Source: Hexactinellida sp. DTS-2022
Taxonomy: Eukaryota; Porifera; Hexactinellida
Assembly: GCA_028753945.1 (NCBI GenBank)
Contig: JAPNXP010000006.1
Coordinates: forward strand, 930,001 to 994,000
Direction of reading: 5' to 3'
Length of the DNA stretch: 64,000 bases
The notes under the pieces are model-generated. The model was not told the DNA's origin, made no database searches, and saw only the letters and a program-made list of their open reading frames with translations. Positions 1 through 64,000 of this stretch are shown one piece after another (position 1 is the stretch's first letter; each line of letters starts with the position of its first letter). The translations under genes were made by a program, and so were the position numbers.

Positions 1-7
1 ACTGTGA

Positions 8-306
8 CAGTGGCGTAGGGAGGGTGGTCCTAGGTGACATACCATCCCCCAATCCTGTCAGAATGAAGTATTTTATTAGGAACGGAGGACTACTTCCGCT
101 TCAAAAGCATTGTACTAGTCACGAGTGAAGCGGGAAATGTTTTAAGTTATATTTAAAAGTGTTTCATTGTTAGTGGATAAAGGCTATGTACTGCAAAGGA
201 TTTCCATATACAAAATCTGTCGTTTGTTACAGTAATTTTAAACATTTCGCTGGGGGCTATGACTCCAGAAGCCTCCCCTTCAACCCAAATCCTGGCTACG
301 CCCCTG
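8..306. repeat. hAT-like MITE
   Basis: The ends are imperfect inverted repeats: CAGTGGCGTAGGGAGG on the left and, on the opposite strand, CAGGGGCGTAGCCAGG on the right. CAG(T/G)GGCGTA termini are typical of non-autonomous hAT elements. There is no transposase ORF inside. The target-site duplication cannot be checked because only seven bases precede the left end. Confidence 0.5.
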
Positions 307-427
307 TAGTATGGTTAGTACTTAATCAAAGAACTTTAATACCGAGTAAACAATCAGAGTTGTTTATGAATAAATGAATAAATAAAAGTAACTAAATGAG
401 AAAAACAATAGAGTAATATAAAATTAT

Positions 428-2032
428 TCAAGTATATATTTGGAATCGTTCTTCGATGGTAGACCTGCACATTGGGTATTGTTCTAGGTGTACGCTGCAA
501 TTCTCGCAACATTTAGCATGCCTGCAGAGAAGAAATACTACGGTTGTTTCTCTACGTAATAGGCACACACAGCAAGCAGCAATTTGTTGAGGAGTTTCAC
601 GCTGATCATCTTCATCGATTGAAGAATTGCTTTGAAGATCTCCATGTATCATATCAATCGAATTGTTTTCTGGTTGAATCGAGTTGGCAATTGATTTCAC
701 ATATTGGACTAGATCATATTCACCTGACACAAGCTTTTCTCTGCAGTTACTAAGGAATGAATCTTTCTGGATATCTTTCAATTTTCGTGTGCGAGTGATA
801 TCAATGCCTCTGCTTAGACGCTCAATATCCAGATCAGTATCCTGGATTGTGTTATTTAAGACTTCTACAAAGAACCAAATGCGTGGATGTGCGACTACGA
901 TGTCCTTTTTCAATCTACCATGGTAGTTTTCCGCTCCATTGCTCGTTCTGAATTGACAGTTAAAAACAGAGAGTTCGTTGCTAGGAATGCCATCAATCCA
1001 TTGCTTTCTGAATTCTGATATAATTTTAAAAAATGGTAAAGTTATCCATATTCTCAGCAGTAAGAATGACATCTTCCAAATTTAAGTGATTATATTATAT
1101 ATTGGTCGAATATGATCTTCGGGAAGAAATGGAAGAGCCATAAAACACCTAACTGCTGTTTTAAATTCCAATTCGAGTGATATGCATTGGAAAGGCCTAA
1201 CCTTTGAATCTTACGCCAGACACTTTGAGAATAGTGAAAATGACATCCTCTAAGAAGAATACCTGGAAATCGTGTTTTTACAGCGTTTCTAGCACCCCTT
1301 TCCCAATCGGACATCCCATTAATAGGTGTTAGTTGCGGAGGAAGTTCATGAATTCTGCTAGAACAGCAGTATAGATTTCTTCCTGTTTGCCTGTAAGCAG
1401 ACAACTAATCGTAGGGAGTACGTGACGCCCAAATCGTGCAAAAACTGTCCACAGTTGATATAATTGGGAAGGGACGGTGTAAAATGTTCCATCTAAATAA
1501 ATGTCTTCTGCTTCTGATAGTGTAGCAGTCATCTTATCTGAGAAAAAAATTACTCCGATATCATTTCCCACATGTACCTCACCTTTGTAATGGACACCAA
1601 ATTGTGATGACGGAATCATTTGACAAAATTCAGCAGGACTTCCAGGAATAGGTGGCACAATTTCTCTACGTGCGCGATACATTGTTGATTCTAAATTTTA
1701 TATGATAAAGTAGTCGCAGCAGGATCATCACGGACCACTTGTTTAAACACCTTAGATAGTCTGTCACGTGAGGTTCTCGCCGCGATTAAGCACTTTGATT
1801 TTAAGAGGTAAAGTTCGGCCCTATAATCTGAAAGCGGGTGATTGTGTGCTTTTAAGGGTGTAATGGTATCGGAGTGAGAATCCAACTTTGCGGATCCTCT
1901 ACATGCTTTTTGTGTCAGATATAAAACACATCGTAAATTTGTCATACCATGTTTGGCTTTATAGCGATTATATTTGAAACCATCTGATGTAGTAATGATC
2001 GTTCCTCTTTTATGTTTGTAATGTCCGCTCGT
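428..2032 (-). pseudogene. Decayed MULE-type transposase with N-terminal FLYWCH-like and C-terminal RING regions
   Basis: Four minus-strand fragments read as one protein in successive frames. About 1691-2032 encodes a FLYWCH-like zinc finger (…KACRGSAK…HNHP). About 1329-1682 encodes the MULE transposase core with YLDGTFYTVP and LYQLWTVFA. About 1090-1404 continues it with DWERGARNAVKTRFPG and CHFHYSQSVWRKIQ. About 428-1072 carries RTSNGAENYH, then a RING-like tail starting CCVCLLRRET. Frame changes near 1340-1360, near 1150-1170 and near 1030-1090 break the reading frame. The last RING cysteine pair is damaged: the expected CPMCR reads YPMCR (TGC to TAC). No clear start methionine precedes the FLYWCH part. 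Introns could explain one of the frame changes, but the breaks fall inside conserved blocks, so a dead transposon-derived gene is the better reading. Confidence 0.75.
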
Positions 2033-2197
2033 TTAATCCATGATATTGTATGAAGTAAGTCAATAAAAGCAATTTCGAAAGAATATTAACTTGATATTGA
2101 AAAGTTATTTATATAGTTGGATACATAAATGAAACCTCATGCTACTACTGTCAATACAAAACATGGGAAATCCCATTCTTATTTAAATACTTAATTA

Positions 2198-2266
2198 AAA
2201 GTCGATGAATTGCAAACCTTAAAAAGTCGATGAATTGCAAACCTTGGAAAGTCGATGAATTGCATG
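2198..2266. repeat. Short tandem repeat, 25-bp unit, about 2.8 copies
   Basis: The motif GTCGATGAATTGCA recurs at 2201, 2226 and 2251 with an exact 25-bp period. Apart from this repeat, the stretch 2033-2480 between the transposase relic and the aldolase gene shows nothing I can identify. Confidence 0.85.
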
Positions 2267-2480
2267 CGCCTCTTATAATCCCATAGACGGCAGGGGCTTT
2301 AGCATACAAATTTTAGCATAGTTTGTATGGGCTTTTATAGACCGTATACATATAAGGAAGCTCTAAAATGTATGTGTGCTACATTTGGAAGGTTTGTTAA
2401 AGAATTTGTTATATCTTATAAATAAATAATGGCTCAGTAGCCTCAGTTACAAAAGTCATCTAAGCAATTAAGATATAAGA

Positions 2481-5071
2481 ATGATAGATCTATTTAGCGA
2501 CATTCAAACAGCGGCTACCGACGAGATGAGACGAGCTATGTCCGCAGCAGAAGTGGGGTATGATGGGTTCGGAGAAGACCCGACAGTTAATACACTGCAA
2601 GAAAAAGCAGCCGTAATTACAGGTACATTAGAAGTAATTCTAATATTGCTAATACAAATTATATACAGTAGAACCTCGTAAGTACGAACACGGTTGAGAC
2701 TAAATTCCGGTTAATACGAACACAATTTCAGTCCCCTTCAATGCATTTTAAATGCAAATGACACCGGTTAATACGAACCCAGGGTAAGGCGAACACATTT
2801 TGACGGTTCCTTAGTGTTCGTTCTAACGAGGTTCTATTGTATATAATATTGGTATGAATGAAAATAAGTGGCTCCATTTCCCCATATCATACCCATGAAT
2901 ATATATACGTATATCTAATTGAAGTATTGTTCTCTGTTCTAACTAAAATTAAACAGTTCTGTATCAATTAAATGAGCAACTAAGAATTTAGGTAAAGAAG
3001 CTGCTCTATTCGTCCCATCCGGCACAATGGCTAACCTAATATGCGTGCTATGTCACTGCAATGGGATAGGAGAGGAAATGTTAATAGGAGACGAGTCCCA
3101 TTTGAACATATACGAACCAGGATCCTGTGCGCTAGGAGTACACGCTAGTCTCGTGAAGAACCTTCCTAACGGAGAGCTAGATTTGGTTGAGTTAGAGGAG
3201 AAGATACGACATGGCAGTGTATTCCCTGTCACTAAACTGATCTGTCTCGAGAATACACACAACTGCTTAGGCGGGAGAGCTCTCTCTGCTGAGTATACAA
3301 AGAAGGCGAGTTAGGAAAGTACGTATACAGTGGAGTTCGCATAATAGCAACCCGTGTTGCCACTAAATCTGGTTGCTAATAGGGAAATGAAATTAACAGT
3401 ATTATCTCGCTTGGGACCCGAAAAGCGGTTGCTAATAAGCAAACTCCACTGTACCCAATATTTAGTTCATCAGAACAAAGGAGAAATGGTAATTATGTAT
3501 AGGTGACCGCTATACACAGGTTGAGTATAATATGGGAAGTCACGTGGGACCTATTGTAAGTTTCCGTTATAGACAGGTTCTACTGTGTTTTGTATATCTT
3601 ATAATTAACATAAGGTGCCATCGAAAATTAATGGAGGGCGAGATATTTATTTATATGAAATAATCAAAATAATTTGTATAAATAGTAGTTATAACTATAT
3701 TCACATATAAATAATTTCGCCTTTAAATATTAGACTAATTTTTTATGTTTACAAAATATGGAGAGTGGAATTATACTCTATTCCAACTAAGTATATTGGG
3801 GTATGGGGGGAATACCAGTTTACCCTTCCCGTATCTAGGTATCACAAATAGCTAAGAAGCACAATTTAAAACTCCACATAGACGGAGCTCGTATCTTCAA
3901 CGCTTCAGTAGCGCTGAACACGCCGGTATCAGATCTACTGGAGACGGCAGACTCTGCTAGCTTCAGTCTCTGCAAGGGCCTATCTGCTCCCGTCGGATCT
4001 CTGGTAGTAGGCAGTAAGGAGTTCGTACGGAGAGCATTCAGGTACAGGAATAACACAATGGGAGTATTGTGAAGTAGGAAATATATTCAGGGGATTAATG
4101 ACGAGCCATATCTCGAGTAGTAAGTACTATTCGTTCAAACCGATACTAATGCAAAATTGATGTATTTCAAATACCGTATAAGATTATTTCAGTTAGTATA
4201 ATCGAACAAAAGTACATTCTTGGAGGCATTGGCATTTCCGATATAAATCGTATTTACATGTAGTTCAAGTAAAGATGACATTATATAAGTTATTTAAGTT
4301 ATACAATATTTGATATAGTATATATATATATATGATACATATATCCGATGACTCGCTCACCTCGAGTCATCGAGTCAGATTCGGATAATTCCCTGGATAA
4401 TTCGAAAATTCGCTAATTCGAACAAATATACTTTCCTTTGACAGTTCGAATTAACGGATGTTAACTGTTGTACTACAGTGGATGCCGGTTATAAGCACAT
4501 CGTCGGGAGCTGCACTTAATGTGCTTATAACTGACATGCGTTCTTATAACCGACATAAATCATATAGGGTATATGGCAACCGTTTTCATAGTGTTCGTAT
4601 AACCGGCATGTTCTTATAACCGGCATGTTCTTATAACCGGTCTGCTTATATCCGACATCTACTGTAATTAGGATGCGTAAGCTGCTAGGCGGCGGCATGG
4701 CTCAGTGTGGCTTCCTGGCAGCAGCTGGCATAATAGCGCTAGACCGGATGCCTCACAGACTGCAGTGTGATCACGATACAGCCAGGCTGCTCTCTACTAA
4801 GCTAGCAGAGCTCAGTGAGTACGGGGTTATAGCGAGCCCAGATGAAGTGGATACTAATATCGTTCTGTTTCGAGTTAAAGGGGGTAGGATCAGTGGCGGA
4901 GAGCTAGCAGCGAGGTGTGAAAAAGCGCAGGAATTGTATGGAGTGTTTAATGTACGATTCTCGGTGCTATCACACGACATAATTAGAGCAGTGCTATATA
5001 AAGATATCAGCAGAGAGGATGTGGAATTAGCTGTTGCTACTGTCAGGACTGTTATGCAGAATGCAGTGTGA
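2481..5071 (+). CDS. THA1: L-threonine aldolase (PLP-dependent), four exons
   Basis: Exons are 2481-2622, 2992-3305, 3839-4041 and 4672-5071, joined in frame to about 352 residues, a normal length for the family. The enzyme is a fold-type I PLP lyase that cleaves L-threonine to glycine and acetaldehyde. Visible landmarks are EMRRAM…[14 protein letters not shown] near the N-terminus, [30 protein letters not shown], the PLP-lysine region [13 protein letters not shown], and [18 protein letters not shown] spanning the exon 3/4 junction. Introns 1 and 3 are GT-AG. Exon 2 must end in phase 0 to join exon 3, and the only fitting donor is AAG|GCGAGT, a GC-AG intron. The N-terminus reads DLFSDI where DLRSDTV is usual, so exon 1 is somewhat divergent or a short upstream exon is missing. 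Each intron carries a MITE. Confidence 0.88.
2664..2841. repeat. pogo/Tigger-like MITE in intron 1 of the threonine aldolase gene
   Basis: Terminal inverted repeats of about 27 bp begin TACAGTAGAACCTCGT and end ACGAGGTTCTATTGTA, bounded by TA dinucleotides. CAGTRGAACCTCG-type ends resemble pogo/Tigger elements. There is no coding capacity. Confidence 0.7.
3326..3453. repeat. Pogo-like MITE in intron 2 of the threonine aldolase gene
   Basis: Inverted ends TACAGTGGAGTTCGC and GCAAACTCCACTGTA, followed internally by inverted GTTGCTAAT/ATAGCAAC blocks. The element is 128 bp and TA-bounded, and belongs to a different subfamily from the intron 1 element. A second, poorly preserved TIR fragment (…TTATAGACAGGTTCTACTGT) follows at about 3497-3589. 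Confidence 0.7.
4474..4666. repeat. Pogo-like MITE in intron 3 of the threonine aldolase gene
   Basis: Inverted ends TACAGTGGATGCCGGTTATA and (opposite strand) TACAGTAGATGTCGGATATA. The motif GTTCTTATAACCGGCAT is tandemly repeated internally. The right end stops only five bases before the AG acceptor of exon 4, so the element supplies the polypyrimidine/branch region of this intron. Confidence 0.72.
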
Positions 5072-5395
5072 TTAGTTCTGTCATAGAATCAATTTACAAC
5101 TAACATATTGATAGTTGTATTTGTCAATAGTATCCTGTTTGTAAAATATAACAAATTAATATGTATACGTATTTGCCTCATCATTTTCAATATAAAGAAG
5201 AAACAATGATACGTGTTATTTTACATAGAAAAATAATAGATATACAAACGGAATTCTTAAGAAATATTACTAGAAATGCTGTGTTTCTACATACTTACAT
5301 TACGAGGCGAGATAATTCGTAAATAGAGTATAACAGTAACCAACAATAATAAAGGATATTTGTAATAAGAAATAATTTAAATAAGATTCGGTTAC
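5072..5395. other. Intergenic stretch, nothing identified
   Basis: AT-rich sequence between the aldolase stop codon and the orphan minus-strand exon. I see no repeat, RNA gene or exon-like segment that I can support. Confidence 0.5.
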
Positions 5396-5581
5396 CTGTT
5401 GTAGGAACAGTTACAAAGAGCCCGAGTAATCTGTCCAATAGGAAGAATGCTAGCTGAGATATGTGGCGCTGTTGTGACGTCATATCTGGCTTTATCTTCA
5501 TCCAAGCCTTCTTGTTTGGATCTGATCCCAAAGTTAGCTTTATCCCTCCTCCTGGATTGGATTTAGAGCTCTTCATTAATC
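5396..5581 (-). CDS. Orphan exon resembling FAM20/GASK/Four-jointed-type secretory kinases
   Basis: On the minus strand this segment is bounded by an AG acceptor (AATTAG|GATTAATG) and a GT donor (ACAACAG|GTAACC). It is 186 nt with symmetric phase 1-1. The translation contains GIKLTLGSDPNKKAWMKIK and then LAFFLLDRLLGLFVTVPTTG, matching the family pattern of a lysine-bearing strand followed by (A)AFxLDRxLGL…P…G. Real family members need several further exons with the catalytic DxD-type residues. None is visible on either side, and the region upstream on this strand is occupied by the DED gene. It is probably an isolated exon copy or a gene fragment. The family assignment is from remembered pattern only. 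Confidence 0.35.
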
Positions 5582-5795
5582 CTAATTATATGGTATTTTG
5601 AAATTTTATTAATTGAGTCAGGAGTTTTTAAATGAGCATTCCAACTTCAAATTTGGAATAAAGGATTTAAGAATATTCATTCAGTCATGAATTAAATGAG
5701 TATACTAATTAGTCTTTCAATGGATAAGTATAAAATCTATTCAAAAAAAGGAATATAGCACAAAACAATACCCTCTATTTCCAGAGTAAATTCAA

Positions 5796-7109
5796 ATGTC
5801 TTATGAAGAGAAAAAAAAGAAAATTCTCTTAAATTTGGCGAGAAAAATTGGTCAAGAATCTTTCAAGAATTTACGATGTCTCTATATCAATGAACTTCCA
5901 TATTCTGTAAAGATCGATAGTACTATTCAACTGTATCATTATTTGGATATTGGAAACAGTATCAGTTTGAAACTTTTGCTCCACAACTTAAAGTCAGTGA
6001 ATTTAGACTTGTTAACTGAGGAGTTAGAAATGTTCATAAAAGAGACTGAATCAACAAGGAGCAGTGAAATAACAATTAGTAATTGCCTCAGAGCACTAAA
6101 AGATGGATTACGAACATCTGATATGAAAAAAATCAACTATTTATTGGGAAGAAAGAATTCAACAGATTTTACTTTGATTTTGTGTGACTTAATCTTTTAC
6201 TATGGAAGACACTTGTTGAATTGGACGAATCTTTGGGGTGGCGTAGCTAAGCTTGATAATAAGTTATTCAAAACACTAATTCTACCTGAATTAGAGGAGA
6301 TTTCAAAGAAATGGCCAGTAAGAGATGAGATGAAATATAAAGAAAGATGTCTAATATTAGAAATAAGCAGTCAGCTATCAAAACGTAATATTGAAGAGCT
6401 AGCATTCTTCTATAAAATGCCATTGTGCTACATGAATGACGAGATAAATGCACTAGATCTTATAGTTACGTTAGAAGAAGGAAACCAGCTAACGTTAAAT
6501 GAATTTGCAAGATATTTAAATTGGATTGGTTGGGAAACATTTCAGGAAAGGTTAAATGGATTGGAAAAAAATGTGTGTGAACAAGTTGTTTCACAGAAGG
6601 TAACTAATAAAAGTGTAAAGAATCCATTAAAAATATTATACAACAATTCATCAAATAGTTTGATTAGAGGTATTGCAAAATCACAAAACTTAGAAGGCTA
6701 TATCACAAACTTCGCTGATTTGTTGTTTGCTCTAATACATATAGTAAAAGGAAAAACAATCGATCTTAATCCAATTAAAGGATTTCTTGTTCAAGTAGAA
6801 AGATTCGACCTTATCAAAATTGTAGAGAGAGTTCCTGGGCAATGTAATGCAAACATTTTGACTGAACACAGGAAACTTCCACACAATGAATATGTGCTAT
6901 TTCATTTATTAGAAAAATTAGATCCAGTTACCACAGGTAAATTGGCAAAAACATATGGATTAGAAAAGATGACTCTCAATTTCTCTGGAGAACTCTTGCA
7001 TTATATGATGGCACATGGCCTGACAGATATAGATCTATTAAAAAAGAATCTTATAAGTATCGAGAGGAAGGACTTAATCGAGTGCCTAGACGTTCCTATT
7101 AGAGAATGA
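5796..7109 (+). CDS. Multi-DED protein 1 (about five death-effector-domain-like repeats), single exon
   Basis: 437 residues without introns. The protein repeats a helical unit of about 75-85 residues matching DED helices: a hydrophobic start (ILLNLARKI), xxLxxLxxLY around helix 2, a LYHYLD/LIVTLE-type helix 4, and a closing helix with the DED charge triad. Approximate repeats are 5-82, 95-168, 181-257, 275-345 and 362-434. The last two end in RFDL and RKDL, the canonical RxDL form; earlier ones are degenerate (NLDL, GWET). DEDs mediate homotypic assembly of caspase-8/FADD-type death or inflammatory complexes. No caspase, NACHT or other effector domain is present, so this would be an adaptor or decoy. 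An AG acceptor (TTTCCAG|AGTAAATT) 12 bases before the ATG suggests a 5'UTR intron. It is a tandem paralogue of the next gene. Confidence 0.75.
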   Translation: MSYEEKKKKILLNLARKIGQESFKNLRCLYINELPYSVKIDSTIQLYHYLDIGNSISLKLLLHNLKSVNLDLLTEELEMFIKETESTRSSEITISNCLRALKDGLRTSDMKKINYLLGRKNSTDFTLILCDLIFYYGRHLLNWTNLWGGVAKLDNKLFKTLILPELEEISKKWPVRDEMKYKERCLILEISSQLSKRNIEELAFFYKMPLCYMNDEINALDLIVTLEEGNQLTLNEFARYLNWIGWETFQERLNGLEKNVCEQVVSQKVTNKSVKNPLKILYNNSSNSLIRGIAKSQNLEGYITNFADLLFALIHIVKGKTIDLNPIKGFLVQVERFDLIKIVERVPGQCNANILTEHRKLPHNEYVLFHLLEKLDPVTTGKLAKTYGLEKMTLNFSGELLHYMMAHGLTDIDLLKKNLISIERKDLIECLDVPIRE

Positions 7110-7679
7110 CTTACTGAAGAAATTTCAACAAAGCAAATACAGTTTATTCATTCACTTAAGAAAGCAAATCATTACCTCACAAGGAACATGTATAATTACC
7201 CTCTACCTAACAAAATAATTTTAGTTTGGATATCGCAGTGATACGTGTTAGTTGTACTTTATTTCGTGTGGAGAATTAGTGAATTATTCGAAAATATTAT
7301 TAGTTGTGAAGTATTATTATTTTACCGAGCCAAATCAGGTTCACACCCATAATTCCAAACTTTTCCATTAAAAATGCTCCGGGCTATTAAATATGCTACT
7401 AAGGTAAAACTTAGGTCGTGTCTGGTTAATAATTTCACCGTTGGGCAAACAATGAAGAGTTTGATTTACAGTAAATGAACTAAGTTTAGTAATTTTTTTT
7501 AAATTGTTAAATAAGTGTGTCGTAAATAATCAATTTAGGTTTTATCCCAGCCGCAAAATTAAAAAACATTTCGCATAATAATCTAACCAATCAATTCGAG
7601 TACATTAATTGGTATTCATTTAAAGAAATCATATTTATAAAATTTCTCTTAAAAAGTATCAAAATTTGGCTCGTTTAAT
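7110..7679. other. Intergenic stretch between the two DED genes
   Basis: AT-rich spacer holding the 3'UTR of the first DED gene and the promoter/5'UTR of the second. I can support no repeat or additional exon here. Confidence 0.45.
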
Positions 7680-8987
7680 ATGGAAAGGAGAAAATTTCTT
7701 GTATTTGTATCGCAACTCTATCATGGTGAGTCAGAAAAATTGAAACAATTATGTCAATTGTATAGAATACCTGAAGATATTAGAAAAAGCATTGAATCAC
7801 CAATAAACCTATTCTATTATTTAGATATTGAAGAAACGCTAAATTTAAAAACGCTGTCACAGAATTTAAAACGATCAGAATTATTCGAAATGGCGAGTTA
7901 TGTTGACAAATATAAAGAAACTGACACTCTTAAATGTATTAATAATGATAACCCAACTGCAAAGGTAGTAAAAATTTTAAGGGACGGCCTAACATTGAAA
8001 AATATTTATGACTTAAATTATATACTAGGGTCAAGTCAGATGTGTGATGAATTTGACACTTTATTAATTGGATTTCTCACAAGAGCCAAATTTATGAATC
8101 TTGACCTTGACTATATTGCAAGAGTACTAAAAATAATAAATCATCATGATGCAGCACAAAAATTAATGAACTATCCAAAGCGGAAAGAATCTTTAAGAAT
8201 TTGTTGGGAAACTGATGAAAGAAAGAGGTTAGTGCTTATTAAAATATCCCAAATAATGACGAGTGAAGATGTGTCGCATCTAGCTTTTCTGTTTAGATTG
8301 CCAATTGGAATAAGAGATGTTACAAATCCAATTGACTTGTTTAAATATTTAGAAGACCGTGGTGAGCTGAATCTTCCAGAGTTGGCTCATCATTTAAAGA
8401 TATTACAAAAAACTGACTTAATAAAGGAACTGAACGAATATATTCAGAACGATGAACAAATGTTGAGTCAAATTTGCTTCTCCTCTATATTCGAAGAACT
8501 AAATGATTGTTTAACAAGAGAAGATATATTCAAGTTAGGTTTTTTGTTAGGAGCTAAAAAATTCCCCAAAACGATGTCAGATTATATCATACAACTTGTT
8601 GAAAAGGGAAAAATTCAGAATCTGAATCTAAAATTTTTAGATACAGCATTGAAGCATATACACAGGGACGATATATTACATATCATATTTAATGTTGTAG
8701 AAGGTAGAAATCAATCTTGTCAAATAATTTATGGAAATAATGCTTCAACAGAGGGTGAAACTAAACGCACTCAGCTATTGGAGATATCAAGGAACATATC
8801 GACAGAAGAGTTAGAGAAGTTAGCCATCATATACAATGTACCCCCAGCAGTATCGGAGGCAATAACAATGCCAATAGAACTGTTCTACTATCTGGATAGA
8901 GAGACTCAGTTCGATGTTGAATACCTCAAGATGTCGCTCTCTAGCATTCAGCGTAACGACCTAATTAGCATACTGGAACCTCAGTGA
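7680..8987 (+). CDS. Multi-DED protein 2 (about five death-effector-domain-like repeats), single exon
   Basis: 435 residues, intronless, same length and architecture as its upstream neighbour but strongly diverged. Approximate DED-like repeats are 4-80, 95-160, 180-255, 265-340 and 360-434. Recurring signatures are LFYYLD/LFKYLE/LFYYLD for the central helix, SEDVSHLAFLFRLP/TEELEKLAIIYNVP for helices 1-2, and closing helices with RSEL, KTDL, RDDI and RNDL. The fifth repeat is closest to a canonical DED. No catalytic domain is attached. A good polyadenylation signal AATAAA lies at 9103-9108, about 115 bases past the stop. The gene ends just left of the receptor array. The DED class is well supported; function in apoptosis or immunity is inferred from the family. 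Confidence 0.75.
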   Translation: MERRKFLVFVSQLYHGESEKLKQLCQLYRIPEDIRKSIESPINLFYYLDIEETLNLKTLSQNLKRSELFEMASYVDKYKETDTLKCINNDNPTAKVVKILRDGLTLKNIYDLNYILGSSQMCDEFDTLLIGFLTRAKFMNLDLDYIARVLKIINHHDAAQKLMNYPKRKESLRICWETDERKRLVLIKISQIMTSEDVSHLAFLFRLPIGIRDVTNPIDLFKYLEDRGELNLPELAHHLKILQKTDLIKELNEYIQNDEQMLSQICFSSIFEELNDCLTREDIFKLGFLLGAKKFPKTMSDYIIQLVEKGKIQNLNLKFLDTALKHIHRDDILHIIFNVVEGRNQSCQIIYGNNASTEGETKRTQLLEISRNISTEELEKLAIIYNVPPAVSEAITMPIELFYYLDRETQFDVEYLKMSLSSIQRNDLISILEPQ

Positions 8988-9120
8988 TAGGGTAATACAT
9001 ATTATTGAACTGTTTGGTTGAGTACTTATATAATATTGTGAAGATATGAACAAAATAAACACAAAATGAGGGCAGAAATAATATAAGATTCGTTTGGGTT
9101 TTAATAAATAAATCCATTAT

Positions 9121-10146
9121 GTCAGAATGACCATAAAGGTGTTAAACCATTTCAGAAAGTAGTTCGAAGGTTAACGACCCTAGTGTGTTGGAAGTTTCCT
9201 TTTAGAAAATTCGTTTCAGAGTTATTCTAATCTGAGAATAAATACTGTACGTGCTGAGTCCACATAATTTTGTACATGTTAAATAATTCCTATACACCGC
9301 CAAATACTTTGAAAATCGCTAATTACCTAAATTGAAAAACATATTTTTTTACGATATCATTATTTACTTCAAAGTGTTAATTAATACACTGCAATATATA
9401 CAGTTTGTGTTTTAATGGTAAAGATAAATAAGTAAGACAACATTACGGCTAACTAAATTAAACACTCAAATTAGTAACACTAAACATTGATTTAACGATT
9501 GACTCAATTTCACCTAGGAGCTAGTATCTATCTCAATACCAATAACCTAAATTTGGAAAAACTCGATAGTTTGACAATTATTACGCGCTAGAACTAACTT
9601 ACTGGATTGCTTGGAATACAAACTTCCGAAGGAATCAAGGTCTGCTTTCGATGGACAATTTTTCGTCAGCTTAATATGTATATTATTATGTCCTATAGGA
9701 CATAGCCTAAATTTAACTACGTACTTCATATAAGTCCATTGTTTGTATTAAATTTAGTCAACATATTATAAAGTCTCTCTATTATGAACAAATATTTGGT
9801 GGCAGTAAAAGAAATCAACTGTATTTCACTCGATGAGCAAGGTTTATTATATGAACTATAAACCTTAAGTATTTCTGAATGGGAATGATTACACCTTAAA
9901 TCATTATTACTGACTGAAAGTTACAATGCTAAGCTTCAGGTTAATTTAAATTAATGCAAATGAGCATTGAACCATATAATGGCGTAATTATTCTATACAG
10001 GAAGATTTATTATATGAGTACACAGGATATCAAATAACCCCTGCAAATTAACCTATGAAATTATAGTGGAGGAACTATTAAATTGAGTACATAGATTCAT
10101 ATGTGTATTATAATTAGTTGGATCAACTGTACTGTGACATCTAGCA
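9121..10146 (+). promoter_or_regulatory. Left edge of the receptor array and 5' flank of copy 1
   Basis: From about 9121 the sequence becomes homologous to the intergenic DNA before copies 2-6 (compare 20020 onward, e.g. AAGGTGTTAAAC and GAAGGTTAACGACCC). This marks where the tandem unit begins. Some internal segments found before other copies are missing here. No TATA box stands out. Confidence 0.6.
9954..9961 (+). promoter_or_regulatory. Octamer-like ATGCAAAT in the copy 1 promoter
   Basis: An exact ATGCAAAT (POU octamer sequence) ends 185 bases before the start codon, within a conserved ATGCAAATGAGCATTGAACC block present before every copy. Functional use is inference. Confidence 0.35.
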
Positions 10147-13100
10147 ATGAAGAGTGTATGTGATAAATTGGTGGTGTTTTTGATAACAATTTTGTCAGTG
10201 TCAGTTCTACAAATCAAAGCAGGTAATATTAATAGTAAATAGTAAACAAAAATGTAACACGGATTGCATGGATCAGAACTAAACATTTGATATTTGTATG
10301 TTGTTATCTTTCTCACAGCTCCAGTTCCTGACTTAGTTTTCAGAAATACTAATTATAAGTTCTTCTCTCATTCTCCATCAATTACCAGGGCAACAGCTGA
10401 AACATATTGCAATGCTTGGGGAGGTAATCTGGCTACAATTGAGTCATCAAAAGAAGATACAATGCTGAAGCTGTTGACCGATACAGTGGATTACTTTTCC
10501 TGTTGGATAGGACTGAATGACATGGGCACTGAGGCAGGTACAGATGCTAGTGCATTTGTATGGGTAGATGGTAGTAACAGTACATTTAGGAAATTAGGTA
10601 TGTTTCCAAATGACATTAATGATGCTGACTGTGTGACTTTCCGATATATGAAGGCTAATGGAATTATATCGAATGAATGGCAAAATTTGGCTTGTGATCA
10701 GTTAACCAATTGCAGCTATTGTTCAAAACCAGGTAACTATTTGAAACATATTTTTATAAGTAAAGGTAACACTGATTCCAACTATTATTACTAGGTGACT
10801 CCAGAGGATGTGACCTGATCTACGGAGGATCTTGTTACAGAGCATTTGAAGTGAGCGGTGGGATCAACTGGCTAGATGCTCAATCTAGCTGTGCTGTGTG
10901 GGGTGGTGACTTGACTAGTTTTGACCTTGTAAGAGATAAGGCCCTACTGTTTGAGTATATTCCTGACTCAGTGGGAGATTGCTGGATAGGATTGCATGAT
11001 AGAGATGGAGACGGGACTTTCCAATGGATTGATGGGACAGCATTGGATTATAAGAGATGGGATACAGGGGAACCAGGTGTAGCTAGTACAAATAAATGTG
11101 TAGAAATGATCGCTACAAGTAGAAGGTGGAGAAGTATCAGCTGTGATGGAACAAAGAATAGCTTTTTGTGTGAAATAGGCTTAACCAACATAACAACCCC
11201 AGGTATGTGTAGATAGCATGTTTTCTCAAATTATTTAAGCATATGGATGGAATACAAAACCATTTAGTAACTATTAATTAAATTTTCTCAGTGTATTATA
11301 TAATAGCACTGATTACTATCGAATGGCATATATAAATTGAATAGTAAATTGTAGTTCATTTTGTAATTTTGGATTTTGAGAAAAGGTGCATGTAGGTTAC
11401 AGATTTGGAGAGTTAATAGATGGAGGTTTGAATTTCAGATTATTGACTGTACATTTTTTCATATTCGACTCTACAACACTCGCATGCAAAGGAGATGTGA
11501 ATTCAGGTGCAACTACATGGCAGTACTCTATTAACGCTGATCTCTCATCAAGTGAAGTGCTAACTGCTACCTACATGAGTACACAGACTGGAGTGAGTTG
11601 GTTAGCAGTTGATAATACCAAGCAAGGATACTATCAGTGTCGCATCAGCAGTGCAAACAGATATACAGTAGGACTGTATAATAGTGAGAAGACAACAGGT
11701 CAGTGAATTCACAACTTTATAATCAATTTTGAATGACTCCAAATACATTTCCTATCTAGTTGCTGTATCAGGAAGCACATACACCTATATAGTAGGAGTA
11801 GATAGAGAGGATGTATTATTGCTGTGTGATCCTATGGACAGTAGTGTTGTTCTGAGCACTATAGCATGGACTGTTTTAGGTGGAAATTCCTTTACAAACC
11901 CTCTCAATATATATGATGAGAGAAGTAATTTACCATTTGAATCTACTGAGATGAATTGCTTCACCGGAGCAGTTTTAGTGACAACTAGTAGGATTAATGT
12001 GAAAGGTAACTTCTAAGTTCTAACCCAAACCATATTAATAATAATAATCGACATTTCTATTTGTTGCTCAAACACGAAACATTTAAATACTTCGCGTTAA
12101 CATATCCAAACTAAACTCACAGTTTTGTTAATAATTTTGTATCCAATTTAGCAAAAACTCAATGATGAGAACAAATTCTATATTGGGAAGTCTACAATAT
12201 AGAATATGTTATAATCAAAATACAACCCGATTTTTTCTGCTAAAGAAAATGGTCTTGCCTGTATCAAAAGTAAAAAATTGTATATTTGTTGACCCATTGA
12301 AACATCTACAGTAGAAACCAGTTTTTTCTAAATAATGGTTTTTTCTAAATATGTAAGAATTTCCAATTGTGTTATATTTTCAATCGGTTTATTCTAGCTA
12401 TCGGATTTTTCTTACTATATTTCCATGGAAATAATTGGTTAGAAAAAAACCCGTTTTATAGTGAGAACAAATTCAGTTGGTATTTTCCCTAATTTCTTAA
12501 TATAAACTGACACATAAAGAAGAGACAGACAACCATCAAACTAAGATGTTGTAGATATTATACATTCCATATTCTATTCTCTAGTACCAGAAATGACCAT
12601 TCGATACGGATCTATTGTTGGCAATACCTTCTATTCAGTAAATCCAACAGTGAATATAATTAATCTACCTTTATCAACCAAAGACATAACTATATCATTC
12701 AATCTTGATGGGAAATGGAAGCTTCCTGACAACAGCAATTATTCTAACTCTGAACTGACAATTTCTATATTCACCTCACAAAATGAGGGACTGTACAAGT
12801 TTTATATTATTAACTGGGATAGGGGAGAGGAATGTGCCATGCAATTAAGAATTGATTCAACAATTGCAGGTATGTATGATATAATGTAGTATCGGTGATT
12901 TACTAATTGTATATTTAATATCAATATCTAGATGTTACTCCAGTGAGAGAGGTTACATTTGGAGATTCAACATATGGATACTTTACTACCACAACAAGAA
13001 TTCATTGGTTAACAGCTCAACTACGTTGTAATAACTGGCAAGGAAATCTAGCAACAATAAATTCGAAACAAATAGACTCTTTACTCTACTATCTGGTTAC

Positions 13101-16100
13101 AGAGTACTTTACATGTTGGATAGGTTTGAATGACATAACAAGTGAAGCTAATCATACCGCTAGTGCATTTGTATGGGCAGATGGTAGTACTAGCACCTAC
13201 AGACAGTTTGATACGGTAGCCAATCCTAATGGTGAGCCTGATGATACAAATGGTGATAGGGATTGTGTAGGATTTCGATATGACAATAATCTTGGTTCAG
13301 ATGGCTGGGATGATAGAGGATGTAATGCCCATGTTTATTGCTACTTCTGTCAGAAGTCTGGTAAGTTCTTATCATAACATTATGAGATATCAAGTTATGT
13401 TAATATGACTGATTATTATCCAACAGGTGACTCCAGGGGATGTGACCTGATCTATGGAGGATCTTGTTACAGAGCATTTGAAGTGAGTGTTGGTATCAAC
13501 TGGCTAGATGCTCAATCTAGCTGTGCAGTGTGGGGTGGTGACCTGACTAGTATCGTTACAGAGAGAGAGAATAGCTTGTTGTACACTGCTATCTCTGATG
13601 CAGTGAGTAATTGCTGGATAGGATTGTATGAGAGAGGTGGAGATGGGACGTATCAACGGGTTGATGGGACAGTATCGAGTTACACTAACTGGACAGGAAG
13701 TGCTCCTACTGCTGACAATATAAATGATTGTATTCAAATGGACACTAATGGAGCTGGTAGCTGGATAGCTACAGACTGTAAGGGTACCAGCAATAGCTTT
13801 ATTTGTAAAAAGCCTAATACAAATACAGACACAACAGGTCTGTTAACTTTAAACATTGTTAATTTAATTTATAGAAACCTTTAAATTTACATCACTCTAC
13901 AGGTTATGTATTCGGAGAACTGACTGACCAAGGCCTGAATTTCCGCTCACTGACAGGAAATACATTCTTATTCGACTCAACAACAATCGCATGCAAAGGA
14001 GATGTGAATTCCGGTGCAACTACATGGCTATACTCTATTAACTCAGACCTCTCATCAAGTGAAGTGCTAACTGCTGCCTATATGAGTACACAGACTGGAG
14101 TGAGTTGGTTAGCAGTTGATAATACCAAACAAGGATACTATCAGTGTCGCATCAACAGTACAAACAGATATACAGTAGGACTGTATAATAGTGAGAAGAC
14201 AACAGGTCAGTAAATTCGGATAATTCTCGTCATAATCTGGTTCACATTTTCATTATTTACTATAATTCCAATTAGTTGCTGTATCAGGATTCACATACAA
14301 CTACACTGTGGGAGTTGATGGAGAAGATATCCTGTTGCTATGTGACCCTATGAACAGTAGCTATGATCTCGGTAGCTTGAGATGGCGCTTAATAGATGGA
14401 ATGATGTACGCCAATCCACTAAATGCCTCTGCTTTGAAGGAAATATTATTACCTCAGTTGAGCACACAATTATCATGCATTTCTGAGGGAAACACAGATA
14501 CTATTATTCTCATTAACATTATATTATATTGTAAGTTATAATGTTATAGTATACTTAATTAGATATAATATACAAAGATTTGTTACCAATGTGTTAAAAA
14601 TACAAATTTCTCTCATTTAGTTCCAGAGATTACAGTATCATACAATTCATTGACCAGTTTGAAATACAGTGCACCCTACCCTGCAAATAATATACTCAAT
14701 CTTAACATCTCAACACAAGACTTGTTGATTTCCGTAACTTCCCCAGGGAGATGGAAACTACCGGATAATACTTATGATACATCATTAATGCTGTATTTTG
14801 CATCATTGAGCAATGATACATTCGGACTATACCAGTTCTATACTATCAATTGGAATGGTGTTGAAGTATGTTCTATACAAATCATATTATTACAAGGAGG
14901 TAAGTACAGGTATCCCTCTTTTTACGCGGTAGATGCGTTCCTTGAAAAGCCCGCGTAAAACGAAATCGCGTAAAAAAACGGTTCATTCTCATAGTAACAC
15001 ATATTAAACCAATAGATGCGTTTCCAAATATTATAAACATCGAATAAAATTTTAAATACCTAGTGTTTAAACACTAAGAAATCCAACATCCGGACCTCTC
15101 AGATAGCCAAGGTTTCCGTGTGTATGTTAATCCCATGGGAATTCCCATAGGATTTCCAATATCGTTTTGAATGGAATTATTTTTACCTATGGGAATCCTG
15201 ATAGAAACCAACTTGTGAGAATACTTGGGAATTCCCACAGAAAGGTAATTGTGTTGTGAAGTGAATTAAAATTCCCTTCACACCGCAACCCTACACCTTC
15301 GGGTACCTCCCACAACCGGGTATCTCTAGTGTGAATAGTGAAGCAAATATGTATTCATTTGACCAATAATATATTTGGATGAACTTAATATACCACAAAT
15401 ACATATCCCTAACTATCTACTATCTCTAAATCATCATCTTTGTTTTTTTGGAAATGTAGAACCGCTTTGTTACCACTAAATCTTAAAAATTATCGAAAAT
15501 ATCCATAAAAAATAGAATTAATTGTATGAAAATCATAGATAACCGCATAAAACGAGTTGAAAAATCGCGTAAAAAAAGTTTTGGTCATAAAAATTGTTCC
15601 GCGTAAAACGAAAACGCGTTAAAAAAAACCGCGTAAAACGAGGTATTACTGTATATGATTAATTTACATTATAAATATACAGTGTTATGAAGTTATATTT
15701 CATACAGATTATACAAATGCACTTTCAATCTCAACATCAACATTGGGAACAGTCCAGAATGAATCAATAATAGTATTGAAGAACGAGATTATCACAATAT
15801 CATGCGGTATTTCTAACCCAACAGATAGAGTACAATGGTATTACAGATCCTATTACGATAGTGAGGTGATTGACAAAACCTCTCTATCAACATTCTCCGT
15901 ACAGACTGGCATCAGTAGTCTAGAGGTCAGTTCAAATCAACCTGGCTACTACAGCTGTGTTATAAATGCAAACACTCTATACACAATCTCCATTGCAGAC
16001 AGAGCAACATTAGGTAAGTGTATCTAATTTACATGTTAGAAGCTTCTAGCTTTTTCATTACAATGGATCCTATTCTTCTAGTTGAAATTACGAACTTTGA

Positions 16101-18297
16101 CTCTCCATCCCAACAAGTTGACTACACAGCTGGCTCTACTAGCTCAATGCTCTACTACTCTCATGCTAACATTCCAGACAACTCATTACGTTGGACACCA
16201 GACACGGTAACAAATGGTATTGATGCACAATACAGTATTGAGTATCCAAATCCAGTTCTGTTGAGTAGAATATTCTCTGATGTGGGAGCAGGTGTACACA
16301 CATTTAGTTGTTTCTATAGAATGAGTCCTGTCACTCTTGTTGGAAGTCTACAGCTTGTTATCAGAGGTTTGTATTCCAAATTTATAAATATTTATACATT
16401 ATTTGTTATTATCTTTAGATACAGCAGAGATAACAGTTAATTATGAGGGCTACAGCAATGCATTCAGTGATGCGAATAATCCAAACTTTCCATCTCCACA
16501 GCAAATAAATATCCTGATAGAAACATCCAATGTAACAATTAGCTGCCACCTTACTGAATGTATTGGAATAGTAAAACTTGAAAAATCTGGACAAGAAAAG
16601 GTAACTGAATTTCCCTTATTTATACCACAATTTACTTCAGAATCTGGTGGAGAATATTCGCTAATGAGACAAACAAGTTCTGGAAAAAACTACACCACAG
16701 CCCATCTGAGCATAAATGTGATAATTAATCCATCGCAAGTATCTTCAAGTGCACTACTTATTTCTATCATATCAATAGTGCTCGTCGTCAAATGTATAAC
16801 AGTATAAATCAACGTACTTGTTCCGATATGTATTAAAGTATTTGTCAAAAAACGGCAAAAATTGAACTCAAGTCCGTTCAAAGACAAAAAAACAGATTCC
16901 GCTAAAAATGAATTCTCCCTCATCAAAAGAGGCCACCATAACAAACGCAAAAGATCTTCTCATTCCAGAATAGCAGGAAGTGATGCATACTCTGGTTATG
17001 CAAACCTAGAAGAAATACAATCTCCGACAAAAGAATACATTGATCTTCCTGTTAAAACCAGTGTGGGAGAGTATATGACTATCGATGAGACATCAATAGT
17101 ACATATTGAACCTGAAACTAAAGCTCAAAATCAGAAAGGTCCGTACTATTCAAATTTGGGTAGCTTGCCTTCAGATGATAGAAATTATGAACAATTGAAG
17201 GAAGATAAAGAGTATATGGAAATAAATCGGTTTGAATTATATGAAACATATACATCAATGAGCGCAATCAAAGACGAAGAAATGAAATTCGTCTCAAAAG
17301 ATATTCCTGTGAAGGATTTTCCAGCCGCATACCAACAGTATGTTGCAAATGGAATGGGAAAGGATTCATTATTCTCTGTTGAATTTCGAGCATTAAACGA
17401 AGAATCAAGGGAAAATGTTGAACCAGACAGTGATGAGGCTAAAAAAGAGGTAAATGTTGGAAAAAATCCCATTAAAAACATACTTCCTTATGATGATAAT
17501 AGAGTTGTATTGCAATCTCCATACATTAAATGTAACTACATCAATGCAAGTTGGCTTGAGAATAATCAATTCATAGCCAGCCTCCATCCAACAGGAGAAA
17601 CATTACAAGATTTCCTACAGATGATCTACCAGACTGAAGCTAGTATGGTGATAATGCTAACTACGAGAAAGGAGAAAGCTAAGATCATTGGTGGAATTTC
17701 AACTCGTGTGTGTTATTGGCCTAAAAAGGAGGAATCTTTGAAATGTCATCCTTTTGAAGCCAGTTTAATCAGTTCTACTGAAACCAATGCATTTGCCAAA
17801 CAAGAAATTTCAGTGAAGAACACTTTAGAAGGAAAAAATCACTCATTTACCCAGTGTATTTCTCCTATATGGAACGAAGATAGTACTGTAGTTGATTTGA
17901 CGTGGGTATTTGCTCTGTTGACTCGAATCATGAAACAGAAGCAGGACTCACCTAATATTCCCATCATAATCCATTGTACCGATGGTATCTCAAAGACTGG
18001 CATCATAATGACTGCATTGAACTCAATCAAAGAACTCAATGCTAGGAACTCAATTAACATTTTCAACGCTGTTAAGAATCTTCGGAAACAAAGAATGAAC
18101 ATGGTACCTACCTTGGTAAGTGAAACCAATAATCTTTTTCTTTGATTTGGGTACACATGTCAACTGTCATTCAGGCAAAAAACATGCGTGCTTAGTATTT
18201 AATTTGTATGCCTTACTTTATCCTGTTTTGTTTCCTCTAGGCTTGCTATTCAACCTGCTACTCCCTACTGAACGAATACTGTTTTATTCACCTTTGA
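10147..18297 (+). CDS. Lectin-Ig receptor pseudophosphatase, copy 1 (stop codon inside the transmembrane segment)
   Basis: Fifteen exons: 10147-10222, 10319-10732, 10795-11202, 11396-11698, 11760-12005, 12585-12869, 12932-13360, 13427-13837, 13903-14205, 14276-14530, 14621-14899, 15708-16013, 16082-16366, 16419-18115, 18241-18297. All internal joins are phase 1, except the last, which is phase 0. Domains in order: signal peptide (exon 1); CTLD1 and CTLD2 with CWIGLND/CWIGLHD; Ig1-3; CTLD3 and CTLD4; Ig4-6; Ig7 (…QPGYYSC); two Ig-like segments; then exon 14 with transmembrane, tyrosine-rich tail and PTP domain. In this copy TAA at 16805-16807 cuts the protein to about 1462 residues within a transmembrane segment also hit by I-to-K and V-to-N changes. 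The 427-codon PTP frame beyond is otherwise open. The product would be secreted or held by a short hydrophobic tail. Confidence 0.8.
12307..12463. repeat. MITE-like inverted repeat in intron 5
   Basis: Ends TACAGTAGAAACCAGTTTTT and, inverted, TCACTATAAAACGGG, both followed by TTTTTTCTAA. The element is found in intron 5 of all five full copies (near 23503, 34671, 44673 and 54829), so it is older than the array. The rest of intron 5 (12006-12584) is unremarkable AT-rich DNA. Confidence 0.6.
14905..15653. mobile_element. Pogo/Tigger-like non-autonomous element in intron 11, copy 1
   Basis: 749 bp with TA-bounded inverted ends: TACAGGTATCCCTCTTTTTA and, on the other strand, TACAGTAATACCTCGTTTTA, followed by ACGCGG repeats. 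The CAGTAATACCTCG terminus is Tigger-like. It is absent from copies 3 and 4, where intron 11 and most of exon 11 are missing. Confidence 0.72.
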
Positions 18298-18598
18298 TCA
18301 GTAGTACATATTACCATAATTATGTACATATTATACGTATATTGATATTATCTTTAACAATATGTGATGTGATTCCCCTTTATACTTGTACATACGTATA
18401 TCAATAACTTAATAGTGTGTTTAAATTATAATTTTAAATCTACCAATGTGGTGATTTCAATACTGGCCCGCTACGAATAATAATTATAGTATCAAATTTG
18501 TTTAGTTATTCACTATTGAAAACAACATAATAAGATCCTTTGCAGCGTTGCCAGTTTCTTTCTATCACATTTCCTTTCATAGTTTTAAATAAATATAC

Positions 18599-18775
18599 TA
18601 CAGTGGAACTTCCACAAATGGGGCCTGTGGAAACGGGGATCCTCTGAAAATTGGGTAAAAAAATACAGCAAATTCCTAGACACATAAATGAACCTCCACA
18701 AACGGCGAATCGGCAGAAATGGGGAATCGGGGTGGCTAAGACCTTGCGTCCCTGGCACCCCGTTTGTGGACTGTA
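18599..18775. repeat. 177-bp pogo-like MITE in the 3' flank of copy 1
   Basis: Ends TACAGTGGAACTTCCACAAA and TTTGTGGACTGTA are inverted repeats. Copies 3 and 4 have the empty site (ATATACTA|GTTTGATT), which proves insertion at a TA dinucleotide. Confidence 0.85.
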
Positions 18776-18962
18776 GTTTGATTAACAATATGAAAAGTGA
18801 TGAGTCAGCATTTATTCTCAGTAAGTTTGTCGATTGCTAAACACCAACCAATATTTCCTAATTATTGAATTCACAAAATTGTAAAAAACATATTTTTGAC
18901 CATGTCATCATCACCTCAAGGTGTTAAAACCCATTTGTAGTGGTGTTACGTGGCAAAGGGAT

Positions 18963-19147
18963 CAGGGTTTCATCCAGGCGTATGCGACGCGCCTTCAGGC
19001 GCGTAATTTCAAAAGGAAACTTTTCTAGGCGCGCGAAAATCGAGAGATGCTCCCATAGACGTAATACAAATTGAGTATTTTAGGCGCGTGTGAGCGAGCT
19101 CAAAATTAATCTAGGCGCGCGGGTAATTTTTCCTGGATGAAAGCCTG
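18963..19147. repeat. 185-bp hAT-like MITE in the 3' flank of copy 1
   Basis: Terminal inverted repeats CAGGGTTTCATCCAGG/CAGGCTTTCATCCAGG are flanked by an exact 8-bp duplication AAAGGGAT at 18955-18962 and 19148-19155. The GC-rich core repeats GGCGCG. The site is empty in copies 3, 4 and 5. Confidence 0.88.
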
Positions 19148-19875
19148 AAAGGGATGATTAATAAATTGAATTTTTGTTTCTAGCTTGCACCATCAATGAG
19201 ATAATTTATATTTACTAATCATGTATAAATCACCATTTAATTAAATAGTTAATAAATATATTATTAATAACCACAGTGAATCAATATAATTATTACAAGT
19301 TGAACCCAATTATGGCAGAAATTAAGTCCAAATTGAACATTCGTGATTATCCAAAGAGGTGTAAAATTAAATTCTCTATCCAAACATGAAATGTATAAAG
19401 GCCACTATTCATAATTTTGTGATAATTATGGGCCATAATTAGTTTAAATAGGTGCTGAAATAGTTTTATTAAAAATCATGACCTCAGATTCAAATTAGAC
19501 AGTCACTCCACGCCTACATGCAAAGTTTCAGCCCTCAAACTATAAAGATGTGGCCAGGGCACCGTCTACGGTGAAATAATAATAATAAGGCAGTGATTTA
19601 GAAATGGCCCACTACATAGTAGTCGGCACAGTAAGAACAATATAAATAAAGGCAGTAGTTTCTGTAGTCACCCACTAAGTAGTAGTCGGCACAGTAAAAA
19701 GATTTAGCACCTGAAATTTGATCCCTGAAATAATGGTTTGTGTTATGAATTTTCATCATCCATGCCTCAAAATAACTCAATTTATACGCCTCTAGGCATA
19801 TCTCACGCTTCAATATAAGGCATAACTTGTTAGAGTTAAGGAAAAGCCTAAAATAAGTCATATAAGTATAACTAC

Positions 19876-19966
19876 CTTCTGATCTCAGAGATAATGTCTG
19901 CATCGACTCAATCCATTGAGAATCAGTGACACCGTTCCAACCACAAATTCTCATCAGCTTATCTTC
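19876..19966 (-). other. Exon-like segment of unknown identity
   Basis: Minus-strand AAAAG|GAAGATAAG acceptor and AGAAG|GTAGTT donor enclose a 91-nt open segment containing CGWNGVTDSQWIESMQ. It recurs at 31072-31162 and 62348-62438. I do not recognise the protein, and the copies are too recent for their conservation to be evidence of function. Confidence 0.2.
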
Positions 19967-21150
19967 CTTTTAGCAAAAAATTCTTTATATTGAGAATATA
20001 TTGTTTTATATCACTATAAAGGTGTTAAACCCATTTCAGAAAGGTGGTTCGAAGGTTAACGACCCTTAGTGTGTTGGAAGTTTCCTCTTAGACAACTTAA
20101 TTTCAGAGTTATTCTATTTCGAGAATAAATACTGTTGTGCGAATTCACATATTTCTATACATGTCAAATAATTCCTATACACCGACAAATACTCTGTATT
20201 GGCAAATTGTAAACATGTTTTTTCATTATCACTTCAAAGTGTTAAGACCAATATGTTAAGGTGTCATGTGGCACAAGGATCGACTGATAAATTTGAAGTT
20301 TGTTTCTATCTTGCACCATCTCTGAGATAATTTACATTTATTTGATAAGCATACATATATTATCATAAGTATAATTAATTAATTAATTAATTAAACAATT
20401 AGATTCACAATGAATTTAATTATGTCAAACAAATTCCTGTAATTAATTTTAATCCATTGTATAGAAATACTACAAGTAAATAGAAATCTATCAAGAAAAG
20501 CATAGTTGTTGCAGTGTATTAGAGATTTTCGGGTGTCACGTATAACGGTAGATCTCTAATACATGCAACATAAACGGTCTTGTGTTTTAATAATATAGAT
20601 AAATAAATAAGACAGCATTACGACTAACTAATTAAACACTCAAATTAGTAACATTGACTCAATTTCACCTAGGAGCTAGTGTCTATCTCAATTTCAATAA
20701 CCTAAATTTGGAAAAACTCGATAGTTTGACAATAATTACGCGCTATAACCAACTTACTGGATTTATTGGAATACAAACTTCCGAAGGAATCAGGTCTGCT
20801 TTCGATGGACAATTTTCGTCAGCTTAATATGTATATTATTATGTCCTATAGGATATAGCCTCAATTTAACTACGTACTTCATATAAGTCCATTGTTAGTA
20901 TTAAATTTAGTCAACATATTATAAAGTCTCTCTATTATGAACAAATATTTGGTCCCCTGAATGTTCTTAATAAAAGAAATTGACTGTATTTCACTCGAAG
21001 AGGAAGGTTTACTATATGAACTATAAAGTTTATAGTTCATAGTTTAGTTTATAGTATAAACTATAAGTATTTCTGAATGGGAATGATTACATATTAAATC
21101 ATTATTATTGACTGAAAGTTACAATGCTAAGCTTCAGGTTAATTTAAATC

Positions 21151-21158
21151 ATGCAAAT
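21151..21158 (+). promoter_or_regulatory. Octamer-like ATGCAAAT in the copy 2 promoter
   Basis: Same conserved block as before copy 1, 184 bases ahead of the start codon. Confidence 0.35.
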
Positions 21159-21342
21159 GAGCATTGAACCTTTTAATGGCGTATTATTCTATACAGGAAG
21201 ATTTATTATACGAGTACACAGAATATCAAATAACCCCTGCAAATTAACCTATGAAATTATAGTGGAGGAACTATTTAATTGAGTACATAGATTTCTATGT
21301 TAATGATAATTAGTTGGATCAACTGTACAGTGACATCTAGCA

Positions 21343-24300
21343 ATGAAGAGTGTATGTGATAAATTGGTGGTGTTTTTTATAACAATCGTGTCAGTGTCAG
21401 TTCTACAAATCAAAGCAGGTAATATTAATAGTAAATAGTAAACAAAAATTCAACACATATGCATGGATAAAAACGAACCATTTTGATATTTACATGTTGT
21501 TATCTTTCCTGCAGCTCCAGTTCCTGACTTAATTTTCAGAAATACTAATTATAAGTTCTTCTCTCATTCTACATTAATTAACTGGGCAACGGCTGAAACA
21601 TATTGCAATGCTTGGGGAGGTAATCTGGCTACAATTGAGTCATCAAAAGAAGATAAAATGCTGAAGCTGTTGACCGATATACACAAATACTTTTCCTGTT
21701 GGATAGGACTGAATGACATGGATATTGAGGCAGGTACAGATGCTAGTGCATTTGTATGGGTAGATGGTAGTAACAGTACATATAGGAAATTAGGTATGTT
21801 TCCAAATAATACAAATGATAGTGACTGTGTGACTTTTCGATATGAGATGCCTAATGGAATTATATCGAATGAATGGCAAAATCTGAATTGTGATCAGTTA
21901 ACCAATTGCAGCTATTGTTCAAAACCAGGTAACTATTGAAGCATATTTTTATAAGTAAAAAGTAACACTGATTCCAACTATTATTACTAGGTGACTCCAG
22001 AGGATGTGACCTGATCTACGGAGGATCTTGTTACAGAGCATTTGAAGTGAGTGGTGGTATCAACTGGCTAGATGCTCAGTCTAGCTGTGCTGTGTGGGGC
22101 GGTGACCTGACTAGTTTTGATTTTGTAATAGATAAGGCCCTAATGTTTGAGTATATTCCTGACTCAGTAGGAGATTGCTGGATAGGATTGCATGATAGAG
22201 ATGGAGACGGGACTTTCCAATGGGTTGATGGGACAGCATTGATTTATGAGAGATGGGATACAGGGGAACCAGGTGTAGCTACTACAAATAAATGTGTGGA
22301 AATGATCGCTACTAGTAGAAGGTGGAGAAGTATCAGCTGTGATGGAACCAAAACTAGCTTTTTGTGTGAAATAGGCTTTAGCAACATAACAACCCCAGGT
22401 ATGTGTAGATAGCATGTTTTCTCAAATTATTTAAGCATATGGTATGGAATACAAACCATTTAGTAACTATTAATTAAATTTCTCAGGGGTATTATATAAT
22501 AGCACTGATTACTATCTAATGGCATATAGAAATTGAATAGTAAATTGTAGTTCATTATGTAATTTGGGATTTTGAGAAAAGGTGCATGTAGGTTACAGAT
22601 TTGGAGAGTTAATAGATGGAGGTTTGAATTTCAGATTACTGACTGTACATTTTTTCTTATTCGACTCTACAACGCTCGCATACAAAGGAGATGTGAATTC
22701 AGGTGCAACTACATGGCAGTACTCTATTAACGCTGATCTCTCATCAAGTGAAGTGCTAACTGCTACCTACATGAGTACACAGACTGGAGTGAGTTGGTTA
22801 GCAGTTGATAATACCAAGCAAGGATACTATCAGTGTCGCATCAGCAGTGCAAACAGATATACAGTAGGACTGTATAATAGTGAGAAGACAACAGGTCAGT
22901 GAATTCACAACTTTATAATCAATTTTGAATGACTCCAAATACATTTCCTATCTAGTTGCTGTATCAGGAAGCACATACACCTATATAGTAGGAGTAGATA
23001 GAGAGGATGTATTATTGCTGTGTGATCCTATGGACAGTAGTGTTGTTCTGAGCACTATAGCATGGACTGTTTTAGGTGGAAATTCCTTTACAAACCCTCT
23101 CAATATATATGATGAGAGAAGTAATTTACCATTTGAATCTACTGAGATGAATTGCTTCACCGGAGCAGTTTTAGTGACAACTAGTAGGATTAATGTGAAA
23201 GGTAACTTCTAAGTTCTAACCCAAACCATATTAATAATAATAATCGACATTTCTATTTGTTGCTCAAACACGAAACATTTAAATACTTCGCGTTAACATA
23301 TCCAAACTAAACTCACAGTTTTGTTAATAATTTTGTATCCAATTTAGCAAAAACTCAATGATGAGAACAAATTCTATATTGGGAAGTCTACAATATAGAA
23401 TATGTTATAATCAAAATACAACCCGATTTTTTCTGCTAAAGAAAATGGTCTTGCCTGTATCAAAAGTAAAAAATTGTATATTTGTTGACCCATTGAAACA
23501 TCTACAGTAGAAACCAGTTTTTTCTAAATAATGGTTTTTTCTAAATATGTAAGAATTTCCAATTGTGTTATATTTTCAATCGGTTTATTCTAGCTATCGG
23601 ATTTTTCTTACTATATTTCCATGGAAATAATTGGTTAGAAAAAAACCCGTTTTATAGTGAGAACAAATTCAGTTGGTATTTTCCCTAATTTCTTAATATA
23701 AACTGACACATAAAGAAGAGACAGACAACCATCAAACTAAGATGTTGTAGATATTATACATTCCATATTCTATTCTCTAGTACCAGAAATGACCATTCGA
23801 TACGGATCTATTGTTGGCAATACCTTCTATTCAGTAAATCCAACAGTGAATATAATTAATCTACCTTTATCAACCAAAGACATAACTATATCATTCAATC
23901 TTGATGGGAAATGGAAGCTTCCTGACAACAGCAATTATTCTAACTCTGAACTGACAATTTCTATATTCACCTCACAAAATGAGGGACTGTACAAGTTTTA
24001 TATTATTAACTGGGATAGGGGAGAGGAATGTGCCATGCAATTAAGAATTGATTCAACAATTGCAGGTATGTATGATATAATGTAGTATCGGTGATTTACT
24101 AATTGTATATTTAATATCAATATCTAGATGTTACTCCAGTGAGAGAGGTTACATTTGGAGATTCAACATATGGATACTTTACTACCACAACAAGAATTCA
24201 TTGGTTAACAGCTCAACTACGTTGTAATAACTGGCAAGGAAATCTAGCAACAATAAATTCGAAACAAATAGACTCTTTACTCTACTATCTGGTTACAGAG

Positions 24301-27300
24301 TACTTTACATGTTGGATAGGTTTGAATGACATAACAAGTGAAGCTAATCATACCGCTAGTGCATTTGTATGGGCAGATGGTAGTACTAGCACCTACAGAC
24401 AGTTTGATACGGTAGCCAATCCTAATGGTGAGCCTGATGATACAAATGGTGATAGGGATTGTGTAGGATTTCGATATGACAATAATCTTGGTTCAGATGG
24501 CTGGGATGATAGAGGATGTAATGCCCATGTTTATTGCTACTTCTGTCAGAAGTCTGGTAAGTTCTTATCATAACATTATGAGATATCAAGTTATGTTAAT
24601 ATGACTGATTATTATCCAACAGGTGACTCCAGGGGATGTGACCTGATCTATGGAGGATCTTGTTACAGAGCATTTGAAGTGAGTGTTGGTATCAACTGGC
24701 TAGATGCTCAATCTAGCTGTGCAGTGTGGGGTGGTGACCTGACTAGTATCGTTACAGAGAGAGAGAATAGCTTGTTGTACACTGCTATCTCTGATGCAGT
24801 GAGTAATTGCTGGATAGGATTGTATGAGAGAGGTGGAGATGGGACGTATCAACGGGTTGATGGGACAGTATCGAGTTACACTAACTGGACAGGAAGTGCT
24901 CCTACTGCTGACAATATAAATGATTGTATTCAAATGGACACTAATGGAGCTGGTAGCTGGATAGCTACAGACTGTAAGGGTACCAGCAATAGCTTTATTT
25001 GTAAAAAGCCTAATACAAATACAGACACAACAGGTCTGTTAACTTTAAACATTGTTAATTTAATTTATAGAAACCTTTAAATTTACATCACTCTACAGGT
25101 TATGTATTCGGAGAACTGACTGACCAAGGCCTGAATTTCCGCTCACTGACAGGAAATACATTCTTATTCGACTCAACAACAATCGCATGCAAAGGAGATG
25201 TGAATTCCGGTGCAACTACATGGCTATACTCTATTAACTCAGACCTCTCATCAAGTGAAGTGCTAACTGCTGCCTATATGAGTACACAGACTGGAGTGAG
25301 TTGGTTAGCAGTTGATAATACCAAACAAGGATACTATCAGTGTCGCATCAACAGTACAAACAGATATACAGTAGGACTGTATAATAGTGAGAAGACAACA
25401 GGTCAGTAAATTCGGATAATTCTCGTCATAATCTGGTTCACATTTTCATTATTTACTATAATTCCAATTAGTTGCTGTATCAGGATTCACATACAACTAC
25501 ACTGTGGGAGTTGATGGAGAAGATATCCTGTTGCTATGTGACCCTATGAACAGTAGCTATGATCTCGGTAGCTTGAGATGGCGCTTAATAGATGGAATGA
25601 TGTACGCCAATCCACTAAATGCCTCTGCTTTGAAGGAAATATTATTACCTCAGTTGAGCACACAATTATCATGCATTTCTGAGGGAAACACAGATACTAT
25701 TATTCTCATTAACATTATATTATATTGTAAGTTATAATGTTATAGTATACTTAATTAGATATAATATACAAAGATTTGTTACCAATGTGTTAAAAATACA
25801 AATTTCTCTCATTTAGTTCCAGAGATTACAGTATCATACAATTCATTGACCAGTTTGAAATACAGTGCACCCTACCCTGCAAATAATATACTCAATCTTA
25901 ACATCTCAACACAAGACTTGTTGATTTCCGTAACTTCCCCAGGGAGATGGAAACTACCGGATAATACTTATGATACATCATTAATGCTGTATTTTGCATC
26001 ATTGAGCAATGATACATTCGGACTATACCAGTTCTATACTATCAATTGGAATGGTGTTGAAGTATGTTCTATACAAATCATATTATTACAAGGAGGTAAG
26101 TACAGGTATCCCTCTTTTTACGCGGTAGATGCGTTCCTTGAAAAGCCCGCGTAAAACGAAATCGCGTAAAAAAACGGTTCATTCTCATAGTAACACATAT
26201 TAAACCAATAGATGCGTTTCCAAATATTATAAACATCGAATAAAATTTTAAATACCTAGTGTTTAAACACTAAGAAATCCAACATCCGGACCTCTCAGAT
26301 AGCCAAGGTTTCCGTGTGTATGTTAATCCCATGGGAATTCCCATAGGATTTCCAATATCGTTTTGAATGGAATTATTTTTACCTATGGGAATCCTGATAG
26401 AAACCAACTTGTGAGAATACTTGGGAATTCCCACAGAAAGGTAATTGTGTTGTGAAGTGAATTAAAATTCCCTTCACACCGCAACCCTACACCTTCGGGT
26501 ACCTCCCACAACCGGGTATCTCTAGTGTGAATAGTGAAGCAAATATGTATTCATTTGACCAATAATATATTTGGATGAACTTAATATACCACAAATACAT
26601 ATCCCTAACTATCTACTATCTCTAAATCATCATCTTTGTTTTTTTGGAAATGTAGAACCGCTTTGTTACCACTAAATCTTAAAAATTATCGAAAATATCC
26701 ATAAAAAATAGAATTAATTGTATGAAAATCATAGATAACCGCATAAAACGAGTTGAAAAATCGCGTAAAAAAAGTTTTGGTCATAAAAATTGTTCCGCGT
26801 AAAACGAAAACGCGTTAAAAAAAACCGCGTAAAACGAGGTATTACTGTATATGATTAATTTACATTATAAATATACAGTGTTATGAAGTTATATTTCATA
26901 CAGATTATACAAATGCACTTTCAATCTCAACATCAACATTGGGAACAGTCCAGAATGAATCAATAATAGTATTGAAGAACGAGATTATCACAATATCATG
27001 CGGTATTTCTAACCCAACAGATAGAGTACAATGGTATTACAGATCCTATTACGATAGTGAGGTGATTGACAAAACCTCTCTATCAACATTCTCCGTACAG
27101 ACTGGCATCAGTAGTCTAGAGGTCAGTTCAAATCAACCTGGCTACTACAGCTGTGTTATAAATGCAAACACTCTATACACAATCTCCATTGCAGACAGAG
27201 CAACATTAGGTAAGTGTATCTAATTTACATGTTAGAAGCTTCTAGCTTTTTCATTACAATGGATCCTATTCTTCTAGTTGAAATTACGAACTTTGACTCT

Positions 27301-29493
27301 CCATCCCAACAAGTTGACTACACAGCTGGCTCTACTAGCTCAATGCTCTACTACTCTCATGCTAACATTCCAGACAACTCATTACGTTGGACACCAGACA
27401 CGGTAACAAATGGTATTGATGCACAATACAGTATTGAGTATCCAAATCCAGTTCTGTTGAGTAGAATATTCTCTGATGTGGGAGCAGGTGTACACACATT
27501 TAGTTGTTTCTATAGAATGAGTCCTGTCACTCTTGTTGGAAGTCTACAGCTTGTTATCAGAGGTTTGTATTCCAAATTTATAAATATTTATACATTATTT
27601 GTTATTATCTTTAGATACAGCAGAGATAACAGTTAATTATGAGGGCTACAGCAATGCATTCAGTGATGCGAATAATCCAAACTTTCCATCTCCACAGCAA
27701 ATAAATATCCTGATAGAAACATCCAATGTAACAATTAGCTGCCACCTTACTGAATGTATTGGAATAGTAAAACTTGAAAAATCTGGACAAGAAAAGGTAA
27801 CTGAATTTCCCTTATTTATACCACAATTTACTTCAGAATCTGGTGGAGAATATTCGCTAATGAGACAAACAAGTTCTGGAAAAAACTACACCACAGCCCA
27901 TCTGAGCATAAATGTGATAATTAATCCATCGCAAGTATCTTCAAGTGCACTACTTATTTCTATCATATCAATAGTGCTCGTCGTCAAATGTATAACAGTA
28001 TAAATCAACGTACTTGTTCCGATATGTATTAAAGTATTTGTCAAAAAACGGCAAAAATTGAACTCAAGTCCGTTCAAAGACAAAAAAACAGATTCCGCTA
28101 AAAATGAATTCTCCCTCATCAAAAGAGGCCACCATAACAAACGCAAAAGATCTTCTCATTCCAGAATAGCAGGAAGTGATGCATACTCTGGTTATGCAAA
28201 CCTAGAAGAAATACAATCTCCGACAAAAGAATACATTGATCTTCCTGTTAAAACCAGTGTGGGAGAGTATATGACTATCGATGAGACATCAATAGTACAT
28301 ATTGAACCTGAAACTAAAGCTCAAAATCAGAAAGGTCCGTACTATTCAAATTTGGGTAGCTTGCCTTCAGATGATAGAAATTATGAACAATTGAAGGAAG
28401 ATAAAGAGTATATGGAAATAAATCGGTTTGAATTATATGAAACATATACATCAATGAGCGCAATCAAAGACGAAGAAATGAAATTCGTCTCAAAAGATAT
28501 TCCTGTGAAGGATTTTCCAGCCGCATACCAACAGTATGTTGCAAATGGAATGGGAAAGGATTCATTATTCTCTGTTGAATTTCGAGCATTAAACGAAGAA
28601 TCAAGGGAAAATGTTGAACCAGACAGTGATGAGGCTAAAAAAGAGGTAAATGTTGGAAAAAATCCCATTAAAAACATACTTCCTTATGATGATAATAGAG
28701 TTGTATTGCAATCTCCATACATTAAATGTAACTACATCAATGCAAGTTGGCTTGAGAATAATCAATTCATAGCCAGCCTCCATCCAACAGGAGAAACATT
28801 ACAAGATTTCCTACAGATGATCTACCAGACTGAAGCTAGTATGGTGATAATGCTAACTACGAGAAAGGAGAAAGCTAAGATCATTGGTGGAATTTCAACT
28901 CGTGTGTGTTATTGGCCTAAAAAGGAGGAATCTTTGAAATGTCATCCTTTTGAAGCCAGTTTAATCAGTTCTACTGAAACCAATGCATTTGCCAAACAAG
29001 AAATTTCAGTGAAGAACACTTTAGAAGGAAAAAATCACTCATTTACCCAGTGTATTTCTCCTATATGGAACGAAGATAGTACTGTAGTTGATTTGACGTG
29101 GGTATTTGCTCTGTTGACTCGAATCATGAAACAGAAGCAGGACTCACCTAATATTCCCATCATAATCCATTGTACCGATGGTATCTCAAAGACTGGCATC
29201 ATAATGACTGCATTGAACTCAATCAAAGAACTCAATGCTAGGAACTCAATTAACATTTTCAACGCTGTTAAGAATCTTCGGAAACAAAGAATGAACATGG
29301 TACCTACCTTGGTAAGTGAAACCAATAATCTTTTTCTTTGATTTGGGTACACATGTCAACTGTCATTCAGGCAAAAAACATGCGTGCTTAGTATTTAATT
29401 TGTATGCCTTACTTTATCCTGTTTTGTTTCCTCTAGGCTTGCTATTCAACCTGCTACTCCCTACTGAACGAATACTGTTTTATTCACCTTTGA
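21343..29493 (+). CDS. Lectin-Ig receptor pseudophosphatase, copy 2 (stop codon inside the transmembrane segment)
   Basis: Exons: 21343-21418, 21515-21928, 21991-22398, 22592-22894, 22956-23201, 23781-24065, 24128-24556, 24623-25033, 25099-25401, 25472-25726, 25817-26095, 26904-27209, 27278-27562, 27615-29311, 29437-29493. From within exon 4 onward it matches copy 1 without any difference seen, including TAA at 28001-28003 in the transmembrane region, so it too would yield a truncated product of about 1462 residues. Exons 1-3 differ from copy 1 (CTLD1 has INWATAET where copy 1 has ITRATAET) and match copy 3. In Ig1 the B-strand cysteine is tyrosine (LAYKGD instead of LACKGD), which would remove the Ig disulfide. 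Signal-peptide residues 12 and 16 are F and V rather than L and L. Confidence 0.8.
26101..26849. mobile_element. Pogo/Tigger-like non-autonomous element in intron 11, copy 2
   Basis: Tandem-duplication copy of the element at 14905-15653. Confidence 0.72.
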
Positions 29494-29794
29494 TCAGTAG
29501 TACATATTACCATAATTATGTACATATTATACGTATATTGATATTATCTTTAACAATATGTGATGTGATTCCCCTTTATACTTGTACATACGTATATCAA
29601 TAACTTAATAGTGTGTTTAAATTATAATTTTAAATCTACCAATGTGGTGATTTCAATACTGGCCCGCTACGAATAATAATTATAGTATCAAATTTGTTTA
29701 GTTATTCACTATTGAAAACAACATAATAAGATCCTTTGCAGCGTTGCCAGTTTCTTTCTATCACATTTCCTTTCATAGTTTTAAATAAATATAC

Positions 29795-29971
29795 TACAGT
29801 GGAACTTCCACAAATGGGGCCTGTGGAAACGGGGATCCTCTGAAAATTGGGTAAAAAAATACAGCAAATTCCTAGACACATAAATGAACCTCCACAAACG
29901 GCGAATCGGCAGAAATGGGGAATCGGGGTGGCTAAGACCTTGCGTCCCTGGCACCCCGTTTGTGGACTGTA
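29795..29971. repeat. 177-bp pogo-like MITE in the 3' flank of copy 2
   Basis: Tandem-duplication copy of the element at 18599-18775. Confidence 0.85.
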
Positions 29972-30158
29972 GTTTGATTAACAATATGAAAAGTGATGAG
30001 TCAGCATTTATTCTCAGTAAGTTTGTCGATTGCTAAACACCAACCAATATTTCCTAATTATTGAATTCACAAAATTGTAAAAAACATATTTTTGACCATG
30101 TCATCATCACCTCAAGGTGTTAAAACCCATTTGTAGTGGTGTTACGTGGCAAAGGGAT

Positions 30159-30343
30159 CAGGGTTTCATCCAGGCGTATGCGACGCGCCTTCAGGCGCGT
30201 AATTTCAAAAGGAAACTTTTCTAGGCGCGCGAAAATCGAGAGATGCTCCCATAGACGTAATACAAATTGAGTATTTTAGGCGCGTGTGAGCGAGCTCAAA
30301 ATTAATCTAGGCGCGCGGGTAATTTTTCCTGGATGAAAGCCTG
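30159..30343. repeat. 185-bp hAT-like MITE in the 3' flank of copy 2
   Basis: Tandem-duplication copy of the element at 18963-19147, with the same AAAGGGAT duplication. Confidence 0.85.
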
Positions 30344-32346
30344 AAAGGGATGATTAATAAATTGAATTTTTGTTTCTAGCTTGCACCATCAATGAGATAA
30401 TTTATATTTACTAATCATGTATAAATCACCATTTAATTAAATAGTTAATAAATATATTATTAATAACCACAGTGAATCAATATAATTATTACAAGTTGAA
30501 CCCAATTATGGCAGAAATTAAGTCCAAATTGAACATTCGTGATTATCCAAAGAGGTGTAAAATTAAATTCTCTATCCAAACATGAAATGTATAAAGGCCA
30601 CTATTCATAATTTTGTGATAATTATGGGCCATAATTAGTTTAAATAGGTGCTGAAATAGTTTTATTAAAAATCATGACCTCAGATTCAAATTAGACAGTC
30701 ACTCCACGCCTACATGCAAAGTTTCAGCCCTCAAACTATAAAGATGTGGCCAGGGCACCGTCTACGGTGAAATAATAATAATAAGGCAGTGATTTAGAAA
30801 TGGCCCACTACATAGTAGTCGGCACAGTAAGAACAATATAAATAAAGGCAGTAGTTTCTGTAGTCACCCACTAAGTAGTAGTCGGCACAGTAAAAAGATT
30901 TAGCACCTGAAATTTGATCCCTGAAATAATGGTTTGTGTTATGAATTTTCATCATCCATGCCTCAAAATAACTCAATTTATACGCCTCTAGGCATATCTC
31001 ACGCTTCAATATAAGGCATAACTTGTTAGAGTTAAGGAAAAGCCTAAAATAAGTCATATAAGTATAACTACCTTCTGATCTCAGAGATAATGTCTGCATC
31101 GACTCAATCCATTGAGAATCAGTGACACCGTTCCAACCACAAATTCTCATCAGCTTATCTTCCTTTTAGCAAAAAATTCTTTATATTGAGAATATATTGT
31201 TTTATATCACTATAAAGGTGTTAAACCCATTTCAGAAAGGTGGTTCGAAGGTTAACGACCCTTAGTGTGTTGGAAGTTTCCTCTTAGACAACTTAATTTC
31301 AGAGTTATTCTATTTCGAGAATAAATACTGTTGTGCGAATTCACATATTTCTATACATGTCAAATAATTCCTATACACCGACAAATACTCTGTATTGGCA
31401 AATTGTAAACATGTTTTTTCATTATCACTTCAAAGTGTTAAGACCAATATGTTAAGGTGTCATGTGGCACAAGGATCGACTGATAAATTTGAAGTTTGTT
31501 TCTATCTTGCACCATCTCTGAGATAATTTACATTTATTTGATAAGCATACATATATTATCATAAGTATAATTAATTAATTAATTAATTAAACAATTAGAT
31601 TCACAATGAATTTAATTATGTCAAACAAATTCCTGTAATTAATTTTAATCCATTGTATAGAAATACTACAAGTAAATAGAAATCTATCAAGAAAAGCATA
31701 GTTGTTGCAGTGTATTAGAGATTTTCGGGTGTCACGTATAACGGTAGATCTCTAATACATGCAACATAAACGGTCTTGTGTTTTAATAATATAGATAAAT
31801 AAATAAGACAGCATTACGACTAACTAATTAAACACTCAAATTAGTAACATTGACTCAATTTCACCTAGGAGCTAGTGTCTATCTCAATTTCAATAACCTA
31901 AATTTGGAAAAACTCGATAGTTTGACAATAATTACGCGCTATAACCAACTTACTGGATTTATTGGAATACAAACTTCCGAAGGAATCAGGTCTGCTTTCG
32001 ATGGACAATTTTCGTCAGCTTAATATGTATATTATTATGTCCTATAGGATATAGCCTCAATTTAACTACGTACTTCATATAAGTCCATTGTTAGTATTAA
32101 ATTTAGTCAACATATTATAAAGTCTCTCTATTATGAACAAATATTTGGTCCCCTGAATGTTCTTAATAAAAGAAATTGACTGTATTTCACTCGAAGAGGA
32201 AGGTTTACTATATGAACTATAAAGTTTATAGTTCATAGTTTAGTTTATAGTATAAACTATAAGTATTTCTGAATGGGAATGATTACATATTAAATCATTA
32301 TTATTGACTGAAAGTTACAATGCTAAGCTTCAGGTTAATTTAAATC

Positions 32347-32354
32347 ATGCAAAT
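32347..32354 (+). promoter_or_regulatory. Octamer-like ATGCAAAT in the copy 3 promoter
   Basis: Same conserved block, 184 bases ahead of the start codon. Confidence 0.35.
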
Positions 32355-32538
32355 GAGCATTGAACCTTTTAATGGCGTATTATTCTATACAGGAAGATTT
32401 ATTATACGAGTACACAGAATATCAAATAACCCCTGCAAATTAACCTATGAAATTATAGTGGAGGAACTATTTAATTGAGTACATAGATTTCTATGTTAAT
32501 GATAATTAGTTGGATCAACTGTACAGTGACATCTAGCA

Positions 32539-35500
32539 ATGAAGAGTGTATGTGATAAATTGGTGGTGTTTTTTATAACAATCGTGTCAGTGTCAGTTCT
32601 ACAAATCAAAGCAGGTAATATTAATAGTAAATAGTAAACAAAAATTCAACACATATGCATGGATAAAAACGAACCATTTTGATATTTACATGTTGTTATC
32701 TTTCCTGCAGCTCCAGTTCCTGACTTAATTTTCAGAAATACTAATTATAAGTTCTTCTCTCATTCTACATTAATTAACTGGGCAACGGCTGAAACATATT
32801 GCAATGCTTGGGGAGGTAATCTGGCTACAATTGAGTCATCAAAAGAAGATAAAATGCTGAAGCTGTTGACCGATATACACAAATACTTTTCCTGTTGGAT
32901 AGGACTGAATGACATGGATATTGAGGCAGGTACAGATGCTAGTGCATTTGTATGGGTAGATGGTAGTAACAGTACATATAGGAAATTAGGTATGTTTCCA
33001 AATAATACAAATGATAGTGACTGTGTGACTTTTCGATATGAGATGCCTAATGGAATTATATCGAATGAATGGCAAAATCTGAATTGTGATCAGTTAACCA
33101 ATTGCAGCTATTGTTCAAAACCAGGTAACTATTGAAGCATATTTTTATAAGTAAAAAGTAACACTGATTCCAACTATTATTACTAGGTGACTCCAGAGGA
33201 TGTGACCTGATCTACGGAGGATCTTGTTACAGAGCATTTGAAGTGAGTGGTGGTATCAACTGGCTAGATGCTCAGTCTAGCTGTGCTGTGTGGGGCGGTG
33301 ACCTGACTAGTTTTGATTTTGTAATAGATAAGGCCCTAATGTTTGAGTATATTCCTGACTCAGTAGGAGATTGCTGGATAGGATTGCATGATAGAGATGG
33401 AGACGGGACTTTCCAATGGGTTGATGGGACAGCATTGATTTATGAGAGATGGGATACAGGGGAACCAGGTGTAGCTACTACAAATAAATGTGTGGAAATG
33501 ATCGCTACTAGTAGAAGGTGGAGAAGTATCAGCTGTGATGGAACCAAAACTAGCTTTTTGTGTGAAATAGGCTTTAGCAACATAACAACCCCAGGTATGT
33601 GTAGATAGCATGTTTTCTCAAATTATTTAAGCATATGGTATGGAATACAAACCATTTAGTAACTATTAATTAAATTTCTCAGGGGTATTATATAATAGCA
33701 CTGATTACTATCTAATGGCATATAGAAATTGAATAGTAAATTGTAGTTCATTATGTAATTTGGGATTTTGAGAAAAGGTGCATGTAGGTTACAGATTTGG
33801 AGAGTTAATAGATGGAGGTTTGAATTTCAGATTACTGACTGTACATTTTTTCTTATTCGACTCAACAACGCTCGCATACAAAGGAGATGTGAATTCAGGT
33901 GCAACTACATGGCAGTACTCTATTAACGCTGATATCTCATCAAGTGAAGTGCTAACTGCTACCTACATGAGTACACAGACTGGAGTGAGTTGGTTAGCAG
34001 TTGATAATACCAAACAAGGATACTATCAGTGTCGCATCAACAGTACAAACAGATATACAGTAGGAGTGTATAATAGTGAGAAGACAACAGGTCAGTAATT
34101 CACAAACTTTATAATCAATTTTTCATTACTCCTAATACATTCCCTTATCTAGTTGCTGTATCAAATACCACATACACCTATATAGTAGGAGTAGATAGAG
34201 AGGATGTACTACTGCTGTGTGACCCTATGGACAGTAGTGTTGTTCTGAGCACTATAGAATGGAATGTTTTAGGTGGAAATTCCTTTACAAACCCTCTCAA
34301 TATATATGATGAGAGAAGTAATTTACCAGTTCAATCTACTGAGATGAATTGCTTCACCGGAGCAGTTTTAGTGACAACTAGTAGGATTTGCGTGAAAGGT
34401 AACTTCTAACCCAGGTCAAACTAATTAAATAATCATGGGCATTTGCATTTGTTGCGTCACGACGAATCATCAAAAAATAGGCGTTAACTAACATATCCAA
34501 ACTATACTCACAGTTTTGTTAATAATTTTATACCAATTTAGCAAAAACAGAATGATAGAACAAATTCTACAATATAGAATATGTTATAATCCCTATTTTA
34601 TGCTAAAGAAAATGGTCTTGTCTGTATTAAAAGTAACAAATTTGTTTATTTGTTGACCCATTGAAAACAGCTAGAGTTAAAACCGGTTTTTCTAACACCG
34701 GTTTTTTCTAACTAATGATTTTTTCTAAGTATCTACTATATATTCTAAATATGTAAGAATTTCCAATTTTGTTGTATTTTCAATCGGTTTATTCTAGCTA
34801 TCGGAATTTCTTACTATATTTCCATGGAAATAATTGGTTAGAAAAAAACCGGTTTTATAGTGAGAACAAATTCAGTTTGTATTTTCCTAATTTCATAATA
34901 TAATCGGACAACAAACAAACTGACACATAAAGAAGAGACAGACAACCATCAAACTAAGATGTTATAAATATTATATATTCCAAATTCTATTCTCTAGTAC
35001 CAGAAATGACCATTCGATACGGGTCTATTGTTGGCAATACCTTCTATTCAGTGAATCCAACAGTGAATACAATTAATCTACCCTTATCAACCAAAGACAT
35101 AACAATTTCAATCAATCTTGATGGAAAATGGAAGCTTCCTGACAACAGCTACATTACTAACACTGAACTGACAATTTCTGTATTCAGCTCACAAAATGAG
35201 GGACTGTACAAGTTTTATATTATTAACTGGGATGGGGAAGAGGAATGCGCTATGCAATTAAGAATTAACTCAGCAATTGTAGGTATGTATGATATAATGT
35301 AGTATCGGTGATTTACTAATTGTTAAATAATATCAATATTTAGACGTTACTCCAGTGAGAGAGGTTACATTTGGAGATTCAACATATGGATACTTTACTA
35401 TCACAACAAAAATTCATTGGTTAGAAGCTCAACTAGGTTGTAATTACTGGCAAGGAAATCTAGCAACAATAAATTCGAAACAAATAGACTCTTTACTCTA

Positions 35501-38500
35501 CTATCTGGTTGCAGAGGACTTTACATGTTGGATAGGTTTGAATGACATAACAAATGAAGCTAATCATACCGCTAGTGCATTTGTACGGGTAGATGGTAGT
35601 ACTAGCACCTACAGACAGTTTGATACGCTAGCCAATCCTAGTGGTGAGCCTGATGATACAAATGGCGCTAGGGATTGTGTAGGATTTCGATATGGCAATA
35701 ATCTTGGTTCAGATGGATGGGATGATAGAATATGTGATTCCTATGTTTATTGCTACTTCTGTCAGAAGTCAGGTAAGAACTTATAATAACATTATGAGAT
35801 ATCTAGCATAGGGTTAATTTTAAGGCCGATCTTGGTGTAAATTTTGCACGATTCGGTTCACGATTCGGATGGGCCGCGGCCGCTGCAGTGTTGAGTACAC
35901 CAAAGCGACAACCTTAAAAAAACCCTGATCTAGCAATGTTAATATGTCTGATTCTCCAACAGGTGAATCCAGAGGATGTGACCTGATCTACGAAGGATCT
36001 TGTTACAGAGCATTTGAAGTGAGTGGAGGTATCAACTGGCTAGATGCTCAATCTAGCTGTGCTGTGTGGGGTGGTGGCTTGACTAGTATCGCTACAGAGA
36101 GAGAGAATAACTTGTTGTACACTGCTATCTCTGATGCAGTGAGTAATTGCTGGATAGGATTGTATGAGAGAGATGGAGATGGGACGTATCAATGGGTTGA
36201 TGGGACAGCATCGAGTTACACTAACTGGACAGGAAGTGCTCCTACTGCTGACAATATAAATGATTGTATTCAAATGGACACTAATGGAGCTGGTAGTTGG
36301 ATAGCTACAGACTGTGAGGGTACCAGCAATAGCTTTATTTGTAAAAAGCCATCTACCAATACAGACACAACAGGTCTGTTAACTTTAAACATTGTTAATT
36401 TAATTTATAGAAACCTTTAAATTTACATCACTCTACAGGTTATGTATTCGGAGAACTGACTGACCAAGGCCTGAATTTCCGGTCACTGACAGGGAATACA
36501 TTCTTGTATGACTCTACAACGCTCGCATGCAAAGGAGATGTGAATTCAGGTGCAACTACATGGCAGTACTCTATTAACGCTGATCTCTCATCAAGTGAAG
36601 TGCTAACTGCTGCCTATATGAGTACACAGACTGGAGTGAGTTGGTTATCAGTTGATAATACCAAACAAGGATACTATCAGTGTCGCATCAACAGTACAAA
36701 CAGATATACAGTAGGAGTGTATAATAGTGAGAAGACAACAGGTCGGTAAATTCGGATAATTCTCTTCATAATCTGGTCTATATTTTCGTTATTTACTATA
36801 ATTCCTATTAGTTGCTGTATCAGAAATCACATACAACTACACTGTGGGAGTTGATGGAGAAGATATTCTGTTGCTATGTGACCCTATGAACAGCAGCTAT
36901 GATCTCGGTAGCTTGAGATGGCGCTTAATAGATGGAATGGTGTACGCCAATCCACTAAATGCCTTTACTTTGAAGGAAATATTATTGCCTCAGTTGAGCA
37001 CACAACTATCATGCATTTCTGAGGGTAATACGGAGACTATTATTGCCATTAACATTATATTATATGGTAAGTTATATGAATTTTTGCAACATTAAACAAT
37101 GATACATTCGGACTATACCAGTTTTATATTATAAATTGGGATCGTGTTGAATTATGTTCTATGTAAATATACTTGATGCAATTGCAAGGAGTATAGTATA
37201 TGCATTTACATTCTAATCATAATGTTTTATGAAGTTCCTTTCATACAGATTATACCATTACGCCTACAATCTCTACATCAACATTGGGAACAGTCCAGAA
37301 TGAATCAACAATTGTACTAAATAATGAGATTATCACAATATCATGCGGTATTTCTAACCCAACAGATAGAGTCCAATGGTATTACAGATCTTATGACGAT
37401 AGTGAGGTGATTGACAAAACCTCCTTATCAATATTCTCTGTACAGACTGGCATCAGTAGTCTTGAGGTCAGTTCAAATCAACCTGGCTATTACAGCTGTG
37501 TCATAAATGCAAACACATTATACACAATCTCTATTGCAGATACAACATCAATAGGTAAGAGTATTCTAATTTAAATGTTTGAAGCTTGCTAGCTTTTTCA
37601 TTACAATGGATCCTATTCATGTAGTTGAAATTCCGAACTTTGACTCTCCATCCCAACAAGTTAACTACACAGCTGGTTCTACTAGCTCAATGCTCTACTA
37701 CTCCCATGCAAACATTCCAGACAACTCATTACGTTGGACACCAGACACGGTAACAAATGGTATTGATACACAATACAGTATTGAGTATCCAAATCCAGTT
37801 CTGTTGAGTAGAGTATTCTCTGATGTGGGAGCAGGTGTACACACATTTAGCTGTTTCTATAGAATGAGTCCTGTCACTCTTGTTGGAAGTCTACAGCTTG
37901 TTATCAGAGGTGAGTGTTTTAAATTGTAGAAATACTAACAAAATTATTTGTGTTTTCTTATAGATACAGCAGAGATATCAATCAACTATGAAGGATATAG
38001 CAATACATTCAGTGATGCCAATAACCCAAACTTCCCATCTCCACAGAAAATCAGAATTCCAACAGGAACAACAAATGTTACGCTTAGTTGCCACCTTATG
38101 GAATGTGTTGGCATAGTAAAATTTGAAAAATCTGGGCAAGAAATGCAAAATACATCTCCCTTCATTATTCCAAAATTTACTTCAGAATCTGGTGGCGAAT
38201 ATTCGCTAATGAGACAAACAAGTTATGGAAAAAACTACACCACAGCCCATCTGAGCATAAATGTGATAATCATTCCATCGCAAGAATCTTCAAGTGCACT
38301 ACTTATTTCTATAATCTTAATAGTGCTCGTCGTCATATGTATAACAGTATTAATCGTCGTACTTGTTCCGATATGTATCAAAGTATTTGTCAAAAAACGG
38401 CAAAAATTGAACTCAAGTCCGTTCAAAGGTAAAGAAACAGATTCCGCTAAAAATGTATTCTCCCTCAACAAAAGAGGCCAACATAACAAACGCAAAAGAT

Positions 38501-39867
38501 CTTCTCATTCCAGAATAGCAGGAAGTGATGCATACTCTGGTTATGCAAACCTAGAAGAAATAAAATCTCCGACAAAAGAATACATTGATCTTCCTGCTAA
38601 AACCAGTGTGGGGGAGTATATGACTATCGATGAGACATCAATAGTACATATTGAACCTGAATCTAAAGATCAAAATCAGAAAGGTCTCTATTATTCAAAT
38701 TTGGGTAGCTTGCCTTCAGATGATAGAAATTATGAACAAATGAAGGAAGATAAAGAGTATATGGAAATAAATCGGTTTGAATTATATGAAACATATACAT
38801 CAATGAGCGCAATCAAAGACGAAGAAATGAAATTCGTCTCAAAAGATATTCCTGTGAAGGATTTTCCAGCCACATACCAACAGTATGTTGCAAATGGAAT
38901 GGGAAAGGATTCATTATTCTCAGTTGAATTTCGAGCATTAAACGTAGAATCAAGGGAAAATGTTGAACCAGACAGTGATGAGGCTAAAAAAGAGCAAAAT
39001 ATTGGAAAAAATCCCATTAAAAACATACTTCCTTATGATGATAATAGAGTTGTATTGCAATCTCCATATTTTAAATGTAACTACATCAATGCAAGTTGGC
39101 TTGAGAATAATCAATTCATAGCCAGCGTCCATCCAACAGGAGAAACATTACAAGATTTCCTACAGATGATCTACCAGACTGAAGCTAGTATGGTGATAAT
39201 GCTAACTACGAGAAAGGAGAAAGCTAAGATTATTGGTGGAATTTCAACTCGTGTGTGTTATTGGCCTAAAAAGGACGAATCTTTGAAATGTCATCCTTTT
39301 GAAGCCAGTTTAATCAGTTCTACTGAAACCAATGCATTTGTCAAACAAGAAATTTCAGTGAAGAACACTTTAGAAGGAAAAAATCACTCATTTACTCAGT
39401 GTATTTCTCCTATATGGAACGAAGATAGTACTGTAGTTGATTTGACGTGGATATTTGCTCTTTTGACTCGAATCATGAAACAGAAGCAGGACTCACCTAA
39501 TATTCCCATCATAATCCACTGTACCGATGGTATCTCAAAGACTGGCATCATAATGACTGCATTGAACTCAATCAAAGAACTCAATGCTAGGAACTCAATT
39601 AACATTTTCAACGCAGTTAAGAATCTTCGGAGACAAAGAATGAACATGGTACCTACCTTGGTAAGTTAAACCAATAATCTTTTTCTTTGATTAGGGCTAA
39701 AAATATGCCTGTTTAGTACTTAATTTGTATGTCTAAGAAGCTAAGAAACAACGTATAATTATCTTATCTATTTAATTATGCCTTACTTTATCGTGTTTTG
39801 TTTCCTCTAGGCTTGTTATTCAACCTGCTACTCCCTACTGAACGAATACTGTTTTATTCACCTTTGA
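32539..39867 (+). CDS. Lectin-Ig receptor pseudophosphatase, copy 3 (no exon 11; open throughout)
   Basis: Fourteen exons: 32539-32614, 32711-33124, 33187-33594, 33788-34090, 34153-34398, 34998-35282, 35344-35772, 35963-36373, 36439-36741, 36812-37066, 37249-37554, 37625-37909, 37964-39660, 39811-39867, giving about 1824 residues. The exon equivalent to exon 11 is reduced to a relic near 37094-37165 with an in-frame stop. Since exons 10 and 12 are both phase 1, the gene still reads through with one Ig-like domain fewer. The transmembrane segment is intact (about 30 hydrophobic residues near 38290-38390, then KKRQK). The tail and PTP domain follow in the long exon 14, with HCTDGISKTG at about 39517. 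Ig1 has the cysteine-to-tyrosine change (LAYKGD). Its 5' part matches copy 2, its middle resembles copy 5, and its 3' part is nearly identical to copy 4. Confidence 0.82.
35809..35927. repeat. 119-bp hAT-like MITE in intron 7, copy 3
   Basis: Flanked by the exact 8-bp duplication ATCTAGCA (35801-35808 and 35928-35935). The ends TAGGGTTAATTTTAAGG and (inverted) CAGGGTTTTTTTAAGG pair imperfectly. The site is empty in copies 1, 2 and 4. Confidence 0.8.
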
Positions 39868-41790
39868 TCAGTAGTATTACCATAATTATGTACATATTAT
39901 ACGTATTTTGATATTATCTTTAACAATATGTGATGTGATTCCCCTTTATACTTGTACATACATATATCAATAGTTTATTAGTGTGTTTAAATTATAATGT
40001 TAAATCTACCAATGTAGTGAAATCAATACTGGCCCGCTACGAATAATAATTATAATATCAAATTTGTTTATTTATTCACTCATTGAAAACAACTTATAAG
40101 ATCCTTTGCAACGTTGCCAGTTTCTTTCTATCACATTTCCTTTCATAGTTTTAAATAAATATACTAGTTTGATTAACAACATGAAAAGTGATGAGTCAGC
40201 ATTTATTCTCAGTAAGTTGTCGTTGATAAACACCAATCAATATTTTCTAATTATTGAATTCACAAAATTGTAATAACATATTTTTGACGATGTCATCATC
40301 ACTTCAAGGTGTTAAGACCCATTTGTAGTGGTGTTACGTGGCATAAGGGATGATTGATAAATTGGATTTTTGTTTCTAGCTTGCACCATCTCTGAGATAA
40401 TTTACATTTATTTGATAAGCATACATATATTATCATAAGTATAATTAATTAATTAATTAATTAAACAATTAGATTCACAATGAATTTAATTATGTCAAAC
40501 AAATTCCTGTAATAATTTTAATCCATTGTATAGAAATACTACAAGTAAATAGAAATCTATCAAGAAAAGCATAGTTGTTGCAGTGTATTAGAGATTTTCG
40601 GGTGTCCGCGTATAACGGTAGATCTCTAATACATGCAACATAAACGGTCTTGTGTTTTAATAATATAGATAAATAAATAAGACAGCATTACGACTAACTA
40701 AATTAAACACTCAAATTAGTAACACTAAACATTGATTTAACGATTGACTCAATTTCACCTAGGAGCTAGTGTCTATCTCAATTTCAATAACCTAAATTTG
40801 GAAAAACTCGATAGTTTGACAATAATTACGCGCTAGAACTAACTTACTGGATTTATTGGAATACAAACTTCCGAAGGAATCAGGTCTGCTTATGATGAAC
40901 AATTTTTAGTCAGCTTAATATTAATATTATTATGTCCTATAGGATATAGCCTCAATTTAACTACGTACTTCATATTTGTATTAAATTTAATCAACATACT
41001 ATTATGAACAAATATTTGGTCCCCTGAATGTTCTTAATAAAAGAAATTGACTGTCTTTCACTCGATGAGGAAGGTTCAGTATATGAACTATAAACCTTAA
41101 GTATTTATGAACGGGAATGATTACATATTAAATCATTATTACTGTAAGTTACAATGCTAAGCTTCAGGTTAATTTAAATTCATGCAAATGAGCATTGAAC
41201 CTATAATGGCGTAATTATTCTATACAGGAAGATTTATCATATGAGTACACAGAATATCAAATAACCCCTGCCATGGCCTACTTAATATACGGCTATATAT
41301 GTCGCCGAGAAGGCCATAAAACAAAGAGGCCAGTTTCTAATTTTCAAAATGGAGAATTGATCTTTATTCGAATAATTAGCTATGATAAAGCTGAAAAGTG
41401 TATTATAACTATATAGGAATATGGTATCCAGGTATACATAGCACCCTCCAGAATTGTGATATGTCATCATCTGATGACGTTATGGTTATTTTGGTTTCGA
41501 ATTATCTTGTTTTTCTAGCATACTTTTAACATAGTTAAACGCGTTATAAATGTTTAAAATTGTAACATGGGTCTACCCAGAAGTAGTAGAATAAGATATA
41601 TCGAAATTATAAATGGAATGTTGACACATTCCTCGGGTGCCATGGAAAATGTATATTTCCTAAAATGTGCCATAACTCAAAAACTATGAATGTTATCTAA
41701 ACTAGACTGGTACTGATCTGTCCGGAATAGGTAACTTCCTATTCATCGATAATACATTTTATATGCCTAACTTCTATAATTTTTGAGATA
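36360..41790. repeat. First unit of a 9,841-bp near-identical tandem duplication
   Basis: Matches 46201-51631 at an offset of 9,841 with only scattered single-base differences, for example one residue in Ig7 (NANT/NINT) and GATTAGG/GATTTGG after exon 14. Boundaries are approximate: the end of exon 8 on the left, and the middle of the foldback element on the right. Confidence 0.8.
41182..41189 (+). promoter_or_regulatory. Octamer-like ATGCAAAT, now distal to copy 4
   Basis: Same conserved block, but displaced to about 1.34 kb from the copy 4 start codon by the foldback insertion at 41272. Confidence 0.35.
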
Positions 41791-42420
41791 ATGAGATAAT
41801 TAACGCTTAGGCCACATAAAATAAATTACTTGTTTATCATCCATATTTATCGAGAAAATTGGGACGGCGGACGGGATTTTATTTTTATTTTTATTATCTC
41901 ATTATCTCAAAAATTATAGAAGTTAGGCATATAAAATGTATTATCGATGAATAGGAAGTTACCTATTCCGGACAGATCAGTACCAGTCTAGTTTAGATAA
42001 CATTCATAGTTTTTGAGTTATGGCACATTTTAGGAAATATACATTTTCCATGGCACCCGAGGAATGTGTTAACATTCCATTTATAATTTCGATATATCTT
42101 ATTCTACTACTTCTGGGTAGACCCATGTTACAATTTTAAACATTTATAACGCGTTTAACTATGTTAAAAGTATGCTAGAAAAACAAGATAATTCGAAACC
42201 AAAATAACCATAACGTCATCAGATGATGACATATCACAATTCTGGAGGTGCTATGTATACCTGGATACCATATTCCTATATAGTTATAATACACTTTTCA
42301 GCTCTATCATTGCTAATTATTCGAATAAAGATCAATTCTCCATTTTGAAAATTAGAAACTGGCCTCTTTGTTTTATGGCCTTCTCGGCGACATATATAGC
42401 CGTATATTAAGTAGGCCATG
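41272..42420. mobile_element. Foldback (long-TIR) element upstream of copy 4, internally shortened
   Basis: 1149 bp made almost entirely of two inverted arms of about 530 bp starting CATGGCCTACTTAATATACG. It is flanked by a 7-bp direct repeat CCCCTGC (41265-41271 and 42421-42427), and the uninterrupted site is seen before copies 1-3 and 6. The minus-strand ORF in the left arm is a by-product of the arm sequence. No transposase is encoded. It lies 102 bases before the start codon of copy 4. Confidence 0.88.
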
Positions 42421-42529
42421 CCCCTGCAAATTAATCTATGAAATTATAGTGGAGGAACTATTTAATTGAGTATATAGATTTCTATGTTAATTATATATAG
42501 TTGGGCCAACTGTACTGTGACATCTAGCA

Positions 42530-45500
42530 ATGAAGAGTGTATGTGATAAATTGGTGGTATTTTTTATAACAATCGTGTCAATGTCAGTCCTACAAATCAA
42601 AGCAGGTAATATTAATAGTAAATAGTAAACAAAAATTTAACACAGATTGCATGGATCAAAACTAAACATTTTGATATTTACATGTTGTTATCTTTCCTGT
42701 AGCTCCAGTTCCTGACTTAGTTTTCAGAAATACTAATTATAAGTTCTTCTCTCATTCTCCATCAATTAACTGGGCAACGGCTGAAGAAGACTGCAATGCT
42801 TGGGGAGGTAATCTGGCTACAATTGAGTCATCAAAAGAAGATAAAATGCTGAAGCTGTTGACCGATATACACAAATACTTTTCCTGTTGGATAGGGCTGA
42901 ATGACATGGATATTGAGGCAGGTACAGATGCTAGTGCATTTGTATGGGTAGATGGTAGTAACAGTACATATAGGAAATTAGGTATGTTTCCAAATAATAC
43001 AAATGATAGTGACTGTGTGACTTTCCGATATATGAAGGCTAATGGAATTATATCGAATGAATGGCAAAATCTGAATTGTGATCAGTTAACCAATTGCAGC
43101 TATTGTTCAAAACCAGGTAACTATTTGAAACATATTTTTATTAGTAAAGGTAACACTGATTCCAACTATTATTACTAGGTGACTCCAGGGGATGTGACCT
43201 GATCTATGGAGGATCTTGTTACAGAGCATTTGAAGTGAGCGGTGGTATCAACTGGCTAGATGCTCAATCTAGCTGTGCTGTGTGGGGCGGTGACCTGACT
43301 AGTTTTGATTTTGTAAGAGATAAGGCCCTACTGTTTGAGATATTCCTGACTCAGTGGGAGATTGCTGGATAGGATTGCATGATAGAGATGGAGACGGGAC
43401 ATTCCAATGGGTTGATGGGACAGCATTGGTTTATGAGAGATGGGATACAGGGGAACCAGGTGTAGCTACTACAAATAAATGTGTGGAAATGATCGCTACA
43501 AGTAGAAGGTGGAGAAGTATCAGCTGTGATGGAACAAAGAATAGCTTTTTGTGTGAAATAGGCTTAAGCAACATAACTATCCCAGGTATGTGTAGATAGC
43601 ATGTTTTCTCAATTTATTTAAGCATATGGATGGAATACAAAACCATTTAGTAACTATTAATTAAATTTTCTAGTGTACAATTTAGAATCATGCTATTATA
43701 TAATAGTTCATTATGTAATTTTGGACTTTGAGAAAAAGTGCATGTAGGTTACAGATTTGGAGAGTTAATAGATGGAGGTTTGAATTTCAGATTACTGACT
43801 GTATATTTTTTCTTATTCGACTCAACAACACTCGCATGCAAAGGAGATGTGAATTCAGGTGCAACTACATGGCTATACTCTATTAACGCTGATCTCTCAT
43901 CAAGTGAAGTGCTAACTGCTACCTATATGAGTACACAGACTGGAGTGAGTTGGTTAGCAGTTGATAATACCAAACAAGGATACTATCAGTGTCGTATCAG
44001 CAGTACAAACAGATATACAGTAGGACTGTATAATGGTGAGAAGACAACAGGTCAGTAATTCACAACTTTATAATCAATTTTTCATTACTCCTAATACATT
44101 TCTTTATCTAGTTGCTGTATCAGGAAGCACATACACCTATATAGTAGGGGTAGATAGAGAGGATGTACTACTGTTGTGTGACCCTATGGACAGTAGTGTT
44201 GTTCTGAGCACTATAGCATGGACTGTTTTAGGTGGAAATTCCTTTACAAACCCTCTCAATATATATGATGAGAGAAGTAATTTACCAGTTCAATCTACTG
44301 AGATGAATTGCTACACCGGAGCACTTAAAGTGACAACGAGTATTATTAATGTGAAAGGTAACTTCTAACTTCTAACTTCTAACCCAGGTCAAACTAATTA
44401 ATAATCATGGACATTTGCATTTGTTGCGTCACGAAGAAACATTTAAATACTTCGCGTTAACATATCCAAACAAAACTCACAGTTTTGTTAATAATTTTGT
44501 ATCCAATTTAGCAAAACTCAATGCATTATGGTGAGAACAAATTCTACATTGGGAAGTCTACAATATAGAATATGTTATAATCAAAATACAACCCGATTTT
44601 TTATGCTAAAGAAAATGGTCTTGCATGTATCAAAAGTAAAAAATTGTATATTTGTTGACCCATTGAAACATCTACAGTAGAAACCAGTTTTTTCTAACTA
44701 ATGGTTTTTTCTAAATATGTAAGAATTTCCAATTGTGTTATATTTTCAATCGGTTTATTCTAGCTATCGGATTTTTCTTACTATATTTCCATGGAAATAA
44801 TTGGTTAGAAAAAAACCGGTTTTATAGTGAGAACAAATTCAGTTGGTATTTTCCTATTTTCATAATATAATCGGACAACAAACAAACTGACATATAAAGA
44901 AGAGACAGACAACCATCAAACTAAGATGTTGTAGATATCATACATTCCATATTCTATTCTCTAGTACCAGAAATGACCATTAGATACGGATCTATTGTTG
45001 GCAATACCTTCTATTCAGTAAATCCAACAGTGAATATAATTAATCTACCCTTATCAACCAAAGACATAACTATATCATTCAATCTTGATGGGAAATGGAA
45101 GCTTCCTGACAACAGCAATTATTCTAACTCTGAACTGACAATTTCTATATTCACCTCACAAAATGAGGGACTGTACAAGTTTTATATTATTAACTGGGAT
45201 AGGGGAGAGGAATGTGCCATGCAATTAAGAATTGATTCAACAATCGCAGGTATGTATGATATAAGGTAGTAGCTTCAATTTAGTCATAAATTTAATATCA
45301 ATATCTAGATGTTACTCCAGTGAGAGAGGTTACATTAGGAGATTCAACATATGGATACTTTACTACAACAACAAGAACTCATTGGTTAGCAGCTCAACTA
45401 CGTTGTAATAACTGGCAAGGAAATCTAGCAACAATAAATTCGAAACAAATAGACTCATTACTCTACTATCTGGTTACAGTGGACTTTACATGTTGGATAG

Positions 45501-48500
45501 GTTTGAATGACATAACAAATGAAGCTAATCATACCGCTAGTGCATTTGTATGGGCAGATGGTAGTACTAGCACTTACAGACAGTTTGATAAAATAGCCAA
45601 TCCTAATGGTGAGCCTGATGATCCAAATGGCGCTAGGGAATGTGTAGGATTTCGATATGGCAATAATCTTGGTTCAGATGGATGGGATGATAGAGGATGT
45701 AATGCCCATGTTTATTGCTACTTCTGTCAGAAGTCTGGTAAGTTCTTATCATAACATTATGAGATATCAAGTTATGTTAATATGACTGATTATTATCCAA
45801 CAGGTGACTCCAGGGGATGTGACCTGATCTATGGAGGATCTTGTTACAGAGCATTTGAAGTGAGTGGTGGTATCAACTGGCTAGATGCTCAATCTAGCTG
45901 TGCTGTGTGGGGTGGTGACCTGACTAGTATCGCTACAGAGAGAGAGAATAGCTTGTTGTACACTGCTATTTCTGATGCATTGAGTAATTGCTGGATAGGA
46001 TTGTATGAGAGAGATGGAGATGGGACGTATCAATGGGTTGATGGAACAGTATTGACTTACACTAACTGGACAGGAAGTGCTCCTACTGCTGACAATATAA
46101 ATGATTGTATTCAAATGGACACTAATGGAGCTGGTAGTTGGATAGCTACAGACTGTGAGGGTACCAGCAATAGCTTTATTTGTAAAAAGCCTTCTACTAA
46201 TACAGACACAACAGGTCTGTTAACTTTAAACATTGTTAATTTAATTTATAGAAACCTTTAAATTTACATCACTCTACAGGTTATGTATTCGGAGAACTGA
46301 CTGACCAAGGCCTGAATTTCCGGTCACTGACAGGGAATACATTCTTGTATGACTCTACAACGCTCGCATGCAAAGGAGATGTGAATTCAGGTGCAACTAC
46401 ATGGCAGTACTCTATTAACGCTGATCTCTCATCAAGTGAAGTGCTAACTGCTGCCTATATGAGTACACAGACTGGAGTGAGTTGGTTATCAGTTGATAAT
46501 ACCAAACAAGGATACTATCAGTGTCGCATCAACAGTACAAACAGATATACAGTAGGAGTGTATAATAGTGAGAAGACAACAGGTCGGTAAATTCGGATAA
46601 TTCTCTTCATAATCTGGTCTATATTTTCGTTATTTACTATAATTCCTATTAGTTGCTGTATCAGAAATCACATACAACTACACTGTGGGAGTTGATGGAG
46701 AAGATATTCTGTTGCTATGTGACCCTATGAACAGCAGCTATGATCTCGGTAGCTTGAGATGGCGCTTAATAGATGGAATGGTGTACGCCAATCCACTAAA
46801 TGCCTTTACTTTGAAGGAAATATTATTGCCTCAGTTGAGCACACAACTATCATGCATTTCTGAGGGTAATACGGAGACTATTATTGCCATTAACATTATA
46901 TTATATGGTAAGTTATATGAATTTTTGCAACATTAAACAATGATACATTCGGACTATACCAGTTTTATATTATAAATTGGGATCGTGTTGAATTATGTTC
47001 TATGTAAATATACTTGATGCAATTGCAAGGAGTATAGTATATGCATTTACATTCTAATCATAATGTTTTATGAAGTTCCTTTCATACAGATTATACCATT
47101 ACGCCTACAATCTCTACATCAACATTGGGAACAGTCCAGAATGAATCAACAATTGTACTAAATAATGAGATTATCACAATATCATGCGGTATTTCTAACC
47201 CAACAGATAGAGTCCAATGGTATTACAGATCTTATGACGATAGTGAGGTGATTGACAAAACCTCCTTATCAATATTCTCTGTACAGACTGGCATCAGTAG
47301 TCTTGAGGTCAGTTCAAATCAACCTGGCTACTACAGCTGTGTTATAAATATAAACACATTATACACAATCTCTATTGCAGATACAACATCAATAGGTAAG
47401 AGTATTCTAATTTAAATGTTTGAAGCTTGCTAGCTTTTTCATTACAATGGATCCTATTCATGTAGTTGAAATTCCGAACTTTGACTCTCCATCCCAACAA
47501 GTTAACTACACAGCTGGTTCTACTAGCTCAATGCTCTACTACTCCCATGCAAACATTCCAGACAACTCATTACGTTGGACACCAGACACGGTAACAAATG
47601 GTATTGATACACAATACAGTATTGAGTATCCAAATCCAGTTCTGTTGAGTAGAGTATTCTCTGATGTGGGAGCAGGTGTACACACATTTAGCTGTTTCTA
47701 TAGAATGAGTCCTGTCACTCTTGTTGGAAGTCTACAGCTTGTTATCAGAGGTGAGTGTTTTAAATTGTAGAAATACTAACAAAATTATTTGTGTTTTCTT
47801 ATAGATACAGCAGAGATATCAATCAACTATGAAGGATATAGCAATACATTCAGTGATGCCAATAACCCAAACTTCCCATCTCCACAGAAAATCAGAATTC
47901 CAACAGGAACAACAAATGTTACGCTTAGTTGCCACCTTATGGAATGTGTTGGCATAGTAAAATTTGAAAAATCTGGGCAAGAAATGCAAAATACATCTCC
48001 CTTCATTATTCCAAAATTTACTTCAGAATCTGGTGGCGAATATTCGCTAATGAGACAAACAAGTTATGGAAAAAACTACACCACAGCCCATCTGAGCATA
48101 AATGTGATAATCATTCCATCGCAAGAATCTTCAAGTGCACTACTTATTTCTATAATCTTAATAGTGCTCGTCGTCATATGTATAACAGTATTAATCGTCG
48201 TACTTGTTCCGATATGTATCAAAGTATTTGTCAAAAAACGGCAAAAATTGAACTCAAGTCCGTTCAAAGGTAAAGAAACAGATTCCGCTAAAAATGTATT
48301 CTCCCTCAACAAAAGAGGCCAACATAACAAACGCAAAAGATCTTCTCATTCCAGAATAGCAGGAAGTGATGCATACTCTGGTTATGCAAACCTAGAAGAA
48401 ATAAAATCTCCGACAAAAGAATACATTGATCTTCCTGCTAAAACCAGTGTGGGGGAGTATATGACTATCGATGAGACATCAATAGTACATATTGAACCTG

Positions 48501-49708
48501 AATCTAAAGATCAAAATCAGAAAGGTCTCTATTATTCAAATTTGGGTAGCTTGCCTTCAGATGATAGAAATTATGAACAAATGAAGGAAGATAAAGAGTA
48601 TATGGAAATAAATCGGTTTGAATTATATGAAACATATACATCAATGAGCGCAATCAAAGACGAAGAAATGAAATTCGTCTCAAAAGATATTCCTGTGAAG
48701 GATTTTCCAGCCACATACCAACAGTATGTTGCAAATGGAATGGGAAAGGATTCATTATTCTCAGTTGAATTTCGAGCATTAAACGTAGAATCAAGGGAAA
48801 ATGTTGAACCAGACAGTGATGAGGCTAAAAAAGAGCAAAATATTGGAAAAAATCCCATTAAAAACATACTTCCTTATGATGATAATAGAGTTGTATTGCA
48901 ATCTCCATATTTTAAATGTAACTACATCAATGCAAGTTGGCTTGAGAATAATCAATTCATAGCCAGCGTCCATCCAACAGGAGAAACATTACAAGATTTC
49001 CTACAGATGATCTACCAGACTGAAGCTAGTATGGTGATAATGCTAACTACGAGAAAGGAGAAAGCTAAGATTATTGGTGGAATTTCAACTCGTGTGTGTT
49101 ATTGGCCTAAAAAGGACGAATCTTTGAAATGTCATCCTTTTGAAGCCAGTTTAATCAGTTCTACTGAAACCAATGCATTTGTCAAACAAGAAATTTCAGT
49201 GAAGAACACTTTAGAAGGAAAAAATCACTCATTTACTCAGTGTATTTCTCCTATATGGAACGAAGATAGTACTGTAGTTGATTTGACGTGGATATTTGCT
49301 CTTTTGACTCGAATCATGAAACAGAAGCAGGACTCACCTAATATTCCCATCATAATCCACTGTACCGATGGTATCTCAAAGACTGGCATCATAATGACTG
49401 CATTGAACTCAATCAAAGAACTCAATGCTAGGAACTCAATTAACATTTTCAACGCAGTTAAGAATCTTCGGAGACAAAGAATGAACATGGTACCTACCTT
49501 GGTAAGTTAAACCAATAATCTTTTTCTTTGATTTGGGCTAAAAATATGCCTGTTTAGTACTTAATTTGTATGTCTAAGAAGCTAAGAAACAACGTATAAT
49601 TATCTTATCTATTTAATTATGCCTTACTTTATCGTGTTTTGTTTCCTCTAGGCTTGTTATTCAACCTGCTACTCCCTACTGAACGAATACTGTTTTATTC
49701 ACCTTTGA
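42530..49708 (+). pseudogene. Lectin-Ig receptor pseudophosphatase, copy 4 (1-nt deletion in CTLD2; no exon 11)
   Basis: Exons: 42530-42605, 42703-43116, 43179-43585, 43748-44050, 44112-44357, 44965-45249, 45309-45737, 45804-46214, 46280-46582, 46653-46907, 47090-47395, 47466-47750, 47805-49501, 49652-49708. Exon 3 is 407 nt instead of 408. One T is missing after 43339 (GAGATATT against GAGTATATT elsewhere), which shifts the frame and reaches a TAG about 30 bases later in CTLD2. All other exons are open, the transmembrane and PTP parts are intact, and exon 11 is lost as in copy 3. Either a very young pseudogene, an allele, or a sequencing error. Proximal promoter DNA is separated from the distal flank by the foldback element. 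Confidence 0.7.
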
Positions 49709-51631
49709 TCAGTAGTATTACCATAATTATGTACATATTATACGTATTTTGATATTATCTTTAACAATATGTGATGTGATTCCCCTTTATACTTGTACAT
49801 ACGTATATCAATAGTTTATTAGTGTGTTTAAATTATAATGTTAAATCTACCAATGTAGTGAAATCAATACTGGCCCGCTACGAATAATAATTATAATATC
49901 AAATTTGTTTATTTATTCACTCATTGAAAACAACTTATAAGATCCTTTGCAGCGTTGCCAGTTTCTTTCTATCACATTTCCTTTCATAGTTTTAAATAAA
50001 TATACTAGTTTGATTAACAACATGAAAAGTGATGAGTCAGCATTTATTCTCAGTAAGTTGTCGTTGATAAACACCAATCAATATTTTCTAATTATTGAAT
50101 TCACAAAATTGTAATAACATATTTTTGACGATGTCATCATCACTTCAAGGTGTCAAGACCCATTTGTAGTGGTGTTACGTGGCATAAGGGATGAATGATA
50201 AATTGGATTTTTGTTTCTAGCTTGCACCATCTCTGAGATAATTTACATTTATTTGATAAGCATACATATATTATCATAAGTATAATTAATTAATTAATTA
50301 ATTAAACAATTAGATTCACAATGAATTTAATTATGTCAAACAAATTCCTGTAATAATTTTAATCCATTGTATAGAAATACTACAAGTAAATAGAAATCTA
50401 TCAAGAAAAGCATAGTTGTTGCAGTGTATTAGAGATTTTCGGGTGTCCGCGTATAACGGTAGATCTCTAATACATGCAACATAAACGGTCTTGTGTTTTA
50501 ATAATATAGATAAATAAATAAGACAGCATTACGACTAACTAAATTAAACACTCAAATTAGTAACACTAAACATTGATTTAACGATTGACTCAATTTCACC
50601 TAGGAGCTAGTGTCTATCTCAATTTCAATAACCTAAATTTGGAAAAACTCGATAGTTTGACAATAATTACGCGCTAGAACTAACTTACTGGATTTATTGG
50701 AATACAAACTTCCGAAGGAATCAGGTCTGCTTATGATGAACAATTTTTAGTCAGCTTAATATTAATATTATTATGTCCTATAGGATATAGCCTCAATTTA
50801 ACTACGTACTTCATATTTGTATTAAATTTAATCAACATACTATTATGAACAAATATTTGGTCCCCTGAATGTTCTTAATAAAAGAAATTGACTGTCTTTC
50901 ACTCGATGAGGAAGGTTCAGTATATGAACTATAAACCTTAAGTATTTATGAACGGGAATGATTACATATTAAATCATTACTACTGTAAGTTACAATGCTA
51001 AGCTTCAGGTTAATTTAAATTCATGCAAATGAGCATTGAACCTATAATGGCGTAATTATTCTATACAGGAAGATTTATCATATGAGTACACAGAATATCA
51101 AATAACCCCTGCCATGGCCTACTTAATATACGGCTATATATGTCGCCGAGAAGGCCATAAAACAAAGAGGCCAGTTTCTAATTTTCAAAATGGAGAATTG
51201 ATCTTTATTCGAATAATTAGCTATGATAAAGCTGAAAAGTGTATTATAACTATATAGGAATATGGTATCCAGGTATACATAGCACCCTCCAGAATTGTGA
51301 TATGTCATCATCTGATGACGTTATGGTTATTTTGGTTTCGAATTATCTTGTTTTTCTAGCATACTTTTAACATAGTTAAACGCGTTATAAATGTTTAAAA
51401 TTGTAACATGGGTCTACCCAGAAGTAGTAGAATAAGATATATCGAAATTATAAATGGAATGTTGACACATTCCTCGGGTGCCATGGAAAATGTATATTTC
51501 CTAAAATGTGCCATAACTCAAAAACTATGAATGTTATCTAAACTAGACTGGTACTGATCTGTCCGGAATAGGTAACTTCCTATTCATCGATAATACATTT
51601 TATATGCCTAACTTCTATAATTTTTGAGATA
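46201..51631. repeat. Second unit of the 9,841-bp near-identical tandem duplication
   Basis: Counterpart of 36360-41790. It covers exons 9-15 of copy 4, the 3' flank and the left half of the next foldback element. Confidence 0.8.
51023..51030 (+). promoter_or_regulatory. Octamer-like ATGCAAAT, now distal to copy 5
   Basis: Displaced to about 1.63 kb from the copy 5 start codon by the foldback element. Confidence 0.35.
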
Positions 51632-52555
51632 GTGAGTCATTACATAATAATGAATTAAGGCCGTATAAAATAAATAACTTGTTTATCATCCCCGCCCGCC
51701 CCAATTTTTACTATCCGTCCGGATCTATTTTATTATTATCTTATGAACATAATCGTACAAAATATAAGCAATAAACTTGTGTAAAGTACATACTATGCAT
51801 AAATTTTTAATAAGTCCTATATTTTAGAGCATTACTTTAATTATTTGGGTATTGTCATGTTATTTTCTAATTAAATTAAATATTTATATTTAATTTTGGC
51901 ATAGAATGATGTTATTTGCATATTAATGGGAATAAAAAATAAAAATAAAATCGCGTCCGCCGTCCCAATTTTCTCGATAAATATGGATGATAAACAAGTA
52001 ATTTATTTTATGTGGCCTAAGCGTTAATTATCTCATTATCTCAAAAATTATAGAAGTTAGGCATATAAAATGTATTATCGATGAATAGGAAGTTACCTAT
52101 TCCGGACAGATCAGTACCAGTCTAGTTTAGATAACATTCATAGTTTTTGAGTTATGGCACATTTTAGGAAATATACATTTTCCATGGCACCCGAGGAATG
52201 TGTCAACATTCCATTTATAATTTCGATATATCTTATTCTACTACTTCTGGGTAGACCCATGTTACAATTTTAAACATTTATAACGCGTTTAACTATGTTA
52301 AAAGTATGCTAGAAAAACAAGATAATTCGAAACCAAAATAACCATAACGTCATCAGATGATGACATATCACAATTCTGGAGGGTGCTATGTATACCTGGA
52401 TACCATATTCCTATATAGTTATAATACACTTTTCAGCTTTATCATAGCTAATTATTCGAATAAAGATCAATTCTCCATTTTGAAAATTAGAAACTGGCCT
52501 CTTTGTTTTATGGCCTTCTCGGCGACATATATAGCCGTATATTAAGTAGGCCATG
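51113..52555. mobile_element. Foldback (long-TIR) element upstream of copy 5, longer form
   Basis: 1443 bp with the same inverted arms and the same CCCCTGC flanks (51106-51112 and 52556-52562) as the element before copy 4. It retains about 290 bp more of AT-rich core (about 51640-52020). The core encodes nothing I recognise. Confidence 0.88.
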
Positions 52556-52664
52556 CCCCTGCAAATTAATCTATGAAATTATAGTGGAGGAACTATTTAA
52601 TTGAGTATATAGATTTTTATGTTAATTATATATAGTTGGGCCAACTGTACTGTGACATCTAGCA

Positions 52665-55600
52665 ATGAAGAGTGTATGTGATAAATTGGTGGTATTTTTT
52701 ATAACAATCGTGTCAATGTCAGTTCTACAAATCAAAGCAGGTAATATTAATAGTAAATAGTAAACAAAAATTTAACACAGATTGCATGGATCAAAACTAA
52801 ACATTTTGATATTTACATGTTGTTATCTTTCCTGTAGCTCCAGTTCCTGACTTAGTTTTCAGAAATACTAATTATAAGTTCTTCTCTCATTCTCCATTAA
52901 TTAACTGGGCAACAGCTGAAACATATTGCTATGATTGGGGAGGTAATCTGGCTACAATTGAGTCATCAAAAGAAGATACAATGCTGAAGCTGTTGACCGA
53001 TACAGGGGATTTCTTTTCCTGTTGGATAGGGCTGAATGACATGGGTATTGAGGCAGGTACAGATGCTAGTGCATTTGTATGGGTAGATGGTAATAACAGT
53101 ACATATAGGAAATTAGGTATGTTTCCAAATAATACAAATGATAGTGAGTGTGTGACTTTCCGATATATGAAGGCTAATGGAATTATATCGAATGAATGGC
53201 AAAATCTGGCTTGTGATCAGCTAACCAATTGCAGCTATTGTTCAAAACCAGGTAACTATTGAATGAGATTTCGATAAGGAAAAAGTAATATTGATTCCAA
53301 CTATTATTTCTAGGTGACTCCAGAGGATGTGACCTGATCTATGGAGGATCTTGTTACAGAGCATTTGAAGTGAGTGATGGTATCAACTGGCTAGATGCTC
53401 AATCTAGCTGTGCTGTGTGGGGTGGTAACTTGACTAGTTTTGATTTTGTAAGAGATGTGGGCCTACTGTTTGAGTATATTCCTGACTCAGTGGGAGATTG
53501 CTGGATAGGATTGCATGATAGAGATGGAGACGGGACTTTCCAATGGGTTGATGGGACAGCATTGATTTATGAGAGATGGGATACAGGGGAACCAGGTGTA
53601 GCTACTACAAATAAATGTGTAGAAATGATCGCTACAAGTAGAAGGTGGAGAAGTATCAGCTGTGATGGAACAAAGAATAGCTTTTTGTGTGAAATAGGCT
53701 TAACCAACATAACTACCCCAGGTATGTGTAGATAGCATGTTTTCTCAATTATTTAAGCATATGGTATGGAATACAAAACCATTTAGTATCTATTAATTAA
53801 ATTTTCTCAGTGTATTATATAATAGCACTGATTACTATCTAATGGCATATAGAAATTGAATATAGAAATTGAATTGTAGTCATTATGTAATTTTGGACTT
53901 TGAGAAAAGGTGCATGTAGGTTACAGATTTGGAGAGTTAATAGATGGAGGTTTGAATTTCAGATTATTGACTGTACATTTTTTCTTATTCGACTCTACAA
54001 CGCTCGCATGCAAAGGAGATGTGAATTCAGGTGCAACTACATGGCAGTACTCTATTAACGCTGATATCTCATCAAGTGAAGTGCTAACTGCTGCCTATAT
54101 GAGTACACAGACTGGAGTGAGTTGGTTAGCAGTTGATAATACCAAGCAAGGATACTATCAGTGTCGCATCAGCAGTGCAAACAGATATACAGTAGGACTG
54201 TATAATAGTGAGAAGACAACAGGTCGGTAATTCACAAACTTTATAATCAATTTTTCATTACTCCTAATACATTTCCTTATCTAGTTGCTGTATCAGGAAG
54301 CACATACACCTATATAGTAGGGGTAGATAGAGAGGATGTACTACTGCTGTGTGACCCTATGGACAGTAGTGTTGTTCTGAGCACTATAACATGGACTGTT
54401 TTAGGTGGAAATTCCTTTACAAACCCTCTCAATATCTATGATGAGAGAAGTAATTTACCATTCGAATCTACTGAGATGAATTGCTTCACCGCAGCAGTTT
54501 TAGTGACAACTAGTATTATTAATGTGAAAGGTAACTTCTAACCCAGGTCAAACTAATTAAATACTTCGCGTTAACATATCCAAACTAAACTCACAGTTTT
54601 GTTAATAATTTTGTACCAATTTAGCAAATACTCAATGATGAGAACAAATTCTACATTGGGAAGTCTACAATATACGTATAATATGTTATAATCAAAGGGC
54701 TTACTCAATTTTCATCAGCCGCTGACATCATTTCAAAATACAACACGATTTTTTATGCCAAAGAAAATGGTCTTGCCTGCATCAAAAGTAACAAATTTGT
54801 TTAATTATTGACACATTGAAAACAGCTACAGTTGAACCGGTTTTTTTTAACTAATCGTTTTTTCAAAGTATCTATATATTCTAAATATGTAAGAATTTCC
54901 AATTTTGTTTTATTTTCAATCGGTTTATTCTAGCTATCGGATTTTTCTTACTATATTTCTATGGGAATAATTGGTTAGAAAAAACCGGTTTTATAGTGAA
55001 AACAAATTCAGTTGGTATTTTCTTATTTCATAAACAATCAGAACAACAAACAAACTGACACATAAAGAAGAGACAGACAACCATCAAACTAAGATGTTGT
55101 AGATATCATACATTCCATATTCTATTCTCTAGTACCAGAAATGACCATTCGATACGGATCTATTGTTGACAGTACCTTCTATTCAGTGAATCCAACAGTG
55201 AATATAATTAATCCACCCTTATCAACCAAAGACATTACTATATCAATCAATCTTGATGGGAAATGGAAGCTTCCTGACAACAGCTACATTACTAACACTG
55301 GACTGACAATTTCTGTATTCAGCTCACAAAATGAGGGACTGTACAAGTTTTATATTATTAACTGGGATGGGGAAGAGGAATGCGCTATGCAATTAATAAT
55401 TAACTCAGCAATTGTAGGTATGTATGATATAATGTAGTATCGATGATTTACTAATTGTTAAATAATAACAATATCTAGATGTTACTCCAGTGAGAGAGGT
55501 TACATTTGGAGATTCAACATATGGATACTTTACTACTACACGAAGAATTCATTGGTTAATCGCTCAACTAGGTTGTAATTACTGGCAAGGAAATCTAGCA

Positions 55601-58600
55601 ACAATAAATTCGAAACAAATAGACTCATTACTCTACTATCTGGTTACAGAGTCCTTTGCATGTTGGATAGGGCTGAATGACATAATAAATGAAGCTAATC
55701 ATAACGCTAGTGCATTTGTATGGGCAGATGGTAGTACTAGCACTTATAGACAGTTTGATACGGTAGCCAATCCTAGTGGTGAGCCTGATGATACAAATGG
55801 TGAAAGGGATTGTGTAGGATTCCGATATGACAATAATCTGGGTTCAGATGGATGGGATGATAGAATATGTGATTCCTATGTTTATTGTTACTTCTGTCAG
55901 AAGTCAGGTAAGTAGTCATGATAACATTATGAGATATCTAGCATAGGATTAATTTTAAGGCCGATCTTGGTGTAAATTTTGCACGATTCGGTTCACGATT
56001 CGGATCGGCCGCGGCCACCGCAGTGTTGAGTACACCAAAGCGACAACCTTAAAAAAACCCTGATCTAGCAATGTTGATATGTCTGATTCTCCAACAGGTG
56101 ACTCCAGAGGATGTGACCTGATCTACGGAGGATCTTGTTACAGAGCATTTGAAGTGAGTGTTGGTATCAACTGGCTAGATGCTCAATCTAGCTGTGCTGT
56201 GTGGGGTGGTTACCTGACTAGTATCGCTACAGAGAGAGAGAATAGCTTGTTGTACACTGCTATCTCTGATGCAGTGAGTAATTGCTGGATAGGATTGTAC
56301 GAGAGAGATGGAGATGGGACGTATCAATGGGTTGATGGGACAGTATCGAGTTACACTAACTGGACAGGAAGTGCTCCTACTGCTAACAATATAAATGATT
56401 GTATTCAAATGAACACTAATGGAGCTGGTAGTTGGATAGCTACAGACTGTGAGGGTACCAGCAATAGCTTTATTTGTAAAAAGCCTTCTACAAATACAGA
56501 CACAACAGGTCTGTTAACTTAAACATTGTTAATTTAATTTATAGAAACCTATAAATTTACATCACTCTACAGGTTATGTATTCGGAGAACTGACTAACGC
56601 AGGCCTGAATTTCCGCTCACTGACAGGGAATACATTCTTATTCGACTCTACAACACTCGCATACAAAGGAGATCTGAATTCAGGTGCAACTACATGGCAG
56701 TACTCTATTAACGCTGATCTATATTCAAGTGAAGTGCTAACTGCTACCTATATGAGTACAGAGACTGGAGTGAGTTGGTTAGCAGTTGATAATACCAAAC
56801 AAGGATACTATCAGTGTCGCATCAACAGTACAAACAGATATACAGTAGGACTGTATAATGGTGAGAAGACAACAGGTCAGTAATTCGGATAATTCTCGTC
56901 ATAATCTGGTTCATATTTTCATTATTCACTAAAATTCCAATTAGTTGCTGTATCAGAAATCACATACAACTACACTGTGGGAGTTGATGGAGAAGATATC
57001 CTGTTGATATGTGACCCTATGAACAGCAGCTATGATCTCGGTAGCTTGAGATGGCGCTTAATAGATGGAATGGTGTACGCCAATCCACTAAATGCCTCTG
57101 ATTTGAAGGAAATATTATTGCCTCAGTTGAGCACACAATTATCATGCATTTCTGAGGGAAACACAGATACTATTATTGCCATTAACATTATATTATATTG
57201 TAAGTTATAATGTTATAGTATACTTAATTAGATATAATATACAAAGATTTGTTACCAATGTGTTAAAAATACAAATTTCTCTCATTTAGTTCCAGAGATT
57301 ACAGTATCATACAATTCATTGACCAGTTTGAAATACAGTGCGCCCTACCCTGCAAATAATATACTCAATCTTAACATCTTAACACAAGACTTGTTGATTT
57401 CCGTAACTTCCCCAGGGAGATGGAAACTACCGGATAATACTTATGATACATCATTAATGCTGTATTTTGCATCATTGAGCAATGATACATTCGGACTATA
57501 CCAGTTCTATACTATCAATTGGAATGGTGTTGAAGTATGTTCTATACAAATCATATTATTACAAGGAGGTAAGTACAGGTATCCCTCTTTTTACGCGGTA
57601 GATGCGTTCCTTGAAAAGCCCGCGTAAAACGAAATCGCGTAAAAAAACGGTTCATTCTCATAGTAACACATATTAAACCAATAGATGCGTTTCCAAATAT
57701 TATAAACATCGAATAAAATTTTAAATACCTAGTGTTTAAACACTAAGAAATCCAACATCCGGACCTCTCAGATAGCCAAGGTTTCCGTGTGTATGTTAAT
57801 CCCATGGGAATTCCCATAGGATTTCCAATATCGTTTTGAATGGAATTATTTTTACCTATGGGAATCCTGATAGAAACCAACTTGTGAGAATACTTGGGAA
57901 TTCCCACAGAAAGGTAATTGTGTTGTGAAGTGAATTAAAATTCCCTTCACACCGCAACCCTACACCTTCGGGTACCTCCCACAACCGGGTATCTCTAGTG
58001 TGAATAGTGAAGCAAATATGTATTCATTTGACCAATAATATATTTGGATGAACTTACTATACCACAAATACATATCCCTAACTATCTACTATCTCTAAAT
58101 CATCATCTTTGTTTTTTTGGAAATGTAGAACCGCTTTGTTACCACTAAATCTTAAAAATTATCGAAAATATCCATAAAAAATAGAATTAATTGTATGAAA
58201 ATCATAGATAACCGCATAAAACGAGTTGAGGATCGCGTAAAAAAAGTTTTGGTCATAAAAAATTGTTCCGCGTAAAACGAAAACGCGTTAAAAAAAACCG
58301 CGTAAACGAGGTATTACTGTATATGATTAATTTACATTATAAATATACAGTGTTATGAAGTTATATTTCATACAGATTATACAAATGCACTTTCAATCTC
58401 AACATCAACATTGGGAACAGTCCAGAATGAATCAATAATAGTATTGAAGAACGAGATTATCACAGTATCATGCGGTATTTCTAACGCAACAGATAGAGTC
58501 CAATGGTATTACAGATCCTATTACGAAAGTGAGGTGATTGACAAAACCTCTCTATCAACATTCTCCGTACAGACTGGCATCAGTAGTCTAGAGGTCAGTT

Positions 58601-60964
58601 CAAATCAACCTGGCTACTACAGCTGTGTTATAAATGCAAACACTCTATACACAATCTCCATTGCAGACAGAGCAACATTAGGTAAGTGTATCTAATTTAC
58701 ATGTTAGAAGCTTCTAGCTTTTTCATTACAATGGATCCTATTCTTCTAGTTGAAATTACGAACTTTGACTCTCCATCCCAACAAGTTGACTACACAGCTG
58801 GCTCTACTAGCTCAATGCTCTACTACTCTCATGCTAACATTCCAGACAACTCATTACGTTGGACACCAGACACGGTAACAAATGGTATTGATGCACAATA
58901 CAGTATTGAGTATCCAAATCCAGTTCTGTTGAGTAGAATATTCTCTGATGTGGGAGCAGGTGTACACACATTTAGTTGTTTCTATAGAATGAGTCCTGTC
59001 ACTCTTGTTGGAAGTCTACAGCTTGTTATAAGAGGTATGTATTCCAAATTTATAAATATTGATACAAATTATTTGTTGGTATCTTTAGATACAGCAGAGA
59101 TAACAGTTAATTATGAGGGCTACAGCAATGCATTCAGTGATGCGCATAATCCAAACTTTCCATCTCCACAGCAAATAAATATCCTGATAGAAACATCCAA
59201 TGTAACGATTAGCTGCCACCTTACTGAATGTATTGGAATAGTAAAACTTGAAAAAACTGGGCAAGAAAAAGTAACTGAATCTCCCTTAATTATTCCACAA
59301 TTTACTTCAGAATCTGGTGGAGAATATTCGCTAATGAGACAAACAAGTTCTGGAAAAAACTACACCACAGCCCATCTAAGCATTAATGTGATAATTAATC
59401 CCTCGCAAGAATCTTCAAGTGCACTACTTATTTCTATCATATCAATAGTGCTCGTCGTCATATGTATAACAGTAATAATCGTCGTACTTGTTCCGATATG
59501 TATCAAATTTGTCAAAAAACGGCAAAAATTGAACTCAAGTCCGTTCAAAGGTAAAAATACAGATTCCGCTAAAAATGAATTCTCCCTCATCAAAAGAGGC
59601 CAACATAACAAACGCAAAAGATCTTCTCATTCCAGAATAGCAGGCAGTGATGCATACTCTGGTTATGCAAACCTAGAAGAAATACAATCTCCGACAAAGG
59701 AATACATTGATCTTCCTGTTAAAACCAGTGTGGGAGAGTACATGACTATCGATGAGACATCAATAGTACATATTGAACCTGAAACTAAAGATCAAAATCA
59801 GAAAGGTCTCTATTATTCAAATTTGGGTAGCTTGCCTTCAGATGATAGAAATTATGAACAAATGAAGGAAGATAAAGAGTATATGGAAATAAATCGGTTT
59901 GAATTATATGAAACATATACATCAATGAGCGCAATCAAAGACGAAGAAATGAAATTCGTTTCAAAAGATATTCCTGTGAAGGATTTTCCAGCCGCATACC
60001 AACAGTATGTTGCAAATGGAATGGGAAAGGAATCATTATTCTCAGTTGAATTTCGAGCATTAAACGTAGAATCAAGGGAAAATGTTGAACCAGACAGTGA
60101 TGAGGCTAAAAAAGAGCTAAATGTTGGAAAAAATCCCATGAAAAACATACTTCCTTATGATGCTAATAGAGTTGTATTGCAATCTCCATATTTTAAATGT
60201 AACTACATAAATGCAAGTTGGCTAGAGAATAATCAATTCATAGCCAGCCTCCATCCAACAGGAGAAACATTACAAGATTTCCTACAGATGATCTACCAGA
60301 CTGAAGCTAGTATGGTGATAATGCTAACTACGAGAAAGGAGAAAGCTAAGATTATTGGTGGAATTTCAACTCGTGTGTGTTATTGGCCTAAAAAGGAGGA
60401 ATCTTTGAAATGTCATCCTTTTGAAGCCAGTTTAATCAGTTCTACTGAAACCAATGCATTTGCCAAACAAGAAATTTCAGTGAAGAACACTTTAGAAGGA
60501 AAAAATCATTCATTTACCCAGTGTATTTCTCCTATATGGAACGAAGATAGTACTGTAGTTGATTTGACGTGGGTATTTGCTCTGTTGACTCGAATCATGA
60601 AACAGAAGCAGGACTCACCTAATATTCCCATCATAATCCATTGTACCGATGGTATCTCAAAGACTGGCATCATAATGACTGCATTGAACTCAATCAAAGA
60701 ACTCAATGCTAGGAACTCAATTAACATTTTCAACGCTGTTAAGAATCTTCGGAAACAAAGAATGAACATGGTACCTACCTTGGTAAGTGAAACCAACAAT
60801 ATTTTTCTTTGATTTGGGTACACATGTCAACTGTCATTCAGGCAAAAAACATGCGTGCTTAGTATTTAATTTGTATGCCTTACTTTATCCTGTTTTGTTT
60901 CCTCTAGGCTTGCTATTCAACCTGCTACTCCCTACTGAACGAATACTGTTTTATTCACCTTTGA
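52665..60964 (+). CDS. Lectin-Ig receptor pseudophosphatase, copy 5 (all 15 exons, intact)
   Basis: Exons: 52665-52740, 52838-53251, 53314-53721, 53920-54222, 54285-54530, 55133-55417, 55479-55907, 56098-56508, 56573-56875, 56945-57199, 57290-57568, 58376-58681, 58750-59034, 59089-60782, 60908-60964. About 1916 residues: signal peptide 1-25; CTLDs about 26-163, 164-299, 578-720, 721-857; Ig or Ig-like 300-577 and 858-1440; transmembrane about 1443-1475 ending KFVKKRQ; tyrosine motifs YANL, YIDL, YMTI, YSNL, YEQM, YMEI and YTSM about 1520-1615; PTP about 1628-1916. The PTP core keeps NILPYD, NYINASW and ML…YWP. Its WPD loop reads WNE and its P-loop HCTDGISKTG (near 60639), with lysine in place of the catalytic arginine. 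In Ig4 the first cysteine is tyrosine (LAYKGD). Likely the reference functional copy. Confidence 0.85.
55944..56062. repeat. 119-bp hAT-like MITE in intron 7, copy 5
   Basis: Same insertion and same ATCTAGCA duplication as at 35809-35927. Confidence 0.8.
57574..58321. mobile_element. Pogo/Tigger-like non-autonomous element in intron 11, copy 5
   Basis: Same insertion as in copies 1 and 2, with a few base differences (e.g. a missing A in CGCGTAAACGAGG), so it is an older copy than the copy 1/2 pair. Confidence 0.72.
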
Positions 60965-61265
60965 TCAGTAGTACATATTACCATAATTATGTACATATTA
61001 TACGTATATTGATATTATCTTTAACAATATGTGATGTGATTCCCCTTTATACTTGTACATACGTATATCAATAACTTAATAGTGTGTTTAAATTATAATT
61101 TTAAATCTACCAATGTGGTGATTTCAATACTGGCCCGCTACGAATAATAATTATAGTATCAAATTTGTTTAGTTATTCACTATTGAAAACAACATAATAA
61201 GATCCTTTGCAGCGTTGCCAGTTTCTTTCTATCACATTTCCTTTCATAGTTTTAAATAAATATAC

Positions 61266-61442
61266 TACAGTGGAACTTCCACAAATGGGGCCTGTGGAAA
61301 CGGGGATCCTCTGAAAATTGGGTAAAAAAATACAGCAAATTCCTAGACACATAAATGAACCTCCACAAACGGCGAATCGGCAGAAATGGGGAATCGGGGT
61401 GGCTAAGACCTTGCGTCCCTGGCACCCCGTTTGTGGACTGTA
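61266..61442. repeat. 177-bp pogo-like MITE in the 3' flank of copy 5
   Basis: Same element and same TA site as at 18599-18775. Confidence 0.85.
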
Positions 61443-63642
61443 GTTTGATTAACAATATGAAAAGTGATGAGTCAGCATTTATTCTCAGTAAGTTTGTCGA
61501 TTGCTAAACACCAATCAATATTTCCTAATTATTGAATTCACAAAATTGTAAAAAACATATTTTTGACCATGTCATCATCACCTCAAGGTGTTAAGACCCA
61601 TTTGTAGTGGTGTTACGTGGCATAAGGGATGATTAATAAATTGAATTTTTGTTTCTAGCTTGCACCATCAATGAGATAATTTATATTTACTAATCATGTA
61701 TAAATCACCATTTAATTAAATAGTTAATAAATATATTATTAATATCCACAGGAATCAATATAATTATTACAAGTTGAACCCAATTATGGCAGAAATTAAG
61801 TCCAAATTGAACATTCGTGATTATCCAAAGAGGTGTAAAATTAAATTCTCTATCCAAACATGAAATGTATAAAGGCCACTATTCATAATTTTGTGATAAT
61901 TATGGGCCATAATTAGTTTAAATAGGTGCTGAAATAGTTTTATTAAAAATCATGACCTCAGGTTCGAATTAGACAGTCACTCCGCGCCTACATGCAAAGT
62001 TTCAGCCCTCAAACTATAAAGATGTGGCCAGGGCACCGTCTACGGTGAAATAATAATAATAAGGCAGTGATTTAGAAATGGCCCACTACATAGTAGTCGG
62101 CACAGTAATAACAATAAAATAAATAAGTGATTTCTGTAGTGACCCACTAAGTAGTAGTCGGCACAGTAAAAATATTTAGCACCTGAAATTTGATCCCTGA
62201 AATAATGGTTTGTGTTATGAATTTTCATCACCCATGCCTCAAAATAACTCAATTTATACGCCTCTAGGCATATCTCACGCGTCAATATAAGGCATAACTT
62301 GTTAGAGTTAAGGAAAAGCCTAAAATAAGTCATATAAGTATAACTACCTTCTGATCTCAGAGATAATGTCTGCATCGACTCAATCCATTGAGAATCAGTG
62401 ACACCGTTCCAACCACAAATTCTCATCAGCTTATCTTCCTTTTAGCAAAAAATTCTTTATATTGAGAATATATTGTTTTATATCACTATAAAGGTGTTAA
62501 ACCCATTTCAGAAAGGTGGTTCGAAGGTTAACGACCCTTAGTGTGTTGGAAGTTTCCTCTTAGACAACTTAATTTCAGAGTTATTCTATTTCGAGAATAA
62601 ATACTGTTGTGCGAATTCACATATTTCTATACATGTCAAATAATTCCTATACACCGACAAATACTCTGTATTGGCAAATTGTAAACATGTTTTTTCATTA
62701 TCACTTCAAAGTGTTAAGACCAATATGTTAAGGTGTCATGTGGCACAAGGATCGACTGATAAATTTGAAGTTTGTTTCTATCTTGCACCATCTCTGAGAT
62801 AATTTACATTTATTTGATAAGCATACATATATTATCATAAGTATAATTAATTAATTAATTAATTAAACAATTAGATTCACAATGAATTTAATTATGTCAA
62901 ACAAATTCCTGTAATTAATTTTAATCCATTGTATAGAAATACTACAAGTAAATAGAAATCTATCAAGAAAAGCGTAGTTGTTGCAGTGTATTAGAGATTT
63001 TCGGGTGTCGCGTATAACGGTAGATCTCTAATACATGCAACATAAACGGTCTTGTGTTTTAATAATATAGATAAATAAATAAGACAGCATAACGACTAAC
63101 TAAATTAAACACTCAAATTAGTAACACTAAACATTGATTTAACGATTGACTCAATTTCACCTAGGAGCTAGTGTCTATCTCAATTTCAATAACCTAAATT
63201 TGGAAAAACTCGATAGTTTGACAATAATTAAGCGCTATAACCAACTTACTGGATTTATTGGAATACAAACTTCCGAAGGAATCAGGTCTGCTTTCGATGG
63301 ACAATTTTCGTCAGCTTAATATGTATATTATTATGTCCTATAGGATATAGCCTCAATTTAACTACGTACTTCATATAAGTCCATTGTTAGTATTAAATTT
63401 AGTCAACATATTATAAAGTCTCTCTATTATGAACAAATATTTGGTCCCCTGAATGTTCTTAATAAAAGAAATTGACTGTATTTCACTCGATGAGGAAGGT
63501 TTACTATATGAACTATAAAGTTTATAGTTCATAGTTTAGTTTATAGTATAAACTATAAGTATTTCTGAATGGGAATGATTACATATTAAATCATTATTAT
63601 TGACTGAAAGTTACAATGCTAAGCTTCAGGTTAATTTAAATC

Positions 63643-63650
63643 ATGCAAAT
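63643..63650 (+). promoter_or_regulatory. Octamer-like ATGCAAAT in the copy 6 promoter
   Basis: Same conserved block, 184 bases ahead of the start codon. Confidence 0.35.
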
Positions 63651-63834
63651 GAGCATTGAACCTTTTAATGGCGTATTTATTCTATACAGGAAGATGTATC
63701 ATACGAGTACACATAATATCAAATAACCCCCTGCAAATTAACCTATTAAATTATATGGAGGAACTATTTAATTGAGTACATAGATTCATATGTGTATTAT
63801 AATTAGTTGGACAACTGTACTGTGACATCTAGCA

Positions 63835-64000
63835 ATGAAGAGTGTATGTGATAAATTGGTGGTGTTTTTGATAACAATCGTGTAAGTGTCAGTTCTACAA
63901 ATCAAAGCAGGTAATATTAATAGTAAATAGTAAACAAAAATGTAACACAGATTGCATGGATCAGAACAAAACATTTGATATTTATATGTTGTTATCTTTC
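63835..64000 (+). pseudogene. Lectin-Ig receptor, copy 6: exon 1 only, nonsense codon in the signal peptide; runs off the window
   Basis: Exon 1 occupies 63835-63910 and the start of intron 1 follows to the window end. Codon 17 is TAA (63883-63885) where the other copies have TCA, so the signal peptide stops after 16 residues. The change also creates a GTAAGT donor-like hexamer at 63882, but use of that site would join exon 2 out of frame. No other ATG is available in exon 1. A pseudogene or a sequencing error. Confidence 0.6.

Follow-up and report, generated by a model that had tools for sequence, protein, structure and literature searches.

What kind of receptor is encoded by a tandem array in which lectin exons lie upstream of a protein tyrosine phosphatase (PTP) domain? 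The array lies in a 64,000 nt stretch of forward strand from Hexactinellida sp. DTS-2022 (GCA_028753945.1, contig JAPNXP010000006.1, 930,001-994,000; 'the window').

Gene anatomy and ectodomain

Between 10147 and 64000 there are five gene-length copies and the first exon of a sixth, all on the + strand (Table 1), as the preliminary description had it. Copy 6 runs past the window, to 71453 (window-extended coordinates). The six copies follow one plan: signal peptide, two CTLD-CTLD-A-B-C modules (CTLD, C-type lectin domain), a further A-B-C triplet, a transmembrane (TM) helix, a tyrosine-rich tail and a PTP domain. The helix and the tail had been proposed before and are present in this plan; the signal peptide exon and the one TM helix in each copy were read by eye. 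The 15 exons originally described hold for copies 1, 2, 5 and 6. Copies 3 and 4 have 14; the exon encoding the sixth of the A/B/C domains is gone, which leaves eight such domains versus nine in the others. In copy 3 exon 11 is mostly deleted, and splicing of exon 10 (36812-37066) to exon 12 (37249-37554) keeps the reading frame.

The modelled introns are GT-AG in 82/82 cases (six copies). Where no frameshift intervenes (five copies), all introns are phase 1 but the last, which is phase 0. An acceptor for exon 12 at 15693 (copy 1) was dropped for TTTCATACAG/AT, 15 bases on, which is found in all six copies and keeps the frame; the 15693-type site breaks the frame in copies 3 and 4. Exon 14 (e14) alone holds an ectodomain domain, the TM helix, the tail and part of the PTP domain. 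The uniform introns and the phase-1 exons, in register across copies, back the architecture and the one-gene reading put forward earlier, and the lectin and PTP exons probably belong to one transcript. An Rfam search of the whole window at gathering thresholds gave no matches, and an NCBIfam profile search gave nothing useful.

Table 1. Positions of the copies and of their exons and domains (numbered from the first base of the window).
Feature	Position	Strand	Remarks
Copy 1	10147..18297	+	15 exons; TAA 16805-16807 within TM helix
Copy 1, exons 1-5	10147-10222, 10319-10732, 10795-11202, 11396-11698, 11760-12005	+	
Copy 1, exons 6-10	12585-12869, 12932-13360, 13427-13837, 13903-14205, 14276-14530	+	
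Copy 1, exons 11-15	14621-14899, 15708-16013, 16082-16366, 16419-18115, 18241-18297	+	Exon 15 found by eye
Copy 2	21343..29493	+	15 exons, copy-1 coordinates + 11196; TM stop as in copy 1, at 28001-28003
Copy 3	32539..39867	+	14 exons, 1824 aa; open, no internal stop
Copy 4	42530..49708	+	14 exons like copy 3; frameshifted by 1-base deletion in exon 3 (CTLD2, 43179-43585)
Copy 5	52665..60964	+	15 exons, 1916 aa; sole 15-exon copy without lesion
Copy 5, CTLD1 and CTLD2	52838-53251, 53314-53721	+	Lectin_C matches
Copy 5, A-B-C triplet 1	53920-54222 (A), 54285-54530 (B), 55133-55417 (C)	+	A is Ig-like
Copy 5, CTLD3 and CTLD4	55479-55907, 56098-56508	+	Lectin_C matches
Copy 5, A-B-C triplet 2	56573-56875, 56945-57199, 57290-57568	+	
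Copy 5, A-B-C triplet 3	58376-58681 (A), 58750-59034 (B), start of exon 14 to ~59420 (C)	+	End of C approximate
Copy 5, exon 14	59089-60782	+	Last C domain, TM helix, tail, D1-D2 linker, orphan D2 (HCTDGISKTG)
Copy 5, exon 15	60908-60964	+	C-terminal end of D2 domain
Copy 6, signal peptide exon	63835..63910	+	TAA 63883-63885; remainder (outside window, to 71453) open

Four lectin domains per copy had been claimed, and this stands: Lectin_C (PF00059) matches four stretches of copy 1 (E=5.6e-46), and the cut-off is passed at 24/24 CTLD places in the six copies, at CTLD2 of copy 4 only in part. The genome has 110 CTLD matches, of which these are 24. CTLD1, 2 and 4 have no EPN/QPD or WND calcium-site motifs (by eye). 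CTLD3 has EPD and WDD, near-motifs only when set against the EPN and WND of CD209-like lectins, and would be the best candidate among the four for calcium-dependent sugar binding.

The 'about nine Ig-like domains' of the preliminary description are right in number for four copies; as to kind, some support is found for the A type. For A (exons e4, e9 and e12) Pfam Ig scores lie under the curated cut-off, and hhalign gives 93% between the e4/e9 and e12 profiles. Profile comparisons lend weak Ig support to the C type and none to the B type; a C-type profile run against the PDB gave no convincing Ig match (the top hit, at E 0.37, is an unrelated enzyme; for carcinoembryonic antigen E is 1.4).

Copy turnover and selection

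The array was thought to be young, and 11,181 bases indeed recur without mismatch. Copy 2 lies inside this perfect duplication of ~11.2 kb and is a hybrid by sequence, its 5' part equal to copy 3 and its 3' part to copy 1, with the junction at 22668-22682 in exon 4 (ectodomain). In their 3' halves copies 3 and 4 match at 99.2% over 5,918 bases; the remaining copy pairs are ~2-10 percent different over most of their length. Disabling lesions are found in four of the six copies and represent three independent events. Together with the recent duplication and its ectodomain-exon junction they bear out the turnover of copies; they also restrict the term 'full copies', as six share the plan but an uninterrupted reading frame is left in copies 3 and 5 alone. 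The TM stop is common to copies 1 and 2 and is surrounded by further TM changes (I to K, V to N); it leaves the ectodomain open and removes the tail.

Among the copies pN/pS is 0.27-0.54, and so below 0.6, in 11/13 of exons e1-e13, and 0.29 for the linker and D2, although the pairs are not independent because copies 1 and 2 are near-identical. Copy 4 was omitted from exon 3 and stop codons were skipped. The exceptions are e2 (CTLD1, 0.95) and e11 (0.88; six pairs, few changes). On these ratios most exons are under purifying selection, and the variable ectodomain claimed earlier narrows, weakly, to these two exons.

A young array with a duplication junction in an ectodomain exon, the high CTLD1 ratio, a TM stop that spares the ectodomain but removes the tail, and the many CTLD matches genome-wide would suit receptors for self/non-self or microbe recognition, in which copies 1 and 2 act as tail-less decoys beside the signalling copies 3 and 5. 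We find this conceivable but doubtful, since pN/pS is low in 11 of the 13 exons, copy 2 may have been duplicated in the assembly, and a TM stop amid other TM changes fits loss of function equally well. The likeness to allorecognition or immune clusters goes no further than analogy.

It is unlikely, too, that the locus is a decaying pseudogene array in which one or two genes work, the rest are dead and the whole has no special function. The lesions and the exon deletion in copies 3 and 4 are what such decay would leave, but the low pN/pS of most exons, the open frames of copies 3 and 5 and strong conservation of D2 to a second locus (C3, below) all speak against it. Private codon changes after the TM helix were also considered as a sign of decay and were rejected as such: the replacement:silent counts (5:4 in copy 1, 13:10 in copy 6, 5:3 in copy 3 and 3:3 in copy 5, these four only) do not split broken from intact copies.

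The cytoplasmic domain and its relatives in the genome

The PTP domain of the preliminary description is present but is not of the expected kind. PF00102 is over its cut-off in six copies (copy 3, E=1.1e-42), and the copy-3 e14 product has a single PF00102 stretch with no membrane-proximal first domain (D1). In 6/6 copies the P-loop reads HCTDGISKTG, with Lys for the Arg of HCx5R, and WPD is WNED; KNRY is KNP. We predict that the domain is a pseudophosphatase, and likely inactive, because the P-loop Arg is Lys and WPD is WNED. A P-loop Lys need not abolish phosphate binding.

Tree, insertion and linker identify the domain as a second domain (D2) that stands without a D1, an orphan D2. For the tree we took 28 PTP domains from this genome, omitting copies 2 and 4 and any domain that was split or fragmentary. 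The orphans (four of the six array copies, C15, and C3) form one clade (100/99), sister to the D2 of C17 (96/91). The orphan side of the tree (92/93) contains 9/11 D2s and no D1, and the 12 D1s lie on one side of a branch (94/95), although the D1 side also takes in two of the 11 D2s (C7, C4), the root was placed arbitrarily, for drawing, and five terminal branches are long. An insertion before the CYWP stretch, read by eye, is common to the orphans and 7/11 D2s and is found in 0/12 D1s. The P-loop Lys occurs in four other D2s (C11a, c, d, e), whereas the C17 D2 keeps Arg. The D1-D2 linker is retained (KDFPATYQQYV...VEFRAL versus ADFTSTYKQYI...YNEL). In the PDB the e14 product of copy 3 matches RPTP-alpha best (RPTP, receptor tyrosine phosphatase), with 88.1 bits for the second domain versus 62.6 for the first; for CD45, unlike RPTP-alpha, the best stretch lies on the first PTP domain (1ygr residues 47-273). 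An ordinary RPTP with an odd ectodomain and an active or weakly active PTP domain is very unlikely: the P-loop Cys is retained in 6/6 copies and the Pfam score is far over the cut-off, but the altered P-loop (in C3 as well), WNED, KNP and the kinship with D2s speak against it, and we reject it on residues and tree.

The tail of copy 5 has 143 residues and 10 Tyr, six of which are also Tyr in C3. By eye, 2/10 fit the ITIM pattern [ILVS]xYxx[ILV] (SGYANL, LYYSNL). These two sites do not fit it in C3, which fits at another aligned site (LEYMVI).

The C3 locus (582-595 kb) shares these modules, likewise carries an orphan D2, in this case with HCEDGISKTG, and is 55% identical to the array over e14 (D2, 160/219; tail, 50/139; last ectodomain domain, 48/106). 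Its exon order is that of the array in the part read, apart from an extra CTLD pair before the last A-B-C triplet; one D2 was found there. In C17, TM-D1-D2 is preceded by CTLD and Ig-like exons whose borders are phase 1, and from these adjacent exons we infer a lectin-Ig gene with both domains. Unlike the array, C17 has a canonical D1 (WPDHDVP, HCSAGVGRTG) and a D2 with Arg (HCTDGIGRTG). Its linker and D2 are 43% identical to the array, its D2 is the nearest domain in the genome to the array D2, and the splice donor after PTL is common to array, C3 and C17. The join from Ig exon to TM-D1-D2, the signal peptide and the last exon were not found in C17, nor the last exon in C3. Homology of the tail to the C17 juxtamembrane region finds no support, as the similarity is insignificant (shuffles as good, 167/1000 for the array and 45/1000 for C3). 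At C17:310-448 kb there are also PTP-like fragments, which in one 8-kb stretch are short stop-bearing remnants beside tandem, NHL-repeat-like ORFs (by eye). Elsewhere the genome yields 16 homeodomain matches and no innexin match, in a search where the controls gave no signal either; it has 32 cathepsin matches, and the parts read of 12 loci among them contain no clear silicatein.

That lectin and PTP exons are separate genes, or the array an assembly artefact, is barely credible: a false duplication might account for the perfect repeat, and copies 3 and 4 are nearly identical in their 3' halves, but the exons keep phase and register, C3 repeats their order in the part read and the other copy pairs differ over most of their length.

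Proposed origin and comparison with known receptors

We favour, with moderate confidence, a model in which the array encodes type I receptors that derive from a lectin-Ig RPTP, have lost D1 and have kept a docking tail and a pseudo-D2. Gene anatomy, D2 kinship, the missing catalytic residues, purifying selection and the hybrid copy, on which the model draws, are read from sequence. The ancestor would have been an RPTP whose ectodomain combined C-type lectin and Ig domains; with loss of the catalytic D1 the tyrosine-rich tail would have come to join the old D1-D2 linker and D2 directly. The ectodomain may have grown by duplication of the CTLD-CTLD-A-B-C module on phase-1 exons, and the locus would evolve by unequal exchange and birth-and-death. 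We speculate that the ligand of the ectodomain is a cell-surface or matrix molecule, that cellular kinases phosphorylate tail tyrosines to dock SH2 proteins, and that the pseudo-D2 is a binding module which shields phosphotyrosine substrates from active phosphatases or, alternatively, pairs with the D1 of active receptors. PTPRU, a pseudophosphatase RPTP, is reported to bind substrates of related phosphatases (PMC7320164). A bolder proposal, distinctly unlikely in our view, is a receptor class with the stand-alone pseudo-D2 as its signalling or scaffolding end, whose recombining array would yield chimeric ectodomains and tail-less decoys for self/non-self or microbe recognition in an animal of an early branch.

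No described family of the same architecture came up in text searches of an open-access library, a scope outside which most subscription journals and bioRxiv preprints fall, and we know of no RPTP precedent for a CTLD ectodomain. In the available part of a review of human RPTPs the word 'lectin' is used a single time, of a separate receptor (PMC10815196). The array proteins that we derive from an RPTP share with tandem D1-D2 RPTPs the signal peptide, modular ectodomain, single TM helix, D1-D2 linker and D2 fold; they differ in having CTLDs in the ectodomain and in lacking D1, the P-loop Arg and WPD. The PTPRU ectodomain is of MAM/Ig/FN type, and PTPRN is an inactive receptor with a single D1-like domain. 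PTPRU and PTPRN/PTPRN2 resemble the array proteins in that they are membrane receptors whose PTP domain is inactive and may serve for binding. PTPRU has two pseudophosphatase domains (PMC7320164). The array, in contrast, retains only the D2-type domain.

The NK-complex C-type lectin clusters, KIR-type clusters and Hydractinia Alr also consist of tandem lectin/Ig receptor genes with Tyr motifs and turnover, a likeness by analogy; to our knowledge their receptors have no PTP domain. In the sponge genome a D2-type domain that lacks catalytic residues is the sole PTP domain behind a lectin ectodomain and is conserved at two loci; the genome also has a putative lectin-Ig gene with D1 and D2. In most human RPTPs an active D1 is accompanied by an inactive D2 (PMC7320164), and the action of D2 alone is therefore hard to study. 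The array, C3 and C17 would offer a natural experiment on what D2 does and would add a lectin-bearing branch to the RPTP-derived receptors.

Array, gene models and state of the copies

Self-comparison of the window traces the tandem array from ∼ 9.9 kb to the window end, and flanking sequence added a sixth copy, which runs beyond the window to 71453 in window-extended coordinates. The array of the preliminary description is real and mostly as described; blastn with the copy-1 exons, covering the 10 kb that precede the window and reaching 103 kb past the window start, detected no further copies. Exon borders were set by eye in copy 1 and projected onto the remaining copies. All 82 introns of the six gene models have GT-AG borders, and in the five models that have no frameshift all introns are in phase 1 bar the last (phase 0). 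An inner exon can therefore be lost or skipped with the frame preserved, as in copy 3, which has no e11. The intron before e12 measures 61 bases in copy 6; copies 1, 2 and 5 have about 0.8 kb there (window 14900-15707 and equivalents), and the extra length is probably an insertion.

Features of the window, exons of the gene model (e1-e15) and the related locus on contig C17
Feature	Location	Strand	Remarks
ORF, C-terminal RING-type zinc finger	window 428-1081	-	PF13920
Long ORF	window 5790-7109	+	death effector domain (DED), one match below cut-off, E=6.3e-06
Long ORF	window 7653-8987	+	four DED stretches, E=1.8e-28
Near-perfect inverted repeat between copies	window 41272-42420		arms 532 bases, 99.1%
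Near-perfect inverted repeat between copies	window 51113-52555		arms 579 bases, 97.6%
e1			signal peptide
e2, e3			CTLD
e4-e6			first A-B-C triplet
e7, e8			CTLD
e9-e11			second A-B-C triplet
e12, e13			A and B of third A-B-C triplet
e14			last ectodomain domain (C), TM, tail, linker, most of PTP domain
e15			remainder of PTP domain
CTLD exon	C17:3386-3389 kb		Lectin_C E=4.5e-17
Ig-like exon	C17:3386-3389 kb		Ig_3 E=0.007, below cut-off
Single long exon	C17:3386-3389 kb		TM, D1 (WPDHDVP, HCSAGVGRTG), D2 (HCTDGIGRTG)

Copies 5 (15 exons, 1916 aa) and 3 (14 exons, 1824 aa) are open. Copies 1 and 2 carry a TAA within the TM helix alongside I-to-K and V-to-N changes, copy 4 a 1-base deletion in e3, and copy 6 a TAA in the signal peptide; the disabling events across the array are three and independent. 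A stretch of 11,181 bases (11487-22667) is repeated perfectly at a distance of 11,196 bases downstream. It takes in the 3' part of copy 1, the whole spacer and the 5' part of copy 2. Copy 2 is therefore a hybrid, identical to copy 1 in its 3' part and to copy 3 in its 5' part, which is the product expected if copies 1 and 3 had undergone one unequal exchange within e4. The repeat may alternatively be an assembly duplication. Both inverted repeats look like foldback or MITE-type insertions; the one at 41272 is flanked on both sides by CCCCTGC and has no ORF longer than 72 aa.

Mean pN/pS over copy pairs, which are non-independent and partly homogenised by exchange, is 0.29 for linker plus D2 (the second PTP domain of receptor tyrosine phosphatases, RPTPs), 0.42 for both tail and TM, 0.37 for the last ectodomain domain and 0.27 to 0.54 for e1-e13, except e2 (0.95) and e11 (0.88, from six pairs). 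Downstream of the TM, broken copies did not differ from intact ones in their private codon changes.

Ectodomain and its relatives

Four CTLDs give clear profile matches; CTLD3, aligned to CD209b, has EPD in place of EPN and WDD in place of WND. The other nine ectodomain domains, described previously as Ig-like, belong to three types and are arranged as three successive A-B-C triplets. That description gains some support for type A (e4, e9, e12), which matches Ig profiles below the cut-off; for the other six it is pattern-based, and the B domains gained no Ig support in profile searches. By hhalign, the e4/e9 profile matches that of e12 at 93%, and profile comparison of the C domains (e6/e11 with the start of e14) gives a weak likeness of 32%.

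The genome searched comprises 112.4 Mb in 18 contigs, and the window corresponds to C15:930001-994000. At C3:582-595 kb, a CTLD-CTLD-A-B-C module is repeated, with a CTLD pair preceding the last triplet too; the last exon was not found at this locus. The CTLD and Ig-like exons on C17 have phase-1 borders, and the C17 donor after PTL is positioned as in C15 (the array contig) and C3. The Ig-like exon resembles e12 (72%) but e4/e9 at only 30%. Neither its join with the TM exon nor a signal peptide or last exon turned up at C17. Many CTLD exons lie at C1:11.9-12.7 Mb, eight with adjoining A-like Ig exons (12.4-12.7 Mb); the genome-wide profile search gave no PF00102 match near them.

Origin of the PTP domain

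A cytoplasmic PTP domain is present as first proposed, and we reinterpret it as an orphan pseudo-D2, a D2-type domain without the membrane-proximal D1. All six copies have the P-loop HCTDGISKTG and the WPD region IWNED. In a tree of 28 PTP domains from the same genome (C15 represented by copies 1, 3, 5 and 6; rooted for drawing only), the C15 and C3 orphans form one clade (100/99), sister to the C17 D2 (96/91) and on the same side as nine of the 11 D2s. The 12 D1s all fall to one side of another branch (94/95). Two D2s (C7, C4) are on the D1 side of the tree, and five end branches are long. An insertion before the CYWP stretch is common to the orphans and 7/11 D2s and occurs in 0/12 D1s, and the segment preceding the orphan D2 matches the D1-D2 linker of the C17 gene. 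RPTP-alpha was the top match in a PDB search, its second domain ahead of the first; the best stretch of CD45 was its first domain.

Arg-to-Lys replacement in the P-loop, expected to cripple catalysis, is common to C3 and C15; Lys is found in four more D2s (C11a, c, d, e) and Arg is kept in the C17 D2. The D2 is the most conserved part of e14 between C3 and C15 (160/219 identical). In the cluster of tandem-domain RPTP genes at C11:62-85 kb, all five D2 P-loops aligned (C11a, b, c, e, f) deviate from HCx5R, and the C11c D1 has no P-loop Cys. Short orphan-D2 remnants with stop codons occur at C17:310-448 kb (440501-448500 inspected), near tandem ORFs resembling NHL-repeat proteins.

Predicted signalling and known receptors

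Six of ten tail Tyr residues are also Tyr in C3, against 50/139 residues identical overall, a retention that is suggestive only. From their anatomy, the receptors would bind ligand through the CTLDs, and the tail would be phosphorylated and then dock SH2 domains. In titles and abstract openings of the papers that text searches of open-access literature returned, some aimed at sponge genomes, we found no CTLD-ectodomain RPTP or stand-alone D2 receptor; with most subscription papers and preprints outside it, this literature is a weak basis for absence. Judged by sequence, the genes appear to be a variant of known RPTP-derived receptors, their PTP part an orphan pseudo-D2 that may act as a binding module. 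PTPRU, a pseudophosphatase RPTP, offers a precedent in that it binds substrates of phosphatases related to it (PMC7320164).
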